From NCBI RefSeq assembly GCF_005403045.1, contig NZ_BJCL01000009.1, positions 62,001-126,000 of the forward strand: a stretch of 64,000 bases of DNA, in the 5' to 3' direction. The stretch is from Pseudaquabacterium pictum (GTDB taxonomy: Bacteria > Pseudomonadota > Gammaproteobacteria > Burkholderiales > Burkholderiaceae_C). Numbering within the stretch: the first letter of the stretch is position 1; each line of letters opens with the position of its first letter. Below are positions 1-64,000 of the stretch, in pieces. The notes beneath the pieces are model-generated. The model saw only the letters and a program-made list of their open reading frames with translations, searched no databases and was not told where the DNA came from. The position numbers and the translations under genes were made by a program.

Positions 1-140
1 CCGAAGCCGTCGGGCGCCACCTTGGCCAGCTCGGGGATGTAGGTGGCCACCTCGCCAGCGGTCAGGCCGCTGAACTCACGGTGCAGGGTGTCCAGGTAGG
101 CCTGGATCGGTGATGGTGTGGCGGACGGCGGCAAGCTCAT
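1..140 (-). CDS. glsA: Glutaminase, N-terminal fragment (cut by window edge)
   Basis: Only the first 46 codons are inside the window; the gene continues past the left edge. The visible part has the motif VATYIPELAKVAPDGF, which matches the conserved N-terminal region of serine-dependent glutaminases that hydrolyse L-glutamine to glutamate and ammonia in the cytoplasm. The family assignment rests on this stretch and the preceding QAYLDTLHREF only; catalytic residues lie outside the window. I chose the ATG at 138-140 because it gives a short leader before the conserved part; the ribosome binding site is weak. The gene runs in the same direction as rpe, with 63 bases between them. Confidence 0.7.
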   Translation of the reverse strand, partial: MSLPPSATPSPIQAYLDTLHREFSGLTAGEVATYIPELAKVAPDGF

Positions 141-203
141 GCCGCTGCGTGTGGCAAAAATCGTGCACGGGGCCGCGCACCAAAGATGTGCAAGGTCGGC
201 CGC

Positions 204-887
204 TCAGGCCGCCAGCTGCCGCCGCATCGCGTCGATCACCGCCTTGTAGTCGGGCTGGCCGAAGATGGCGCTGCCAGCCACGAAGGTGTCGGCGCCGGCA
301 TCGGCCACGGCGCGGATGTTGTCGGTCTTGATGCCGCCATCCACTTCCAGCCGGATGTCGCGGCCCGAGGCCTCGATGAGGCGGCGCAGCTTCTCCACCT
401 TGCGCAGCGCCGACGGGATGAAGCTCTGGCCGCCGAAGCCCGGGTTCACGCTCATCACCAGCACCAGGTCGACCTTGTCGATCACCCACTCCAGCACGTC
501 CACCGGCGTGGCCGGGTTGAACACCAGGCCGGCCTGGCAGCCGGCAGCCTTGATCAGCTGCAGCGTGCGGTCGACATGGGCGCTGGCATCGGGGTGGAAG
601 CTGATCAGGTCGGCGCCCGCCTGGGCAAAGGCCTGGGCCAGCGCATCCACCGGCTGCACCATCAGGTGCACGTCGATCGGCACGCGGCTGCCGTCGGCAC
701 GCACTGCATGCGGGCGCAGCGCCTGGCAGACCATCGGGCCGAAGGTGAGGTTGGGCACGTAATGGTTGTCCATCACGTCGAAGTGGATCCAGTCGGCGCC
801 GGCGGCGACGACGGTCTTGACCTCGTCGCCCAACCGGGCGAAGTCGGCCGAGAGCAGGCTGGGGGCGATGCGGAAGGTGCGGGACAT
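204..887 (-). CDS. rpe: Ribulose-phosphate 3-epimerase
   Basis: Full-length 227-residue epimerase of the pentose phosphate and Calvin pathways, interconverting D-ribulose 5-phosphate and D-xylulose 5-phosphate. The (beta/alpha)8 barrel signatures are all present: [17 protein letters not shown] at the N-terminus, [17 protein letters not shown] with the metal/catalytic Asp, the [10 protein letters not shown] phosphate loop and EVDGGI with the second catalytic Asp. Length fits the family. It is transcribed divergently from apaG across 56 bases, an arrangement I associate with Burkholderiales. Nothing unusual is seen. Confidence 0.97.
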
Positions 888-930
888 GGCAGGCCAGTGG
901 ATGGGATGGCGCGGATTTTCACTTGCTTCC

Positions 931-936
931 TAGAAT
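931..936 (+). promoter_or_regulatory. Possible -10 element (TAGAAT) for apaG
   Basis: TAGAAT lies seven bases before the apaG ATG at 944. If it is a -10 hexamer, transcription would start at or next to the start codon, giving a leaderless or nearly leaderless mRNA. No TTGACA-like -35 hexamer is present at 16-18 bases upstream, so the call is weak. Confidence 0.25.
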
Positions 937-943
937 GCGCCGC

Positions 944-1318
944 ATGGCCCAACCCCGCTTCACCTCCTCCGTGGCCGTGCGGCCGCTGCCCGAGCAGACC
1001 GACGCCGCACAGCAGCTCTACGGCTTCGCCTACACCGTCACCATCCGCAACACCGGGGATGTGGCGGCGCAGCTGGTGGCGCGCCACTGGCGGATCAGCG
1101 ACCACCGCGGCGGCGTGCAGGAAGTGCGCGGCCTGGGCGTGGTGGGCCACCAGCCCCTGCTCAAGCCCGGTGAGCAGTTCGAATACACCAGCTGGGCGCA
1201 GATCGCCACGCCGCAGGGCTCGATGCAGGGCGCCTTCGTCTGCATCACCGAAGACGCGCAGTGGTTCGACAGCCCGGTGCCCGAATTCGCCCTGGCCGAC
1301 ACGGCCGCGCTGCATTGA
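944..1318 (+). CDS. apaG: ApaG protein (DUF525)
   Basis: A 124-residue protein of the ApaG family, a fibronectin-III-like beta sandwich that binds divalent cations or phosphates and whose cellular role is not settled. Diagnostic segments are FAYTVTIRNTGDVAAQL, the GLGVVGHQPLLKPGEQFEYTS region and PQGSMQG. The length equals that of the E. coli protein (125 residues) when the ATG at 944 is used; an in-frame ATG at 935 and a TTG at 923 lie further upstream and would add three to seven residues. It is divergent from rpe and followed after 34 bases by the large membrane protein gene, which may be co-transcribed. Confidence 0.95.
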   Translation: MAQPRFTSSVAVRPLPEQTDAAQQLYGFAYTVTIRNTGDVAAQLVARHWRISDHRGGVQEVRGLGVVGHQPLLKPGEQFEYTSWAQIATPQGSMQGAFVCITEDAQWFDSPVPEFALADTAALH

Positions 1319-1352
1319 TGCGGGCGCTTGCGCACCTGCGGCGTCCTGCCGC

Positions 1353-3416
1353 ATGAAGACCACCACCTGGGACCTGACGGCGCTGCTCAACGCCGCCGAC
1401 CCCAAGGCCAGCCGCCCCGAACGCCACCTGTGGCTGGTGCGCCTGCTCGAATGGCTGCGCCACGGCCAGACCGGGGGCGAGGCCGACAGCGGCAAAACCC
1501 CGAAGCCGGTGCTGCGCCTGAAGCACCTGCTGAACATGCTGGAGCGCAACCCCGAGCCGCGGGCGCGCATCCAGGCCCTGCTGGGCCGCTTCTGGCGCGA
1601 GACCGATCTGGCCGCCCTGCTGGCGGACTTCGGCTTCACCGCCCGGCGCGACCTCGGCGGCGAGATCGGCGAGCGCCTGGCGCTGCGCTTCCTGCCCGGC
1701 ACGCCCGACACCGACGACGGCGCGGCGCTGTTCCAGCTGCTGTTCCGCGACGATGCCGACGCCGCCTGGCTGGCCGCGATCGACGCCACCACCCTGGCCC
1801 GGCTGGCCACGCTGCTGAGCGCCGCCCGCGGTGGCGACAGCCAGACCGCCGCCGCCGGCAGCGTGGACGACTGGCGCGCGCCCCTGCTGCAGGCCAGCAC
1901 CTGGCTGATCAGCGCGATCCGCGCCGCCGCCTTTGCCCCGGCGCTGCGCCGGCGCATGGGGCCTGACCTGCTGGCCGACCGGCCGTTCGAGCAACTGGTG
2001 CGGGTGAGCGAGGCGCTGGTCGACGCCCTGGTGGCGGGCGACCAGCCGGCCACCGCACGCCATGCCACCTACCTGCGCGCGCTGCTGCAGCGCTGCCGCG
2101 CCGCCGCCGCCAGCGTGACCGACCACCTGGAGGCCCACGGCGTCTCGGTGAACATCGTCTTCGAGATCGAGCAGCTGACCGCCCGCTGCGACCGGCTGGA
2201 GGCCCTGCTGGACCTGCTGCTGTCCGACCAGCCGCAGCGTGAGCTGCAGCAGCTGCTGGTGGACCTGGTGCAGCTGGCGCGGCAGCGCCGCAGCCTGCGT
2301 GCGCTGCTGGGCCGGCAGTACTCGCTGATGGCGCGCAAGGTGGCCGAGCGCCATGCCGAGACCGGCGAACACTACATCACCCGCAACCGCAGCGAATACC
2401 GCGCCATGCTGCGCGCCGCGCTGGGCGGCGGCGCCATCATCGGCGGCACCACCTTCGCCAAGTTCGCGATCATGGCGCTGGGCCTGGCGCCGTTCTGGGC
2501 CGGCTTCGGCGCGGGCATGAACTACGCCATCAGCTTCCTGATCGTGCACCTGCTGCACTGGACGGTGGCCACCAAGCAGCCGGCGATGACCGCGCCGGCC
2601 ATGGCCGAGAAGCTGGGCGCGCTGCACCTCGCCGCCAGTGGTGCCGACGGCGAGGCGGGCGACCAGGCCGGGCGCGAGGCGCAGGCCATCAGCGGCTTCG
2701 TCGACGAGGTGACGCACCTGGTGCGCTCGCAGATCGCCGGCATCGCCGGCAACATCCTGGCGGTCATCCCGGTGGTGCTGCTGGTGCAGTGGGCCGCCTG
2801 GTGGCTGGTCGGCGCGCCGCTGGTCAGCGAGAAGGATGCGCACTACGTGCTGCATTCGCTGACGCTGCTGGGCCCCACCGCGCTGTTCGCCGCCTTCACC
2901 GGCGTGCTGCTGTTCGCCAGCAGCCTGATCGCCGGCTGGGTGGAGAACTGGTTCGTCTACCACCGGCTCGACAGCGCGCTGGCCCACCACCCCGGCATCG
3001 TGGCGCGGCTGGGCGCCAGCCGGGCGCAACGCTGGTCGCTCTGGTGGCGCAGCAACATCTCGGGCCTGGCGGCCAATGTCTCGCTGGGCCTGCTGCTGGG
3101 CCTGGTGCCGGCGCTGCTGGCCTTTGTCGGCATCCCGCTGGACGTGCGCCACGTCACCCTGGGCACCGGCCAGCTGGCCGCGGCCGCCAGCACGCTGGGC
3201 TGGCAGACCCTGGCCACGCCGGCCTTCTGGTGGTGCGTGGGCGGCCTGGTGGCCACCGGCACGCTGAACCTGGGCGTCAGCTTCTGGCTGGCCCTGAAGG
3301 TGGCGCTGCGCTCGCGCGGCATCACCCTGGCCGACCGGCGGCGCCTGTACGGCGCCATCTGGCAGCGGCTGAAGCAATCGCCGCGCAGTTTCCTGCTGCC
3401 GGACCGCACGGCATGA
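1353..3416 (+). CDS. Gcr-type 'site-specific recombinase' multi-spanning membrane protein
   Basis: A 687-residue protein of the family usually named site-specific recombinase (Gcr, Pfam SpecificRecomb). The N-terminal half is hydrophilic and helix-rich with many Leu/Arg/Gln; the second half contains several hydrophobic spans (for example around residues 350-410, 460-540 and 560-650), so it is an inner-membrane protein. I see no tyrosine- or serine-recombinase catalytic motif, and the recombinase name should be treated as historical. The start ATG at 1353 leaves 34 bases after apaG. The stop overlaps the start of the M16 peptidase gene (ATGA), indicating translational coupling. Real function is unknown. 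Confidence 0.85.
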   Translation: MKTTTWDLTALLNAADPKASRPERHLWLVRLLEWLRHGQTGGEADSGKTPKPVLRLKHLLNMLERNPEPRARIQALLGRFWRETDLAALLADFGFTARRDLGGEIGERLALRFLPGTPDTDDGAALFQLLFRDDADAAWLAAIDATTLARLATLLSAARGGDSQTAAAGSVDDWRAPLLQASTWLISAIRAAAFAPALRRRMGPDLLADRPFEQLVRVSEALVDALVAGDQPATARHATYLRALLQRCRAAAASVTDHLEAHGVSVNIVFEIEQLTARCDRLEALLDLLLSDQPQRELQQLLVDLVQLARQRRSLRALLGRQYSLMARKVAERHAETGEHYITRNRSEYRAMLRAALGGGAIIGGTTFAKFAIMALGLAPFWAGFGAGMNYAISFLIVHLLHWTVATKQPAMTAPAMAEKLGALHLAASGADGEAGDQAGREAQAISGFVDEVTHLVRSQIAGIAGNILAVIPVVLLVQWAAWWLVGAPLVSEKDAHYVLHSLTLLGPTALFAAFTGVLLFASSLIAGWVENWFVYHRLDSALAHHPGIVARLGASRAQRWSLWWRSNISGLAANVSLGLLLGLVPALLAFVGIPLDVRHVTLGTGQLAAAASTLGWQTLATPAFWWCVGGLVATGTLNLGVSFWLALKVALRSRGITLADRRRLYGAIWQRLKQSPRSFLLPDRTA

Positions 3417-4693
3417 GCGCCGGAACCGCCAGCCTGCACACCCTGGCCAACGGCGTGCAGGTGGTGCTGCTCGACCTGCCGCAGCTGCAGACCTGCAGCG
3501 CCAGCATCTTCGTGCGCTGCGGCAGCGGGCATGAACGCAGCCGCCGCAACGGCATCGGCCATGTCATCGAGCACATGGCCTTCAAGGGCACGGCCACGCG
3601 GGATGCACGGCAGATCAACCTGGATGCCGAGCGCCTGGGCGCCGAGGTCAATGCCCACACCGACAAGGACCACACCGCCTTCCACATGCGCGGCCTGGCC
3701 GACCATGCGCCGCGGCTGCTGCGCATGCTGGCCGACATCGTGCGCCATGCCACCTTCCCAGAAGCCGAGTTCGAACGCGAGCGCTCGGTGCTGCTGCACG
3801 AGTTCACCGAAGACGAGGACGATCCGATGTCCACCGCCTTCAAGCTGTTCGACCGCGCCGCCTGGGGCACGCATGCGCTGGCCCAGCCGGTGATCGGCAC
3901 CCGCGCCAACATCGAGCGCTTCCGCCGCGCCGATCTGGTCGACCACGTGGCGCAGCACTACACCGGCGCCAACCTGGTGGTGGCGGTGGCCGGGCCGCTG
4001 GATGCGGACACGCTGCTGCGCGAGGCCGAAGCCGCCTTCGGCAGCATGCCCGCCGGCCAGCCCAACCGGCTGACCGCACCGGCCTGGCACGGCGGCATCA
4101 AGCAGCGCGCCATGGCCGGCAGCAGCCAGACCCACCTGGTGCTGGGCTTCCCGGTGCCGGCCATGCAGGCCGACGACCCCACCGCCGCGCTGGCCGCCGC
4201 CCTGCTGGGCGAGGGCATGAGCTCGCCGCTGATGGACCAGCTGCGCGAGCAGCGCGGCCTGGTCTACTACGCCGCCTGCTCGGCCGACCTGATCGACAGC
4301 GGCGGCCAGTTCATCATCGAGGCCAGCACCAGCCCGGCCCAGCTGGACGAGGCGCTGACGGCGCTGGGCGCGCTGCTGGCCGAGCAGGCCGAACGGATCA
4401 CGGCGCAGGACCTGGAACGCGCCAGGAACCAGATCCGCGTGCGCCGCCTGCGCGGGCTGGAACGAACCGGCCGCCGGCTGGAAGAGGCTGCGCTCGATGC
4501 CCTGCTGCTGGGCCGGCTGCGCGACCGCGCCGACTGGCTGGCCCGCATGGACGCGGTGGACGCCGATGCGGTGCGCCGCCTGTTTGCCGGCATGGCCGCC
4601 AGCGGCGCGGCCCTGGCGCTCACTGGCCGGGTGCCGCGCGGCAGCGCCGACCGCGCCCGCGACCGGCTGGCGGCCGCCGGCCTGCTGCGATGA
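3413..4693 (+). CDS. M16B-family zinc metallopeptidase
   Basis: A 426-residue pitrilysin-type peptidase. The inverted zinc site is intact: GIGHVIEHMAFKGT supplies H50, E53 and H54 (HxxEH), and the third ligand is E130 in ERSVLLHEFTEDEDDP, 75 residues later as expected. The C-terminal half-domain carries the conserved LREQRGLVY segment. One 43-kDa chain with both N and C domains matches the processing-peptidase-like M16B group. There is no signal peptide, so it is probably cytoplasmic. It starts inside the stop of the preceding membrane-protein gene (ATGA overlap), so the two are probably co-expressed. Confidence 0.93.
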   Translation: MSAGTASLHTLANGVQVVLLDLPQLQTCSASIFVRCGSGHERSRRNGIGHVIEHMAFKGTATRDARQINLDAERLGAEVNAHTDKDHTAFHMRGLADHAPRLLRMLADIVRHATFPEAEFERERSVLLHEFTEDEDDPMSTAFKLFDRAAWGTHALAQPVIGTRANIERFRRADLVDHVAQHYTGANLVVAVAGPLDADTLLREAEAAFGSMPAGQPNRLTAPAWHGGIKQRAMAGSSQTHLVLGFPVPAMQADDPTAALAAALLGEGMSSPLMDQLREQRGLVYYAACSADLIDSGGQFIIEASTSPAQLDEALTALGALLAEQAERITAQDLERARNQIRVRRLRGLERTGRRLEEAALDALLLGRLRDRADWLARMDAVDADAVRRLFAGMAASGAALALTGRVPRGSADRARDRLAAAGLLR

Positions 4694-4703
4694 GCACGGC
4701 GGC

Positions 4704-4835
4704 TCAGCGCGCCGGCGGATCGTCGGGCGGATCGTCGCGGCGCTCGCCGCCGCGCCGGCCGGAGAACATCGTCCACCAGACGATCCCGACCAGGATCAGC
4801 CCGGCCCCCAGCGCTTCCAGAAGTAACAGCCACAT
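4704..4835 (-). CDS. Small single-span membrane protein (43 aa)
   Basis: A short minus-strand reading frame between the M16 gene and mltA encodes 43 residues: a hydrophobic helix (about residues 2-24, MWLLLLEALGAGLILVGIVW) followed by WTMFSGRRGGE and a charged Asp/Pro/Arg tail. The helix followed by the FSGRRxGE motif resembles small membrane proteins I recall from Burkholderiales; function is unknown. Its ATG (4833-4835 complement) overlaps the mltA ATG (4834-4836) in a shared CATG, so the two genes start back to back on opposite strands. The upstream ribosome binding site is weak. The alternative, that it is a chance frame, is less likely given the clean membrane-protein organisation. Confidence 0.6.
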   Translation of the reverse strand: MWLLLLEALGAGLILVGIVWWTMFSGRRGGERRDDPPDDPPAR

Positions 4836-6009
4836 GCCAGGATTATCCCGGGCCGCCGTGTTCCCCTTGGCCCCGCTGGCCTTGCTGGCCCTGGTGCTGG
4901 CCGGCTGCGCGGTGGCGCCGCCGCTGCCGCCCGCCCCGGTGCCGGCGCCTGCCGCGCCACCCCCGGCGGCACCGGCCGCGCTGCCCGAGCCACCCACCGC
5001 CGCCACGACCCTGCTGCGCCCGCGCGCCCGCTGGGTGCCGGTGGACTGGTCTGCCCTGCCCGGTCTGGCCGACGAGCGCCCGCGTGAGCTGTGGCCGGCC
5101 CTGCGCGCCGGCTGCGCCCGGCCGGCACCGGGCTGGGCCGAGGTCTGCGCCCGCGCGTTGGCCTTCCAGCCGCCGGACGACACCTTCGCCTGGCAGTTCC
5201 TGCAGCGCGAGCTGCAGCCCTACCGGCTGGAATCGCTGGAGGGCAGCGCCGACGGCCTGGCCACCGGCTACTTCGAGCCGCTGGTGGCCGCCACCCGCAC
5301 GCCGCAGCCCGGCTTTGCGGTGCCGCTGCACCGCCCGCCGGCCGATCTGGCCCAGCGCAAGCCCTGGTACACCCGCCAGCAGATCGACACCCTGCCGGCC
5401 GCCCAGGCCGCACTGCGCGGCCAGGTGATCGCCTGGGTGCCCAGCCCGCTGGATGCGCTGGTGCTGCAGATCCAGGGCTCGGGCCGGCTGCGCATCACCG
5501 AGCCCGACGGCCGGGTGCAGACGGTGCGCCTGGCCTTCGCCGGCCACAACGACCAGCCCTACCGCTCGGTGGGCCGCTGGCTGATCGACCAGGGCGAGCT
5601 GCGCCCCGACGCTGCCAGCTGGCCCGCCATCCGCCAGTGGGGCGAGCGGGCCGGTCCGGCGCGGCTGCAGCAGATGCTGTGGGCCAACCCGCGGGTGGTG
5701 TTCTTCAGGGAAGAACCGCTGCCCGACGACGGCGCCGGCCCGCGCGGTGCCCAGGGCGTGCCGCTGACAGCCGGCCGCTCGGTGGCGGTGGATCCGCAGG
5801 CCGTGCCCTACGGCACGCCGCTGTGGATCAGCACCACCGAGCCGCTGTCGGCCACGCCGCTGCGCCGGCTGGTGATGGCGCAGGACACCGGCACCGCCAT
5901 CCAGGGCGCGGTGCGCATCGACTACTTCTGGGGTGTCGGCGAACAGGCTGAGCAGCAGGCCGGCCGCATGAAGCAGCCGCTGCAGGTGTGGGCGCTGTGG
6001 CCGCGTTGA
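4834..6009 (+). CDS. mltA: Membrane-bound lytic murein transglycosylase A
   Basis: A 391-residue outer-membrane lipoprotein that cleaves the MurNAc-GlcNAc bond of peptidoglycan to form 1,6-anhydro ends. The start at 4834 gives a lipoprotein signal peptide ending in the lipobox LAGC (residues 22-25), followed by a Pro/Ala linker of about 40 residues. The MltA core includes TGYFEPLV, the IQGSGRL segment and GHNDQPYRSVG. The C-terminal 3D domain reads SVAVDPQAVPYGTPLWI ... AQDTGTAIQGAVRIDYFWG, containing the catalytic Asp region. Length and order of domains fit the family. An upstream in-frame ATG at 4690 would destroy the signal peptide and is rejected. Confidence 0.94.
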   Translation: MPGLSRAAVFPLAPLALLALVLAGCAVAPPLPPAPVPAPAAPPPAAPAALPEPPTAATTLLRPRARWVPVDWSALPGLADERPRELWPALRAGCARPAPGWAEVCARALAFQPPDDTFAWQFLQRELQPYRLESLEGSADGLATGYFEPLVAATRTPQPGFAVPLHRPPADLAQRKPWYTRQQIDTLPAAQAALRGQVIAWVPSPLDALVLQIQGSGRLRITEPDGRVQTVRLAFAGHNDQPYRSVGRWLIDQGELRPDAASWPAIRQWGERAGPARLQQMLWANPRVVFFREEPLPDDGAGPRGAQGVPLTAGRSVAVDPQAVPYGTPLWISTTEPLSATPLRRLVMAQDTGTAIQGAVRIDYFWGVGEQAEQQAGRMKQPLQVWALWPR

Positions 6010-6083
6010 GCACCGGCACGGGCCAGATCGGGGTCCCCCCGGGTTGCGTGCCTGCGGACACCAAGTGCAGGGCGTGGCCAATG

Positions 6084-6089
6084 TAATAT
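6084..6089 (+). promoter_or_regulatory. Possible -10 element (TAATAT) upstream of the DUF2726 gene
   Basis: The 160-base gap after mltA contains an A/T-rich patch (6081-6116) that stands out in this GC-rich DNA. TAATAT is a good -10 match, but the -35 position has no TTGACA-like hexamer. The T-run at 6100-6106 has no GC-rich hairpin in front of it and is therefore not called a terminator. Confidence 0.25.
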
Positions 6090-6169
6090 CGCTTTGACCT
6101 TTTTTTCACGTTTTGCAACGGGCTGTAACCTCGACCCGGGCAACCGCCACCCCCTCGCCAGCCGGCCCC

Positions 6170-6946
6170 ATGCAGCAGTACCTTCCCTGGTTCATCGCCA
6201 CCGCCGCGCTGGCCGTGCTGGCCACGCTGGCGGTGCTGTGGCTGTTGCAGGCCCTGCGGCGGCCGGCCGGGCCGCCACCCTTGCCGGTGGAATGGGACCT
6301 GCTGCCGCGGCCGGTGTTCACCGCCGACGAGCGCCGCGTCTACCGCCAGCTGCGCGATGCCCTGCCCCACCACATCGTGCTGGCCAAGTTGCCGCTGGTG
6401 CGCTTCTGCCAGCCGGCCGATCCGAAGGCGGTGCGCTACTGGTTCGACATGCTGGGCGCCAACCATGTCACCTTCGCGGTGTGCAGCGCCAACGGCCGGG
6501 TGCTGGCCGCGATCGACCTGAGCTACGACCGCGGCGGCCCGCCGGGGCGGTCCACCCGCATCAAGCAGGCGGTGCTGGCGGCCTGCCGCGTGCGCTACCT
6601 GCGCTGCCCGGCCGACCACCTGCCGTCCATCCCCGAGCTGCAGCTGCTGGTGCCGATGGGCAGCAATGCCTCGCGCGGGCCGCAGCCGGCGCAGGGCACG
6701 TCATCGATGCCGGGGGCGACGCCGGGCACGGCCGGCCTGTCGCGCCGGCGCGAGCGCAGCACGCTGTGGCAGGACTCGATGAGCTTCCACGATTCCTTCT
6801 TCTCGTCCGGCTCGCGGCGCGAGCTGGATTCCGGCCACGGCGAGCTGCGCGATCCAGGCCCGGCGCGGGCCGATGCCGACCTGGCCCCGGCTGGTATGGT
6901 GGTGGATGACCCCGCACCACCCCGGCAACAGCCGATCCAGCACTGA
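6170..6946 (+). CDS. DUF2726 protein with N-terminal membrane anchor
   Basis: A 258-residue protein. Residues 5-26 (LPWFIATAALAVLATLAVLW) form one membrane span. Residues 40-165 match the DUF2726 pattern, a domain related to the restriction-endonuclease-like fold: TADERRVYRQLRDAL, then IVLAKLPLVRF, then VTFAVCSANGRVLAAIDL, and a C-terminal KQAVLAACRVRYLRC. The last 90 residues are low-complexity and probably disordered. The ATG at 6170 places the membrane helix at the N-terminus. The end overlaps the start of srkA by 41 bases, suggesting coupled translation. No nuclease activity should be assumed. Confidence 0.8.
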   Translation: MQQYLPWFIATAALAVLATLAVLWLLQALRRPAGPPPLPVEWDLLPRPVFTADERRVYRQLRDALPHHIVLAKLPLVRFCQPADPKAVRYWFDMLGANHVTFAVCSANGRVLAAIDLSYDRGGPPGRSTRIKQAVLAACRVRYLRCPADHLPSIPELQLLVPMGSNASRGPQPAQGTSSMPGATPGTAGLSRRRERSTLWQDSMSFHDSFFSSGSRRELDSGHGELRDPGPARADADLAPAGMVVDDPAPPRQQPIQH

Positions 6947-7985
6947 CGCTGCGGCGCCCGCAGACGGCGGCCACCCGTTCGACCAGCTCACGCCGCAGGC
7001 GGTGCTGGATGCACTGGATGCGGTGGGCGTGCGCGGTGACGGCCGGCTGCTGCAGCTCAACAGCTACGAGAACCGCGTCTTCCAGGTGATGCTGGAGGAC
7101 GGCGGCGCGGTGGTGGCCAAGTTCTACCGCCCGGCCCGCTGGAGCGATGCGCAGATTGCCGAGGAGCATGCCTTCGCCGCCAACCTGCAGGCCGCCGAGG
7201 TGCCGGTGGTGGCGCCGTTGCCGCTGCCAACCGGTGCGGAAGCCACGCTGGCCCATGCCACGCTGGGCGGGCAGCCCTTCCGCCTGGCGGTGTATCCGCG
7301 CCGCGCCGGCCATGGCCCCGAGCTGGACCAGCCCGACACGCTGCGCTGGCTGGGCCGCTTCATCGCCCGGCTGCATGCGGTGGGCGCGCAGCAGCCGTTC
7401 CTGCACCGACGGCGGCTGGACGTGCAGACCTTCGGCCACCAGGCCCTGGCCCGGCTGCTGGCGCTGGACTGCATCGGCCCGGCGCAGCTGCCGGCGTGGC
7501 AGGCCGCCTGCGAGCAGGCGCTGGCGCTGGTGGACGCAGCCTTCGCCGCCGTGCCGTTCACGCCGATCCGCCTGCACGGCGACTGCCACCCGGGCAACAT
7601 CCTGTGGCGTGACGAGGATGCAGCAGGCCACGGCCCGCACATCGTCGACCTGGACGATGCCGTCACCGGCCCCGCGGTGCAGGACCTGTGGATGCTGCTG
7701 TCAGGCAGCCGCGCGGCCATGGCCGGCCAGCTGGCCACCGTGCTGCAGGGCTACCGGCAGATCCGCGACTTCGATGCCCGGGAGATCGCGCTGATCGAGC
7801 CGCTGCGCACGCTGCGCATGGTGCACCACAGCGCCTGGCTGGCCGAGCGCTGGACCGACCCGGCGTTTCCGGCGGCCTTCCCCTGGTTCGGCACGCCGAA
7901 CTACTGGAGCCAGCAGACGGTGCAGCTGCGGGAGCAAACTGAAGCGATGGCGGAACCACCGCTCGATCTGTCACTCGCCGACTGA
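6906..7985 (+). CDS. srkA: Stress response serine/threonine kinase (YihE family)
   Basis: A 359-residue cytoplasmic aminoglycoside-phosphotransferase-fold kinase, the SrkA/YihE/RdoA family that counters stress-induced death in E. coli. The catalytic loop is LHGDCHPGNILW (HGDCHPGN at 224-231) and the metal-binding segment is HIVDLDDAVTGPAVQD. The N-lobe has LNSYENRVFQV and the lysine segment VVAKFYRPARWS. Start at the ATG 6906 lies inside the end of the DUF2726 gene. The stop is followed after three bases by the stop of convergent htpG, so the two transcripts must read into each other unless terminated inside a gene. Confidence 0.93.
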   Translation: MTPHHPGNSRSSTDAAAPADGGHPFDQLTPQAVLDALDAVGVRGDGRLLQLNSYENRVFQVMLEDGGAVVAKFYRPARWSDAQIAEEHAFAANLQAAEVPVVAPLPLPTGAEATLAHATLGGQPFRLAVYPRRAGHGPELDQPDTLRWLGRFIARLHAVGAQQPFLHRRRLDVQTFGHQALARLLALDCIGPAQLPAWQAACEQALALVDAAFAAVPFTPIRLHGDCHPGNILWRDEDAAGHGPHIVDLDDAVTGPAVQDLWMLLSGSRAAMAGQLATVLQGYRQIRDFDAREIALIEPLRTLRMVHHSAWLAERWTDPAFPAAFPWFGTPNYWSQQTVQLREQTEAMAEPPLDLSLAD

Positions 7986-7988
7986 GCC

Positions 7989-9872
7989 TCAGGCCGCCAG
8001 CAGCTTGGTGACCCGGGCGACGTAGGCCGCCGGGTCATCGAGCTGGCCGCCTTCGGCCAGCAGGGCCTGGTCGAACAGGATGTTGGCCAGGTCGTCAAAG
8101 CGGGCGTCGTCGGTCGCCAGCTTCTTCACCAGCGCATGCTCGGCGTTCACTTCCAGGATCGGCTGGCTCTTGGGCGCCGACTGGCCGGCCTGCTTCAGCA
8201 TGCGGGCCAGGTGGCCGCTCATGTCGCCCTCGTCCACCACCAGACAGGCGGGTGAATCGACCAGGCGGGTGGTCACGCGCACGTCCTTGGCGCGGTCCTT
8301 CAACACGTCCTTCAGCTTGTCCAGCGTCGGCTTGAAACCTTCGGCCACCGCTTCGGCGGCCTTCTTCTCGTCGTCGTCGAGCAGCTTGTCGAGGTCGACC
8401 GCGCCCTTGGCCACGCTCTGCAGTTCCTTGCCTTCGAACTCGTACAGGTGGCTCAGCATCCACTCGTCGACACGGTCGACCAGCAGCAGCACCTCGATGC
8501 CCTTCTTCTTGAAGATCTCCAGCTGCGGGCTGGCCTTGGCGGCGGCAAGGCTGTCGGCGGCGATGACGTAGATCTTGTCCTGGCAGTCCTTCATGCGCGC
8601 CACATAGTCGGCGAAGGACACGCCTTCATCCGCCTGCGTGCTGGCGAAGCGGAACAGCTTGGCCAGGCGCTCGCGGTTGGCGAAGTCTTCGCCGATGCCT
8701 TCCTTCAGCACCGCGCCGAACTCCGTCCAGAACGCCAGGTACTTGGCCTTGTCGTCGGCGCTCTCGCTGTCGGCCAGGCTCTCCAGCATGCCCAGCACGC
8801 GCTTGGTGCTGCCTTCGCGGATGGCCTTCACGTCGCGGCTTTCCTGCAGCAGCTCGCGGCTGACGTTCAGCGGCAGGTCGGCCGAGTCGATCACGCCCTT
8901 GACGAAACGCAGGTACACCGGCATCAGCGCCTCGGCGTCGTCCATGATGAAGACGCGCTTGACGTACAGCTTCACGCCGCCGCGCTTGTCGCGGTTCCAC
9001 AGGTCGAACGGCGCCTTCTTCGGGATGTAGAGCAGCTGGGTGTACTCGCTGCGGCCTTCCACCCGGTTGTGGGTGTAGGCCAGCGGCGCTTCCTGGTCGT
9101 AGCTGATCTGCTTGTAGAAATCCTGGTACTCGGTGTCGGTGATGTCGCTCTTGCTGCGGGCCCACAGCGCCGCCGCCTTGTTCACCGTCTCCCAGTCGTC
9201 CTGCTTGACCTGCTTGCTGGTCTCCTGGTCCCACTCTTCCTTCTGCATCAGGATGGGCAGGGAGATGTGGTCGGAGTACTTGCTGATGATGGACTTCAGC
9301 TTCCAGGTGCTGAGGAACTCGGTTTCCTCATCGCGCAGGTGCAGGATGACATCGGTGCCGCGGGTGGCGCGGGTGATGGTCTCCAGCTCGTACTCGCCGG
9401 TGCCCTCGCTGCTCCAGCGCACGCCCTCGGTTTCCGGCGCGCCGGCGCGGCGGGTTTCCACGGTGATGCGGTCGGCCACGATGAAGCCGCTGTAGAAGCC
9501 CACGCCGAACTGGCCGATCAGGTTGGCGTCCTTCTTCTGGTCGCCTTCGAGCTTGGCCATGAATTCACGCGTGCCGCTCTTGGCAATGGTACCCAGGTGG
9601 GCAGCGGCTTCCTCGGCGCTCATGCCGATGCCGTTGTCGCGGATGGTGATGGTCTTGGCCTCGGCGTCGAACAGCACCCGCACTTCCAGGTTGGGCTGGT
9701 CCTCGTACAGCGCGTTGTTGTCCAGCGCCTCGAAGCGCAGCTTGTCGCAGGCGTCGCTGGCGTTGCTGACCAACTCACGCAGGAAGATCTCCTTGTTGCT
9801 GTACAGCGAGTGGGTGACGAGGTGCAGGATCTGCTTGACTTCGGCCTGGAAGGCGTGGGTTTGCTTGGTCAT
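7989..9872 (-). CDS. htpG: Molecular chaperone HtpG (bacterial Hsp90)
   Basis: A 627-residue ATP-dependent chaperone (E. coli 624). The GHKL ATPase domain is complete: [17 protein letters not shown] with the catalytic Glu, [18 protein letters not shown] and [12 protein letters not shown]. The middle domain contains the conserved [11 protein letters not shown]. The C-terminal dimerisation domain ends at LLAA. The start ATG at 9872 is chosen because [13 protein letters not shown] is the standard N-terminus; the frame stays open further upstream but with non-conserved sequence. A sigma-32-type promoter lies 67-91 bases upstream. Confidence 0.98.
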
Positions 9873-9908
9873 GGAGCGGTCTCGGTGTTGTTCGACAAGG
9901 GGGCGGGC

Positions 9909-9924
9909 GGCGCCTGCTGGCGCC
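9909..9924 (-). other. Hairpin in the htpG 5' untranslated region
   Basis: GGCGCC - TGCT - GGCGCC forms a perfect 6-bp stem with a 4-base loop between the predicted transcription start and the htpG ATG. It has no following T-run, so it is not a terminator. It could stabilise the leader or affect translation with temperature; this is inference. Confidence 0.4.
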
Positions 9925-9938
9925 CTGCGCCGGGCAGC

Positions 9939-9963
9939 TTGGGGCTGTGCAGCCGGTTTCAAG
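9939..9963 (-). promoter_or_regulatory. Sigma-32 heat-shock promoter of htpG
   Basis: On the minus strand the -35 element CTTGAA (9958-9963, followed by a further A) is separated by exactly 13 bases from CCCCAA (9939-9944). This agrees with the RpoH consensus CTTGAAA-N(11-15)-CCCCAT and is the expected control for htpG. The predicted start point is near 9930, leaving a leader of about 57 bases. Confidence 0.8.
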
Positions 9964-9991
9964 GCCCCGCCAGGGCGGGCATGATGCCGCG

Positions 9992-10798
9992 ATGCGCAAC
10001 ACCGCCTCCGTCGCCGATGCCTTGCTGGGCGCCATCACCACCGGCCTGGGCGCCGGCCCGGCGCCGCGCGTGCGGGCCATCCACCTGCCGCCGGTGCCCT
10101 GGACGGGCACCAAGGCCGGCGAATTCGCCGCGGTGGAGTTGGACAGCGGCGCCATCGGCCTGAGCTATGTGCTGCTGGACGACACCCTGGCCGCGCTGGC
10201 CGGCCTGGACGGCGCCCGCCTGGTGGGCCGCGACGCGCTGGCCCTGGCCCGCCTGTGGCGCGACGGCCACGGCGCCGAGCGCACCCTGGGCTTTGCCGCG
10301 GTGAATGCGCTCAGCCGCCACCTGCTGGACCAGGCCGGCACCGTGCCGCCCACCGCCACCGATTCCATCGGCGGCCTGGTACCCACCGCGGGTGAGCGCA
10401 TCGGCATGGTCGGCTTCTTCCCGCCGCTGGTGCGGCAGATCGCCGGCACCGGCGCCCGGCTGACGGTGGTGGAACTGCGCGCCGACCTGGCCGGCGCCCA
10501 CCCGGGCTTCGAGGTCACGCTGGACCCGGCCGCGCTGCAGGCCTGCCCGCAGGTGCTGGTGACCAGCACCGTGCTGCTGAACGACAGCCTGGATGCCATG
10601 CTGGCCCACTGCCGCGGCGCCCGGGCGGTGGCCATGGTCGGCCCCGGTGCCGGCTGCCTGCCGCAGCCGCTGTTCGACCGCGGCATCACCGCACTGGGCG
10701 GCACCTGGGTCGAGGACGGCCCGGCGCTGACCGCCGCGCTGCGCAGCGGTGCACCCTGGAGCGGTTTCGCCCGCAAGGTGCTGTGGCGCCGCCCCTGA
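9992..10798 (+). CDS. DUF364/DUF4213 putative heavy-metal chelation protein
   Basis: A 268-residue cytoplasmic protein. The N-terminal part has the DUF4213-like fold, including [14 protein letters not shown]. The C-terminal part is the Rossmann-like DUF364 domain with [15 protein letters not shown] (residues about 133-147), [14 protein letters not shown] and [19 protein letters not shown]. The family has been suggested to chelate metals or act in cobalamin or molybdenum metabolism but is not firmly characterised. It is divergent from htpG across 119 bases. A molybdenum hydroxylase operon lies 4.4 kb downstream on the other strand; a link is possible but unproven. Confidence 0.8.
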
Positions 10799-10887
10799 CA
10801 CCGCGTCCTTGACCTTGGGCACCAGGCCGCCCGGACGGCCGTGGCATGCTCAGGATCCCCTGATCCGGCATTCCGCCCGCTGCTTCC

Positions 10888-12171
10888 ATGGCCGACGCGC
10901 CCGCTGCCTCCGCATCCCCCGCCACCGCACCGCCCGGCCTGGCCGCGCTGCGCATCGACCGCAGCGCCGCACCGCTGCAGCGCCGCCGCCGGCGCTGGCC
11001 CTGGGTCTTGGCAGCGCTGGTGGTGGCCGGCGCCGCCGCGCTGGCGCTGATGCCGCGCAAGACGGCGGTGCAGACCACCGCGGTGCTGGCGGCCTACCCG
11101 TCGCAGCAGTACGCCGAGCTCACCGCCTCGGGTTACGTGGTGGCGCAGCGCCGCGCGGCCGTGGCCAGCAAAGGCACCGGCCGGCTGGTGGAGCTGAACG
11201 TGCGCGAAGGCAGTCTGGTGAAACAGGGTGACCTGATCGGCCGGCTGGACGCCAGCGATGTGCAGGCGGCCATCGGCGCCACCCAGGCCGGTGTGGCCCA
11301 GGCCCAGGCCGCCCGCGCCCAGGCCGAGGCGGCACTGGGCCAGGCCCGCGCCGAGCTGGCCAATGCCGAGGTGGAACTGCAGCGCCAGCAGGCCCTGCAG
11401 GGCCAGGGCTTCATCTCGGCCCAGGCGGTGGATGCGGCAGTGCGGCGGCTGGCGGTGGCCCGCTCGGCGCTGGCCACCCAGCAGGCGGCGGTGGCCACCG
11501 CCCAGGCCGCCATCGCCCAAAGCCAGGCCCAGGTGCGGGTGCAGCAGGTGAACCAGGCCAACACCGAGATCCGCGCACCCTTCGACGGCGTGGTGCTGGT
11601 GAAGAACGCCAACGTGGGCGACATGATCACGCCGTTCTCCAGCGCCAGCGGCACCTCGGGCGCGGTGGTGACCATGGCCGACCTGCGCACGCTGGAGGTG
11701 GAGGCCGACGTCAGCGAGAGCAATGTGGCCAGGATCAAGCCGGAGCAGCCGGTCGAGATCACGCTGGATGCCCTGCCCGACCAGCGCTGGCGCGGCAATG
11801 TGTCGCGCATCGTGCCCACGGTCGACCGGGCCAAGGCCACGGTGATGACCAAGATCCGCTTCGAGGCGCTGGACCCGCGCATCCTGCCGGAGATGAGCGC
11901 CAAGGTCAGCTTCCTGTCGCGCCCGGCCACCGCCGAGGACCAGAAGCCGGTGATCGCGCTGAACCCCAAGGCGGTGGTGCAGCGGGATGGCAAGCCGGTG
12001 GTCTTTCGCCTGAGCGGCGACACGGTGGAGCAGGTGCCCGTCACCCTGGGCCGCCCGATCGGCGACCTGCAGGAAGTGACCGGCGGCACGCTGAAATCCG
12101 GCGAGCGGGTGGTGCTGGCGCCCGATGCCAAGCTGGCGGCCGGCGCGCAGGTGACGGTCACCGCCAAATGA
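10888..12171 (+). CDS. HlyD/MacA-type periplasmic adaptor subunit
   Basis: A 427-residue membrane fusion protein: cytoplasmic N-terminus, one membrane span (about residues 35-53, WVLAALVVAGAAALALM), lipoyl/biotinyl-like half motifs around the long Ala/Gln-rich coiled-coil hairpin (about 125-225), EIRAPFDGVVLVKNANVGD closing the lipoyl domain, and a beta-barrel region. It is the first gene of a four-gene operon with an ABC ATPase and two FtsX-type permeases, matching MacA in a MacAB-like tripartite exporter. Its stop overlaps the next start (ATGA). Substrate unknown; an outer-membrane TolC partner is not encoded here. Confidence 0.92.
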   Translation: MADAPAASASPATAPPGLAALRIDRSAAPLQRRRRRWPWVLAALVVAGAAALALMPRKTAVQTTAVLAAYPSQQYAELTASGYVVAQRRAAVASKGTGRLVELNVREGSLVKQGDLIGRLDASDVQAAIGATQAGVAQAQAARAQAEAALGQARAELANAEVELQRQQALQGQGFISAQAVDAAVRRLAVARSALATQQAAVATAQAAIAQSQAQVRVQQVNQANTEIRAPFDGVVLVKNANVGDMITPFSSASGTSGAVVTMADLRTLEVEADVSESNVARIKPEQPVEITLDALPDQRWRGNVSRIVPTVDRAKATVMTKIRFEALDPRILPEMSAKVSFLSRPATAEDQKPVIALNPKAVVQRDGKPVVFRLSGDTVEQVPVTLGRPIGDLQEVTGGTLKSGERVVLAPDAKLAAGAQVTVTAK

Positions 12172-12854
12172 CACCCCTCATCCGCATCAGCCACCTCAGC
12201 AAGGGCTATGTGCGCGGCGGCCAGGCCATCCCGGTGCTGCTGGACATCGAGCTCGACGTGATGCAGGGTGAATTCGTCGCGCTGATGGGCCCCAGCGGCT
12301 CGGGCAAGAGCACGCTGCTGAACCTGATCGCCGGCATCGACAAGCCCAGCAGCGGCCGCATTCAGATCGCCGGCACCGACATCGCCCGGCTGGGCGAAGG
12401 CGCGCTGGCCGACTGGCGCGCCGCCAACGTCGGCTTCATCTTCCAGTTCTACAACCTGCTGCCGGTGCTGAGCGCCTTCGACAACGTGGAGCTGCCGCTG
12501 CTGCTGACCGGCCTGTCGGCCCGCGAGCGCCACCAGCGCGTGGCCCAGGTGCTGAACCTGGTCGGCCTGAACGACCGCGCCGACCACTACCCCAACGAGC
12601 TGTCGGGCGGCCAGCAGCAGCGGGTGGCCATCGCCCGCGCGCTGGTGACCGACCCGGCGCTCATCGTGGCCGACGAGCCCACCGGCGACCTCGACCGCAC
12701 CACCGGTGAAGAGGTGCTGGCTCTGCTGGACGCGCTGGTGCAGCAGCTGGGCAAAACCATCGTGATGGTGACGCACGACCCCAAGGCCGCGGCCCGCGCG
12801 GGGCGCATCGTCCACCTGGAAAAGGGCGTGCTGGTGAACGACCAGCCGGCATGA
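12168..12854 (+). CDS. ABC transporter ATP-binding protein (MacB/LolD type)
   Basis: A 228-residue ATPase with Walker [10 protein letters not shown] (41-49), the Q-loop in [15 protein letters not shown], signature [15 protein letters not shown] (144-158), Walker [13 protein letters not shown] (164-175) and H-loop MVTHDP. These are the features of the MacB/LolD/FtsE group, which pair with FtsX-fold permeases and drive mechanotransmission rather than direct transport. Here the permeases are separate polypeptides encoded next door. Starts inside the stop of the adaptor gene and is separated from the permease start by a single base. Confidence 0.96.
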
Positions 12855-12855
12855 C

Positions 12856-14013
12856 GTGTTTTTGCTGAAGCTGCTGCTGAAGAACGCCTTCCGCCACAAG
12901 CTGCGCACCGGCCTGACGGTGCTGGGCCTGGTGGTGGCGATCTGCGCCTTCGGCCTGCTGCGCACCATCGTCGACGCCTGGTATGCCGGCGTCGAGGGCA
13001 GCAGCAGCACAAGGCTGATCGTGCGCAGCAACATCTCGCTGACCTTTCCGCTGCCGCTGAACTATGCGCAGCGCCTGCGCGGGCTGGAGGGCGTGCGCCA
13101 GGTCAGCTGGTCGAACTGGTTCGGCGGCGTGTACATCACCGAGCGCAACTTCTTTCCGCAGTTCGCGGTCGACCCGGCCACCTACCTGCCGCTGTACCCC
13201 GAGTACAAGATCCCCGACGCCGAGCGCAACGCCTTCCTGCGCGACCGGCAGGGCGTGCTGGTCGGCCGCAAGCTGGCGGACAAGTTCGGCTGGAAGGTGG
13301 GCGACCAGATCCCGCTGCGCGGCACCATCTACCCCGGCACCTGGACCTTCACGCTGCGCGGCATCTGGGACGGCGCCGACGCCAAGACCGACGAGAGCCA
13401 GCTGCTGATGCACTGGGCCTACATCAACGAGAGCATCCGCCAGCGCTTCAAGGGCCGCGGCGACGTGGTGGGCGTCTACATCGTCGGCATCGACGACCCG
13501 AACAACGCCGCCGCGGTGGGCCAGCGCATCGACAAGCAGTTCGCCAACTCGCTGGCCGAGACCATGACCGAGACCGAGGCGGCGTTCCAGCTCAGCTTCG
13601 TGTCGATGAGCGAGGCCATCCTGGTGGCGGTGCAGGCGGTGAGCCTGATCATCGTGGTCATCATCATGGCGGTGATGGCCAACACCATGACCATGACCGC
13701 CCGCGAGCGCCTTGCCGAATACGCCACGCTGAAGGCGCTGGGCTTTCCACCCGGCTTCGTGGTGCGGCTGCTGCTGGGCGAAAGCCTGCTCATTGCCGCG
13801 ATCGGCGGCGTGGCCGGGCTGCTGCTGACCTGGCCGCTGGCAGCCGCCTTCCGCAGTGCGGCGGGCACGCTGTTCCCGATCTTCCAGGTGTCGGCGCTGA
13901 CGATGGCGCTGCAGTTGGTGGCTGCCCTCATCGTCGGCCTCGTCGCCGCGGCCTGGCCGGCCTGGCGCATGGGGCGCATCGACATCGTCAACGGCCTGCG
14001 CCACGTCGGATGA
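12856..14013 (+). CDS. FtsX-family ABC transporter permease (first copy)
   Basis: A 385-residue permease with a GTG start one base after the ATPase stop. It has the FtsX/MacB layout: an N-terminal helix (about 16-36, [20 protein letters not shown]), a large periplasmic MacB-PCD-like domain (about 37-250), then three helices near residues 255-285, 305-330 and 345-375, with the cytoplasmic [14 protein letters not shown] loop that contacts the ATPase. The second permease follows after seven bases, so the transporter is probably a heterodimer of the two. Confidence 0.93.
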
Positions 14014-14020
14014 CCCGCCG

Positions 14021-15190
14021 ATGAAAGCAGTGCCACTGGCCTACATCGCCCGCAACCTGTGGGTGCGGCGTGTCACCACGCTGCTGACGGCCGGCGGCAT
14101 GGCGCTGGTGGTCTATGTCTTCGCCACCGTGCTGATGATGAGCGAGGGCATCCGCAGCACCCTGGTGGCCACCGGCCAGGCCGACAACGTGATGGTGCTG
14201 CGCCAGGGTGCCGGTGCCGAGATCAACAGCGCCATCGAGCGTGGCCAGGCGGCCATCCTGTCCACCCTGCCCGGCATCGCCACCGATGCGCTGGGCCGTC
14301 CGCTGCTCAGTGCAGAGCCTGTGGTGCTGATCAACCTGCCCAAGCGCAGCAACGGCAAGCCGAGCAACGTGACGGTGCGCGGCACCTCCGAGACCGGCCT
14401 GCAGCTGCGGCCGGGCGTGCGCATCGTCGAGGGCCGCATGTTCCGCCCCGGCACCAGCGAGATCGTGGTCGGCCGCAGCACCGCCGACGGCTTTGCCGGC
14501 GTGGACGTCGGCGCCAGCCTGCGCTTTGCCGGGCGCGACTGGCTGATCGTCGGCCGCCACGACTCGGGCCGCAGCGGCTTCGATTCCGAGATCTGGGGCG
14601 ACGCCGAGCAGATGGCCCAGGCCTTCCGCCGCACGGTGTTCTCCATCGTCGTCTTCCGCCTGGCCGATGCCAGCCTGTACGACAGCGTGAAGGAGCGCAT
14701 CGACGCCGACCCGCGGCTGAAGCTGGAGGCCAAGCCCGAGATCCGCTTCTATGCCGAGCAGAGCGAGGCACTGGCCACCTTCATCAACATCCTGGGGCTG
14801 AGCCTGGCGGTGATCTTCTCGATCGGCGCGGTGGTGGGCGCGATGATCACCATGTTCGCCGCCGTGGCGCAGCGCACCGGCGAGATCGGCACGCTGCGGG
14901 CGCTGGGCTTTCGCCGCGGTGCGGTGCTGGCGGCGTTCCTCGTGGAGAGCCTGCTGCTGTCGGCCATCGGCGGTGTGCTGGGCCTGGCCGCGGCCAGCGC
15001 GATGCAGGCGGTGGATGTGTCGACCACCAACTTCCAGACCTTCGCCGAACTGGCCTTCCGCTTCGTGCTGACGCCCACCATCGCGGGGCAGGCGCTGGCC
15101 TTTGCGCTGGCGATGGGGGTGGTGGGCGGCTTCATCCCCGCCTGGCGGGCGGCGCGGCTGCAGATCGTCGACTGCCTGCGGGCCGCCTGA
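14021..15190 (+). CDS. FtsX-family ABC transporter permease (second copy)
   Basis: A 389-residue permease, paralogous to its neighbour. N-terminal helix about residues 20-42, periplasmic domain about 43-255, then three C-terminal helices. The coupling segment reads RTGEIGTLRALGFRRG, and the C-terminus ends in the usual PAWRAARLQIVDCLRAA pattern of FtsX proteins. It closes the operon; the hairpin at 15208-15227 lies just downstream and may terminate this transcript weakly as well as the convergent one strongly. Confidence 0.93.
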   Translation: MKAVPLAYIARNLWVRRVTTLLTAGGMALVVYVFATVLMMSEGIRSTLVATGQADNVMVLRQGAGAEINSAIERGQAAILSTLPGIATDALGRPLLSAEPVVLINLPKRSNGKPSNVTVRGTSETGLQLRPGVRIVEGRMFRPGTSEIVVGRSTADGFAGVDVGASLRFAGRDWLIVGRHDSGRSGFDSEIWGDAEQMAQAFRRTVFSIVVFRLADASLYDSVKERIDADPRLKLEAKPEIRFYAEQSEALATFINILGLSLAVIFSIGAVVGAMITMFAAVAQRTGEIGTLRALGFRRGAVLAAFLVESLLLSAIGGVLGLAAASAMQAVDVSTTNFQTFAELAFRFVLTPTIAGQALAFALAMGVVGGFIPAWRAARLQIVDCLRAA

Positions 15191-15202
15191 GGTCCAGGCA
15201 AC

Positions 15203-15227
15203 AAAAAAAGGCGCCCGCAGGCGCCTT
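15203..15227 (-). terminator. Intrinsic terminator for the molybdenum hydroxylase operon
   Basis: AAGGCGCC (15208-15215) and GGCGCCTT (15220-15227) form a perfect 8-bp stem with a CGCA loop. On the minus strand the stem is followed by a run of seven T (complement of 15203-15209), the classic intrinsic terminator shape. On the plus strand it is followed only by TTCTC, so it is a weak terminator there. Confidence 0.85.
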
Positions 15228-15244
15228 CTCGGGAGCAGACCGCG

Positions 15245-17605
15245 TCAGGCCCGGTACGGCGACGGATCGAACTGCTTCAGGTTCAGCGCCCGCCACACCC
15301 GTTCCGCCGTCACCGGCATCTGGATGGCCTCGGCCGCCGCGCCCAGGCCGGCGTGGTCCAGCGCGTCGATCACCGCGTTGACCACCGCCGGCGTGGCGCC
15401 GATGGTGCCCAGTTCACCCACGCCCTTCACGCCCAGGGCGTTGGTCTTGCACGGGATGCTGGTGTCGAACTGGGTCTTGAAGCCGAGGAAGCCGTCGGCG
15501 TGCGGCATGGCGTAGTCCATGAAGCTGGCGCTCTGCAGCTGGCCGGTCTCGCGGTCATAGGCCACCCGCTCGCACAGCGCCTGGCCGATGCCCTGCACTG
15601 CGCCGCCTTCGATCTGGCCTTCGACGATGGTGGGGCTCACCACGCGGCCGATGTCGTTGACCGAGGCATAGGCCACCACGGCCACCTCGCCGGTGGCGGG
15701 GTCGAGTTCCACCTCGCACACATGGCAGCCGTTGGGCCAGGTGGGGCCGGCAGCGGTGGCGCTGTCGGTGGCGGTGATGCGCCCACCCACCTGGCGCGCG
15801 GCCAGCTCGAACAGGCCGATGCCCAGGTCGGTGCCGGCCACGTTGAAGCGGCCCGCCAGGTACTCGATGTCGGCAGCCGGTGCTTCCAGGGCTTCGGCAG
15901 CCAGGGCCTTGGCCTCGTCCACCGTCTTCTTCGATGCCGCGCTGACGGCCGAGCCGCCGGTGAACAGCGAGCGCGAGCCGGCGCTGCCGAAGCCGTTGGC
16001 CCGGTCGGTGTCGCCCTGCAGCACGCGGATGCGGTCGATCGGCACGCCGAACACATCCACCGCCAGCTGGGCATAGCTGGTGGCGATGCCCTGGCCCATG
16101 GCCTGGGTGGCGCTGCCCAGCTCGATGAAGCCATCGGCGGTGATGTTCACGGTCACCGATTCGACCAGCGCATTGCCGCCGGTCCATTCCAGGAAGGTGG
16201 CGATGCCGCGGCCGCGCCGCTTGCCGGCGGCCTCGCTCTGCGCCCGGCGGGCGGCAAAGCCGTCCCAGTCGGCCAGGGCCAGGCCCTGGTCGAGGATCTG
16301 CGGGAACGCGCCGCTGTCATACACCTGGCCCATCGGGTTGGTGTAGGGCATCTGCTCCGGGCGGATCATGTTCTGGCGGCGCAGCGCGGCCGGGTCCATC
16401 TTCAGCTTGCGGGCGGCCGCGTCCATCAGCCGCTCGATCAGGTAGATGGCCTCGGGCCGGCCGGCACCCCGGTAGGCGCCGGTGGGCGTGGTGTTGGTCA
16501 GCACCGCGACGAACTGCTCGTCGATGACCGGGATGTCGTAGATGCTGGTCGACACCCAGGGGCCGATCAGCACCTGGATGGCGATGCCGGTGGCGGTGCC
16601 GTAGGCACCCACGTTGGCATAACCCTTGACGCGCAGCGCCAGCGCCTTGCCGTTGGCGTCCAGCGCCAGTTCGGCCCGGCTGACCACGTCGCGGCCGTGC
16701 ACCGCGCCCAGGAATTCATCGATGCGGTCGGCGCGCCACTTCACCGGGCGCTTCAGCGTCCAGGCGGCATAGCCGATGGCGATGTCCTCGGGGTAGATGC
16801 CGGTCTTCATGCCGAAGCCGCCGCCCACGTCGCCCACCAGCACCCGCACGCCTTCGGGCGTCAGGCCGGGGATGGCATCGGCCAAGCCGCCGCGCACGGC
16901 AGTGGGCATCTGGCTGGACAGGCGCACCACCAGGCGGCCGGCGTCGGGGCCGTCGGCCGGCACCCGGGCCGACACGGCACGCGGCTCGATCGGGCTGGGC
17001 GCCAGGCGCTGGTTGTCCACGTCCACCGACACGGTGTGCGCTGCCGCGGCAAACGCGGCGGCCGTGGCGGCCACGTTGCCGTGCGCCATGCCGGCGGCGA
17101 TGTTGTCGGGCGCGTCGTCACACAGTGCCGGGGCGCCGGGCGCCATCGCATCGAAGGCATTCACCACGGCCGGCAGCTCGTTGTAGTCGACCTGGATGGC
17201 ATCGGCCGCAGCGCGCGCCTGGTCGACGCTGTCGGCCACCACCGCCGCCACCGCCTCGCCGACGAAGCGCACCCGGCCGTGGGCCAGGGCGCGGCGCGGC
17301 GCGGTGGCGCCGGGCTTGCCGTCGGGCCGGGGGAAGGGCACGCCGGCCATCGGCTTGACGCCGGCGGCCGCCAGGTCGGCGCCGGTGTAGACGGCCACCA
17401 CGCCCGGCATGGCCAGGGCGGCGCTGGTGTCGATGCCGGTGATGTCGGCATGGGCGTACGGGCTGCGCAGGAAGACCAGGTGGGTCTGCCCGGGCAGGGT
17501 TTCGTCGTCGGTGTAGCGGCCCTGGCCGGTGACCAGGGCCGGGTCTTCGATGCGGCGGACGGTCTTGCCGCTGCCGAACATGCGGGCTTCCATCGGTGCG
17601 TTCAT
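15245..17605 (-). CDS. Xanthine dehydrogenase/aldehyde oxidase family molybdopterin-binding subunit
   Basis: A 786-residue large subunit of a molybdenum hydroxylase. It has the N-terminal a/b hammerhead domain ([18 protein letters not shown], then [11 protein letters not shown]) and the MoCo domains with [33 protein letters not shown] at the active-site loop, ATQAMGQGI and the catalytic-Glu segment [18 protein letters not shown]. The AYRGAGRP loop, rather than AYxCSFR, argues against CO dehydrogenase. The real substrate is unknown. ATG at 17605 overlaps the stop of the 2Fe-2S subunit (ATGA). No FAD-binding medium subunit is encoded next to it, so electrons either go to a different acceptor or the FAD subunit is elsewhere. 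Confidence 0.93.
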
Positions 17606-18078
17606 GCGGTGGCTCCTGCCATGGTGGTGGCGGCTTGCTGCACGGCGGCCACGATCTTGACGTACCCGGTGCAGCGGCACAGGTTGCCTTCCAGCGCGTG
17701 CTGCACTTCGGCGTCGGTCGGCTTGGGGTTCTTGGCCAGCAGGCAGGCGCTGGTCATCAGCATGCCGGGGGTGCAGAAGCCGCACTGCAGGCCGTGGCAG
17801 TCCATGAAGGCCTGCTGCAACGGGTGCAACTGCGCATCCTGGGCCAGGCCCTCGACGGTGGTGACGGTCGCGCCCTGGGCCTGCACGGCCAGCAGGCTGC
17901 AGCTCTTGACCGACTCACCATTGACCAGCACGGTGCAGGCGCCGCACTGGGCGGTGTCGCAGCCGGCGTGGGTGCCGGTGAGCGCCAGTGGCCCGCGCAG
18001 CAGGTCGATCAGCAGGGTGGACGGCGCCACGTCGGCGGCAACGGCCTGGCCGTTGACGGTGAGCTTCAAGGGAATCAT
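17602..18078 (-). CDS. (2Fe-2S)-binding small subunit of a molybdenum hydroxylase
   Basis: A 158-residue iron-sulfur subunit with both clusters' ligands: the plant-ferredoxin type site [14 protein letters not shown] plus a later Cys in SVKSCSLLA, and the helical-domain site [10 protein letters not shown] together with NLCRCTGY. It passes electrons from the molybdenum centre of the large subunit. An AGGAGA ribosome binding site lies seven bases before the ATG at 18078. It is the first gene of the two-gene operon; cofactor insertion is probably cytoplasmic, as no Tat signal is present in either subunit. Confidence 0.96.
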
Positions 18079-18174
18079 GCACGGTCTCCTGGAGAAAACA
18101 CTTTCCAGGCGATGGTAGCGGCAAGGCGCGGCGCCCGCTGTCCGGGCCGGCCCGAAGCCCCGGCGACCGCGCGC

Positions 18175-18879
18175 CTAGCGGCGCCGTGCGATGGCCTGCA
18201 GCGAGGCCGCCGACAGGACCAGCAACACCAGCCCACCCAGCAGCCAGAAGCGGTGTTCGCGCAGGAACTGCACCGTGTCGGTCACCAGCTCGCCCAGTTC
18301 CCCGGTGTCACCTGGCGTGCGCACCCGGTCGGCCCTGCCGGACTGGCCCTCCGTTTGACCGCCGCCAGCGCCTGCGCCGGCGTAGGCATGGCTCGGCATG
18401 TCGGAGCCGCGGCCGGACGGCGACGTGTTCAGCCACTCCCGGCGTTCAGTCGCACCTGGTGCGATCACGCTGTCCTGGCCTTGCAGGCCCAGTGGCACCA
18501 GGATGCCGCGTGGTTCTGCGACAGGCAGGGCTCGCCCGTTCTGCGGGATCTCGCCGGTGCGCAACGGCGCCTGGCCGGCGCTGTCACCGGCACGGCGGGC
18601 ATCCAGCAGCAGATCCAGGTTGCGCTGGCTGGTGTTGGTGTCGACAGTGAGCGCCCGCTCCAGGGTCGACGCCGCCGGCACCGGCAGGCCACCGCCTGCC
18701 TGCAGCAGATCGACCGACGGCTGCACCACCGCCGCCTGCGCCCCCAGCGCCCAGATGGCCGTCAGCAGCCACCCGAGGCAGGTACGCAGCGGCGCACGCC
18801 AGAGGACAGACAACAGGGACAAGGCAGGCATGGCGCGGCGGGCAGGGGCCGGACGGACACCGGCGCGGGTCGGAAACAT
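18175..18879 (-). CDS. Hypothetical secreted protein with C-terminal membrane anchor
   Basis: A 234-residue protein I do not recognise. It has an N-terminal signal-like hydrophobic stretch (about 33-50, LGWLLTAIWALGAQA), a polar Gly/Ser/Pro-rich middle without cysteine, and a C-terminal hydrophobic span (about 209-229) ending in ARRR. The tail layout (short charged segment, hydrophobic helix, Arg cluster at the very end) resembles exosortase sorting signals, but the PEP motif is absent. It sits between the hydroxylase operon and the first XrtA-locus gene, on the same strand as the latter. A later ATG at 18831 gives a shorter signal peptide and is a fair alternative start. Confidence 0.6.
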   Translation of the reverse strand: MFPTRAGVRPAPARRAMPALSLLSVLWRAPLRTCLGWLLTAIWALGAQAAVVQPSVDLLQAGGGLPVPAASTLERALTVDTNTSQRNLDLLLDARRAGDSAGQAPLRTGEIPQNGRALPVAEPRGILVPLGLQGQDSVIAPGATERREWLNTSPSGRGSDMPSHAYAGAGAGGGQTEGQSGRADRVRTPGDTGELGELVTDTVQFLREHRFWLLGGLVLLVLSAASLQAIARRR

Positions 18880-18954
18880 TCCGATACACGGATTCTGCGG
18901 ACCGCGGCGGCGCGGCGCCAGCCCGCAAACCCGGGAGGCCGGCGCCGGCCCGGC

Positions 18955-20241
18955 TCAGACCAGCACTTCGACGCAGTGCGGATGGCCGAGGAAGTTCTGC
19001 GGACTGCTGCTGGCGCCATAGGCGCCCGACTGGTAGACCACCGCCAGGTCACCCACCTCGGCCACCGGCAGCAGCATGCGGTCAGCCAGCAGGTCCAGCG
19101 GCGTGCACAGCGGACCGACGACCGACGCCACCTCCCGCTCGGCCGACGCGGCCTTGTTGCCGATGGTGACCGGGTAGTTCTTGCGCACCACCTGGCCGAA
19201 GTTGCCCGATGCCGACAGGTGGTGGTTGAGCCCGCCGTCGGTCACCAGGTAAATCTGGCCGCGCGAGACCTTGCGGTCGACGATGCGGGTGACGTACACC
19301 CCGGCCTCGCCGACGAAATAGCGGCCCAGCTCGATGACGATGCCGGCCTGCGGCATGTCCTGCGCGGCGCGGGCACACAGCGCGGCCAGGTTGGCGCCGA
19401 TGGGTGCCAGGTCCAGCGGCTGCTCGCCAGGGAAGTACGGAATGCCGAAGCCGCCGCCCAGGTTGAGGAAGCGCACCGGCGCCGGCGCCAGCGCCGCCAG
19501 CCGCAGCGCCAGCTCGTAGCTCTTGGTCTGCGCCTCGCAGATGGCCTCGGCCCGCAGGTTCTGCGAACCGGCGAACAGATGGAAGCCCTCGAACTGCAGG
19601 CCCTCGGCGGCGATGCGGGCAAACACCTCGGGCAACTGCTCGACATCGATGCCGAACTGCTTGGGCCCGCCGCCCATCTTCATGCCCGAGCCCTTGAGCT
19701 CGAAGTCGGGGTTGACGCGCACGGCCACCCGCGCCGGCAGACCCAGCTCACGCGAGGCGGCACCCAGCACGGCCAGCTCACGCAGGCTCTCCACATTGAC
19801 CAGCACCCGCGACGCCACCGCCTGGCGCAGCTCCGGGTCGCGCTTGCCGGGGCCGGCGAAGCTGATCTCGGCCGGGTGGGCGCCGGCATCCAGCGCCACC
19901 TTCAGCTCGCCGGCCGAGGCCACGTCGATGCCGTCGACCAGCCCGGCCATCAGGCCGACGACCGCCGGCATCGGGTTGGCCTTCATCGCGTAGTGCAGCT
20001 TCACCGCCGCCGGCAGCACCGCGCGCAGCTGCGCCACCCGCTGGCGCAGCAGGCCGCGGTCGTAGGCATAGAACGGTGTCTGGCCGACGCGGGCAGCCAG
20101 CGTGGTCAGCAGTTCGCCGCCGACCACCAGCTGGCCGTCACGCTGGGCGAACTGCTGCATCGGCGCATGCTCGGGCGGCTTGCGCGGTGCGGGTGCGGTT
20201 GCGGCAGTCTCGGCGGCGGTGGAAAGGGTGGTGTCGGTCAT
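18955..20241 (-). CDS. PLP-dependent decarboxylase, exosortase A system-associated
   Basis: A 428-residue fold-type III decarboxylase related to LysA and ornithine/diaminopimelate decarboxylases, of the type found in XrtA loci (TIGR03099). K87 in KLHYAMKANP is the PLP lysine; EFGKs equivalents include GGGPKQFGIDVEQLP, LNLGGGFGIPYF and ELGRYFVGEAG, and GPLCTPLD supplies the active-site Cys. Its substrate in these loci is unknown; its usual neighbours (acyl-CoA ligase, ACP) suggest an amino-acid-derived product is built or loaded. Start at 20241 is chosen because upstream codons are not conserved and overlap the dehydrogenase gene; 14 bases separate it from ugd upstream. Confidence 0.93.
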   Translation of the reverse strand: MTDTTLSTAAETAATAPAPRKPPEHAPMQQFAQRDGQLVVGGELLTTLAARVGQTPFYAYDRGLLRQRVAQLRAVLPAAVKLHYAMKANPMPAVVGLMAGLVDGIDVASAGELKVALDAGAHPAEISFAGPGKRDPELRQAVASRVLVNVESLRELAVLGAASRELGLPARVAVRVNPDFELKGSGMKMGGGPKQFGIDVEQLPEVFARIAAEGLQFEGFHLFAGSQNLRAEAICEAQTKSYELALRLAALAPAPVRFLNLGGGFGIPYFPGEQPLDLAPIGANLAALCARAAQDMPQAGIVIELGRYFVGEAGVYVTRIVDRKVSRGQIYLVTDGGLNHHLSASGNFGQVVRKNYPVTIGNKAASAEREVASVVGPLCTPLDLLADRMLLPVAEVGDLAVVYQSGAYGASSSPQNFLGHPHCVEVLV

Positions 20242-20255
20242 GGTTTTGCAGAGGT

Positions 20256-21590
20256 TCACAGCGCAGCGGCCGCACGGCCCACGCCGATGTAGTCGATACC
20301 GAACGCGCGCATCAGCGCCGGCTCGTACAGGTTGCGCCCGTCCAGGATCAGCGGCTGCCTCAGCGTGGCCTTGATCTGGTCGAAGTCGGGCGTGCGGAAT
20401 TCCTTCCACTCGGTGACGATCAGCAGCGCATCGGCACCTTCCAGCGCGGCACTCTGGTGCTCGACGAACTGCAGCCGCGGTGTGCCGGCCAGCACCCGGC
20501 GGGCCTCGGGCATGGCCACCGGGTCATAGGCCTGGATGGCGGCACCACGGCGGGTGAGCTCGGTGATCAACACCCGGCTGGGCGCCTCGCGCATGTCGTC
20601 GGTGTCGGGCTTGAAGGCCAGGCCCCAGACGGCAAAGGTGCGGCCGGTGAGGTCCTCGCCAAAGCGGGCCAGCACGCGCTGCACCAGCACCTGCTTCTGG
20701 CGTTCGTTGGCCTGTTGCACCGCCTGCAGCACGCCCAGCTGCAGGCCCTGCTCCTGGCCGGTGCGGATCAGCGCCTTCACATCCTTGGGAAAGCAGGAAC
20801 CGCCATAGCCGGTGCCGGCGTACAGGAAGTGCGAACCGATGCGCTGGTCTGAGCCGATGCCCCTGCGCACCCACTCGATGTCGGCGCCCACGCGCTCGGC
20901 CAGCATCGCCAGCTCGTTCATGAAGCTGATGCGGGTTGCCAGCATGGCATTGGCGGCGTACTTGGTCAGCTCGGCGCTGCGCACATCCATCACCACCAGC
21001 TTGTCCTTGTTGCGCATGAAGGGTGCGTAGACGGCACGCATCAGCAAGCTGGCACGCTCGTCGTCGCAGCCGATGATGATGCGATCGGGCCGCATGAAGT
21101 CGTCGACGGCCGCCCCCTCCTTCAGGAACTCGGGATTGCTGACCACCGCGTAGGTCAGGTCCAGGCCGCGCTCGTCCAGCACCTGGGCGATGCGGGCGCG
21201 CACCTTGTCGGCCGTGCCCACCGGCACGGTGCTCTTGTCGACCACCACCTTGTAGTCGGTCATGTGGCGGCCGATGTTCTCGGCGGCGGCCAGCACATAC
21301 TGCAGATCGGCCGAGCCGTCCTCGTCCGGCGGCGTGCCCACGCCGATGAACTGCAATGTCCCGTGGCCCACGGCCGCAGCGACATCGGTGGTGAACTGCA
21401 GCCGGCCAGCAGCCGCGTTGCGGGCGATCGCAGCATCCAGGCCGGGCTCACGGATGGGCACTTCACCGCGCTTGAGCATGTCGATCTTGCGCGGGTCCAC
21501 ATCCAGGCAGACCACGTGGTTGCCCATCTCCGCCAGACAGGCCCCCGTGACCAGCCCCACATACCCCGCACCCATCACAGTGATCTTCAT
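20256..21590 (-). CDS. ugd: UDP-glucose 6-dehydrogenase
   Basis: A 444-residue NAD-dependent dehydrogenase converting UDP-glucose to UDP-glucuronate. It has the N-terminal Rossmann motif [44 protein letters not shown], the catalytic Cys266 in [12 protein letters not shown] and the C-terminal [20 protein letters not shown] at 21590 begins the canonical MKITVMGAG. It runs with the decarboxylase gene (14-base gap) and is divergent from a UDP-glucuronate-epimerase-like gene, so the pair would make and then epimerise UDP-glucuronate. The 197-base divergent spacer holds a tandem repeat. Confidence 0.96.
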
Positions 21591-21650
21591 GCGTGCAAGC
21601 TCCCATCCACCTGCGGACAACAGCAGTCGATTCTGCCTGCCAGCCGTGTA

Positions 21651-21679
21651 GCCAACGTGACCGCTCCACCGCCAACGTG
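21651..21679. repeat. Tandem 9-bp direct repeats in the ugd/epimerase spacer
   Basis: GCCAACGTG occurs at 21651-21659 and again at 21671-21679, exactly 20 bases start to start, in the divergent spacer. The reverse half GTTGGC occurs at 21707-21712. Two copies about two helical turns apart look like paired operator half-sites. No regulator is encoded nearby, so this is a candidate only. Confidence 0.45.
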
Positions 21680-21787
21680 CCGATTGCCACGGTTTCGCCG
21701 CACCGGGTTGGCTGGCACCAGCGGCGAGCGGCAACAATGCGGCCCCGCGCGCGGGCCTGGCGCTGCCCCTCTCTCCCGCCCCGATCC

Positions 21788-22795
21788 ATGCACATCCTGC
21801 TCACCGGCGCAGCCGGCTTCATCGGCTCCCATGTCGCCCGCATCCTGCTGGACCGTGGCGACACCGTGGTCGGCCTGGACAACCTGAACGCCTATTACGA
21901 CCCCCAGCTCAAGCGCGACCGGCTGGCCCGGCTGACCGATGACGCCGGCTTCCGCTTCGTGCAGGCCGATGTGGAGAACCGCAGCGCCATCCCGGCACTG
22001 TTCGCCGCCGAGAAGTTCGACCGCGTGGTGCACCTGGCGGCGCAGGCCGGCGTGCGGCACTCGCTGGTCGACCCGCATGCCTACATCGACAGCAACATCG
22101 TCGGCTTCATGAACATCCTGGAGGGCTGCCGCCACCATGGCGTCCAGCATCTGGTGTACGCGTCCAGCAGCAGCGTCTACGGCGGCAACACGGCCATGCC
22201 GTTCTCCGAGCACCACGGCGTCGACCACCCGGTGAGCCTGTACGCGGCCAGCAAGAAGGCCAACGAGCTGATGGCGCACACCTACAGCCATCTGTTCAAC
22301 CTGCCGACGACGGGCCTGCGCTTCTTCACCGTCTACGGCCCCTGGGGCCGACCGGACATGGCGCTGTTCCTGTTCACCCGCGCCATCCTGGCGGGCGAGC
22401 CGATCCAGGTGTTCAACCACGGCAAGATGGTGCGCGACTTCACCTACATCGACGACATCGCCGCCGGCGTGGTGCACACGCTGGACCGCCCGCCCCAGCC
22501 CGATGCCAGCTACGACAAGGCCGCTGCCGACACCGCCAGCAGCTGGGCGCCCTACCGGGTGTTCAACATCGGCAACCACGACCCGGTACCGCTGATGGAC
22601 TTCATCGCCGCCATCGAGCGCCACACCGGCAAGACAGCCCAGAAGGTGCTGATGGACATCCAGCCGGGCGATGTGCCGGCCACCTACGCCGACGTGTCGG
22701 CCCTGGAGGCCTGGACGGGCTTCAAGCCGGCGACCTCGATTGACGACGGCGTGGGCCGCTTCGTCGCGTGGTACCGCGACTACTTCAGGGTGTGA
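21788..22795 (+). CDS. NAD-dependent UDP-glucuronate 4-epimerase-like protein
   Basis: A 335-residue extended short-chain dehydrogenase. It shows the GxxGxxG motif [14 protein letters not shown], the [12 protein letters not shown] motif typical of UDP-glucuronate 4-epimerases, the Ser/Thr segment [11 protein letters not shown] and the YAASKKANE catalytic YxxxK, then [17 protein letters not shown]. These match epimerases that turn UDP-GlcA into UDP-GalA, fitting the adjacent ugd. ATG at 21788 begins the conserved [10 protein letters not shown]; the open frame upstream is not conserved. Its 3' end overlaps the convergent cysQ gene by 11 bases. Confidence 0.93.
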
Positions 22796-23588
22796 CCGCG
22801 CCGGGGCCCGCCGCGTAGAAGTGCGGATTCTCGAAACCCGATTTGCCGTAGGCCAGCGGCGCACTGCCATCGATGCGCCACACCTCGCCACCCGCAGCAG
22901 CCAGCACGGCATGGCCGGCGGCAATGTCCCACTCCATGGTGCGGCCATGGCGCGGGTACAGGTCGGCCGCGCCTTCGGCCAGCAGGCACAGCTTCAGCGA
23001 CGAGCCGGCATTGGTCAGCTGGGCCACGCGCCGGCCGGCCAGGAAGGCGTCCAGCGCCGCCGCATCGCCATGCGAACGGCTGGCCACGACGGTCAGGCCG
23101 TCGGCCGGCACCGCTCGGCAGTGGATCGGTCGGCGTCCCTGGCTGTCCTCCACCCAGGCGCCGGAGCCTGCCGCACCGGCAAACAGCCGACCTGCAGGGC
23201 CGCCCACGGCCGGTGCCAGCACCACGCCGGCCACCGGCCGGCCCTGGTCGATCAGCGCAATGTTGACGGTGAACTCGCCGTTGCGCGAGATGAACTCCCG
23301 CGTGCCGTCCAGCGGGTCGACCAGCCAGAACCGGCCGGCTGACACGTCAGGCGTGCGGCCGGCGGCCACCGATTCCTCGGCCACCACCGGAATGTCCGGC
23401 GCCAGTTGCGCCAGTCCGGCCAGGATGACCGCCTCGGCCTGCTCATCGGCGGCGGTCACGGGCGAGGCGTCGCCCTTGCCGCGCACCGCGAAGTCGGTTG
23501 CATAGACGGCCATCACCACCTGGCCGGCGCGGCGGGCCAGCGCGGCGAGGTCGTCCAGGACCGCGGGGATCGACCTGCCAGCGATCAC
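22785..23588 (-). CDS. cysQ: 3'(2'),5'-bisphosphate nucleotidase
   Basis: A 267-residue Mg-dependent, lithium-sensitive phosphatase of the inositol monophosphatase superfamily. Metal sites: VVAEES, WLVDPLDGTREF and EWDIAAGHAVL. It hydrolyses 3'-phosphoadenosine 5'-phosphate (PAP) to AMP. I prefer the GTG at 23588: GGAG lies five bases before it and the GTGA overlaps the stop of the acyl-CoA ligase gene; a GTG at 23603 would add five residues. PAP arises from sulfation and also when phosphopantetheine is loaded onto carrier proteins, which may explain its place beside the ligase and ACP genes. No sulfotransferase is seen in the window. Confidence 0.93.
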   Translation of the reverse strand: MIAGRSIPAVLDDLAALARRAGQVVMAVYATDFAVRGKGDASPVTAADEQAEAVILAGLAQLAPDIPVVAEESVAAGRTPDVSAGRFWLVDPLDGTREFISRNGEFTVNIALIDQGRPVAGVVLAPAVGGPAGRLFAGAAGSGAWVEDSQGRRPIHCRAVPADGLTVVASRSHGDAAALDAFLAGRRVAQLTNAGSSLKLCLLAEGAADLYPRHGRTMEWDIAAGHAVLAAAGGEVWRIDGSAPLAYGKSGFENPHFYAAGPGAVTP

Positions 23589-25195
23589 TGCCGCTCCAGC
23601 CACTGCGTGGCCAGCAGCTTGCGGTCGATCTTGCCGTTCGGATTGCGCGGCAGCGGGCCGGGCACCACATGCACGCCGTGGGGCACCATGTAGGCGGGCA
23701 TGGACTGCTTGCAGATGGCCAGCAGCGCCGGCACGTCGACCGTGTCAGCGCCGGTCGGCGGCGTGGCGATCACCTGGATGGCCTGGCCCAGCGCCGGATG
23801 GTCGACCCCGAAGGCAGCGCACTCGCCCAGCATCCGCGTGGCGTACAGCACCTCTTCCACCTCGGTCGGGCTGACGCGGTAGCCGGAGGTCTTCATCATC
23901 TCGTCACGCCGGCCGATGAAGTACAGGAAGCCTTCGGCATCCTTGCGCACCGTGTCGCCCGAGTACACCGCGTACTCGGGCAACTGCAGGCCCGGCTCGC
24001 GCCCGCCCACGCCGGCCGGCAGCAACTTGTAGCGCTCGGCGGTCTTCTCGGCGTCGTTCCAGTAACCCTGGCCGACCAGGGCGCCGCGGTGCACCAGTTC
24101 GCCGGGCTCATCGGGGCCGCACTCGGTGCCGTCTTCGCGCAGCACCAGGATCTCGGCGTTGGGGATGGCCTTGCCGATGGAGTCGGGCCGGCGGTCGACC
24201 TCGTCGGGTGGCAGGTAGGTGGACCGGAACGCCTCGGTCAGGCCGTACATCAGGAAGGGCTTGGCCGACGGCGCACGCTGCCGCAGCGCATTCAATGTCT
24301 CGCGCGGCATGCGCCCGCCGGTGTTCGCGAAGTAGCGCAGGTGCTGGTCGATCTCGGCCGGCCAATCCATCTGGGTCAGCTGGATGTACAGCGGCGGCAC
24401 GGCCGTGAGTCCGGTGACCCGGTGCTTGACCATGGCCTTGAGCACATCCCGCGGCAGCAGGTAGTTCAGCAACACCACCCTGGCACCGACGTGGAAGGCG
24501 GTGGTCAGCTGGCTGAAGCCGGCGTCGAAGCTGAGCGGCAGCGCCGCCAGCAGGGTGTCGGTTGGCCGGTTGTCGAGGTAGCTGGCCACGCTCTTCGCGC
24601 CGGCGACCATGTTGCGGTGGCTCAGCACCACGCCCTTCGGACGGCCGGTGGAGCCGCTGGTGTAGAGGATGGCGCAGAGGTCGGTGTCGATGACGCGGTG
24701 GCCGGCGCGGTCCGGCTGGGCCAGCAGATCCGCCCAGCCCAGCACCGCAACATGCGCAGCACCCGCCGCGGCTGGTGCGTCGCCTGTCACGACGACCTGG
24801 CGCAGTGACGGGCAGTCCTTCAGCACGTCGGCCAGCATGGCCAGCCTGTCGGGCGACGTCACCAGCACACGGACATCGCAGTCACGCAGGATGAATGCAA
24901 CCTGCTCTGCCTTGAGCAGCGGGTTCAGCGGCACGAACACGCCACCCGCGGCCGGGGCGCCGAAGCTGGCGATCACGGTCTCGGGCCGCTTCTCCAGGTA
25001 GATGCCGACCCGCTCGGCGCGCTGCAGGCCCAATGCCATCAATCCCGCAGCGAAGGCGCGTACCGCACCTGCCAGGGTGGCATGGTCCGATTCCACATCG
25101 GCGAAGACCAGGGCGACATCGCCAGGCGCCCGGTCGGCTGCGCGCCAGACCAGCTCAGGCAACAGTGAGGACTCGCGGGCGTGGAATGAGGCCAT
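23585..25195 (-). CDS. Acyl-CoA ligase (AMP-forming), exosortase A system-associated
   Basis: A 536-residue ANL-superfamily adenylating enzyme of the type marked TIGR03098 in XrtA loci. A3 P-loop: LYTSGSTGRPKGVVLSH; A5: MYGLTEAFRST; A7/A8: YSGDTVRKDAEGFLYFIGRRDEMMKTSGYRVSP; A10: PRNPNGKIDRKLL with the catalytic Lys. All core motifs are intact, so it should activate a carboxylate as an acyl-AMP and pass it to CoA or, more likely here, to the carrier protein encoded 194 bases away on the other strand. The acyl substrate is unknown. Translationally coupled to cysQ. Confidence 0.94.
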   Translation of the reverse strand: MASFHARESSLLPELVWRAADRAPGDVALVFADVESDHATLAGAVRAFAAGLMALGLQRAERVGIYLEKRPETVIASFGAPAAGGVFVPLNPLLKAEQVAFILRDCDVRVLVTSPDRLAMLADVLKDCPSLRQVVVTGDAPAAAGAAHVAVLGWADLLAQPDRAGHRVIDTDLCAILYTSGSTGRPKGVVLSHRNMVAGAKSVASYLDNRPTDTLLAALPLSFDAGFSQLTTAFHVGARVVLLNYLLPRDVLKAMVKHRVTGLTAVPPLYIQLTQMDWPAEIDQHLRYFANTGGRMPRETLNALRQRAPSAKPFLMYGLTEAFRSTYLPPDEVDRRPDSIGKAIPNAEILVLREDGTECGPDEPGELVHRGALVGQGYWNDAEKTAERYKLLPAGVGGREPGLQLPEYAVYSGDTVRKDAEGFLYFIGRRDEMMKTSGYRVSPTEVEEVLYATRMLGECAAFGVDHPALGQAIQVIATPPTGADTVDVPALLAICKQSMPAYMVPHGVHVVPGPLPRNPNGKIDRKLLATQWLERQ

Positions 25196-25348
25196 TGCAA
25201 ATGCGGTTTAGCAGCAACGGGAAAGTATGGCACGCGGCCCCTCTGCATCCGCACGCCACCGATGCACGTCAGCCAGGGCCTGCCGGCATAGTTCACGCAC
25301 CGCCTGTCCGCAGGCCGCCAGCGTGGCCCGCTGAAAGATGGTGACGCC

Positions 25349-25354
25349 TAGAAT
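25349..25354 (+). promoter_or_regulatory. Possible -10 element (TAGAAT) for the ACP operon
   Basis: TAGAAT lies 35 bases before the ACP start, a normal distance for a -10 hexamer. No -35 match is seen at the usual spacing. The same hexamer precedes apaG, which makes it worth noting but not proven. Confidence 0.25.
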
Positions 25355-25389
25355 CTGTCGCACTCCCCGAATTCAGCGCAAACCACGAC

Positions 25390-25641
25390 ATGGACATCCC
25401 CAAGGAACTTTCCAGCCTGCTCAACGAGGTGTTGAGCCTGGGTGGGCGTGCGTCGGGCTTCGTTGCCGAGACGCCGCTGCTCGGATCCATCCCGGAACTC
25501 GATTCGATGGCGGTGGTGACCCTGATCACGGCGATGGAAGAGCGCTTCGGCATCGTGGTGGACGACGACGACATCGATGGCGAGACCTTTGCCACGTTCG
25601 GGTCTCTTGCTGCGTTCGTCCAGGACAAGCTCGGCGCTTGA
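25390..25641 (+). CDS. Acyl carrier protein of the XrtA locus
   Basis: An 83-residue carrier protein. Ser39 in the motif ELDSMAV is the phosphopantetheine attachment site, followed by an acidic helix-II/III region (VDDDDIDGETF) typical of ACPs. Such small ACPs are regular members of exosortase A loci beside the acyl-CoA ligase and the paired hydrolases. It heads the plus-strand operon ACP - hydrolase 2 - hydrolase 1 - glycosyltransferase. The ligase is divergent from it across 194 bases, so both could share control. Confidence 0.9.
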   Translation: MDIPKELSSLLNEVLSLGGRASGFVAETPLLGSIPELDSMAVVTLITAMEERFGIVVDDDDIDGETFATFGSLAAFVQDKLGA

Positions 25642-25713
25642 GTCGCCGCTGGTCACTCGGCCCGTCCCGGCCGCGCGCGCACGACAGGTCGTGCATCGAA
25701 TCCAAGGGTCGTC

Positions 25714-26532
25714 GTGCAGGCGTTGTTCATTCCTGTTGCTGATGGCGGCAAGCGCTTCGCGCTGCTGCACGCACCGGCCGACCGGACCGTCCGATCGGCG
25801 GTGCTGTTCGTGGCGCCGTTTGCCGAAGAACTGAACAAGGTGCGCCGCATGGCGGCGCTGCAGGCCAGGGCGCTGGCGGGTGCCGACTGCGCCGTCCTCG
25901 TGCTGGATCTGGCGGGCTGCGGAGACAGCAGCGGCGAGTTCGCGTCGGCAACCTGGCAAGCCTGGGTCGACGACGTCGTTGCCGCAGCGGGCTGGCTGCA
26001 TCAGCGGTGGCCGGATTCGCAGTTGTGGCTGTGGGGGGTGCGTGCGGGCTGCCTGCTGGCGGCAGAGGCCGCGGCACGCCTGCCACAGCGGCCGGCCCAC
26101 CTGTGGTGGTCGCCGGTGCTGCAGGGCCGGGCGCACCTTGCACAGTTCCTGCGCATCCGCACGGCCGCGGAGATGCTGCGCGGCGGCGCGAAACTGGACC
26201 TCAAGGCCGAACTCGGCGCCGGCCGCCATGTCGACGTCGCAGGTTATCGGCTGGGCGCCGCCTTGGCACAGGGCTTGGGCGAGGCCCGCCTCGCAGCGCC
26301 GCTGGCCGCCCAGCGGGTGGTCTGGCTGGACACCGACAGCCGGCCGGATGCCAGTCCGCCGCCGCCCGTCCTGCAGTTGATCGACGCGCTGCGCACGCAG
26401 GGCCTGCCCGTGCAGCACGCCACCGTGCCGGGGCCCGCCTTCTGGCAGACCACGGAGATTGAACTGGCGCCGCTGCTGCTGGAAGCGACCAGCCGGGCCG
26501 TCTGCGGCCCCACCCCGGCAGGTGCGGCATGA
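25714..26532 (+). CDS. Alpha/beta hydrolase-fold protein (hydrolase 2, exosortase A system-associated)
   Basis: A 272-residue alpha/beta-hydrolase-fold protein of the XrtA-locus type (TIGR03101). The strand-loop LDLAGCGDSSG and the HLWWSPVLQGR segment are typical. The nucleophile elbow reads WGVRAG: position 110, normally Ser, is Arg, so classical hydrolase chemistry is unlikely. The start is GTG at 25714 with AAGGG about seven bases upstream. Overlaps the next gene by ATGA. Together with hydrolase 1 it may form a heteromeric enzyme or a carrier for an acyl intermediate; this is inference. Confidence 0.88.
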   Translation: MQALFIPVADGGKRFALLHAPADRTVRSAVLFVAPFAEELNKVRRMAALQARALAGADCAVLVLDLAGCGDSSGEFASATWQAWVDDVVAAAGWLHQRWPDSQLWLWGVRAGCLLAAEAAARLPQRPAHLWWSPVLQGRAHLAQFLRIRTAAEMLRGGAKLDLKAELGAGRHVDVAGYRLGAALAQGLGEARLAAPLAAQRVVWLDTDSRPDASPPPPVLQLIDALRTQGLPVQHATVPGPAFWQTTEIELAPLLLEATSRAVCGPTPAGAA

Positions 26533-27404
26533 GCGAGGACATCCCGCACGTCTTCGGCCCGCCCGATCGCCCGTTGGTCGGCATCCTGAGCCGCCCGGCG
26601 CAGCCCAGCGACACCGCCGTCCTGGTCATCGTGGGCGGCCCGCAGTACCGCATCGGCAGCCACCGCCAATTCGTCAGCCTGGCGCGTGCGATTGCCGACG
26701 CCGGGCATGCCGTGCTGCGCTTCGACCATGGCGGCATGGGCGACAGCGCTGGCGAGGCGCAAGGCTTCGAGTCTCTCGACGACGACATCGCGCTGGCACT
26801 GGACCTGCTGTACGCGCAGATCCCCGGCCTGCGCCAGGTGGTGCTGTGGGGCTTGTGCGACGGGGCCTCGGCCGCGCTGCTGTACTGGCATGCGCGGCGC
26901 GACCGGCGCGTGGGCGGCATGTGCCTGCTGAACCCATGGACCCGGTCCGCGCAGAGCCTGGCCCGCACCCATGTGCGCCACTACTACCTGCAGCGGCTGC
27001 GGCAGCCGGCGTTCTGGCGCAAGCTGCTGTCCGGTGGCGTGGCCTGGGACGCGCTGCGCGGACTGCTGGGCAACCTGCGCGCCGCGCGGCGCAGCGGCGC
27101 ACACGCGGGCGATGCCGCCCTGTCCTTCCAGGACCGGATGGCGCGCGCATGGCGCGACAGTGACGTCCCCCTGCTGCTGCTGCTCAGCGGAGACGACTAC
27201 ACCGCCAAGGAGTTCCTGGAGACCGTGCACACGTCGCCGGCCTGGAACGGCGCGTTGACCCGCCGCGCGGTGACCCGCGAAGACCTGGCTGACGCCGACC
27301 ACACCTTCTCCGACCCGGATGCGAAGCGGGCCGTCGAAGCCCGCACGATCGCCTGGCTGTCCGGGCTGGCCTCCCCACTCCCGAGCGATGGCGCACGAAC
27401 ATGA
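26529..27404 (+). CDS. Alpha/beta hydrolase (hydrolase 1, exosortase A system-associated)
   Basis: A 291-residue alpha/beta hydrolase of the XrtA-locus type (TIGR03100). The oxyanion region is VIVGGPQYRIGSHRQFV and the strand FDHGGMGDSAG follows. The nucleophile elbow is WGLCDGAS, with Cys110 in place of Ser, and a catalytic His is likely in ADADHTFSDP near the C-terminus. A Cys nucleophile suggests a thioesterase- or acyltransferase-like role, which would suit the ACP encoded two genes upstream. Start and stop both overlap neighbours (ATGA), so the operon is tightly coupled. Confidence 0.9.
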   Translation: MSEDIPHVFGPPDRPLVGILSRPAQPSDTAVLVIVGGPQYRIGSHRQFVSLARAIADAGHAVLRFDHGGMGDSAGEAQGFESLDDDIALALDLLYAQIPGLRQVVLWGLCDGASAALLYWHARRDRRVGGMCLLNPWTRSAQSLARTHVRHYYLQRLRQPAFWRKLLSGGVAWDALRGLLGNLRAARRSGAHAGDAALSFQDRMARAWRDSDVPLLLLLSGDDYTAKEFLETVHTSPAWNGALTRRAVTREDLADADHTFSDPDAKRAVEARTIAWLSGLASPLPSDGART

Positions 27405-28636
27405 AGCGTGTTCTGATGGTCGCGTTCCACTTTCCGCCGCTGGCGGGCAGCAGCGGCATCCAACGCACCCTGCGGTTCGTGCAGCAACTGCCCGACCACG
27501 GCTGGCAGCCCCTGGTGGTCACTGCCCATCCCAGGGCCTACGAGCGCACCAGCCCGGACCTGCTGGCCGAGGTGCCCGAAGGCACGGTGGTCCGGCGCGC
27601 CCAGGCGCTGGACACGGCGCGCCACCTCGCCTTGGGCGGCAGGTACCTGGCGGCGCTGGCGCGGCCAGACCGCTGGATGAGCTGGAAGTGGGACGCCATC
27701 CGGCAAGGCCTCGACCTGGTGCGGACCCACCGCCCCGATGTCCTCTGGACCACCTACCCGCTGGCCACCAGCCATGCCATCGGCCTGGCGCTGCACCAGC
27801 GGACCGGGCTGCCCTGGGTGGCTGACTTCCGCGACCCGATGGCGCAGGACGGCTATCCCAGCGATCCGAAGGTCTGGGCCGCGTTCCAGCGCATCGAAGC
27901 CGCCACCGCCGCCCACGCCAGCGCCTGCTGCTTCACCACGCCCAGCGCGGCCCGCACCTACCGGGAACGCTATGCCGCGCGCGCAGACCGCATGCTGGTG
28001 CTGGAGAACGGTTACGACGAATCCACCTTCGCGCGGGCCGAGGCGACCCTCCAGGACCGCACAGCCCTGAACCCAGGCTGCCTCACCCTGCTGCACAGCG
28101 GCATCGTCTACCCGTCTGAACGCGACCCGACCCAGTTGATCGAGGCCCTGGGCCGGCTGCGCCTGCGCGGCATCGACGGCAGCAGGCTGCGCATCCGGTT
28201 CCGCGCGGCGATGGCCGATGACCTGCTGCGCACCTTGGCCGCGAAGCATGGCGTCGAGGACATGGTCGAGCTGCTGCCCCCGGTTCCCTATGCGGACGCC
28301 CTGGCGGAGATGCTGCGCGCCGACGCGCTGCTCGTGATGCAGGCCAGCAACTGCAACGAGCAGGTGCCGGCCAAGGTCTACGAGTACCTGCGCGCCGGCC
28401 GACCCATCGTGACCTTGACCGATCCTGATGGCGACACCTGGGGCGTGCTGCGCGGCGCCGGCCTCTCCACCGTTGCACGCCTGGATTCGACCGAGGAGAT
28501 CGCAGCCGTGATGGACGGTCTGCTGCTGCGCGGCTTCCAGGGGTGCCTGGCCGACCAGGCAGCCACGGCGGCGGCCTCCCGGTCAGCGCGCACGGCCGAA
28601 CTGGCGGCGCTGCTCAACCGCGTCGGCAGGCCGTGA
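27401..28636 (+). CDS. Glycosyltransferase, GT-B fold (GT4-like)
   Basis: A 411-residue cytoplasmic glycosyltransferase. The N-terminal MVAFHFPPLAGSSGIQRTLRF and the ADFRDPM segment are found in polysaccharide glycosyltransferases that precede GT4-type C-terminal domains. The donor-binding half contains LHSGIVYPSERDP, QVPAKVYEYLRAGRPIV and a Glu-containing EYLRAG turn. Donor and acceptor are unknown. It is translationally coupled to hydrolase 1 in front (ATGA) and to the acetyltransferase gene behind (GTGA), linking the conserved module to the variable part of the locus. Confidence 0.88.
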   Translation: MKRVLMVAFHFPPLAGSSGIQRTLRFVQQLPDHGWQPLVVTAHPRAYERTSPDLLAEVPEGTVVRRAQALDTARHLALGGRYLAALARPDRWMSWKWDAIRQGLDLVRTHRPDVLWTTYPLATSHAIGLALHQRTGLPWVADFRDPMAQDGYPSDPKVWAAFQRIEAATAAHASACCFTTPSAARTYRERYAARADRMLVLENGYDESTFARAEATLQDRTALNPGCLTLLHSGIVYPSERDPTQLIEALGRLRLRGIDGSRLRIRFRAAMADDLLRTLAAKHGVEDMVELLPPVPYADALAEMLRADALLVMQASNCNEQVPAKVYEYLRAGRPIVTLTDPDGDTWGVLRGAGLSTVARLDSTEEIAAVMDGLLLRGFQGCLADQAATAAASRSARTAELAALLNRVGRP

Positions 28637-29367
28637 GTGCCCGGTCACTGGCCGGCGCATGGGCCAGCCTGCGCCTGACCCTGCGGCAGCTCGGGCTGAC
28701 CAACGGGCTGCTCTACATCCTGAACAGGCTGCTGGACCGCGCCTCGGGCGGGCGGGTGCGGCTGGTGAAGTACATGGTCGTGGCCCAACCCCTGGGGCTG
28801 GCCAGCGCCTCGGGCGTGCGCAGCAGCGGCAGCACCGTGCTCGAGGACGTGGACGCCAGCCATCCCTGGCGAGAGGACTTCCCGCGGCCGCAAGCGGTGA
28901 TCGCGGCGCGCTACGCCAACGGTGCCCGCTGCCTGGCCGCCCAGGTGAAGGGGCGCTTCGCCGGCCATGTCTGGTGGCAGCGCGCACGCTACGAGGAAGA
29001 CGAGGTCCGCTGCCACTTCCTGATGCGCGAGGCCGGCATTTCGGCCTGGGACTTCGACGTCTATGTGGAACCGAGGTACCGCCTCGGCCGCACGCTGGCG
29101 CTGCTGTGGATGGGCGCCGAGGCACGCATGCGCGACGAGGGCGTGCAGTGGACGTTCAGCCGGATCTCCGAGTTCAACGCCGAATCGCTGGCGGCCCATG
29201 CGCGGCTCGGCGCCACACCGGTGGCACGTGCCTTGTTCATCGTGGCCGGGCCCTGGCAACTGGCGTTGTTCAATGGCCCGCCATTCATCCACCTCTCGCT
29301 GGGCGTGGGCTCGGCGCCCACCCTGGCGGTCTCGCCGCCCCATCCGGGGCCGTCCCGGTCGGCTTGA
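28633..29367 (+). CDS. GNAT-like N-acyltransferase of the polysaccharide locus
   Basis: A 244-residue protein. The GTG start overlaps the previous stop (GTGA); the longer upstream frame lies within the glycosyltransferase gene. The C-terminal half looks like a GNAT fold: CHFLMREAGISAWDFDVYV, then LALLWMGAEARMRDEGV, then FNAESLAAHARLGATPV, the usual Asn-x-x-Ser-x-x-x-H-x-x-LG of GNAT motif B. It may acetylate an amino sugar precursor or a sugar hydroxyl. The N-terminal 60 residues are basic and not assigned. It ends the first plus-strand operon. Confidence 0.65.
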   Translation: MSARSLAGAWASLRLTLRQLGLTNGLLYILNRLLDRASGGRVRLVKYMVVAQPLGLASASGVRSSGSTVLEDVDASHPWREDFPRPQAVIAARYANGARCLAAQVKGRFAGHVWWQRARYEEDEVRCHFLMREAGISAWDFDVYVEPRYRLGRTLALLWMGAEARMRDEGVQWTFSRISEFNAESLAAHARLGATPVARALFIVAGPWQLALFNGPPFIHLSLGVGSAPTLAVSPPHPGPSRSA

Positions 29368-29567
29368 TGATGCGGCGCAGCCCGGGCAGCGCCAGGAATG
29401 CCGCAACAAACGCCTGCTAGAGTTGCCGATGTGACGCAGTTCCTTGTGGGATTCGCGGGCCATCGCTATCTTCCAGAGCCCTTGGAAGTCAACGGCATGA
29501 CGCGCACGCCATCGTTCATGCTGCCCGGGCCTGGCGCCACGCCGGCTCACCGTTCCCACCGCACACC

Positions 29568-30884
29568 ATGAACATCAGCATCTTCGGTCTCGGCTACGTC
29601 GGCGCAGTGTCGCTGGCCTGCCTGTCGCGCGACGGCCACCAGGTGATCGGCGTCGACATCGATGCCAGCAAGCTCGAACTCATCGCCGCAGGCAAGACGC
29701 CGGTGGTCGAGGAAGGCATGGTCGAGCTGATGCAGCAAGTGGCCACCGGCGGCCGGATGCGCGTGACGACCGACACCGAACAGGCGGTGGCCGACAGCGA
29801 CCTGTCGCTGGTCTGTGTGGGCACCCCCTCCGCGGCCAACGGAAGCCAGGACCAGACCGCCGTGCTGCGACTGGCCGAGAGCATGGGTCGAGCCATCGCC
29901 CGCAAGACCACCCCGCACGTGGTGGTCTTCCGCTCGACGCTGGTGCCCGGCACGGTGGAGGATGTGCTGCGGCCGATCATCGAGCGCGAGTCCGGCAAGA
30001 AGGACGGCGAGGGCTTCCATTTGTGTTTCCAGCCCGAGTTCCTGCGGGAAGGATCGTCGATCCGCGACTACGACAAGCCGCCGTTCACGGTCGTCGGCGC
30101 CAACCACGACCATCCGGTGGCGATGCTGCAGGCCCTGTTCGGCCACCTGCCGTGCAAGTTCCTGCGGACCTCGGTGCGTTCGGCCGAGATGATGAAGTAC
30201 TGCTGCAACAACTTCCACGCCCTCAAGATCACCTTCGCCAACGAGACGGCGCGCCTGTGCGGCGCACTGGGCGTCGACCCCTTCGAGGTGATGGACCTGG
30301 TGTGCCAGGACACGCAGCTGAACATCTCGCGCGCCTACCTCAAGCCGGGTTTCGCGTTCGGCGGATCCTGCCTGCCCAAGGATCTGCGCGCCACCAGCTA
30401 CCTGGCCAAGACACGCGACGTCGAGCTGCCGATGCTGTCGTCCATCCTGGCCTCCAATGAACGCCACCTCGATGTGGCCTGCCAGCATGTGCTCGCCAGC
30501 GGCCGCCGCAAGATCGGCTTCATCGGCCTGTCATTCAAGACGGGCACCGACGACCTGCGCGAAAGCCCGCTGGTGACGCTGGCCGAGCGGCTGATCGGCA
30601 AGGGCCTGCAACTGAGCGTCTACGACCCCGAGGTCCACCTGGCGCAGCTGCTGGGGGCCAACCGCCGCTACGTCGAGACCCACCTGCCGCACATCGGGCA
30701 GCTGCTGCGTGCCGACCTGGCCGACGTGATCGCCGAATCGGACGTGCTGGTGGTGGGATTGATCGATGGCCGTGTCGACGACGCGCTGGCCCGGCTGTGC
30801 CGGCCCGACCAGCTGGTCCTCGATCTCGTGAATCTGCCGAACCGCGCCGCCATCGCCGCGCAGGTGCAGGGCCTGTGCTGGTGA
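29568..30884 (+). CDS. GDP-mannose/UDP-glucose dehydrogenase family protein (AlgD-like)
   Basis: A 438-residue nucleotide-sugar dehydrogenase. Motifs: ISIFGLGYVGAVSLACLSRDGH at the NAD site (N-terminus), FRSTLVPGTVEDV, CFQPEFLREGSSI, and the catalytic Cys in FAFGGSCLPKDLRA; the closing domain has GLSFKTGTDDLRESPLV. The FGLGYVG start and EFLREG resemble AlgD, which oxidises GDP-mannose to GDP-mannuronate, more than Ugd. It is the second of three such dehydrogenases in the locus. The 200-base leader (29368-29567) suggests its own promoter; a short CTTCCA/TGGAAG inverted repeat is at 29470-29488. Confidence 0.9.
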   Translation: MNISIFGLGYVGAVSLACLSRDGHQVIGVDIDASKLELIAAGKTPVVEEGMVELMQQVATGGRMRVTTDTEQAVADSDLSLVCVGTPSAANGSQDQTAVLRLAESMGRAIARKTTPHVVVFRSTLVPGTVEDVLRPIIERESGKKDGEGFHLCFQPEFLREGSSIRDYDKPPFTVVGANHDHPVAMLQALFGHLPCKFLRTSVRSAEMMKYCCNNFHALKITFANETARLCGALGVDPFEVMDLVCQDTQLNISRAYLKPGFAFGGSCLPKDLRATSYLAKTRDVELPMLSSILASNERHLDVACQHVLASGRRKIGFIGLSFKTGTDDLRESPLVTLAERLIGKGLQLSVYDPEVHLAQLLGANRRYVETHLPHIGQLLRADLADVIAESDVLVVGLIDGRVDDALARLCRPDQLVLDLVNLPNRAAIAAQVQGLCW

Positions 30885-30945
30885 GATGCAGGCCCGATCC
30901 GCGCCGTCCGTCGGCACCGGCTTGAACGCGGCAGAGGGGTCCGGC

Positions 30946-32049
30946 ATGGACCTGCCGGCGCCCCGGTTGTGCATCGTGGGCCCACTGCCGCCACCCTCGG
31001 GTGGCATGGCCAACCAGTGCGAGCAACTGGTGCGGCTGCTGCGCGCCGACGGCGTCACGGTCAACCTGGTCCGCAACAACGCGCCGTACCAGCCTGCCTG
31101 GGTGGGTGGCATTCCAGTGGTGCGGGCTGCGTTTCGCCTCGTGCCCTACCTCTGGCAACTGTGGCAGGCGGCCGGCCAGGCGCAGGTGATGCATGTCCTG
31201 GCCAACTCGGGCTGGGCCTGGCATCTGTTCGCCGCCCCGGCCCTGGTCATCGCCCGCCTGCGGGGATGCAGTGCCATCGTGAACTACCGGGGTGGCCATG
31301 CCGATGCGTTCTTCAGCGGCGCCCCGCGCCAGGTGCTGCGCCTGATCGCCGGTGCCACCCTGCGCGTCACGCCGTCCGCCTTTCTGTTGCGCGTGTTCCG
31401 CCACCATGGGCTGGACGCCGAGGTCATCCCCAACATCATCGACCTGTCACGCTTTGCGCCGGCCGCACCGCGCCAGGTCAACGGTGCGCCGCATCTGATC
31501 GTCACCCGCAATCTCGAGCCGATCTACGACTGCCCCACGGCCTTGCGGGCGTTTTCCATCGTGCGCCGCGCCATGCCTGGCGCGCGGCTGACGGTGGCCG
31601 GCAGCGGACCGGATCTGGCGGCGCTGCAGGCGCTGGCGGCCGAACTCGGCATGGCAGATGCGGTGCGCTTCAGCGGGCGCATCGACAACGACCGCATCCC
31701 GGCGCTCTATGCAGACGCCGACCTGGTGCTCAATCCGAGCACGGTCGACAACATGCCGATCTCGATCCTGGAGGCCTTTGCCAGCGGCGTGCCGGTGGTC
31801 AGCACCGATGCAGGCGGCATTCCCGATCTGGTCACCCATGACAAGGACGGCCTGCTGGTGCCGATCGGCGATGCCGACGCCATGGCCGCTGCCGCGCTGC
31901 GCGTGCTCGGCGACACCAGCCTGTCGGCGCGGCTGCGCGAAGCCGGGCTGCAGGCGGCGCAGCAGTATGCCTGGACCTCCGTGCGCCGGTTGTGGCTGGA
32001 CGCCTACCGGCGTGCGGCGCGGGCGGCTCGCCGGCGGGAGCCCGCATGA
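30946..32049 (+). CDS. Glycosyltransferase family 4 protein
   Basis: A 367-residue GT4 enzyme. N-terminal: LCIVGPLPPPSGGMANQCEQLV; C-terminal donor site: SGRIDNDRIPALYADADLV, NPSTVDNMPISILEAFASG with the catalytic E-x7-E region, VVSTDAGGIPDLV. I chose the ATG at 30946 because AGAGGGG lies six bases before it; an in-frame ATG at 30886, one base after the dehydrogenase stop, would add 20 residues with no homology value. The stop overlaps the CapK-like gene (ATGA). Sugar specificity cannot be told. Confidence 0.9.
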   Translation: MDLPAPRLCIVGPLPPPSGGMANQCEQLVRLLRADGVTVNLVRNNAPYQPAWVGGIPVVRAAFRLVPYLWQLWQAAGQAQVMHVLANSGWAWHLFAAPALVIARLRGCSAIVNYRGGHADAFFSGAPRQVLRLIAGATLRVTPSAFLLRVFRHHGLDAEVIPNIIDLSRFAPAAPRQVNGAPHLIVTRNLEPIYDCPTALRAFSIVRRAMPGARLTVAGSGPDLAALQALAAELGMADAVRFSGRIDNDRIPALYADADLVLNPSTVDNMPISILEAFASGVPVVSTDAGGIPDLVTHDKDGLLVPIGDADAMAAAALRVLGDTSLSARLREAGLQAAQQYAWTSVRRLWLDAYRRAARAARRREPA

Positions 32050-33440
32050 AGCCCTACACGACGCTGTGCGCCCATGTGCTGTTTCCGCTGCACGAGCGGC
32101 TCAAGCACCACGACTCGGTGGCGGTGCGCCAGCGGCTGGAAGCCAGCCAGTGGTGGCCCGCCGACAGGCTGGAGGACGACCGCGTGCAGCGCCTGCGCGC
32201 GTTCCTGACGGACATCGGCCGCCATGTGCCGTACTTCCGGACGCTCTTTCAGGACCACGGCTTCGACCCCGCGCAGGTGCGGTCCGTCGATGCCTTGCGT
32301 GCACTCCCGGTGCACGGCAAGGCCGAGATGCGGGCGCAGGCCGGTGCACTGATGGCCGACGACCACGGCCCGATGACGCGGTACAACACCGGCGGATCGT
32401 CGGGCGAGCCGCTGATCTTCCACATGGGCAAGGCGCGCAAGAGCCATGATGTGGCCGCGAAGTGGCGCGCCACGCGCTGGTGGGGCGTCGACATCGGCGA
32501 CACCGAACTGGTGGTGTGGGGCAGCCCGATCGAACTGGGTGCACAGGACCGGGTCAAGCAGTTGCGTGACCGGATCCTGCGCAGCCACCTGCTGCCCGCG
32601 TTCGAGATGTCGCCGGCCAACCTGGACCGGTTCGTCCGCGAGATCCGGCAACGTCGGCCGGCCATGCTGTTCGGGTACCCGTCCAGCCTGTCGCTGATTG
32701 CCGCCCATGCCGAGCAGCGGGGCGTGTCGATGCGGGATCTGGGCGTGCGGGTGGCCTTCGTCACGTCGGAGCGGCTCTACGACCACCAGCGGTCCACCAT
32801 CGAGCGGGTGTTCGGCTGCCCGGTGGCCAACGGCTACGGCGCCCGCGATGCCGGCTTCATCGCCCACCAGTGCCCGGCCGGGCAGCTGCACATCAGCGCC
32901 GAGGACATCATCGTCGAGACGCTGCGACCGGACAACACGCCCTGCGCCCATGGCGAAGCCGGCGAGATCGTGGTCACCCACCTGGCCACGCGCGACTTCC
33001 CGTTCTTGCGCTACCGCACCGGTGATGTCGGCGTGCTCGGCGGCAGCGGCTGCGCCTGCGGACGAACACTGCCCGTGCTCGCCGAAGTGCAGGGCCGCAG
33101 CACCGACTTCGTGGTGGCGCGTGACGGCACCGTCCTGCACGGCCTGGCCTTGATCTACACGGTGCGGGATCTGCCGGGCGTGGAGCGCTTCCGCATCGAG
33201 CAGGTGTCGCTGGACAAGACCGTCGTGCAGGTGGTGGCGGGCAGTGCCTTCGATGCCGCCGCCGAGCGGCGCATCCAGACCGACTTCCGGGCACGGCTGG
33301 GCGCAGAGGTCGACATCCGGGTCGAACGGGTGCCCGCCATCCCGGCCGAGGCGTCCGGAAAGTACCGCTATGTGGTCAGCCGGGTTGCACCGTCGGGCCG
33401 CAGCGCCGAGCCGCAGGCCGGTGTGGTGGTGCCGCCATGA
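32046..33440 (+). CDS. Phenylacetate-CoA ligase-like adenylating protein (CapK family)
   Basis: A 464-residue member of the CapK/PaaK branch of adenylate-forming enzymes, common in capsule and exopolysaccharide loci. The P-loop-like motif is NTGGSSGE (114-121). GYGARDAGFIAHQCP and FLRYRTGDVG correspond to later core motifs; the GCACGRTLP segment carries paired Cys, and the C-terminus PAEASGKYRYV resembles the A10 region with a Lys. It probably activates a carboxylic acid used to decorate the polymer; the substrate is unknown. Coupled by ATGA to both neighbours. Confidence 0.88.
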   Translation: MKPYTTLCAHVLFPLHERLKHHDSVAVRQRLEASQWWPADRLEDDRVQRLRAFLTDIGRHVPYFRTLFQDHGFDPAQVRSVDALRALPVHGKAEMRAQAGALMADDHGPMTRYNTGGSSGEPLIFHMGKARKSHDVAAKWRATRWWGVDIGDTELVVWGSPIELGAQDRVKQLRDRILRSHLLPAFEMSPANLDRFVREIRQRRPAMLFGYPSSLSLIAAHAEQRGVSMRDLGVRVAFVTSERLYDHQRSTIERVFGCPVANGYGARDAGFIAHQCPAGQLHISAEDIIVETLRPDNTPCAHGEAGEIVVTHLATRDFPFLRYRTGDVGVLGGSGCACGRTLPVLAEVQGRSTDFVVARDGTVLHGLALIYTVRDLPGVERFRIEQVSLDKTVVQVVAGSAFDAAAERRIQTDFRARLGAEVDIRVERVPAIPAEASGKYRYVVSRVAPSGRSAEPQAGVVVPP

Positions 33441-34462
33441 CCAAGGCCGCACCGAAGTGGGCGTCACGGGGCGCCATGGCGGCAACGGCACTGACGCTGG
33501 TGCTGCTAGTGGGGTCTCTGCTGCCCTACCTGCGGTCATCCAGCGAGGCAGTGCGCCTGCGCAATGCCCTGTTGTTCGATCGGGCCACCGAAGCAGACTT
33601 CAACTGGACACCCGAGCAAGTGCCCGCCAGCTTCGCCGTCGACACGCAGGTGCCGGCGGGTCCGCTGGGCAACGCCACCCGGGCGCTGATGCTGCCTGCC
33701 GATGCGTCGGATTGGGACAAGTCACTGCGCATCGCCACGCATCTGGTGAAGCACGCCGGTGAAGGTGGCGCTGCCCGCGCCGATCTGGTGGGCACCTACA
33801 ACACCATCCTGGGCGGAGGTGGCTATTGCGCCGACTTCACCAGCACCTTCGTGGCCATGGCCGCGACCGCGGGCATCTTTGCCCGCGAATGGGCGTTCTC
33901 CTTCGACGGTTATGGTGGCCACGGCCATGTCCTGATCGAGATCTGGGACCGCACCAGCCGGCAATGGCGCATGCTGGATGTGTTCAACAACTTCTTTGCC
34001 ACCGACGCGCAAGGTCGGCCACTGACGGCGCTGGAGTTCCGTGCGGCCATCGCAGCCGGTCGCCGCGATGTCCCGATCCACCGCATCGGACCGGCCCGGG
34101 ATGGCTTTCGCTACCAGACCGCGCTGTTCGACTACTACCGCAAGGGTGCCGACCAGTGGTACCTGTGGTGGGGCAATGCGGTCTACCGCTATGACGACTC
34201 CACGGCGTCGCGGTGGCTGAGCCCGGTGTCCCGCTCGGCGGAGCAACTGGCCGCCATCGCCGAGGGCGTGCACCCACGCATCAGGGCGTTCCCCACGCCC
34301 AGCAATGCAGGCTTGCGCGACGAGGCGGTGCATCTGAAGTGGCGTCTGCTGGGCACGGCGGTCGCTGGCACGCTGTTGCTGCTGCTGCTGCTGATCCAGG
34401 CCACCGCCCACCGCCGTGCCAAGCGCCGCAGTGGCCGACCCGGCACCGCTTCCGGCTCCTGA
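33437..34462 (+). CDS. Membrane-anchored transglutaminase-like protein
   Basis: A 341-residue protein with an N-terminal span (about 12-30, GAMAATALTLVLLVGSLLP) and a C-terminal span (about 309-326) followed by a basic tail, so the central domain is probably periplasmic. That domain has a transglutaminase/papain-like triad: Cys131 in GGGGYCADFTS, His164 in GGHGHVLIEIWD and Asp181 in WRMLDVFNNF. Such domains act as proteases, amidases or acyltransferases. Sitting between the CapK-like and deacetylase genes it may act on a polymer-linked amide or ester; this is inference. Starts inside the CapK-like stop. Confidence 0.7.
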   Translation: MTKAAPKWASRGAMAATALTLVLLVGSLLPYLRSSSEAVRLRNALLFDRATEADFNWTPEQVPASFAVDTQVPAGPLGNATRALMLPADASDWDKSLRIATHLVKHAGEGGAARADLVGTYNTILGGGGYCADFTSTFVAMAATAGIFAREWAFSFDGYGGHGHVLIEIWDRTSRQWRMLDVFNNFFATDAQGRPLTALEFRAAIAAGRRDVPIHRIGPARDGFRYQTALFDYYRKGADQWYLWWGNAVYRYDDSTASRWLSPVSRSAEQLAAIAEGVHPRIRAFPTPSNAGLRDEAVHLKWRLLGTAVAGTLLLLLLLIQATAHRRAKRRSGRPGTASGS

Positions 34463-34485
34463 ACGCGCCGGCCACCACGATCCCG

Positions 34486-35448
34486 ATGTTCCTCAAGTCC
34501 ATCACCCAACTGGCAGCGCCAGGCGGCACGCGCGCGCGGCTGTCGATCCTGATCTTCCACCGCGTGCTGGCAGCGCAGGACCCCCTGTTTCCTGAAGAAG
34601 CGGACGATCGGCGGTTCGACGAGGTTCTGCAGTGGGTGCGTCGTTGGTACCGGGTGATGCCGCTCGATGAAGCGGTGGACGCCCTGCGCGAAGACCGGCT
34701 GCCCGCGCGCGCCATGGCCATCACCTTCGATGACGGCTATGCAGACAACGCCACCAGGGCCGTTCCCATCCTGCAGCGGCATGGGATGACGGCCACATTC
34801 TTCGTGGCCACCTCCTTCCTCGATGGCGGCCGCATGTGGAACGACACGGTCATCGAGTCGCTGCGCCGGTGCACGGCCGACAGCGTGGACCTGGGGCCCG
34901 TGGGCCTGGCGCCGATGCCCCTGCGCAACGCGGCTGAACGCCGTGCGGCCGCCATGGCCACGCTGCGCGTCACCAAGTACCTGCCCGCCGACGAACGCCA
35001 CCAGCAAGTGCAGCGGGTCCAGCACATCTGCGCGCCGGGTGCCCTGCCCGATGACCTGATGATGCAGACGGACCAGGTGCGCGGACTGCTGCGTGCCGGC
35101 ATGCAGGTCGGCGCCCACACCCGCACGCACCCGATCCTCAGCCGGATTCCGGACGACCAGGCGCGCCACGAGATCCAGCGCAGCAAGGAAGACCTGCAGG
35201 ATCTGCTGGGTCGCCCGGTCACCTTGTTCGCCTATCCCAACGGCAAACCCGGCGTGGACTATGCGCCCCAGCATGTGGCGATGGTCAGGGAGAGCGGTTT
35301 TTCGGCAGCCGTTTCCACGTCGGCCGGTGCGTCAGCGCGCGACAGCGATTTCCACCAGCTGCCGCGGTTCACGCCCTGGGATCAGCAGGCGTGGCGGTTT
35401 GGCGTTCGCCTGCTCCGCAACACCCGGTCCGCAGGCGCGCGCTGCTGA
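34486..35448 (+). CDS. Polysaccharide deacetylase (NodB domain, CE4)
   Basis: A 320-residue protein with the CE4 motifs: AITFDDGYADN (motif 1, metal/catalytic Asp pair), GAHTRTHPILS (motif 2, His-x3-His metal site) and FAYPNGKPG (motif 3). It would remove N- or O-acetyl groups from a polysaccharide. There is no signal peptide, so it may act on a cytoplasmic lipid-linked intermediate or on a nascent unit. The ATG at 34486 is 23 bases after the previous stop; a long upstream open frame lies inside the transglutaminase-like gene. A second, DUF3473-type deacetylase is encoded at 60970-61842. Confidence 0.9.
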   Translation: MFLKSITQLAAPGGTRARLSILIFHRVLAAQDPLFPEEADDRRFDEVLQWVRRWYRVMPLDEAVDALREDRLPARAMAITFDDGYADNATRAVPILQRHGMTATFFVATSFLDGGRMWNDTVIESLRRCTADSVDLGPVGLAPMPLRNAAERRAAAMATLRVTKYLPADERHQQVQRVQHICAPGALPDDLMMQTDQVRGLLRAGMQVGAHTRTHPILSRIPDDQARHEIQRSKEDLQDLLGRPVTLFAYPNGKPGVDYAPQHVAMVRESGFSAAVSTSAGASARDSDFHQLPRFTPWDQQAWRFGVRLLRNTRSAGARC

Positions 35449-35475
35449 ACCGGCGGCGCCACCGCGCCGCGGCGG

Positions 35476-36774
35476 TCATGCCGCCGGTTGCATGCCCGGC
35501 GGGCGCGGTGCAGGCGCTGCCTGGGCGGCCACCCAGCGGTCCAGGACGACGACGATCACCATGATGTTGTAGGGCAGATCGAAGTAGGCCAGGCTGAGGA
35601 AGGCACCGCCAGCTGCATAGCCGACCAGCGCCACCTGGCACATGCCTGCCAGCTGCACCACCCACTTCAGATCGTCACGCCCGGCAGCGCGCTTCCTGAG
35701 CCGCGTGGCGAGCCGCCAGGTCACGAGAAAGATCAGCAGGAACAGCGCCAGACCAACCCAGCCGTGCTCGCCGAGCACCTGGAAGTAGATGCTGTGCGCG
35801 GCCCGGGCCTGCAGGACCTTGGCATCGAGAAGGCCCTCGAACTCCTGTCCTTCACCGTAGCGGTCGGTCACCGATTGCACATACATCGCATAGCCAGCAC
35901 CCAAGGGCCGGTCATTGGCCACGTTGATGGCGGTCTGCCACGCATAGATTCTGCTGACGGCCGAGGTGTCATCGCCGTACGTCTTGATGGTGGCCATGCG
36001 CTCGGTGAACGAGGCCGGCATGAAGGAAATGGCGACGCCCGCGACGACGGCGATGGCGAGCGCCGAATGCAGCTTCTTCGGGCCGCGCCACCACAGCAGC
36101 ACGCCCATGCAGGCCAGACCGAGCAGTGCGCCACGGGAGTGGGTGCCCAGCACCGAGACACCGGTCAACAGCATCGCACCAAGCAAGGCCCAGCGCTGCC
36201 ATGCCCGCTTGGCCTGCAGAAAGAAGTAATAGATGAGTGGAATGACCATGATCATTGCCAGTCCGACTTCATTGTTGCCCTCGATGAAGCCGCCGGCCCC
36301 CCAGACCCTCGAACCGCCGCCACTGACCAGCGTGAACAGACCGCCCTTGATTCCAAAAAACCCGATCGACGCTGCATTGACCGCCACATACGCCGAAATC
36401 TCTTCCTTGGTGCGGATGACCGCCATCGCCGCCAGGGTGAAGATCTGGATCTTGATGATCTTCCAGAACTGATCGAACGATTCGCCTGGAAACATGGCAA
36501 AGGCCGTTGTCAGGCCCATCCACAGCACAAAGAGGATCAACAAGATCGTGGGGCTGCGCCAGGGCAACGCGTAGTTGCCGCGGGCCACGAAGAGGCTGAG
36601 AACGAAGACGCCTGCGATGATCTGGGCATAGGGCAGGTTGTAGGCGAACCCGAACGTCATCCGGTGCGGCGTCATCAGGCTGACCCAGGTCCACAGCACC
36701 ACACCCAGCCAGGGTCGTTTCAGGGCGAAGACCAGCCCGACCAGAATGAATGCGGTCAGCGCAATGTCACGCAT
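35476..36774 (-). CDS. O-antigen ligase/polymerase-like protein, exosortase A system-associated
   Basis: A 432-residue integral membrane protein of the TIGR03097 type (putative O-glycosylation ligase), with about ten to twelve hydrophobic spans and the Wzy_C-like centre GTHSRGALLGLACMGVLLWW. The N-terminus PWLGVVLWTWVSLMTPHRMTFGFAYNLPYAQ is characteristic of the XrtA-linked group. A large periplasmic loop lies near residues 265-325 (SRIYAWQTAINVANDRPLGAGYAMYVQ). It may polymerise repeat units or transfer glycan onto secreted proteins. It is convergent with the deacetylase gene, and its leader contains a TCGACGCGTCGA palindrome. Confidence 0.9.
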   Translation of the reverse strand: MRDIALTAFILVGLVFALKRPWLGVVLWTWVSLMTPHRMTFGFAYNLPYAQIIAGVFVLSLFVARGNYALPWRSPTILLILFVLWMGLTTAFAMFPGESFDQFWKIIKIQIFTLAAMAVIRTKEEISAYVAVNAASIGFFGIKGGLFTLVSGGGSRVWGAGGFIEGNNEVGLAMIMVIPLIYYFFLQAKRAWQRWALLGAMLLTGVSVLGTHSRGALLGLACMGVLLWWRGPKKLHSALAIAVVAGVAISFMPASFTERMATIKTYGDDTSAVSRIYAWQTAINVANDRPLGAGYAMYVQSVTDRYGEGQEFEGLLDAKVLQARAAHSIYFQVLGEHGWVGLALFLLIFLVTWRLATRLRKRAAGRDDLKWVVQLAGMCQVALVGYAAGGAFLSLAYFDLPYNIMVIVVVLDRWVAAQAAPAPRPPGMQPAA

Positions 36775-36823
36775 GACAGCTCCTGAGCCTGAAGGACAAC
36801 ATGTAGTGGCGGCCTGGGACAGG

Positions 36824-36835
36824 TCGACGCGTCGA
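36824..36835. repeat. 12-bp perfect palindrome upstream of the O-ligase-like gene
   Basis: TCGACGCGTCGA lies 50 bases upstream of the minus-strand start at 36774. It is a possible operator, but GC-rich palindromes of this length occur by chance, so confidence is low. Confidence 0.25.
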
Positions 36836-36908
36836 TCCAGTCATGACACTGCCGCCGGTCTGCGGTGCAGGGTCCGGGCCCAACCCAATGGCCAGCAGAA
36901 GCCACCCA

Positions 36909-38909
36909 TCACGCGGACAGTCGCATCGGGCCAATGTATTGGGTCCCATAGGCCAGTCCGGTGAAGAACATGACACGTTCGACGCTGTCCTGGGTGACGC
37001 CGCCGTGGAACCAGTTCAGCCAGAGGCCACGCACGCCGAGCTCGCGCAATGGCGGCATCTCGCTCGGCTTCGGTGGCAGGTCACCCTTGAGCGGCTTGCT
37101 GCGAAACACCATGCCGACGCGCTCGAAGACCAGCCGGCCATCGACCCAGGCACGCAACTCGCCATCTGGCAGGTAGCCAGGGGCCGCATCCATGGCCGTG
37201 TTCAGCTTCAACTCGGTTTCGACGCAATACCACTGGCCGGCATAAAGGATGCCGCCAAGCCCGCCCAGTTGGCCGAACATGGCCTTCGCACCGGTGTCGC
37301 CGGAGTAGTCGTGGCCACGTGGCTGGACGGGTCCGAAGTCATAAAGATGGAACCCCGGGCGGATGCCGCCTTCGTTCGGCCCGTTGGCCATCAGATCCGA
37401 ATCCGACCAGGCCAGCCGCAACTGCCAGCCATTGCCGCCGCCGGACGAACCGGATCCTCCGCCGTAGGTCGTGGTGTGGTTCGGCGTGATGCCCCACTTT
37501 CCTGCCCAATCCACGCGCTTCGGGTTGCCATTGCCAGGGTCGTTGTAGACGTGGTACCGCTGGGACGGCGTCCGCAGGTAAGGCTTGCCGCCCGGCAAAC
37601 CCAGCCGAACATAGTGGCGCACGAAGATCCGGTCCACGCGTCCGAACAATGGCTCGGGCATGAAGATCGATGCGTTGGCGCCCAGACTGCCGCTGTAACC
37701 GACGACCTGGCCGTCGCAACGCGCGCCAGGCGCCAGCTTCATCACCATCCGGATGGCGCCCAGGCCGCTGGCCAGCGGGAGAAAGCCATCGCCGCGAAAG
37801 CTGGAGTCCACGAACTCGCCCCAGCGCGGACCCGCGGCCGTGATGAACTTGCCCAGGGCGCGGTGGGGGAGCTTGGTCGTGTCCGGCGGCCCGCCCCACA
37901 GCGCCGGGTCGAACTCGCGCGAGGCCCAGGTGTTGACGATCCCTGGCAAGACGAAGTCGTCGATGGTCGACCCATCCAGATGCCGCTGCGCGCCGATGAC
38001 ACCGGGCGCCGACTGGATGCCGTCGTCCAGCGGGCGGACCAATGCGGCCACGCCTTGCCGCACGGCGGACTGGTTCAAGGGAGGATCGATCAGGAACAGG
38101 GCAATCTCTGCGGCGCCACTGCCATGGTGCGTGCAGGTGATCTGCAGGACGGCCGATCGCACGGGCTTGGTCGGCCGTTCGAACTCCACGAATGCCGGGA
38201 GCTGGACCTCCCTGTCGGCCGATCTCGGTGCAGACGCCACGCAGGCCGCCGTGGTCACGAGGGTCAGGACGGCCCGCGTACCGTCCTCGTGACGCACGTC
38301 CAGCCTGGGCGCCTGGGCAGGATCACCCCAGCGCCCACCGAGCTTGCGGTGGCCCGGCTGCGAGACCAGCTTGAACGCACACCACCGGCCTTCGGACTGG
38401 ACGCGGCGCACCACCTCGGTGACATCCATCGCGTAGGTCACCGGTTGCGGTTGGGGGCCCCGTTGCGTCGTCACGGTCGACCAGGCGGCGCTGCCGTGCC
38501 GGACCGACTGGCGGTCGATCCAGTCGCCGCCGACCTGGTCCCAGCGCCAGCCGGTGTACAGATCGACATAGGCCTCATTCGGGCCGGCATGGCCAGGGCG
38601 ATCGGCCAGCCCGGCGATGCGCGCGGGATCCACCGCCCACCCGGAGCCCTGGAACAGGAAGTGGTGTCGAGACCGGTAGCGCGCCGGCACGAGACCCGCC
38701 GGCACGGTGGGAATCGGCAGACCTGCCGGCGTCGACGGTCTGAATGCAGGCAGGCTTTCGGGCTGCGGGCAGTGGGCCGCGGCGGCGTCACCTGGCGCGG
38801 CGCCCGTGACCAGCGACACCGCGCGCGCCACCTCACGCTCGCAGCCGGCCAACGGCAACAGGGCGCCACTGACCAGCGCCGCCCGCCGGGTGATGTCTCC
38901 AGTGCTCAT
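36909..38909 (-). CDS. Tat-type lipoprotein, putative polysaccharide lyase
   Basis: A 666-residue exported protein. The N-terminus has a twin-arginine (TRRAALVSGALLPLAGC) ending in a lipobox with Cys23, so it is probably a Tat-exported lipoprotein. The N-terminal 300 residues are beta-rich and unassigned. The C-terminal half (about 330-666) resembles jelly-roll polysaccharide lyases of the PL14/PL20 kind: GQWYCVETELKLNT, DGELRAWVDGRLVFERVG and LWLNWFHGG. It could cut the polymer made by the locus, trimming or releasing it. Lyase identity is by pattern only; a non-enzymatic glycan-binding role remains possible. Confidence 0.6.
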   Translation of the reverse strand: MSTGDITRRAALVSGALLPLAGCEREVARAVSLVTGAAPGDAAAAHCPQPESLPAFRPSTPAGLPIPTVPAGLVPARYRSRHHFLFQGSGWAVDPARIAGLADRPGHAGPNEAYVDLYTGWRWDQVGGDWIDRQSVRHGSAAWSTVTTQRGPQPQPVTYAMDVTEVVRRVQSEGRWCAFKLVSQPGHRKLGGRWGDPAQAPRLDVRHEDGTRAVLTLVTTAACVASAPRSADREVQLPAFVEFERPTKPVRSAVLQITCTHHGSGAAEIALFLIDPPLNQSAVRQGVAALVRPLDDGIQSAPGVIGAQRHLDGSTIDDFVLPGIVNTWASREFDPALWGGPPDTTKLPHRALGKFITAAGPRWGEFVDSSFRGDGFLPLASGLGAIRMVMKLAPGARCDGQVVGYSGSLGANASIFMPEPLFGRVDRIFVRHYVRLGLPGGKPYLRTPSQRYHVYNDPGNGNPKRVDWAGKWGITPNHTTTYGGGSGSSGGGNGWQLRLAWSDSDLMANGPNEGGIRPGFHLYDFGPVQPRGHDYSGDTGAKAMFGQLGGLGGILYAGQWYCVETELKLNTAMDAAPGYLPDGELRAWVDGRLVFERVGMVFRSKPLKGDLPPKPSEMPPLRELGVRGLWLNWFHGGVTQDSVERVMFFTGLAYGTQYIGPMRLSA

Positions 38910-38978
38910 GCCAATGGCTTCGGCTGCAGGATCGCCGTCATGACGCCAGTGTGCCGCCGAACATGTTCAGGCCCAGGC

Positions 38979-40664
38979 TCACGCTGCCGAGTCCATCGAG
39001 AAGCCAGGCACATGCTGCTGCAGCCACTGCTCCAGCATCATGAGGATCCAGACCATCTCGCCATAGTAGCCAGGATGGGCAGGTAGGAGCTCGTCGATCA
39101 GCTGGCGGATGAACACCGGCTGGATGATGCCGCGCGCCGACAGGCTGTGCAGCGAATCAGCCGCCAGCGCCCGGAGGCCGGCGTGCCTGGTCGCCCAGAC
39201 ACCGAACGGCAAGCCGAAACCCTGCTTCTTCTTGTGGATGATCTCGTCCGGCAGGAAGCCGCGCAGGGCTTCCTTGAAGAACCAGCGCAGCTTCAGGCCC
39301 TTCAGCTTGTAGGCCACGGGAAGCCCCAGCGAGAAGTCGAGCAGCGCCTGGTCGAGCATCGGATAACCGACGCTGACGCCGGCCAATGCCGTGCTGCCCC
39401 GCACCTTGGGCAGATCGGCTTCCGCCAGGGTGTAGCGCCAGTCGTAGGCCAGCATGCGATTCACCAGCTTGTCGGTGCCGGCCTCGGCCCAGACCCCGCG
39501 CTGCTGCGCCAGCGGCGCCTCGGTGTCGACGCGGGCCAGGAAGTCCGCGGCAAAGATGTTCTCGTGGCCCAACCGGCGCAGCAGGTTGTACATCTGCAAG
39601 CGGTCCGGCATGGGCACCCGGGCCTGCTCGACATAGCTGTTGCCCTTGCGCAGCAAGGCGATCTTGTCCGCCCCGGGCAGCCCCAGCACCGGCTCCAGCA
39701 GGCCGTTGCGCAGCACACCCGGGACACCGTCGTACCAGGAGAAGACACGCTGCTTGGCATAGCGGCTGTTGCCGCCAAACAGTTCATCGCCGCCATCGCC
39801 GGCCAGCAGCCGGGTGACGCCGTCCTCCCGGGCCACCTTGGCGCAGAAATAGGCCGGCAGCACGGACGAGTTGCCGAACGGCTGGTCGAAGTGGCGGGCC
39901 ACCTGCGGGATGCCTTGGACCAGGTCCTCGGGCGTCACGTAGTACTCGTGGTGGCGGCAGCCGAAGCGTTTGGCAGCGATGCGCGCAAAGGCCATCTCAT
40001 CGTAGCCTTCGGCCTCGAAGCCGATCGAATAGCAGTCGGCCGCTTCGCCCCGCACGCGGCCGATCATGCCGGCGACGGTGGAACTGTCGGTTCCGCCGCT
40101 CAGGAAGCAGGCTGCCTTCGTGCCGTCGAGCTGGTGGGCCACACTGTCCTGCAGCAGTTGCAGGAAGCTCGCGCGCAGGCTGTCGTAGTCGGCGCGGGCG
40201 GGCTCGGTGAACTGGGGAACCCAGTACGGCCGGACATCCAGCCGGCCCGCCTCGAAGACCGCCACATGGCCCGGAGGCAGCCGGTGGATGCCGCGGAAGA
40301 TGGTGCGCGGCGACGGGATGACGTGGAAGTACAGGTAGTCGAAGATGGCCTGGGGATCCACGGGCGTGTCGCCATCGGCCAGCGCATCGGCTCGCTCTGC
40401 ATACCGCAGTTCGCCGCCGACCACGCGGTAACACAGCGACTGCATGGCAAACCGGTCGACCGCCAGCACGGTGCGGCCGCGGCCGTCGCGCAAGCCGACG
40501 GCAAAGTCGCCCGCAACAGCGGGCAGTGCCTTCAGCGGATCGGCGGCCAGGGCCTGGCGCCAAGCTGCAGCCGCGCCTTGCTGGGCTGACAGTGATTGCA
40601 GGGCCGCATCTTGGAATCGGGGAGAGCCGAGGCAGAGGCCGATGTCCGGTACAGAGTGATTCAT
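38979..40664 (-). CDS. Asparagine synthetase-like protein without the glutaminase cysteine
   Basis: A 561-residue protein. The synthetase domain is intact: FLSGGTDSSTVAGM with the PP-loop (189-195), YSIGFEAEGYDEM, LLAGDGGDELFGGNSRY. The N-terminal half follows class II glutamine amidotransferase order (DRFAMQSLCYRV, RYAERADAL) but the protein begins MNHSVPDIG instead of MCG, so the catalytic N-terminal Cys is missing. It should not hydrolyse glutamine; it may use free ammonia, another amine, or serve a different adenylation. Start ATG at 40664 gives the amidotransferase-like first strand; the longer frame is not conserved. Divergent from the flippase gene. Confidence 0.88.
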   Translation of the reverse strand: MNHSVPDIGLCLGSPRFQDAALQSLSAQQGAAAAWRQALAADPLKALPAVAGDFAVGLRDGRGRTVLAVDRFAMQSLCYRVVGGELRYAERADALADGDTPVDPQAIFDYLYFHVIPSPRTIFRGIHRLPPGHVAVFEAGRLDVRPYWVPQFTEPARADYDSLRASFLQLLQDSVAHQLDGTKAACFLSGGTDSSTVAGMIGRVRGEAADCYSIGFEAEGYDEMAFARIAAKRFGCRHHEYYVTPEDLVQGIPQVARHFDQPFGNSSVLPAYFCAKVAREDGVTRLLAGDGGDELFGGNSRYAKQRVFSWYDGVPGVLRNGLLEPVLGLPGADKIALLRKGNSYVEQARVPMPDRLQMYNLLRRLGHENIFAADFLARVDTEAPLAQQRGVWAEAGTDKLVNRMLAYDWRYTLAEADLPKVRGSTALAGVSVGYPMLDQALLDFSLGLPVAYKLKGLKLRWFFKEALRGFLPDEIIHKKKQGFGLPFGVWATRHAGLRALAADSLHSLSARGIIQPVFIRQLIDELLPAHPGYYGEMVWILMMLEQWLQQHVPGFSMDSAA

Positions 40665-40896
40665 CGGTGGGACGCAGATCGTGCGCAGACAGCACACCAA
40701 GCAGCCATTGTCGGCCACAGCAGCGCCGGCCCTGCAGGCTTCTGAAGCCGGCGCCCGCCCCAACGCCGGGGAAGTCGTGAACCATTGGGCAAGCGTGCCG
40801 GCAGTTGCCCGCACCCGGCACACGGAGCGTTCATGGCCGAGCGCGGATACTGTTGTCCCGTATTGCGTCCGATACACAGGACCACAAGCCTCACCC

Positions 40897-42345
40897 GTGT
40901 CGATCCGCCAGTCGCTCGCCTTTTCCTTCCTGGACCGCTATGCCAGTCTGGTGCTGGCCATTGGCTCGTCCATGGCGCTTGCGCGCCTGCTGACGCCCAC
41001 CGAGATGGGGCTGTTCTCGATCACGATGGTGCTGGTGTCGTTTGCCACCATGATCCGCGATCTGGGCGCCGGACAGTACCTGGTGCAGGAGCGCGATCTG
41101 ACGAACGACCGCATCCGCGCGGTCTGGGCTGTGCAACTCGGCGCGGGTCTGTGTCTGGGCCTTCTCACCGCCCTGGCTGCCTGGCCGATCTCGCGCTTCT
41201 ATGGCGAGCCGCGCATGCAGCCGATCTTCTGGGTGCTGGCGCTGGGCTTCGTGCTGACGCCCTTCGGCAGCATCACCTACGCTTGGCTGACCCGCACCAT
41301 GCGCTACGACGCCATGGCCGTGATGCGGTTCGCCAGCAGCCTGGCCGGTGCCATCGTCTCGGTCGGTCTGGCGTGGTACGGGGCCGGACCGATCAGCATG
41401 GCATGGGGATCGCTGGCGGCCACGTGCACGGGCGCACTGGTGTCCATGCGCTTCCGGCCGCGGGAGTTTCCCTGGCTGCCCGGCACCCGCGAACTGCCGC
41501 GTGTGCTGTCGTTCGGCACCAAGCTCACCTCCACCAGTCTGGTGGAAACCGCCACGGCAGGCGCGCCGGAGCTGCTGCTGGGCAAGATCCAGTCGATCAC
41601 TTCGGCCGGCCTGTTTGCGCGCGCCAACACATTGATCGCGATGTTCTCGCGCATGGTCTCGGACGCCGTCAACATCGTGGCGCTGAGCATGTTCGCCAAG
41701 GCATACAGGGAAGGCGGGGATCTGGCGCGCGCCTACCTGACCGCCAACGCGTACATGCTGGCCGTGGGCTGGTCGTTCTCCGCGTTCGTGGGTTGCATGG
41801 CCTACCCGTTGATGCGCGTGCTCTATGGCGACCAGTGGGATGCCGCGGTCGACCTGACCCGGGTTCTGGCGCTCTGGCTCGCAGCCACCGCCCCTGCGGC
41901 ACTGTGCTACCAGGTCCTGCTGGCCTCCGGAGCCGCGAACGTGCTGCTGCGATCGGTGGTCATCTCCGGCGTCCTCACAGTCGTGGGTGCGGCCATCGGC
42001 GCGTGGTACGGCATCCTGGCCACGGGAAGCCTGATGGTTGTCGCGGCCGCGATGGGCACGGTGGTGTGGCTGACCAGCACACGCGGCGTGATCCACTTCC
42101 GTTGGGCTGACTATCTGGACGGCCTGTGGCGCAGCGCCGGCGTGGCCGGCTGCGCGAGCCTGGCGCCGGTCTTGCTGGTCCTGGTCGCCGGACCGCGGCC
42201 CGCCTCCGGGTTGCTGTGGATCCTGATGGCCGCGGCCACAGGCAGCGGGCTCGGCTTCGTGCTGGGCGTTCGCCTGTTCTCGCACCCGATCAGCGCGGAA
42301 GTCGACCGGGCCGTGGCGGCCCTGCGCGCCCGCCTGCCCGCTTAG
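40897..42345 (+). CDS. Oligosaccharide flippase (Wzx/MOP family)
   Basis: A 482-residue membrane protein with about 12-14 hydrophobic segments. The N-terminus SIRQSLAFSFLDRYASLVLA and ALARLLTPTEMGLFSI is the hallmark of polysaccharide-biosynthesis (MOP) exporters that flip undecaprenyl-linked repeats. A GTG at 40897 is selected: it starts exactly at the first conserved amphipathic helix, whereas the in-frame upstream residues (from 40681) are low-complexity and overlap the divergent gene's leader. Convergent with the methyltransferase gene, 28 bases apart. It supports a Wzx/Wzy-type route with the O-ligase-like protein. Confidence 0.92.
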   Translation: MSIRQSLAFSFLDRYASLVLAIGSSMALARLLTPTEMGLFSITMVLVSFATMIRDLGAGQYLVQERDLTNDRIRAVWAVQLGAGLCLGLLTALAAWPISRFYGEPRMQPIFWVLALGFVLTPFGSITYAWLTRTMRYDAMAVMRFASSLAGAIVSVGLAWYGAGPISMAWGSLAATCTGALVSMRFRPREFPWLPGTRELPRVLSFGTKLTSTSLVETATAGAPELLLGKIQSITSAGLFARANTLIAMFSRMVSDAVNIVALSMFAKAYREGGDLARAYLTANAYMLAVGWSFSAFVGCMAYPLMRVLYGDQWDAAVDLTRVLALWLAATAPAALCYQVLLASGAANVLLRSVVISGVLTVVGAAIGAWYGILATGSLMVVAAAMGTVVWLTSTRGVIHFRWADYLDGLWRSAGVAGCASLAPVLLVLVAGPRPASGLLWILMAAATGSGLGFVLGVRLFSHPISAEVDRAVAALRARLPA

Positions 42346-42373
42346 AGCGCAGACTGCTGCCGCTGCGTGGCGA

Positions 42374-43030
42374 TCACGCCGCCTTGACGATCTCCGCGAA
42401 CAGGATGGGCATGGCGTGGTTGTCGTCCTTGATGGTGCGCAGTTGCCGCACCTCGAAGACAGAGGCCAGCAGCCGGCGCAGGGAACCCGCGTTGAACTTC
42501 ACCGTGTGCTCGGGCTCATCGATCGGACCAAGGCAGTCATCCGGCACAAAGATCAGGGCCGATCCGCCCGGCTTGAGCACGCGGTGGATCTCACGCAGAA
42601 ACAGACCGCGCCGGACCAGATGCTCCAGCACCTGGGACGCGATGACCACATCGAAGGTCTGGTCCGGCAGATCGATGGCCGGCAGGACACCGCGGCGCAT
42701 CCGGATGCCTTCCTGCTCCAGGCGGTTGACGGCATAGCTGGAAATCTCCAAGCCATGCAGGTTGGTGAAGCCGCGCGCCTGCAGCCCCCGCAGGATGCCG
42801 CCATTGCCACAGCCCACATCCAGCACCGCCGCCTGCGGGGCCACCATGCCGGCGATCAAATCGGTCTTGCTCGGCCACTCCCGCACGCCGGCATCCCAGG
42901 TTTCAGCCAGCCGCCGGTCCCAGTGTTCCGGGCTGTTGCCACCGCCCCGGCCGATGTTGACCGCGACGTGGTAGGCCAGCGGGAACTGGTTCGACAGGAA
43001 GTTCTTCACGCGCCAGGGCAAGAGTTGCAT
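42374..43030 (-). CDS. Class I SAM-dependent methyltransferase
   Basis: A 218-residue methyltransferase. The SAM-binding motif I is VLDVGCGNGGILRGL, followed by LHGLEISSYAVNRL (acidic residue for the ribose), FDVVIASQVLEHL and LKPGGSALIFVPDDC. The ATG at 43030 is preceded by GGAAAGGGA with seven bases of spacing, so I prefer it over the ATG 36 bases upstream. It may O-methylate a sugar of the polymer or its lipid carrier. It is on the same strand as the phosphodiesterase-like gene upstream but separated by 210 bases. Confidence 0.92.
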   Translation of the reverse strand: MQLLPWRVKNFLSNQFPLAYHVAVNIGRGGGNSPEHWDRRLAETWDAGVREWPSKTDLIAGMVAPQAAVLDVGCGNGGILRGLQARGFTNLHGLEISSYAVNRLEQEGIRMRRGVLPAIDLPDQTFDVVIASQVLEHLVRRGLFLREIHRVLKPGGSALIFVPDDCLGPIDEPEHTVKFNAGSLRRLLASVFEVRQLRTIKDDNHAMPILFAEIVKAA

Positions 43031-43240
43031 TGACAAATCCCTTTCCAATTCATTGTGCGCCGGCACATCTGCACGCCTGAATGTCCACCTGCGTTCATGG
43101 GCAGCGGCAGTTCAAGGCCACTCAACGTGCGCCATGCCAGTCAGTGCGACGCCGAGGTCAAGCAAATGGTGCCCGAAGAACCAGATCGCAAACAAATCGA
43201 TCCGGGGTACCCAACCACCCGCGCTCTCCTGTCGGTGCGA

Positions 43241-44632
43241 TCAGTTCAGCTGCAACTGGCGCCCCCGCATGACCTCGGAAGTCAATCCGAAATGCCCCAG
43301 GATGGTTGGCGCCACATCCAGTATCGACACCTTGTCGGACAGCCGGCGATGTTCACCCGTCTGCACCCAGAAACAACCGTCGGGGTGGTGTCCACCACTC
43401 TTGGTGGCATCGAGCTCGTAGAAGTGGTCAAAGAAGCGCTGAGGAACCAGTTCGGAATTCATCCGCAGCGTGAACATCTGATCAGGCGGCAGGGCGGCAT
43501 ACACCTGCGAACCGAAGATCAGATTTTGCGGGGTGTGACCGTCGCTGGAGTCAAAGAGTTGCCTGCCGTTGACATGCGGCTCATCGATGCGCTTCATGGC
43601 CTCTGCCTTTTGCTGCGCATCGGCGAAGGTCAGGATGTACTGGTGCGCCATCACCGGCTGGATCGCCTGGTAGGTCACCCCCATGCTTCGGAGCAACGAC
43701 GCCACGTCGTGCGGGCGGTAGTAGTGCCGACCGCCCCGGCCTTCATAGGCGGTGTAGGCCTGTTGACTCAGCGCCGTGGCGAACATCAAGCGCGCGCCCC
43801 GCTTGCCGGCGATCTCGAACATCCGCTCCAGCAGCAGATCCATGGCCTGGTAGCCGTACTTGACCGCGTCACCATAGGCAGCGCTGTCGGTGTCCGAGAC
43901 TGGCTCGGAAAACTTGGCGGGCTCCAAGTATCGCCAGTAAGCGTGCTGCAGATGGGCCGTGCTGTTGCTGAAGAACGTCGCGAACTGCGGTCGCTCCCTC
44001 TCGTAGTAGTGCGCAAACACATCCAGCAGGATGCGATCAAGAATATGAACACGCTTCCAGCTGACCGGCACCTTGGAGGTCTTCTCGGAGACAACCTGAC
44101 TGACGGCAGCAGCGACCGTCGAAGCACGCAAGCCGTGGCCCAACAGGAATTTCGTCAATCCTGCCAGCTCGGCCACACCCCATCTGGCGTTGCTCTGCTC
44201 CTGGATCGCCTTCTTCAGGAACACGCCAAACGGCGCAAGATCGCCTGGCGAAACCGCTTGTTGGTCGTTCCACGGATCAGGCAGAAAGACGCTTCCTGGC
44301 TGATCAAATCCTCGGCAATTCATGCTGGAGAAGTTCATCACCCGCATGCCATGGTTGAGGAGGATGTCCCAGACGCTGGCGTCAGTCAGCTTGGCGCCTT
44401 CCGACAGGCGGAAGACACCGTGCTCCTTGAAGGGCAAGCCGGTGTGCAAGGAATACCACTGAATCCAGGGCTCGAGATTGGGTGCGCCCAACTCGTCAGC
44501 CTCGGTCACGCAGATGGTTGAGGAGTCACGAAGCCGCTTGAAATTGGGCAAGTCTCCAGCGTCGATCCACCTGTCGAGCAGCTGCGGACTGAGTTCATTG
44601 AATTCCAGAAGGATGACGGGAGGCGCGGTCAT
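43241..44632 (-). CDS. Alkaline phosphatase superfamily protein (type I phosphodiesterase-like)
   Basis: A 463-residue protein with the layout of alkaline-phosphatase-superfamily enzymes: an N-terminal metal-site strand VILLEFNELSPQLLDRWI, a nucleophile-region SLHTGLPFKEHGVF, FFSNSTAHLQHAYW in the middle and DATKSGGHHPDGCFWV plus VSILDVAPTILGHFG at the C-terminus. No signal peptide or membrane span is seen. Proteins with this LEFNEL start occur in polysaccharide loci; their substrate is unknown, but transfer or removal of a phosphate-linked group on the glycan is plausible. The gene looks less GC-rich than its neighbours, which may indicate transfer. Confidence 0.75.
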   Translation of the reverse strand: MTAPPVILLEFNELSPQLLDRWIDAGDLPNFKRLRDSSTICVTEADELGAPNLEPWIQWYSLHTGLPFKEHGVFRLSEGAKLTDASVWDILLNHGMRVMNFSSMNCRGFDQPGSVFLPDPWNDQQAVSPGDLAPFGVFLKKAIQEQSNARWGVAELAGLTKFLLGHGLRASTVAAAVSQVVSEKTSKVPVSWKRVHILDRILLDVFAHYYERERPQFATFFSNSTAHLQHAYWRYLEPAKFSEPVSDTDSAAYGDAVKYGYQAMDLLLERMFEIAGKRGARLMFATALSQQAYTAYEGRGGRHYYRPHDVASLLRSMGVTYQAIQPVMAHQYILTFADAQQKAEAMKRIDEPHVNGRQLFDSSDGHTPQNLIFGSQVYAALPPDQMFTLRMNSELVPQRFFDHFYELDATKSGGHHPDGCFWVQTGEHRRLSDKVSILDVAPTILGHFGLTSEVMRGRQLQLN

Positions 44633-44858
44633 GGAAGGACTCGTTTCAGCAAATGGCGCACACAGGGCTTGCTCTGCACGGGCACCTGGTCAGAGGTCTC
44701 GTCCGCTTGCCCCGAATTCGGCCCGATTGTGGAGCAGCGGTCGGTGCGAGCCACGGATCGATTCCGCGTCCACCCCGCGAATGGACGCCCGCTGACCAAA
44801 CACATTTCACACAAGAAGCTGACCATCGGCACAACGCGGCGGCGGTGCCATCCGCGGC

Positions 44859-44877
44859 CGATCGGTTCGACCGATCG
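44859..44877. repeat. 19-bp perfect inverted repeat (operator candidate)
   Basis: CGATCGGT - TCG - ACCGATCG has two perfectly complementary 8-base arms around a 3-base centre. No T-run follows on either strand, so it is not a terminator. Its place in a divergent spacer suggests a binding site for a dimeric regulator. Confidence 0.5.
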
Positions 44878-44954
44878 TCGCGCGCAGCCAAGCCGAGGCC
44901 TGCGCTGCCCGGGATCCGCCCGGCAGACCGTGTTCCTCACAGCGCAACACGTCA

Positions 44955-44985
44955 GCGGTTGTCGGCAAAGCTTACAAACAACCGC
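44955..44985. repeat. Inverted repeat GCGGTTGT / ACAACCGC with 15-base spacer
   Basis: The arms at 44955-44962 and 44978-44985 are perfect complements. The site lies about 108 bases upstream of the lipoprotein start, in an A/T-richer patch. It could be an operator or a leader hairpin; chance occurrence cannot be excluded. Confidence 0.35.
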
Positions 44986-45092
44986 GGAGTGCCGCAGCCG
45001 GTCTCCCCAAATGGCTGTGGCGATTGAGGATTCGCGGACCGGTACGAATGCTGCTTTCATGCCTCAACCCAAGGCACCGCCCGCTCCTGCAC

Positions 45093-48000
45093 ATGAGATC
45101 CCACCCCGACAAGACCTCCGATTCAATGCAACGCGGCTGGAAGCCGACCGCCCATGCAACCGTCGTCGCAGTCGCCACCTTGCTGAGCGCCTGCGGTGGC
45201 GGCGAGTCCGACGGCACGGCAACCGCCCAATCCCAGGCCGGAGCCGCCACGACGGCCGCGTCGGCCGACCAGACCAGCGAGGTCACCGTCCAGGCGGACA
45301 GCAAGCAGGTGGCCCGGCTGGGCGAGTTCCAGTCGGTGGATGGCCATCTCGCCAAGTCGTCGAAGGTGCTGCGCGGCGTCGGCACCGTGACCATGACGGC
45401 CAAGGTGCCGCGGGCCGGCCGCTACGAGTTGTCGGTCTGGTGGCCGCAGGGCCTGACCGATGCCGGCCAGATCGACATCGAGGTGGCGCAGTCCTCCGGA
45501 CAGGCCGGCGCCGTCCGCAAGGACCAGCGCGTCAACGGTGGCGAATGGATCTCCATCGGCGTCTACGACATCGCGTCGGCCGGTGACGCCGCCGTCCGGT
45601 TCAACAGCCAGAGCGGCGGCGCCATTTACGTGGATGCCGTGCGACTGCGCGAGTTGGGCCGCAACGAGAGCGATCTGCCCGCCATCGCCACCGAGCAGTT
45701 GCCGATCGGGCTCAAGGGAGAAGCGTACGTTGCCGACCTCGCGACCGCGGGTGGCCGTGCGCCGTTGAGTTTCTCGGTGTCCGAAGGTGCGCTGCCCCCC
45801 GGCCTGTCGCTGGACAAGGCGACGGGCGTGATCACGGGCCAACCGACGGCGCGGGGCAGTTTCGATGTCGGCATCGCCGTGCGCGACGCGCAAGGGCGCA
45901 CCGTTGCCCGCAGCTTCTCGGTGGTGATCGAGGCGTCGGCCAGCCGCGCCAGCGAAGCCAAGGGGCAACCACCGGCATCCGGTCGCAAGAGTGCGCAGTC
46001 CCTCGGCGCGGCTGGCAGTGCCAGCGCCCCGCCCGACCTGACCAACATCCTGACCACCGTCGCCAACATGCCCGAGGGCGAGTGGCAGAAGGTCAACCTC
46101 AACCGCTTCGCCGATGTCTGGGCCCCGGCTGATCTGCGGCCGCTGTTCGGTTCTGGCAACCCCGAGCCGTCGAGGATCATCCTGGCCTGGAGCAGTTTTG
46201 CCTGGGATCCCAACCGCGCGGCGTTGATCCTGTATGGTGGCGGTCACGCCAACTACCGTGGCAACGATGTGTACCGCTGGTTCGCGTCGACGCAGCGCTG
46301 GGAGCGCGCGGCCTTGCCCAGCCAGATGGTGCAGACCCCGCAGGGCCAATGGAACGCGATCGACGGTGCAGACAAGGCGCCTGCCTCGGCGCACACCTAC
46401 GACAACACGATCTTCCTGCCAATCCTGGACCGCATGCTGGTGCTGGGTGGTGCAGCAGACCCGAATGGCTCGCACTACCTGACACCGGCCTCCGCAACCA
46501 CCACCCGCGTCACCGGCCCGTATCTCTTCGACCCGGCACGCGCGCACCCGGACAAGGTCGGCGGCAGCACCGGCTCGCATGTCAAGCGCGTCGCGCCGTA
46601 CCCAGAGGTTGTCGGCGGCAACATGTGGTCCAACCGCGAATCCTGGCTCAATGCATCGACCACATCGAAGCCCCCCGTTGAGTCGTTCGTCAACGGATGC
46701 ACTGGGTATGCGATGGAGAACGGCCGGGATGTGGTGTACGCCCGCACGGCCAACCGGCTGTACCGGTACGAGATCGGCGACCTGTCCAACCCGGCCACCG
46801 ACACCTGGCGTCAGGTCGGCACGTACTGGTTCGGCGGTTCCGGCGGCAAGAGCACCTGTGCCTACGACCCCGATCGCAAGATCTTCCTGTCGACCTACCA
46901 GCAGAACAGGCTGATCTATTGGCCGTTGAACACCCTCAGTCCCAACACGCGGGACACGCTGGTGACACCGACCGATCCCACCGGAGAATTTGCCACGCTG
47001 GTGGCCAGCGGTGCGGTCAAGCTGAGCGACTGCGCCATCGACTTCGATCCGATCCGACGCGACTTCAAGCTGTGGTGCGCCGATGCCCGGGTGTGGAGCA
47101 TCAAGCCGCCGGCAACCATGGGCGCAGCGGGTTGGGTGGTGGAGAAGCAGACGCCACCCACCGGAGCGGCTCCGACCGAGGGCGTGGCACTCGGGATTCT
47201 GGGCAAGTGGAAGTACATCCCCAACCTGGACGTCTTCATGGGCCTGGCCGACTCCGTGCAAGGCAACATCTGGATCTACAAGCCGCGTGGCTGGGTCAAT
47301 CCCGGTAGCGGAACGCCTTCGGGCAACGTGGCGCCGTCGGTGAGCCTGGGTTCACCTGCGCCGGGCGCCAGCTTCACGGTCGGCACCAGCATTGCGCTGA
47401 GCGCCGCCGCCTCGGACAGCGACGGCGAAGTGGTCCGGGTGGAGTTCTTCGCGAATGGGACGAAGATCGGGGAGAGCACCACCGGACCGGGGTACGGCAT
47501 CGTCTGGCCGGATGCAGCGCCTGGCACCTATGCGCTGACTGCCGTGGCCACCGACAACGGCGGCGCATCGCGCACGTCGGGCACGGTGTCCATCACGGTC
47601 AATGCCGTGGTGAGCAACCAGCCGCCACTGGTGGCGCTGACCCAGCCTGTCGCGGGCGCGGTGTTCACGGTGGGCAACCCGGTCACCCTGGCGGCCACGG
47701 CATCCGACCCGGATGGAACCGTCGCCAGCGTCGAGTTCTTCGCAGGCAGCACCAGCCTGGGCACCGTGAGCAGTGCGCCGTACACCCTGACCTGGACCAC
47801 GGCGCCGCTGGGCACGAGTTCCATCACCGCCGTGGCCAGGGACAACGCCGGCGCGGTGACATCGACGGCCGCCAACGCCATCACCGTGCAGGCAGTGGGC
47901 ACCGGCGGCACCGCCACCCTGCAGCGTGGCAGCGCAGTGCCGTCGCAGGTCTGGGACACCTACCTGTCCTCGTACCACAAGACCTTGAACTTCGGCACAA

Positions 48001-48482
48001 CGGTCAAGCTCCAGGACCAGTTCGCGCTGTATCCGACATTGCTGCGGTTCGCCATCTTCCACTCTGAAGGCGGCCCCGTGCCGAACGGCGCGCAGATCAC
48101 CTCGGCCGTGCTGTCGTTCTACAAGTACTCGTCGTATGACATGCAGTACGGCCTGCACCGGGTGCTGAAGGAGTGGTCGGAGACATCGGCCACCTGGAAC
48201 CAGCGCTTGCCGGGCGTCCCATGGACGGTCGCAGGTGCCGCTGGTGCCGGAACCGACTATGCCGCCACCGCCGATGGCACTGCGTCAACCAGCTTCAATC
48301 CGGGCTGGGTGACGTTCAATGTGACCGCCGGTGTGCAGCAGATGTCGCAGAACGCCCTGGATCCCAACCTCGGCTGGGTGTTGCGCGGCGTCTCCGGGTA
48401 TGCGTCTGCCCTGAAGCTGTTCCACGCCAGCGAGTCTGCGGACCCATCGCTGCGTCCGAAGCTGGTCATCTCCTGGCAGTGA
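45093..48482 (+). CDS. Large multi-domain lipoprotein (golvesin-like, Ig-like, propeller-like, DNRLRE)
   Basis: An 1129-residue exported lipoprotein; the signal ends in LLSACGGGES. Domains in order: a golvesin/xanthan-lyase-like carbohydrate-binding module (about 55-190, ending GGAIYVDAVRL); a He_PIG-type Ig domain (GALPPGLSLDKATGVITG); a large central domain with kelch/galactose-oxidase-like repeats (AALILYGGGHANYRGNDVYRW, then MLVLGGAADPNGSH); two tandem bacterial Ig domains (VRVEFFANGTKIGES and VASVEFFAGSTSLGT); and a C-terminal DNRLRE domain (VWDTYLSSYHKTLNFGT). It is probably a cell-surface or matrix glycan-binding protein. Start choice is uncertain: ATG 45093 or ATG 45126 both keep the lipobox. 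Confidence 0.85.
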   Translation: MRSHPDKTSDSMQRGWKPTAHATVVAVATLLSACGGGESDGTATAQSQAGAATTAASADQTSEVTVQADSKQVARLGEFQSVDGHLAKSSKVLRGVGTVTMTAKVPRAGRYELSVWWPQGLTDAGQIDIEVAQSSGQAGAVRKDQRVNGGEWISIGVYDIASAGDAAVRFNSQSGGAIYVDAVRLRELGRNESDLPAIATEQLPIGLKGEAYVADLATAGGRAPLSFSVSEGALPPGLSLDKATGVITGQPTARGSFDVGIAVRDAQGRTVARSFSVVIEASASRASEAKGQPPASGRKSAQSLGAAGSASAPPDLTNILTTVANMPEGEWQKVNLNRFADVWAPADLRPLFGSGNPEPSRIILAWSSFAWDPNRAALILYGGGHANYRGNDVYRWFASTQRWERAALPSQMVQTPQGQWNAIDGADKAPASAHTYDNTIFLPILDRMLVLGGAADPNGSHYLTPASATTTRVTGPYLFDPARAHPDKVGGSTGSHVKRVAPYPEVVGGNMWSNRESWLNASTTSKPPVESFVNGCTGYAMENGRDVVYARTANRLYRYEIGDLSNPATDTWRQVGTYWFGGSGGKSTCAYDPDRKIFLSTYQQNRLIYWPLNTLSPNTRDTLVTPTDPTGEFATLVASGAVKLSDCAIDFDPIRRDFKLWCADARVWSIKPPATMGAAGWVVEKQTPPTGAAPTEGVALGILGKWKYIPNLDVFMGLADSVQGNIWIYKPRGWVNPGSGTPSGNVAPSVSLGSPAPGASFTVGTSIALSAAASDSDGEVVRVEFFANGTKIGESTTGPGYGIVWPDAAPGTYALTAVATDNGGASRTSGTVSITVNAVVSNQPPLVALTQPVAGAVFTVGNPVTLAATASDPDGTVASVEFFAGSTSLGTVSSAPYTLTWTTAPLGTSSITAVARDNAGAVTSTAANAITVQAVGTGGTATLQRGSAVPSQVWDTYLSSYHKTLNFGTTVKLQDQFALYPTLLRFAIFHSEGGPVPNGAQITSAVLSFYKYSSYDMQYGLHRVLKEWSETSATWNQRLPGVPWTVAGAAGAGTDYAATADGTASTSFNPGWVTFNVTAGVQQMSQNALDPNLGWVLRGVSGYASALKLFHASESADPSLRPKLVISWQ

Positions 48483-48530
48483 ACGCCCGAGGATGCCGCC
48501 CTGACCTGTTCAGGGCGGCGCCTTCCGAGG

Positions 48531-49268
48531 CTACCTGGAGGCAGCAGGTGCTGGTGAGGCGATTGCCGCCGGGACTGGCAGGCTGCCAGATGCCGCTGTC
48601 GACGGTGCCGGGGATGCTGGCTCCCGCCACTGCCCGGCCTGGCGCAAGCGATCCCGCAAGCCGGTCCGCTTCACGCCGAGTTCTTCGGCACGGTAGGCCT
48701 GCTGACGGGCCTGGTCGTACTTCTTCAGATCCAGATAGATCAGCCCGGCGTTGTAGTGCGCGAGCGGGTTGTCTCCAGCCAGGGTCACCGCGTGGTCGAC
48801 CTGCGCCGCGGCGGCGATCGGGCGCTTGGTGCGGTGCAGGTGGTCAGCAAAAAGCAGCCGGGAGACCGTGTCGTCCCGTGCAAACCGCAGCGCCCTGTCG
48901 AACCAGCAGTCCACCGAAAACTCCGATCCGTTCACCTGGACGGTCTTCTCCCGCTCAGCCAGCCTGGACATCGACACCAACGCCCGGTGGTGGTTGGGGA
49001 AGTGCCGCAAGGTGAAGGAGATGTCCGCGCCGATGACCGAGGTGCTCTCGCCCTTGACGAGCCGCTCCACATTGGGCGTGAAGTGGTAGCGCTCGACCTT
49101 GCCAAGCCGGTTGTCGCGGATGGAGCGGTAGTCGTGCGGGCCGTTGTCGATCGGCGGAAAGCCGCCGCAGACACTGGCCCCGGCAAAGACCGGCTCCTCG
49201 GCGGGCTGCGCCAGCGCTGCCAGCGGCACGCTGGCCGTCATCAACACCGTCAACAGCAAGCGATGCAT
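48531..49268 (-). CDS. Secreted TPR-containing hypothetical protein
   Basis: A 245-residue protein with a signal peptide (MHRLLLTVLMTASVPLAALA, cleavage before QP), two cysteines that could form a disulfide (Cys34 region SVCGGFPP and SVDCWFD), and a short tetratricopeptide-like helix pair (AHYNAGLIYLDLKKYDQARQ). The last 35 residues are Ala/Pro/Ser-rich. I do not recognise a named family. It is downstream of the TIGR03087-type glycosyltransferase (36-base gap) and probably the last gene of the right-hand minus-strand operon; a periplasmic scaffolding role in the secretion machine is a guess. Confidence 0.7.
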   Translation of the reverse strand: MHRLLLTVLMTASVPLAALAQPAEEPVFAGASVCGGFPPIDNGPHDYRSIRDNRLGKVERYHFTPNVERLVKGESTSVIGADISFTLRHFPNHHRALVSMSRLAEREKTVQVNGSEFSVDCWFDRALRFARDDTVSRLLFADHLHRTKRPIAAAAQVDHAVTLAGDNPLAHYNAGLIYLDLKKYDQARQQAYRAEELGVKRTGLRDRLRQAGQWREPASPAPSTAASGSLPVPAAIASPAPAASR

Positions 49269-49303
49269 GGCTCGGGATTCCTGGTCTTGGGAGGTGCGCG
49301 CGC

Positions 49304-50518
49304 TCACTGTGGCGTCGATGTCGTTCGGGACAAGCGGGCGCGGCATTGCGCGATGATGGCATCCATCCGCTTCATCGATTGCGCCCAGTCATGGTTGGAC
49401 AGCACCCGCTGCCGGCCGTTCCCGGACAAGCGCTGCCGTTCCAGCGGATCTTGCACCACCTCGAGCACGGCGGCTGCCAGCTCCTCGGGAGAATCGGCCA
49501 CACGCAAATGCTCGCCCGGCACGGCATCCACGCCACCGGCGGCAATCGAACTGGTGATGACCGGTACCCCCATGGCCATCGCCTCGAGGATCTTGTTCTG
49601 CGTGCCGCGCGCGATGGCCAGCGGGGCGACCATCGCGGCCGAGCGGCGCACGAACGGCCGCACATCGGGAACCGAGCCGGTGACGGTGACACCAGGACGC
49701 TCGCCCAGACGGCGCATCTCGGGCGAGGGGTCGGCGCCGACGATCAGCAGCTTCATGCCGGGCCGCCGCGCCTGCAGCAGTGGCCAGACCTGGTCGCAGA
49801 AGCGCTGCATGCACTCCTGGTTGGGGTAGTAGTCCATGCGGCCGATGAAGCTGATCGTGTCGGCGTCATAAGGCTCGTCGGTGGGTGCGAAGAACTGCGC
49901 GTCCACACCGTTCGGGAACCAGTCGGTCGGCGCCCCGGTGCCGTAGCTGTCCAGGGTCTCGCGTTCGGCCCGGGTGGTGGCGGTGCAGAGGTCGAACTTG
50001 CGCGCCAGGCGCTTCTCCGCCCACAGCACCTTGGTGCCTTCCAGGGTGTAGCCCCAGGACAGCGGCCAGGGCTTGTAGTTGGCGTACTCCAGCCACTTCT
50101 GCGAGTCCATGTCGCCGAAGTCGAGGATCTTCGGGATGCCCTGGACATGCTCGACATATTGCGCCACCGACGAGCAATGGACGAAGATCAGGTCGAAGCG
50201 CTGGCTGGACAGCAATTCGCGGATGCGCCGCTGCAGGTCGGCGCTGTAGAAGTAGCCCATCGACGACGGCGTGCGCCGCGGCAGGTTGGCCACCATGCGG
50301 GCGAACTGCACCGGTTCGCGCACGGCGCCCATCTCGAACGCCGCGCAATGCGCGGCGATGCCACGGCCCTCCTCGGCCTCCTCGGGCGACCGCACCAGCG
50401 AGCACACCGTCACCTGGTGGCCCTGGGCCGTGAGGTGGCGGATCATGTTGAACGGGCGGATCTTGCCGCCGCGCTTCGGCGGGTACGGGAAACGGTGGCA
50501 GACGTACAGGATGTTCAT
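49304..50518 (-). CDS. TIGR03087-type glycosyltransferase (XrtA/PEP-CTERM system)
   Basis: A 404-residue GT-B glycosyltransferase. The N-terminus ILYVCHRFPYPPKRGGKIRP is diagnostic of the sugar transferase subgroup tied to exosortase A loci. ILDFGDMDSQKWLEYA and WFPNGVDAQFFAP lie at the domain junction; the donor domain has GRMDYYPNQECMQRFCDQVW, VAPLAIARGTQNKILEAMAMG and PVITSSIAAGG. It probably adds one residue of the repeat unit on the cytoplasmic face. Start overlaps the stop of the amidotransferase gene (ATGA). Confidence 0.95.
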   Translation of the reverse strand: MNILYVCHRFPYPPKRGGKIRPFNMIRHLTAQGHQVTVCSLVRSPEEAEEGRGIAAHCAAFEMGAVREPVQFARMVANLPRRTPSSMGYFYSADLQRRIRELLSSQRFDLIFVHCSSVAQYVEHVQGIPKILDFGDMDSQKWLEYANYKPWPLSWGYTLEGTKVLWAEKRLARKFDLCTATTRAERETLDSYGTGAPTDWFPNGVDAQFFAPTDEPYDADTISFIGRMDYYPNQECMQRFCDQVWPLLQARRPGMKLLIVGADPSPEMRRLGERPGVTVTGSVPDVRPFVRRSAAMVAPLAIARGTQNKILEAMAMGVPVITSSIAAGGVDAVPGEHLRVADSPEELAAAVLEVVQDPLERQRLSGNGRQRVLSNHDWAQSMKRMDAIIAQCRARLSRTTSTPQ

Positions 50519-52443
50519 GCCGTGACGAGGCGCTTGAGCTCTTCGGCGATGTCGGCCGGATCGCGTCGATCGAGGTAGAGCAGGCTCCAGATCTCCAGGT
50601 TCATCATCGCCAGCAGCACGTCGGTGCCGTCGATGCGGTTGGCCTCATGGTCCGACACCAGGCGCTGCACCACCGGCGCATGGAACAGGCCGCGCCGCTC
50701 CAGCACCGCAGGCGCCAGCAGCCCGCGCAGCACCGGCGCCAGTTCACGCTTCAGCCAGGCGCCCATCGGGGTGCCGAAACCGCGCTTGGGCCGGTGCAGG
50801 ATGTTCTGGGGCAGCAGATCGCCCAGTGCCGATTTCATCAGGTGCTTCAGCTGGCCACCCGGCACCTTGATGTGCTCGGGCATGGCCGCCGCCAGTTCGA
50901 CGAGCTCATGGTCGAGCAGCGGCACGCGGCATTCGAGCGACACGGCCATGCTCATCTTGTCGGTCAGCATCAGCAGGTCGTCCGGGAGCTGGGTTTCCGC
51001 GTCCACGGCAAACATGCGGTTGAGCGCATCCGCATCCCCGGCGCCTGCAAAGGCCCGGGCCAGGGCATCGTCGCCGGGCGGGCTGCCGCCCACCAGCAGT
51101 TGCGCCACCTCGGCCCGCCCGATCACCTGCAGGTAGCTGCGGTAGCGGTCGTCCGGGTGCATGCCGGCGCTGGCGACGAAGCCCTTGACCAGCCGGAGCT
51201 TGTTGAGCAGCCCGGAGTGCCGGTCTGCCGGCAGGCGGGCGGCCACGGCGGCCACCAGCTGGCGCAGCGGGCCCGGCAGACGGTTGAACCGCGCGGCATA
51301 GTGGCCGCCCAGATACCGGCGGTAGCCGCCGAACAGCTCGTCACCACCAACGCCGGACAGGATCACCTTGACATCCTGCCGGGCGAATTCCGAGACCAGG
51401 TAGGTCGTGATGAAGGCCGTGTCGGCCACCGGCTCGTCCATGTGCCACAGCAGGCGCGGCAGCAGCCCGACCACATCGGGCTTGACGACGATCTCCCGGT
51501 GCTGCGTCCCGAACATCCCGGCCACCTGCCGGGCGTAGGGCAACTCGTTGTAGAGCGTCTCGGCCTCGCCACCCTCGAAGCCGATGGCGTAGGTGCGGAT
51601 CGGCTGGTCCGAGTGGCGGGCCATGTAGCCGACAACCGCACTCGAATCGACGCCGCCCGACAGAAACGCACCGATCGGCACATCGCTGACCATCTGCATC
51701 CGCACCGATTTCTCGAGCTGGTCACGCGTGCGGTCCAGCCATTCGCTGGCTGTCCAGCGGCGCTCGATGGCCGTCGGCAGCCGCCAGTAGCGCCACTGGC
51801 GCACCTGGCCGTTCTCAACCGACAGGAGGGTGGCCGGCGGCAGCTTGCGGATGCCCTTGAACATGCTGGCGGGCGCAGCGACATAACCCAGGTGCAGGTA
51901 GTCGGCGACCGCGTCGCGGTTCAGTTCGGCCCTCACGCCCGGCAGCGCCAGCAGCGCCTTGGCCTCGGTCGCGAAAGCCACCCGGCGGCCATCCTGCAGC
52001 ACATACAGCGGCTTGACACCGAGGCGGTCGCGCCCGATCAGCAGGCGTTGGCGCCGCGCATCCCACAGCGCAAAGTCGAACATGCCGTTGAGCCGGTGCA
52101 CGCAGTCGTCGCCTTCGGCGTCGTACAGATGCAGCAGCACCTCGCTGTCCGAACCGGTCTTGAACCGGTAGCCCTTGGCCTGCAGTTCGGCGCGCAGTTC
52201 ACGGAAGTTGTAGATCTCGCCGTTGCACACCAGCACCAGCGAACCATCGGCATTGCTGATCGGCTGGTGGCCGCCGGCCAGGTCGATGATCGACAGCCGG
52301 CGCATCGCGATGCCACAGGCGCCGTCGATGTGCTGGCCCTCGTCGTCGGGGCCGCGATGGCGGGTGACGTCGCCCATCGCGCTGAGGAGCGACGGCTGCA
52401 CCGGCTGGCCGTCGAGGTGGTAGATGCCATGGATACCGCACAC
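50515..52443 (-). CDS. Asparagine synthase (glutamine-hydrolysing)-like amidotransferase
   Basis: A 642-residue two-domain enzyme. The glutaminase domain begins MCGIHGIYHL with catalytic Cys2, then RHRGPDDEG, GGHQPISNADGSLVLVCNGEIYNF and RDRLGVKPLY. The synthetase domain has GAFLSGGVDSSAVVGYM and ILSGVGGDELFGGYRRY. The start codon is GTG with AAGGG eight bases upstream. In this setting it is more likely to amidate a sugar carboxylate than to make asparagine. One of three such proteins in the locus, lying between two XrtA-type glycosyltransferase genes. Confidence 0.93.
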   Translation of the reverse strand: MCGIHGIYHLDGQPVQPSLLSAMGDVTRHRGPDDEGQHIDGACGIAMRRLSIIDLAGGHQPISNADGSLVLVCNGEIYNFRELRAELQAKGYRFKTGSDSEVLLHLYDAEGDDCVHRLNGMFDFALWDARRQRLLIGRDRLGVKPLYVLQDGRRVAFATEAKALLALPGVRAELNRDAVADYLHLGYVAAPASMFKGIRKLPPATLLSVENGQVRQWRYWRLPTAIERRWTASEWLDRTRDQLEKSVRMQMVSDVPIGAFLSGGVDSSAVVGYMARHSDQPIRTYAIGFEGGEAETLYNELPYARQVAGMFGTQHREIVVKPDVVGLLPRLLWHMDEPVADTAFITTYLVSEFARQDVKVILSGVGGDELFGGYRRYLGGHYAARFNRLPGPLRQLVAAVAARLPADRHSGLLNKLRLVKGFVASAGMHPDDRYRSYLQVIGRAEVAQLLVGGSPPGDDALARAFAGAGDADALNRMFAVDAETQLPDDLLMLTDKMSMAVSLECRVPLLDHELVELAAAMPEHIKVPGGQLKHLMKSALGDLLPQNILHRPKRGFGTPMGAWLKRELAPVLRGLLAPAVLERRGLFHAPVVQRLVSDHEANRIDGTDVLLAMMNLEIWSLLYLDRRDPADIAEELKRLVTA

Positions 52444-52458
52444 GGTGGAAGCCCTTGT

Positions 52459-53676
52459 TCAGATCGGTTCGGGCAGCCGCCGGCCCCGGCGCGCCAGGGC
52501 GCGCCGGTACACCTCGGCATAACGGGCGACGCTGGTGGTCCAGGTGCGCTCGACCTCGACGAACCGGCGCGCCTGCTCGCGGATGCGCTGCCACTGCGGG
52601 CGCTGCGCCAGCACGTCCTCGAGCGCCTGCGCCAACGCACCGGCATCACCGGCCCGGAAGAGAAAACCGGTCTCGCCGTGCTGCACCAGCTCCCGGTGGC
52701 CGCCCACATCGGATGCCACGAACATCCGTCCCTGGGCCATGGCCTCCAGGGGCTTGAGCGGCGTGACCAGTTCGGTCAGCCGGATCGGCAGCCGCGGGTA
52801 GGCCAGCACGTCGATCAGCTCGTAGTAGCGCTGCACCTCGGCATGCGGCACGCGGCCGGTGAACAGCACACGGTCGGCCAGGCCGGCGGCGGCCGCCTGC
52901 GCCCGCAGTGCGCCATCCTGCGGTCCGCCGCCCACCATCAACACCCGCAGATCCGGATGCCGCGGCAACATGCGCTGCGCGGCATCGATGAGCAGGCTCA
53001 GGCCTTCATAGCCGTAGAACGAGCCGGCAAAGCCGAGCACGGTGGCACCCTGCAGACCCAGGCGGCTGCGCAAGGCCTCATCGGGCGGCGCATCGAAGGT
53101 GAAGGCCGTGACATCGACAGCATTCGGGATCACCGTGATCTTGTCCCGCGAAACGCCCCGCTGCGCGATGTCGCCACGCAGGCCTTCGCAGATCGTCGTG
53201 ACCTGGTCGGCCAGGTGCAGCGCCACCGACTCCAGCCCGCGCGAGACACGGTAGCGCAGGCTGCCCTCGGTGGTGGTGCCGTGGTCGACCGCGGCGTCCT
53301 CCCAGGACGCCCGCATTTCATAGACCACCGGTACGCCAAGCCGGCGGCCCACCCAGATCGCCGGCAGCGCGTTGAGCACCGGCGAGTGTGCGTGGATCAG
53401 GTCCGGCTGGAGCTGGCGCACCAGTTCGTCGAGCCGGGCTGCCGTGGACCGCATCTGCCCGACAAGGCCGGTGCCCTCGGCGCTCGGGGTGCGGTGGAAC
53501 GTCCAGCCATCGGCCTCTTCGACCAGCGCGGTTCCGGGCCCCTGCTTCGGTGACGTGAGGTGCTCGGTGTGCCAGCCCAGCCGGCGCTGCTCGCGCAGGA
53601 TGGACAGCGTCCGGAAGGCGTACCCGCTGTGCAGTGGCGCCGAATGGTCAAGAACGTGGAGGATGCGCAGCGGCAT
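52459..53676 (-). CDS. TIGR04063-type glycosyltransferase (exosortase A-associated)
   Basis: A 405-residue GT-B glycosyltransferase. RILHVLDHSAPLHSGYAFRT at the N-terminus identifies the Daro_2409-type group of exosortase A loci. HAHSPVLNALPAIWVGRRLG and EMRASWEDAAVDHG follow; the donor domain has GSFYGYEGLSLLIDA, TELVTPLKPLEAMAQG and FVASDVGGHRELV. ATG at 53676 shares its bases with the stop of the preceding amidotransferase gene; a GTG one codon upstream is also possible. The longer open frame upstream lies in the amidotransferase coding sequence and is not real. Confidence 0.94.
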   Translation of the reverse strand: MPLRILHVLDHSAPLHSGYAFRTLSILREQRRLGWHTEHLTSPKQGPGTALVEEADGWTFHRTPSAEGTGLVGQMRSTAARLDELVRQLQPDLIHAHSPVLNALPAIWVGRRLGVPVVYEMRASWEDAAVDHGTTTEGSLRYRVSRGLESVALHLADQVTTICEGLRGDIAQRGVSRDKITVIPNAVDVTAFTFDAPPDEALRSRLGLQGATVLGFAGSFYGYEGLSLLIDAAQRMLPRHPDLRVLMVGGGPQDGALRAQAAAAGLADRVLFTGRVPHAEVQRYYELIDVLAYPRLPIRLTELVTPLKPLEAMAQGRMFVASDVGGHRELVQHGETGFLFRAGDAGALAQALEDVLAQRPQWQRIREQARRFVEVERTWTTSVARYAEVYRRALARRGRRLPEPI

Positions 53677-55640
53677 CACGCACAAGCCTCCGCCGGCAAG
53701 GTGTGGCCGGATCCGCTGCCATCGGCGTCGACGACATTGCGCAGGAAGGCCTCGAACATCAGCAGGGTCCACAGCGGCGCGCTGTAGTCGCTGGCGCCGG
53801 ACTGGTGGGCGTTCACCAGGTGTTCCAGGTAAGGCCGCTGGAACCAGCCGGTGCCGGCCAGCCGCTCGCCCAGCACGGCATCGCGCACCCGCTGTTTCAG
53901 CGGGCCGCGGAACCACTGGGCCAACGGCACGGCGAACCCCATCTTCGGCCGGTACAGCACATCGTCGGGCAGCAGCGGCTCCATCGCCTTCTTGAGCAGG
54001 TACTTGCCCTCCTGACCGCGGATCTTCAGGCTCGATGGCAGCGTCGCCAGCCACTCCACCAGTTCGTGGTCCATCAGCGGCTCGCGCACCTCCAGGCTGT
54101 GGGCCATGCTGGCACGGTCCACCTTCGTGTTGATGTCGCCCACCAGGTAGGTCTTGGTGTCCAGGTACTGGATCAGCGCCAGCGGATCGTCGCTGGCCGC
54201 AAGGCGGGCATGGTCCGCCGCGTGCCGGTCGAAGACCTCGTGCGCGCCGTAGCCGCCCAGCGCCTGCCGGAACGCCGGGCTGAACAGCTGCTTGCGCATC
54301 GGCCCGCGCAGGATGCTGACGCTGTGGAAATAGGCCTCCACCGCGCTGCGTGCCATGCCCTCGAAGGTGGTCTTGGCGCGGAACATGCGCGGCGCCCAGT
54401 CGGCCTTGGGGTAGAGCCGGCCCAGCGCGCCGAACAGCGGCTGGCGGATGCCGGCCGGCAGCGCGCTGCGCAGCCGCTCTTCCATCAGGTGCATGCGGTA
54501 GCGCCGGTAGCCGCCGAAGCTCTCGTCACCGCCATCGCCCGACAGCGCCACCGTCACCCGCTGGCGCGCCAGCTGGCACACGCGGTAGGTGGGGATGGCG
54601 CTGCTGTCCGCATAGGGCTCGTCGTACAGCCGCGCCAGGGTGTCGATCAGGTCGAAGTCGTCGCTCTTGACCGTCTGCACGAAATGGTCGGTGCGGTAGC
54701 GGTCGGCCACCATCTGGGCAAAGGCCGATTCATTGAACTTCGGGTCGTCGAAGGCGATGGAGCAGGTGTTGACCGGTGCATCGCTGAGGCCGGCCATCGA
54801 GGCGACCACGGCACTGCTGTCGACACCGCCCGACAGGAAGGCGCCCAACGGCACCTCGGCGATCATGCGCAGGCGCACCGACTCGCTCAACCGCGCCCGC
54901 AGCTCGTCGCAGGCATCGTCGGTGCTGATCGGGTTGTCCAGCGTGAAGCGCAGTTGCCAGTATTCCTGCGGGGCCGCCACCGGCTGGCCGCGGCGGATGC
55001 GCAGCTGGTGGCCGGGCGACAGCTTCAGCGCCTGCTTGAAGATGGTGCGCGGCTCGGCCACGTAGCCCAGGGCGAAATACTCCTCCACGGCATGCGGATC
55101 GATGTCGCGCCGCAGGCCGCCCTGGCCACCGTTGTAGGCCAGCACACTCTTGAGCTCGCTGCCGAAGACCAGCCAGCCGTCGTCCAGCATGGCGTAGTAC
55201 ATCGGCTTGACGCCCAGGCGGTCACGCGCCATGAAGAAGGTCTCGCGCTTGCGGTCCCACAGCGCGAAGGCGAACATGCCACGCAGCCGCTGCACACAGG
55301 CTTCGCCCCACGCCAGCCAGGCGTTGACGATGACCTCGGTGTCGCTCTTGGTGCGGAAGGTCAGCCCCAGGGCCTGCAGCTCGGGGATCAGCTCTTGGTA
55401 GTTGTAGATCTCGCCATTGAAGACGATGACCACCGATCCGCAGGCGCTGTGCAGCGGCTGCTGGCCGGTGGCGATGTCGATGATGGACAGGCGCCGGTGG
55501 CCGAAGCCCAGGCCGGGCTCGGTGTGCAGGCTGCCTTCATCGGGCCCGCGGTGGTGCTGGCTGTCGTTCATGCGCTGCAGCACGGTGCGCGAAACCTCGC
55601 GCGCCGCACGCAGATCGAAGATGCCGGTGATGCCGCACAT
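53676..55640 (-). CDS. XrtA/PEP-CTERM system amidotransferase (TIGR03108 type)
   Basis: A 654-residue asparagine-synthase-type amidotransferase. Glutaminase domain: MCGITGIFDL (Cys2), QHHRGPDEGSLHTEPG, GHRRLSIIDIATGQQPL. Synthetase domain: GAFLSGGVDSSAVVASM, ALSGDGGDESFGGYRRYRMH and the C-terminal YRPKMGFAVPLAQWFRGPL. Close in pattern to the exosortase A system amidotransferase 1 family. It should transfer glutamine-derived ammonia to an activated carboxylate, probably a uronic acid of the polymer. Start ATG at 55640 fixes the processed Cys as residue 2. It is separated by 161 bases from the upstream glycosyltransferase gene. Confidence 0.95.
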   Translation of the reverse strand: MCGITGIFDLRAAREVSRTVLQRMNDSQHHRGPDEGSLHTEPGLGFGHRRLSIIDIATGQQPLHSACGSVVIVFNGEIYNYQELIPELQALGLTFRTKSDTEVIVNAWLAWGEACVQRLRGMFAFALWDRKRETFFMARDRLGVKPMYYAMLDDGWLVFGSELKSVLAYNGGQGGLRRDIDPHAVEEYFALGYVAEPRTIFKQALKLSPGHQLRIRRGQPVAAPQEYWQLRFTLDNPISTDDACDELRARLSESVRLRMIAEVPLGAFLSGGVDSSAVVASMAGLSDAPVNTCSIAFDDPKFNESAFAQMVADRYRTDHFVQTVKSDDFDLIDTLARLYDEPYADSSAIPTYRVCQLARQRVTVALSGDGGDESFGGYRRYRMHLMEERLRSALPAGIRQPLFGALGRLYPKADWAPRMFRAKTTFEGMARSAVEAYFHSVSILRGPMRKQLFSPAFRQALGGYGAHEVFDRHAADHARLAASDDPLALIQYLDTKTYLVGDINTKVDRASMAHSLEVREPLMDHELVEWLATLPSSLKIRGQEGKYLLKKAMEPLLPDDVLYRPKMGFAVPLAQWFRGPLKQRVRDAVLGERLAGTGWFQRPYLEHLVNAHQSGASDYSAPLWTLLMFEAFLRNVVDADGSGSGHTLPAEACA

Positions 55641-55793
55641 GGGGGGATGGACCTTTGCGCTTGCGCTGGAAGAGCTGGCCCGGCATGGACCGGGCAAGGT
55701 GGGGATGGTAGGTCAGGCCGCGGCCGCTGCGGCGCCGACGGCCACCGGTGGGGCCGCAACGGCATGACATCTGCCACGCGCACAACCGGCCTG

Positions 55794-55812
55794 GGCCAGG
55801 GTCATCCTGGCC
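55794..55812. other. Hairpin over the stop codon of the TIGR03088-type gene
   Basis: GGCCAGG (55794-55800) and CCTGGCC (55806-55812) flank a GTCAT loop that contains the stop codon of the minus-strand glycosyltransferase gene. No T-run follows in the direction of transcription, so it is not an intrinsic terminator; it may slow decay or translation between operon segments. Confidence 0.35.
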
Positions 55813-56976
55813 GACCCACCGGCCAGCCGGCCCGCTGCAGGTGCTCCGCATACAGCGCATGGTAAGCGGCCACCATGGCCTGCAGGCTGAAACGCGCGTC
55901 CACCGCAGACCGCCCGGCCGCGCCCATGCCGGCGGAACGCTGCGGCTGCTGCGCCAGCTGGCACAGGGCCTGGGCCATGGCGGGCGCATCGTCACTGGGC
56001 ACCACCAGTCCGGTGTGCCCATGCTGCACCAGCTCGGCATTGCCGCCCACGTCGGTGGCCAGAACCGGCAGGCCGGTCGCCATGGCCTCGAGGATGGTGT
56101 TGGACACGCCTTCGGCGAGTGAAGGCAGCGCGAAGGCATGCAGCCCGCGCATGATGGCCGGCACATCGACGCGCTCCCCCGGCAGCCAGGCCAGATCGGC
56201 CACGCCGGCGTCGGCCAGCACGGCCTGGGCCTGCGCCCGCAGCGGCCCATCGCCCACCAGCACCAGCCGCAGGCGCGCGCGCAGGGCTGGCTGCTGCTGC
56301 AGCGCCAGGACAAAGGCGCGGGCCAGCAGCGTCTGGTGCTTGACCGTCTGCATGCGACCCACGCTGCCCACCAGCCAGTGGGCCGGGGCCGCAAACGGGC
56401 AGCCCGGGATGGGATCCGGCCCGTCGCCCGACGGGTGGAAGCGTTGCGCGTCGACGCCGTTGTAGATCTGCCGCACGCGGCCGGGGGCGATGCCGACACG
56501 GTCGGTCAGGTACCCGGCCAGGTCCTGCGACAGCGCGACATGGCGCTGCACGAAGGGGGCGTAGAGGCGGCGGATGCGCTGGTGCCGCAGGCTGCTGCCG
56601 TCCAGGTCTTCGATGTCCCGGCCATGCTCGCCGTGGATGCGCACCGGCACCCGTGCGGCCCACGCGGCCGGCTGCATCTCCAGCGCCGCCAGGTTGCGGC
56701 TGTGCACGATGGCCGGCTGCAGGCGCCGCAGCAGGCGCCAGACCTGCGGATAGATCCTGGCCCCCTGGCCCGGCGGCTTGTGCAGCGCAATGCACTCGAC
56801 TTCAGGCGAACGCAGCCGCTGGCGGAAGTCGGTGACCTCGGTCAGCGCGATCACCACATGCCTGAACGCGGCAGCCGGCAGATGGTTGATCAGGTTGACG
56901 ACGCCGTTCTCCAGGCCACCGGTGTCGAAGCGGTGGAGGATGTGGGCGATCAAAGGGCGCGGGTTGCGCCCAGGCA

Positions 56977-56977
<1 letters not shown>
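55802..56977 (-). CDS. TIGR03088-type glycosyltransferase (XrtA/PEP-CTERM system)
   Basis: A 391-residue GT4 glycosyltransferase. IAHILHRFDTGGLENGVVNL and GARIYPQVWRLLRRLQPAIVHSR-type N-terminal segments (shown in part) identify the exosortase A-linked group. The donor domain contains YNGVDAQRFHPSGD, GSVGRMQTVKHQTLLARAFV, PSLAEGVSNTILEAMATG and VLATDVGGNAELV. ATG at 56977 overlaps the upstream stop as TGATG, so it is translated together with the nucleotide-sugar dehydrogenase. A GTG one codon earlier is an alternative. Confidence 0.95.
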
Positions 56978-58257
<1,280 letters not shown>

Positions 58258-58310
58258 GATGCGCGTCGTCCTTCAGTCCGCAAAAGCGGGCGATTGTCCA
58301 TCAGCCAGGA

Positions 58311-59885
58311 TCAGCGGCTCGCCCTGGCAGCGGCCAGGGCGCGTTCCAGCATGGCGAAATTCTCATTCACGAAGGAAGTCAGTTGCCGAGCGGCCTCGGT
58401 TTCGTCCGTGAGGTTGGAAGCGAGGTGGATGGCGGCACCATCGTCCGGCTCGCCCATGACGGCCTGCCAGGCCTGGGCCATCTTGGCCTCGACATCACCG
58501 TGCGCCAGTCGCCCCCCCAGCCAGTAGAGACGCCAGACCGTCAGCGTCCCCCGGCCTGAATTGGACAGCACGTCGGTGTTGGCCAGCACCGCCTTGCGCC
58601 AGACCACAGGCCGACCATTCACGACCGTGGAGACAGCACCTTGTCGCACGACATGCCATGGACGGTCACCGACGACGAAGCCATTGACAGAACTAACCAG
58701 CTTCACATCCGCCCGTTGCCCACGGTAGTAGGCCAGGTGGACCGTGACCTCGCCGTCCGGGCCGTTGTAGCTGCGCGCCTGGCTCTGCGTCGCCTTGGGA
58801 AAGTGGGGGGCCCAGCGCCCGGAGACCTGCGGCGCCGCTTGCCACTGGCCCATGGCGCTCGGCAGTTGAAGCCGGACTGTCGCCTGCGCACCACCCGCCT
58901 GGTCTTGAAGCCGGCCCAGATTCGGCATCGCCAACACGACCAGTGCCATCAAGGCCACCAGCGCAGGGCGCCAAGGTGCGACGGGGGCTTCAGCGCGCAT
59001 GGCCGCCTGCCGGACGGCGGCTGCTTCCAGCGCATCGGCATCATCCGGATCCGCCCACCGTGCACCGATGAAGAACAGCGCCAGGATGACGACGCCGAAG
59101 AAGACCCAGCCATAGACCAGATGGTCCACGCCGGTGGCGATCTGGTTGTTCGACAGATGCCCCAGCATCACGATGATGTAGGCCCGCACCCAGTTCGCCA
59201 CCACCGGAAGCACCAGAGAGATCGCCACGAAGATCAGCCGCTTGCGGGTGGTCTGGTAGTTCAGGTAGGCGAACAGGCTACCGACCATGAACGTCGCCAT
59301 CAGGTAGCGGATGCCGCTGCAGGCCTCGACCACGGCCCAGCGTCCTGACGGGATCACCAGGTGCTGGCCCTCCTGGTACACCGGGATGCCGGTGAGCCGC
59401 AACGAGCCGACCAGCACCTCGGCAGTCCAGTGCATCAGCGTGGGCGTCATGAACTCGCCGATCGGCACGGCGAAGAACAGGAAGGCCAGCGGAAAGGCCA
59501 GCGTCGCGGCCACCCGCCATCCCAGCACCAGCGGCACACTCGCCACGATCATCGCCACCAGCGCGACCTGGGTCGCCGCGGCCACGTTCACCAGATCGCC
59601 CAGCCACCACAGCATGGCCGCACCGGCCATCGGCACCAGGGCCCAGGCGGACGGACTGGGCTGCAGCGGCGCCAGTTCACCGCGCTTGCGCCAGATCAGC
59701 CAGGCAACCATGGGCGGCACGACGAACGCATGGGTGAAGGTCTCCGAGCGGAGCCAGATGCCGACCATCGCCGCGCCGGTGTCCCAGTACAGCAGGATCA
59801 CCGCGGCCAACACCAGCAGGACCGACACGATGGGTGCCCGCCAAGCCCCATCCACCCGTGCCGTGTTCATGGTCAACGATGTCAT
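58311..59885 (-). CDS. xrtA: Exosortase A fused to EpsI domain
   Basis: A 524-residue inner-membrane protein. Residues about 15-275 form the exosortase domain with around eight spans and the catalytic triad Cys189 (VVEACSGIRYL), Arg234 (ANWVRAYI) and His255 (TGVDHLVYGW). Residues about 305-524 form the periplasmic EpsI domain (YYRGQRADVKLVSSVNGFV). Exosortase A is a transpeptidase-like protease that cuts PEP-CTERM proteins near the membrane for export to the matrix. ATG at 59885 (GGA eight bases before) is preferred to a TTG four codons upstream. This gene defines the locus. Confidence 0.97.
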   Translation of the reverse strand: MTSLTMNTARVDGAWRAPIVSVLLVLAAVILLYWDTGAAMVGIWLRSETFTHAFVVPPMVAWLIWRKRGELAPLQPSPSAWALVPMAGAAMLWWLGDLVNVAAATQVALVAMIVASVPLVLGWRVAATLAFPLAFLFFAVPIGEFMTPTLMHWTAEVLVGSLRLTGIPVYQEGQHLVIPSGRWAVVEACSGIRYLMATFMVGSLFAYLNYQTTRKRLIFVAISLVLPVVANWVRAYIIVMLGHLSNNQIATGVDHLVYGWVFFGVVILALFFIGARWADPDDADALEAAAVRQAAMRAEAPVAPWRPALVALMALVVLAMPNLGRLQDQAGGAQATVRLQLPSAMGQWQAAPQVSGRWAPHFPKATQSQARSYNGPDGEVTVHLAYYRGQRADVKLVSSVNGFVVGDRPWHVVRQGAVSTVVNGRPVVWRKAVLANTDVLSNSGRGTLTVWRLYWLGGRLAHGDVEAKMAQAWQAVMGEPDDGAAIHLASNLTDETEAARQLTSFVNENFAMLERALAAARASR

Positions 59886-59919
59886 CGCGGTATCCAACTG
59901 CGTCGGTTCGTGTGCACCA

Positions 59920-60957
59920 TCAGCCCAGGCTGCGCACCAGCATCGGCCCCAGCGCGTTGGCCAGGCCGATGGGCATGCGCCGCCAAGTCTCGATCAGCAG
60001 CTTGTACTTGGGGTTGTTGGGGTTGTTCTGGGGCACGGCATCCCGCTTGTAGAGCTGGTACTCGTAGTGCAGCGGCGTGGGCTCGAAGCCCCAGTTCTTC
60101 TTGAAGGCATAGGGCCCGGTGCCCAGCTTGCTGCGGCCGTAGTCGAACACGGTGCAGCCGCGGGCCAGGCCGTGGCGCATCAGCTCCCAGTACTTGAAGT
60201 CGTTGCAGGCCAGATCGCGGGCAGACTCATCGTCGCCGGCGTAGTAGGCCAGCAGCTCGCCGCGAAAGTAGAAACTGAGCACCGACGACAGCGGCTTGCC
60301 GTCGGCCGACTCGACGGTCAGCACGTCGCAATCGGCGCCGAACTCGTCGCGCAGCGCCTGGAACCAGCGCTTGGGCAGCGCAGGCGTGCCGTGGCGGTGC
60401 ACGTTGTCGGCATACAGCGCGAAGAAGCGGTCGACGCTGCCGTCGATGCGGCTGACCAGCCCGTTCTTGATGCCCTTGCGCACCATCGCCCGCTGCTTGC
60501 GCGGGATGGCCAGCATGTTGGCCTCCTCGTCGGGCAGGATGGGCTTGCGGAAGGTGACGTACAGGTCCTGCAGCGGCCAGTCGTCATGGCGTCGCTCGAC
60601 ATGGCGCAGCTCCAGGTGCTGGGCGCCCAGCTGCCGAGTCAGGCGGGCGGCCTCGGCCTCCAGCGCGGCGGCGGCTTCGGGCGTGTCGGCGGCCACGCCG
60701 CCGTACACCGCAAACGGCAGGCTCACCACCGCATGGCCGAACAGCATGCTCTTGACCTGGGCCAGCGGCAGCACGCCTTCGATGCGCCCGTCGCGCTCGG
60801 CATACAGCAGGTACAGCGGATGGTGGAAGACACGGTCGAGCGCCCGCGCCCAGCCGGCACGGTGGAAGAAGCTGGCCTGCGGACAGGCCATCACGAAGGC
60901 GTCCCAGCGGGCAGCCACGGCGGCGTCCGCGACAGACAGTCGCTTGATCTCGATCAC
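59920..60957 (-). CDS. FemAB-like protein, XrtA/PEP-CTERM system-associated
   Basis: A 345-residue protein of the FemAB/GNAT-like acyltransferase fold (TIGR03019 type). Typical segments: ACPQASFFHRAGWARAL, PFAVYGGVAADTPEAA, RKQRAMVRKGIKNGL, SFYFRGELLAYYAGDDESAR and FDYGRSKLGTGPYAFKKNWG. FemAB proteins move an amino acid from aminoacyl-tRNA to an amine; in XrtA loci the acceptor is unknown but might be a sugar. GTG start at 60957, 12 bases after the deacetylase stop. Adjacent to xrtA. Confidence 0.95.
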   Translation of the reverse strand: MIEIKRLSVADAAVAARWDAFVMACPQASFFHRAGWARALDRVFHHPLYLLYAERDGRIEGVLPLAQVKSMLFGHAVVSLPFAVYGGVAADTPEAAAALEAEAARLTRQLGAQHLELRHVERRHDDWPLQDLYVTFRKPILPDEEANMLAIPRKQRAMVRKGIKNGLVSRIDGSVDRFFALYADNVHRHGTPALPKRWFQALRDEFGADCDVLTVESADGKPLSSVLSFYFRGELLAYYAGDDESARDLACNDFKYWELMRHGLARGCTVFDYGRSKLGTGPYAFKKNWGFEPTPLHYEYQLYKRDAVPQNNPNNPKYKLLIETWRRMPIGLANALGPMLVRSLG

Positions 60958-60969
60958 GGGGTTGGCGGT

Positions 60970-61842
60970 TCAGTTCGCGGCCGCAAGCCGGCCTGGCGAA
61001 GCATGTGGCAGGAAGATGTCGTCCATGCGACCCCAGCGGAAATCGCGCAACAGGGCGTCCAGCCGTTGCTCGGTCCGACCGATGTTCACATAGTGGCGGA
61101 ACCGCGTCTTCAGGTTGATGCCCGGGATGCGGGGTTGGCCGTGATCGATTTCCCAGGGATGGAAATAGAAGATCGCCGGCGCTTGGTCCTCCCGGTTCAC
61201 CCGCTGGATCATCCAGCGCGTCAGCGCGTAGGGGAACAGCCGGAACCAGCCACCGCCCGACGACGGCAGGTTGCGCTCGCCCAGGCGCACGGTGGTCACC
61301 GGCACCTCGAGCAGGCCGTCGCGCACCGCATGGGCAAAGCGCGGCGCGTCGGGCATGCCGTAGTGGTCATGCTGGATCGGATAGATGCTGCTGCTGTAGC
61401 GGTGGCCGGTCTCCAGCAGGCAGTCGAAGGCCCACAGGTTGCCATGGCCGATGGAGAAGCTCGGCGCACGGTAGCCCTGCACTGCCACGCCGCCCACGTC
61501 TTCCAGCAGACGCTTGGCACGCACGATGTCCTGGGTGAAGGCCTCGCGGCTGAGATCGCTGGCGCGCTCATGGCCATGGCCGTGGCTGGCCAGCTCGTGG
61601 CCACCGGCGACGATGCGCCGCACCAGTTGCGGGTAGCGCTCGGCCACCCAGCCCAGGGTGAAGAAGGTGGCTCGGGTGTCGTGCCGGGCCAGCAACGCGA
61701 GGATGCGCTCGACATTGGCCTCGACCCGGCATTCGCGGGTGTCCCACTCGCTGCGGCGGATGTACGGCGCCATCGCCGAGACCTGGAAGTAGTCCTCGAC
61801 GTCGATGGTCAGCGCGTTGGTGATCGGAACAGGCGCGGGCAT
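60970..61842 (-). CDS. XrtA system polysaccharide deacetylase (CE4 plus DUF3473)
   Basis: A 290-residue deacetylase. TIDVEDYFQVSAMAPYIR supplies motif 1 and ELASHGHGHERASDLS supplies the His metal ligands; GYRAPSFSIGHGN is motif 3. The C-terminal DUF3473 region contains FYFHPWEIDHGQPRIPG. This subgroup is tied to exosortase A loci and is expected to de-N-acetylate the exopolysaccharide or its lipid-linked precursor. Sits in a compact run: FemAB 12 bases downstream and wecB 11 bases upstream. Confidence 0.96.
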   Translation of the reverse strand: MPAPVPITNALTIDVEDYFQVSAMAPYIRRSEWDTRECRVEANVERILALLARHDTRATFFTLGWVAERYPQLVRRIVAGGHELASHGHGHERASDLSREAFTQDIVRAKRLLEDVGGVAVQGYRAPSFSIGHGNLWAFDCLLETGHRYSSSIYPIQHDHYGMPDAPRFAHAVRDGLLEVPVTTVRLGERNLPSSGGGWFRLFPYALTRWMIQRVNREDQAPAIFYFHPWEIDHGQPRIPGINLKTRFRHYVNIGRTEQRLDALLRDFRWGRMDDIFLPHASPGRLAAAN

Positions 61843-61853
61843 GGTCGGCGGAC

Positions 61854-63023
61854 TCAGGGGGCACCAGCCAGCAGCCAGCGGTGCAGGTCGGCGGCGATCC
61901 GGTCGGCGGCATGGCCGTCCCAGAACTCCGGCACCCGCCCCCGCTTGCCGTCGCCGCGCAGGATCTCGGCCGCGCCGGCCAGGATGGCATTGCGGTCCCG
62001 GCCCACCAGGGTGTTGGTGCCCTGCTCGGCGGTGATCGGGCGCTCGGTGTTCTCGCGCAGCGTCAGGCAGGGCACACCGAGTGCCGTGGTCTCTTCCTGC
62101 AGGCCACCCGAGTCGGTCAGCACCAGGGTGGCGTCCCGCATCAGGCCCAGCATCTCCAGGTAACCCTGGGGCGGCAACAAGGCCGTGCGCTGCGTGTCGA
62201 TCAGGCCGGCCAGGCCGAAGCGCTCGATGTTGTTGCGGGTACGGGGGTGCAGCGCGAACACCAGCGGCAGCTGCGCCGCCACCTCGCCCAGCACCGACAG
62301 CAGTGCGCGCAGGGTGTCGGCGTCATCGACATTGGAGGGCCGGTGCAGCGTGACGACGCCGTAACCACCCGCCTGGCGGACCAGCGATGGATCAAAGCCG
62401 TGGGCCTGCAAGGTCTCGGCCGCGGGCCGGGCCTTGGGCTTGTTGGCGACCAGGGAGTCGATCATCACGTTGCCCGCGAAGCAGACACGCGCCTCGTCGA
62501 TGCCTTCACGCAGCAGGTTGTCCAGCGCGCTGCGCTCGGTGGTGTACAGGCGGTCGGCCACCTGGTCGGTCAACACCCGGTTGATCTCCTCGGGCATCTT
62601 GCGGTCCCAGCTGCGCAGCCCGGCCTCCACATGCACCACCGGCACGCTCTTCTTCACCGCGACCAGGGTGCAGGCCAGGGTCGAATTGACGTCGCCGACC
62701 ACCAGCACGCAGCTGGGCTGGTGGGCATCGAGCGCGGGCTCGAAGCGCTTCATCACTTCGGCCGTCTGCACCGCATGGGAACCAGAGCCCACCTCCAGGT
62801 TCAGGTCGGGCCGGGGCAGGCCCAGGTCATCGAACAGCTGGTGGCTCATGCCCTGGTCGTAGTGCTGGCCGGTGTGCACCAGCAGCGCCGGCAACGGAGG
62901 CTGGTGGGTTGCCAGGGCGCGCAGGATCGGCGCCATCTTCATGAAATTGGGGCGGGCCCCCACCACGCACATCACCGGGCCAGTCCGGGGTGCTGCCGTG
63001 GCCACCTGCTCTCGGGTCGTCAT
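61854..63023 (-). CDS. wecB: UDP-N-acetylglucosamine 2-epimerase (non-hydrolysing)
   Basis: A 389-residue GT-B-fold epimerase interconverting UDP-GlcNAc and UDP-ManNAc. Motifs: VVGARPNFMKMAPILRAL, LVHTGQHYDQGMS, GDVNSTLACTLVA, HVEAGLRSWDRKMPEEINR, TDQVADRLYTTE, VTLHRPSNVDDADTL, TDSGGLQEETTALGVPCLT and RENTERPIT. All are intact. Product UDP-ManNAc could be oxidised by the dehydrogenase at 56977-58257 to UDP-ManNAcA. ATG overlaps the stop of the ATPase gene (ATGA). Confidence 0.97.
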   Translation of the reverse strand: MTTREQVATAAPRTGPVMCVVGARPNFMKMAPILRALATHQPPLPALLVHTGQHYDQGMSHQLFDDLGLPRPDLNLEVGSGSHAVQTAEVMKRFEPALDAHQPSCVLVVGDVNSTLACTLVAVKKSVPVVHVEAGLRSWDRKMPEEINRVLTDQVADRLYTTERSALDNLLREGIDEARVCFAGNVMIDSLVANKPKARPAAETLQAHGFDPSLVRQAGGYGVVTLHRPSNVDDADTLRALLSVLGEVAAQLPLVFALHPRTRNNIERFGLAGLIDTQRTALLPPQGYLEMLGLMRDATLVLTDSGGLQEETTALGVPCLTLRENTERPITAEQGTNTLVGRDRNAILAGAAEILRGDGKRGRVPEFWDGHAADRIAADLHRWLLAGAP

Positions 63024-64000
63024 TTGGGTCCTTCGTCACTGGGCTTCTTCACGGCGGCGACCAGCTGCTGCAGCATCGCGAGCACCTGCAGATTGCTGCG
63101 CTCCAGGCGCAGCAGTCCGCGCTCCAGGCGCTGGATCTGGTCGCCGCGCTGGTCGGCCGACAGCCGCACCAGCTGGCGCGACATCGTGTCGGCGGCCGCC
63201 GGATCGAGTTGCAGCTGGCCCAGGTCGACATCCAGCGCAGCAGCGCCGGTGACCGGGCCGGCAGCGGCGGACAGCTCGCTGTTCATGCTGTCGGCCACCA
63301 CCGGGCGGCGCTGCGGCACGGCGGCCTCCTGGGCGAACTCCTTGACCACGTCGTCGACGTCGACCGCCTCCAGGTGGGTCTTGTCGGCCAGGAAGCCGGC
63401 CAGCAGCACCCGGTCGCACACCGAGTTGATGCGCCGCGGCACACCACCGCTGGCCTTGTAGATGGCCTCGTAGGCGTCGGCACTGAAACTGGGCTTGCCG
63501 GTGGAGCCGGCGCACTTCAGCCGGTGCTCGATGTAGTGCTGCGTCTCGTCCAGGTCCATGGGACCGATGTGGCAGGTGGCCGCCACGCGCTGGCGGAACT
63601 GCTCCATCTCGGGCCGCTGCAGGATCTCCCGGAACTCGGGCTGGCCGACCAGGAAGCTCTGCATCAGCGCCTGGTTGCCGAACTGGAAGTTCGACAGCAT
63701 GCGCAACTCTTCCACCGCACGCGGCGTGAGGTTCTGCGCCTCGTCGACGATCAGCAGGCAACGCTTGCCCTTGCTGGTCTGGCTGATCAGGAAGGCCTCG
63801 AGCGTGATCAGCAGCTCGCTCTTGGGCACATCCTTGACCTTGAAGCCGAAGGACGCACCGACCATGCGCAAGGTGTCCTCGGCGCCCAGCTGGGTGGTGA
63901 CCAGGTGGCCCACCACCACGTTGGTGCCGTGCAGGCCGTCGATCAAGGCCCGCAGCAGCGTGGTCTTGCCGGCACCGATCTCGCCGGTGATGACGATGAA
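63020..64000 (-). CDS. XrtA/PEP-CTERM system-associated ATPase (cut by window edge)
   Basis: The visible 326 codons run off the right edge; the first amino acids are missing. An AAA/ExeA-like ATPase of the TIGR03015 type: Walker A ITGEIGAGKTTLLRAL at the edge, Walker B LLIVDEAQNL, sensor segment LRMLSNFQFGNQALMQSFLVGQPEF, and GGVPRRINSVCDRVLLAGF near the end of the AAA domain. The C-terminal 100 residues are Gln/Leu-rich and helical, possibly coiled coil. It is thought to power or control export at these loci. Part of the same operon as wecB. Confidence 0.94.
   Translation of the reverse strand, partial: FIVITGEIGAGKTTLLRALIDGLHGTNVVVGHLVTTQLGAEDTLRMVGASFGFKVKDVPKSELLITLEAFLISQTSKGKRCLLIVDEAQNLTPRAVEELRMLSNFQFGNQALMQSFLVGQPEFREILQRPEMEQFRQRVAATCHIGPMDLDETQHYIEHRLKCAGSTGKPSFSADAYEAIYKASGGVPRRINSVCDRVLLAGFLADKTHLEAVDVDDVVKEFAQEAAVPQRRPVVADSMNSELSAAAGPVTGAAALDVDLGQLQLDPAAADTMSRQLVRLSADQRGDQIQRLERGLLRLERSNLQVLAMLQQLVAAVKKPSDEGPK

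Follow-up and report, generated by a model that had tools for sequence, protein, structure and literature searches.

The protein encoded by P0001, one of three asparagine-synthetase-like genes in a single exopolysaccharide locus, is a member of an unnamed family in which the glutamine-splitting site appears to have been lost and the ATP-driven bond-forming site to have been kept. Judged by its sequence, P0001 adds a new, glutaminase-dead form to a superfamily already known. It is also a component of XrtA/PEP-CTERM loci, with near-obligate co-occurrence with XrtA. The window, i.e. the whole stretch analysed, comprises 64,000 nt of Pseudaquabacterium pictum (GCF_005403045.1, NZ_BJCL01000009.1, 62,001-126,000). 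Four PF00733 genes were found in the genome, three of them inside the window:

38979..40664 (-), P0001, the Cys-less copy: predicted glutaminase-dead, N-terminally shortened asparagine-synthetase-family amide ligase
50515..52443 (-), P0002: Cys-type AsnB-family amidotransferase paralogue (TIGR01536 above cut-off, TIGR03108 below cut-off)
53676..55640 (-), P0003: XrtA/PEP-CTERM system amidotransferase (TIGR03108 above cut-off)

All three ORFs lie where a preliminary description of this DNA had placed them and each contains the Pfam domain Asn_synthase; GATase_6/GATase_7 were found only in P0002 and P0003. The MCGI starts that it had reported were seen in P0003 (MCGITG) and, provided that GTG is the start codon, in P0002 (MCGIHG), and P0001 does start MNHS and carry SGGTDSS. 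With 253.5 bits against PF00733 and its SGGxDSS loop, P0001 is a member of the asparagine-synthetase superfamily. Against TIGR01536 (curated cut-off 267.1) P0002 and P0003 scored 486 and 487 bits and have the N-terminal Cys and Gln-binding motifs, whereas P0001 scored 200 bits and has neither. The top NCBIfam model for P0001 is TIGR03108 (eps_aminotran_1; cut-off 816.9), with which it shares superfamily and locus type. However, only P0003 is a member (1052.3); P0002 scored 544.4, and P0001 is far below the cut-off (230.6) and aligns only from column 114.

The missing cysteine is not explained by a misplaced start. Upstream of Met1 the P0001 reading frame stays open until a stop codon; its first start codon is a GTG at 40877, and the open part holds no MCG. 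In 127 family ORFs (those beginning at a contig or locus edge were left out) the gap from the stop to the position of Met1 of P0001 was 0-49 codons in 53, of which 15 had fewer than 10, and at least 50 codons in 69; the other five begin after the Met1 position. Because the gaps are short, many relatives have no space for a missing N-terminal part. Moreover, a search for MCGx, NGEIYN and HRGPD at or before the domain start found none in 129 of 130 family ORFs, the single match (L130) being a VCGF inside the domain of a protein that starts MQGIFGW. The MCG-free upstream frame, the motif search and the gap counts together rule out a wrong start. The preliminary description had named homologues that all carry Cys2 as a finding that would overturn it; motif searches revealed no Cys start in the 130 family ORFs, and its Cys-less reading was borne out for P0001 and its relatives, which keep the synthetase site. 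With a less strict pattern L050 was flagged too, the match being at residue 124 of the frame, beyond the stretch covered by the main motif test.

A longer N-terminal domain is present in 28 of 129 relatives (L004, which duplicates the gene of the window, was removed from the 130). At the Cys position these 28 have S (16), T (5), Q (3), R (2), K (1) or P (1), which rules out the Ser of the MSGICGW motif as a replacement nucleophile. Cys5 of the same motif is not favoured as a shifted nucleophile, because it occurs in 21 of the 28, the other motifs are lost and the segment is absent from the window's clade. The RRLSI, NGEIYN and SD[ST]E segments are substituted or gone in the alignment, and in the window's clade the dead domain has also lost roughly its first 50 residues. 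As aligned, the loss extends beyond the Cys, the Gln-binding motifs being gone in the relatives examined.

The synthetase site tells the opposite story. GDGGDE is found in 130/130 family ORFs, accompanied by SGGTDSS in 127 and SGGLDSS in three, and D290-E294, K464, K478 and K480 are invariant in 45/45. Asp290 aligns with the column of the AsnB residue that we take to be Glu348. Predicted models of P0001 and of a longer relative reached pLDDT values of 91.9 and 92.2, and the top fold matches were TsnB9, beta-lactam synthetase, AsnB, ASNS and carbapenam synthetase. In the tree (83 rows, 12 of them outgroup, with only every third close relative included) the family has support of 100/100 and the shortened form nests within the longer form, the root and the order of losses being less sure than these supports given the tool's warning that the long branches of outgroup and family meet. 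Of 71 family rows, nine ('div') could be placed in neither of the N-terminal classes, and rows are not fully independent, Chitinimonas being in both collections (L006/L039). Three relatives (L062, L021, L028) lie outside alignments A1/A2, and their open frames were used in the motif searches and the tree.

Co-occurrence was scored in 300 genomes of the order, 64 of which are strong P0001 carriers once four weak matches of 30-35% identity (G009, G142, G143, G299) are excluded. XrtA was over its cut-off in 63 of the 64 carriers, and 226 genomes have neither. Conversely, P0001 was found in 63 of 73 XrtA genomes, and one of the ten scored negative (G082) actually has P0001 at a contig edge. When the best XrtA match per genome was used for pairing, 34 of the 63 pairs were on the same contig (32 within 46 kb and two far apart) and 29 on separate contigs. 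The immediate neighbours of P0001 relatives differ within the close clade; polysaccharide deacetylase and Wzy are frequent, and a beta-helix-like protein lies directly upstream in 20 of 80 loci. The locus around P0001 in the window contains the following genes, among them the three nucleotide-sugar dehydrogenases noted earlier, two before 38979-55640 and one just after:

20256..21590 (-): nucleotide-sugar dehydrogenase, UDP-glucose dehydrogenase-like (TIGR03026 above cut-off)
29568..30884 (+): nucleotide-sugar dehydrogenase (TIGR03026)
32046..33440 (+): PaaK/CapK-like AMP-forming ligase (name CapK as in the psc1 table of PMC3684757)
34486..35448 (+): polysaccharide deacetylase, with relatives near P0001 relatives in 38/80 loci
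35476..36774 (-): O-ligase/Wzy-like (TIGR03097)
40897..42345 (+): MOP-type flippase (Wzx-like), divergent from P0001
56977..58257 (-): TviB-like nucleotide-sugar dehydrogenase (TIGR03026 above cut-off; the TviB model scored 470.6 and so fell short of its cut-off, 592)
58311..59891 (-): exosortase A carrying an EpsI domain (TIGR03109)
59920..60957 (-): FemAB-like XrtA-associated protein (TIGR03019)
60970..61842 (-): XrtA system polysaccharide deacetylase (TIGR03006)
61854..63023 (-): UDP-GlcNAc 2-epimerase WecB

The window also contains a carrier-protein module:

18955..20160 (-): PLP-dependent decarboxylase (TIGR03099), whose closest solved structure is BtrK, an L-glutamyl-ACP decarboxylase
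23585..25195 (-): AMP-forming ligase (TIGR03098), best matched by sequence, among solved structures, to NRPS adenylation regions
25390..25641 (+): probable stand-alone acyl carrier protein, matched by several ACP models, none over cut-off
25714..26532 (+): hydrolase 2, exosortase A-associated (TIGR03101)
26529..27404 (+): hydrolase 1, exosortase A-associated (TIGR03100)

In the 37 order-sample genomes with P0001 and TIGR03099 on one contig, TIGR03099 lies upstream of P0001 on the same strand at a distance of no more than 400 bp in 14 and no more than 3 kb in 24, the latter spanning 9 of 14 families; these operon counts are not independent, the genomes being related. In 25 of 62 P0001 neighbourhoods it precedes P0001 in the same orientation, 20 of these without an intervening window-type gene. 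In 5 of 19 loci from outside the order, a P0001 relative has TIGR03098 or the carrier protein as its neighbour. In the window itself the decarboxylase is about 19 kb from P0001, and in the 48 long-flank loci, those closest to the window's P0001, a decarboxylase relative lies within 10 kb in three; in two of these (L039, L071) it is upstream of P0001 and has the same orientation. Clusters of unannotated neighbours were mostly shadow frames of TIGR03099 and TIGR03098, and neighbours were counted otherwise. Presence and absence did not fix the partner: TIGR03099 is found in 39 and TIGR03098 in 41 of the 64 P0001 genomes (neither in 21), against six and six of the ten XrtA genomes scored negative, so that genomes with P0001 have the module no more often than those without.

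We tentatively favour the reading, at somewhat less than an even chance, that P0001 is a glutamine-independent, ATP-dependent amide ligase acting on a separate organic amine. The SGGTDSS loop would bind ATP, a carboxylate would be adenylated to an acyl-adenylate, and the amine would attack it. We infer that the carboxylate belongs to a uronic acid of the exopolysaccharide or of a linking sugar, and that the amine is other than glutamine-derived ammonia. A narrower version, contained in this reading and doubtful in itself, takes the amine from the associated module: TIGR03098 would load an amino diacid onto the carrier protein, TIGR03099 would decarboxylate it, as BtrK and VinO do, and the omega-amino group of the resulting aminoacyl group would serve P0001, giving an N-substituted uronamide. 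The neighbourhood suggests an aminoacyl-carrier-protein amine over partner-supplied ammonia.

Known systems resemble parts of such a pathway. Beta-lactam and carbapenam synthetases have the asparagine-synthetase fold, no working glutaminase and an organic amine, and like P0001 they combine a dead N-terminal domain with an intact synthetase domain. Both close a ring within one molecule by means of a Tyr/Glu catalytic dyad; P0001, in contrast, has Asp290 at the Tyr position, and the window's clade is without the first N-terminal strands. TsnB9, a hydroxyamidotransferase (7YLZ), is the best solved match of P0001 by both sequence profile and fold, and by its name transfers something other than plain ammonia, but it retains an MCG start that aligns with that of P0003. 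As for the module, a carrier protein and a PLP decarboxylase are combined in BtrI-BtrK (butirosin) and VinN-VinL-VinO (vicenistatin), the latter also with an adenylation enzyme, according to the available parts of PMC7857480 and PMC11284099. The window's TIGR03099 has BtrK as its nearest solved relative. Those systems serve antibiotics, whereas the XrtA version sits in an exopolysaccharide locus, often beside P0001. That XrtA systems have a butirosin-like omega-aminoacyl module whose amino group P0001 joins to an adenylated uronic acid is a possible scheme, if on the whole an unlikely one.

The preliminary description had proposed amidation of uronic acids, which is reasonable for P0003: in the available text of PMC7468200 a WbpS-type enzyme makes glucuronamide and a link of such enzymes to exosortase loci is suggested. 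Examples are PGN_1234 of P. gingivalis (PMC7468200) and WbpS of P. aeruginosa (cited in PMC3684757, in the part available). Like P0001, these are asparagine-synthetase-like proteins of a uronic-acid glycan pathway. However, they are described there as amidotransferases, whereas P0001 should, from its sequence, be unable to use glutamine, and P0003 is their better counterpart. P0001 might nevertheless be an ammonia-dependent uronamide synthetase, fed with free NH3 or through P0002/P0003 and forming the plain uronamide of a different sugar in that polymer, a lesser possibility that we consider somewhat unlikely. Free ammonia is accepted by PesC and by canonical asparagine synthetases (PMC13060819, a preprint, in its available part). 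Asp290, in the GDGGDE of every family ORF, is acidic like Glu348 of AsnB and is not the Tyr of beta-lactam synthetase, so that ammonia may be the nucleophile. TIGR03108 exceeded its cut-off in 63 of the 64 P0001 genomes, compared with 6 of the 10 XrtA genomes in which P0001 was scored absent; it thus separates the two groups partly and, because it tracks P0001 better than the module does, leaves room for ammonia from P0003. However, TIGR03108 also occurs without P0001 and is therefore no exclusive partner, a P0003 relative was found in only 9 of 62 P0001 neighbourhoods (about 8 kb each side), and the loss of N-terminal strands, judged from alignment and model, would remove a surface that might take channelled ammonia.

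It is improbable that P0001 works within a single sugar or lipid-linked intermediate, using an amine of that molecule to close a lactam or cross-link in the way of beta-lactam synthetase, carbapenam synthetase and the lasso cyclases, enzymes that lack a working glutaminase. The two synthetases are among the closest folds and lasso and macrolactam cyclase models do match P0001, albeit weakly and below cut-off (NF033535, 82.7 against 525; NF033561, 75.2 against 300). Against this reading are the Asp in place of the dyad's Tyr and the fact that no XrtA-locus polymer known to us bears a lactam. The decay of one of the two domains would fit a P0001 without catalytic activity that serves the biosynthetic complex as scaffold or regulator, but such a role is very improbable given the ATP-pyrophosphatase motifs retained across the family and the presence of P0001 in most XrtA genomes of the sample.

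No description of the Cys-less family, or of the TIGR03098/03099 module in XrtA loci, was found in the literature searched, which took in few subscription papers, and no polymer structure for XrtA/PEP-CTERM loci was found there. A term search of Haft 2006 (PMC1569441) gave no match, and the Leptothrix sheath literature yielded nothing usable. A conserved ligase predicted not to use glutamine implies that XrtA loci may form an amide bond of an unusual kind. Its frequent pairing with a decarboxylase of the carrier-protein type points to a candidate amine, which opens the identity of the bond to assay. If the favoured reading with the carrier-bound amine is true, the matrix polysaccharide would carry omega-amino-acid amides that retain an activatable carbonyl, perhaps for cross-links or as an attachment point for PEP-CTERM proteins. 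XrtA/PEP-CTERM loci have been tied to floc and biofilm matrices (PMC9850573 and PMC3684757, in the parts available). The probable Rubrivivax counterpart of P0001 was hit in a transposon screen for biofilm loss.

The window lies within an exopolysaccharide locus of the exosortase A (XrtA)/PEP-CTERM type. The preliminary description had placed three asparagine-synthetase-like proteins in it, one lacking the glutaminase Cys, and all three genes were present with the positions and features that it reported. The three nucleotide-sugar dehydrogenases noted nearby were also found in the window. The curated cut-off of TIGR03108 is 816.9 bits, and the three proteins are as follows.

38979-40664, minus strand: P0001, the Cys-less protein; matches TIGR03108 at 230.6 bits, from column 114 only
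50515-52443, minus strand: P0002, with a GTG start; Cys-type AsnB relative, TIGR03108 at 544 bits (under the cut-off)
53676-55640, minus strand: P0003, the curated XrtA amidotransferase TIGR03108, 1052 bits

A Pfam profile search found no glutaminase domain in P0001, and no NCBIfam model reached its cut-off. P0001 represents a new branch of the asparagine-synthetase superfamily, unnamed and glutaminase-dead, that is linked to XrtA loci. Cys-type paralogues resembling P0002 (about 545-575 bits to TIGR03108) were also seen within about 20 kb of a TIGR03108 gene in several other genomes (e.g. G016, G021, G055, G092, G112, G140 and G157) and are an unnamed second amidotransferase of XrtA loci.

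A scan of genome contigs recovered 296 relatives of P0001, with 80 retained; among the closest, the named genomes were mostly betaproteobacteria. Sixty eight of the 300 genomes sampled from the order had a match at E <= 1e-60, as did 40 of 274 in the class sample (own genome counted in both); four of the 68 were weak (30-35% identity), leaving 64 genomes taken as carriers. One relative (L091) lies on a contig filed under a planctomycete, yet groups with betaproteobacterial rows in the tree, and the filing is probably a binning error. In 129/130 family ORFs a motif search found no MCGx, NGEIYN or HRGPD up to and including the domain start, the sole match being VCGF within the domain of L130, an ORF that starts MQGIFGW. 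Among the 127 ORFs away from contig or locus edges, the interval from the preceding stop to the position of P0001 Met1 is 0-49 codons in 53, and 5 more start after that position, leaving too little room for a missing N-terminal part. We therefore reject the idea that the missing Cys of P0001 is an artefact, and the homologues do not all carry Cys2 ahead of a wrongly placed start, as the preliminary description had allowed.

A longer N-terminal domain is retained in 28/129 relatives, with the start pattern M-x-x-[IL]-x-G-[WYF] and the Cys position occupied by S (16), T (5), Q (3), R (2), K (1) or P (1). In an alignment that included P0002 and P0003, the segments RRLSI, NGEIYN and SD[ST]E, taken here to form the glutamine site of the Cys-type copies, are substituted or absent in the aligned relatives. 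The 71 family rows formed a single group (support 100/100) in a maximum-likelihood tree of 83 rows; within that group, the 34 shortened rows and the divergent L017 sat on one branch (99/99) nested inside the others; nine divergent rows fell outside both N-terminal classes. Most likely the glutaminase died once, ahead of the loss of some 50 N-terminal residues in the window's clade, a reading qualified by the tool's warning that the branches joining outgroup and family are long. Predicted models of P0001 (pLDDT 91.9) and the longer relative L032 (pLDDT 92.2) place N-terminal strands 3-8, 30-36, 39-45 and 50-54 of the latter in the stretch missing from P0001.

Judged by its motifs, the synthetase site is kept: GDGGDE occurs in 130/130 family ORFs, the loop reads SGGTDSS in 127 and SGGLDSS in 3, and K464, K478 and K480 are invariant across the 45 aligned members. 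The nearest solved proteins by profile and fold are the TsnB9 hydroxyamidotransferase, E. coli AsnB, beta-lactam synthetase, human ASNS and carbapenam synthetase; Asp290 of P0001 aligns opposite the Glu of AsnB GEGSDE, presumably Glu348. P0001 would most likely form an amide with an amine of non-glutamine origin.

P0001 belongs to the XrtA system. Scoring XrtA as TIGR03109 over cut-off, 63 of the 300 order genomes contained both, 1 P0001 only, 10 XrtA only and 226 neither. The single P0001-only genome has an XrtA match under the cut-off, and in one XrtA-only genome (G082) a relative of P0001 follows immediately after TIGR03099 at the edge of a contig. In 34 of the 63 pairs both genes are on a single contig, no more than 46 kb apart in 32 cases. 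TIGR03108 exceeded its cut-off in 63/64 P0001 genomes, compared with 6/10 XrtA genomes scored P0001-negative.

The neighbourhood of P0001 points to an amine. At 18955-27404 the window encodes an XrtA-associated ligase (TIGR03098), a probable carrier protein, a PLP-dependent decarboxylase (TIGR03099) and two hydrolases, which together look like a butirosin/vicenistatin-type aminoacyl carrier-protein module; a literature search found no description of the product of this module type in exopolysaccharide loci. The closest solved structure to the decarboxylase is BtrK, an L-glutamyl-[BtrI carrier protein] decarboxylase (261 bits, against <=176 bits for diaminopimelate decarboxylases), and those to the ligase are NRPS adenylation regions. 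BtrK is described as yielding a gamma-aminobutyryl carrier protein (PMC7857480), and VinN-VinL-VinO as performing like chemistry with 3-methylaspartate (PMC11284099), so the locus seems to hold omega-aminoacyl carrier protein machinery, often beside P0001. In counts drawn from related genomes, TIGR03099 and P0001 share a contig in 37. In 14 of these the decarboxylase lies at most 400 bp upstream of P0001 on the same strand (shortest gap between matches 6 bp), and in 24, coming from 9/14 families, at most 3 kb upstream. In 25/62 order-sample neighbourhoods it is likewise upstream and in the same orientation, 20 of them without another window-type gene between. Beyond the order, 5/19 short loci (L121, L122, L128, L131, L133) have TIGR03098 or the carrier protein next to P0001, and the partial genes in the first three are matched best by TIGR03098. 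The link is positional, not one of presence: TIGR03099 occurs in 39/64 P0001 genomes versus 6/10 XrtA genomes scored P0001-negative, and 21/64 carriers lack both module genes. Of the 48 loci with long flanks that are nearest to the window's P0001, only 3 carry the decarboxylase less than 10 kb away, in 2 cases upstream and in the same orientation, and in the window itself some 14-19 kb separate the module genes from P0001. Ammonia is the main rival as the amine; a carrier-bound omega-amino group is our best specific guess.

A three-gene layout is already in print: Rubrivivax gelatinosus has, in its psc1 cluster, three genes listed as asparagine synthase (RGS1_10407, 10423 and 10435), the first and last marked as transposon-hit in a screen for biofilm-mutant reversion (PMC3684757). 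RGS1_10435, labelled glutamine hydrolysing, adjoins wzxC and is paired with Rfer_0683 (PMC3684757). In L053, a locus filed under a Rhodoferax ferrireducens isolate, P0001 is flanked by Wzx on one side and the deacetylase/Wzy genes on the other, an order that agrees with the Rfer numbering, and RGS1_10435 is therefore probably the P0001 counterpart, by gene order and not sequence. The available part of the psc1 description contained no remark on a lost glutaminase (PMC3684757). Elsewhere, a WbpS-type enzyme is described as making glucuronamide in a sugar also bearing an amino acid, VimA as matching the FemAB family TIGR03019 and exosortase-locus asparagine synthases as matching TIGR03108, with a similar sugar suggested for exosortase systems (PMC7468200); this picture fits P0003 together with the FemAB gene and the deacetylase of the window. 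An exosortase-associated amidotransferase is also among transposon hits altering colony form in Sphingomonas (PMC11340318).

Lastly, a phosphodiesterase/nucleotide-pyrophosphatase-like protein within the exopolysaccharide locus (43241-44632) had relatives in 0/80 loci. The protein adjoining P0001 (36909-38909), with a relative in 1/80 loci and only a weak, sub-threshold Disaggr_repeat match, is perhaps a polysaccharide-acting enzyme. In 20/80 loci (L065:1-1281, L112:2-1078 and others) the P0001 relative has another protein immediately upstream of it; that of L065 gave a weak, sub-threshold beta-helix match, and this beta-helix-like protein might be an epimerase or lyase acting on the same polymer.
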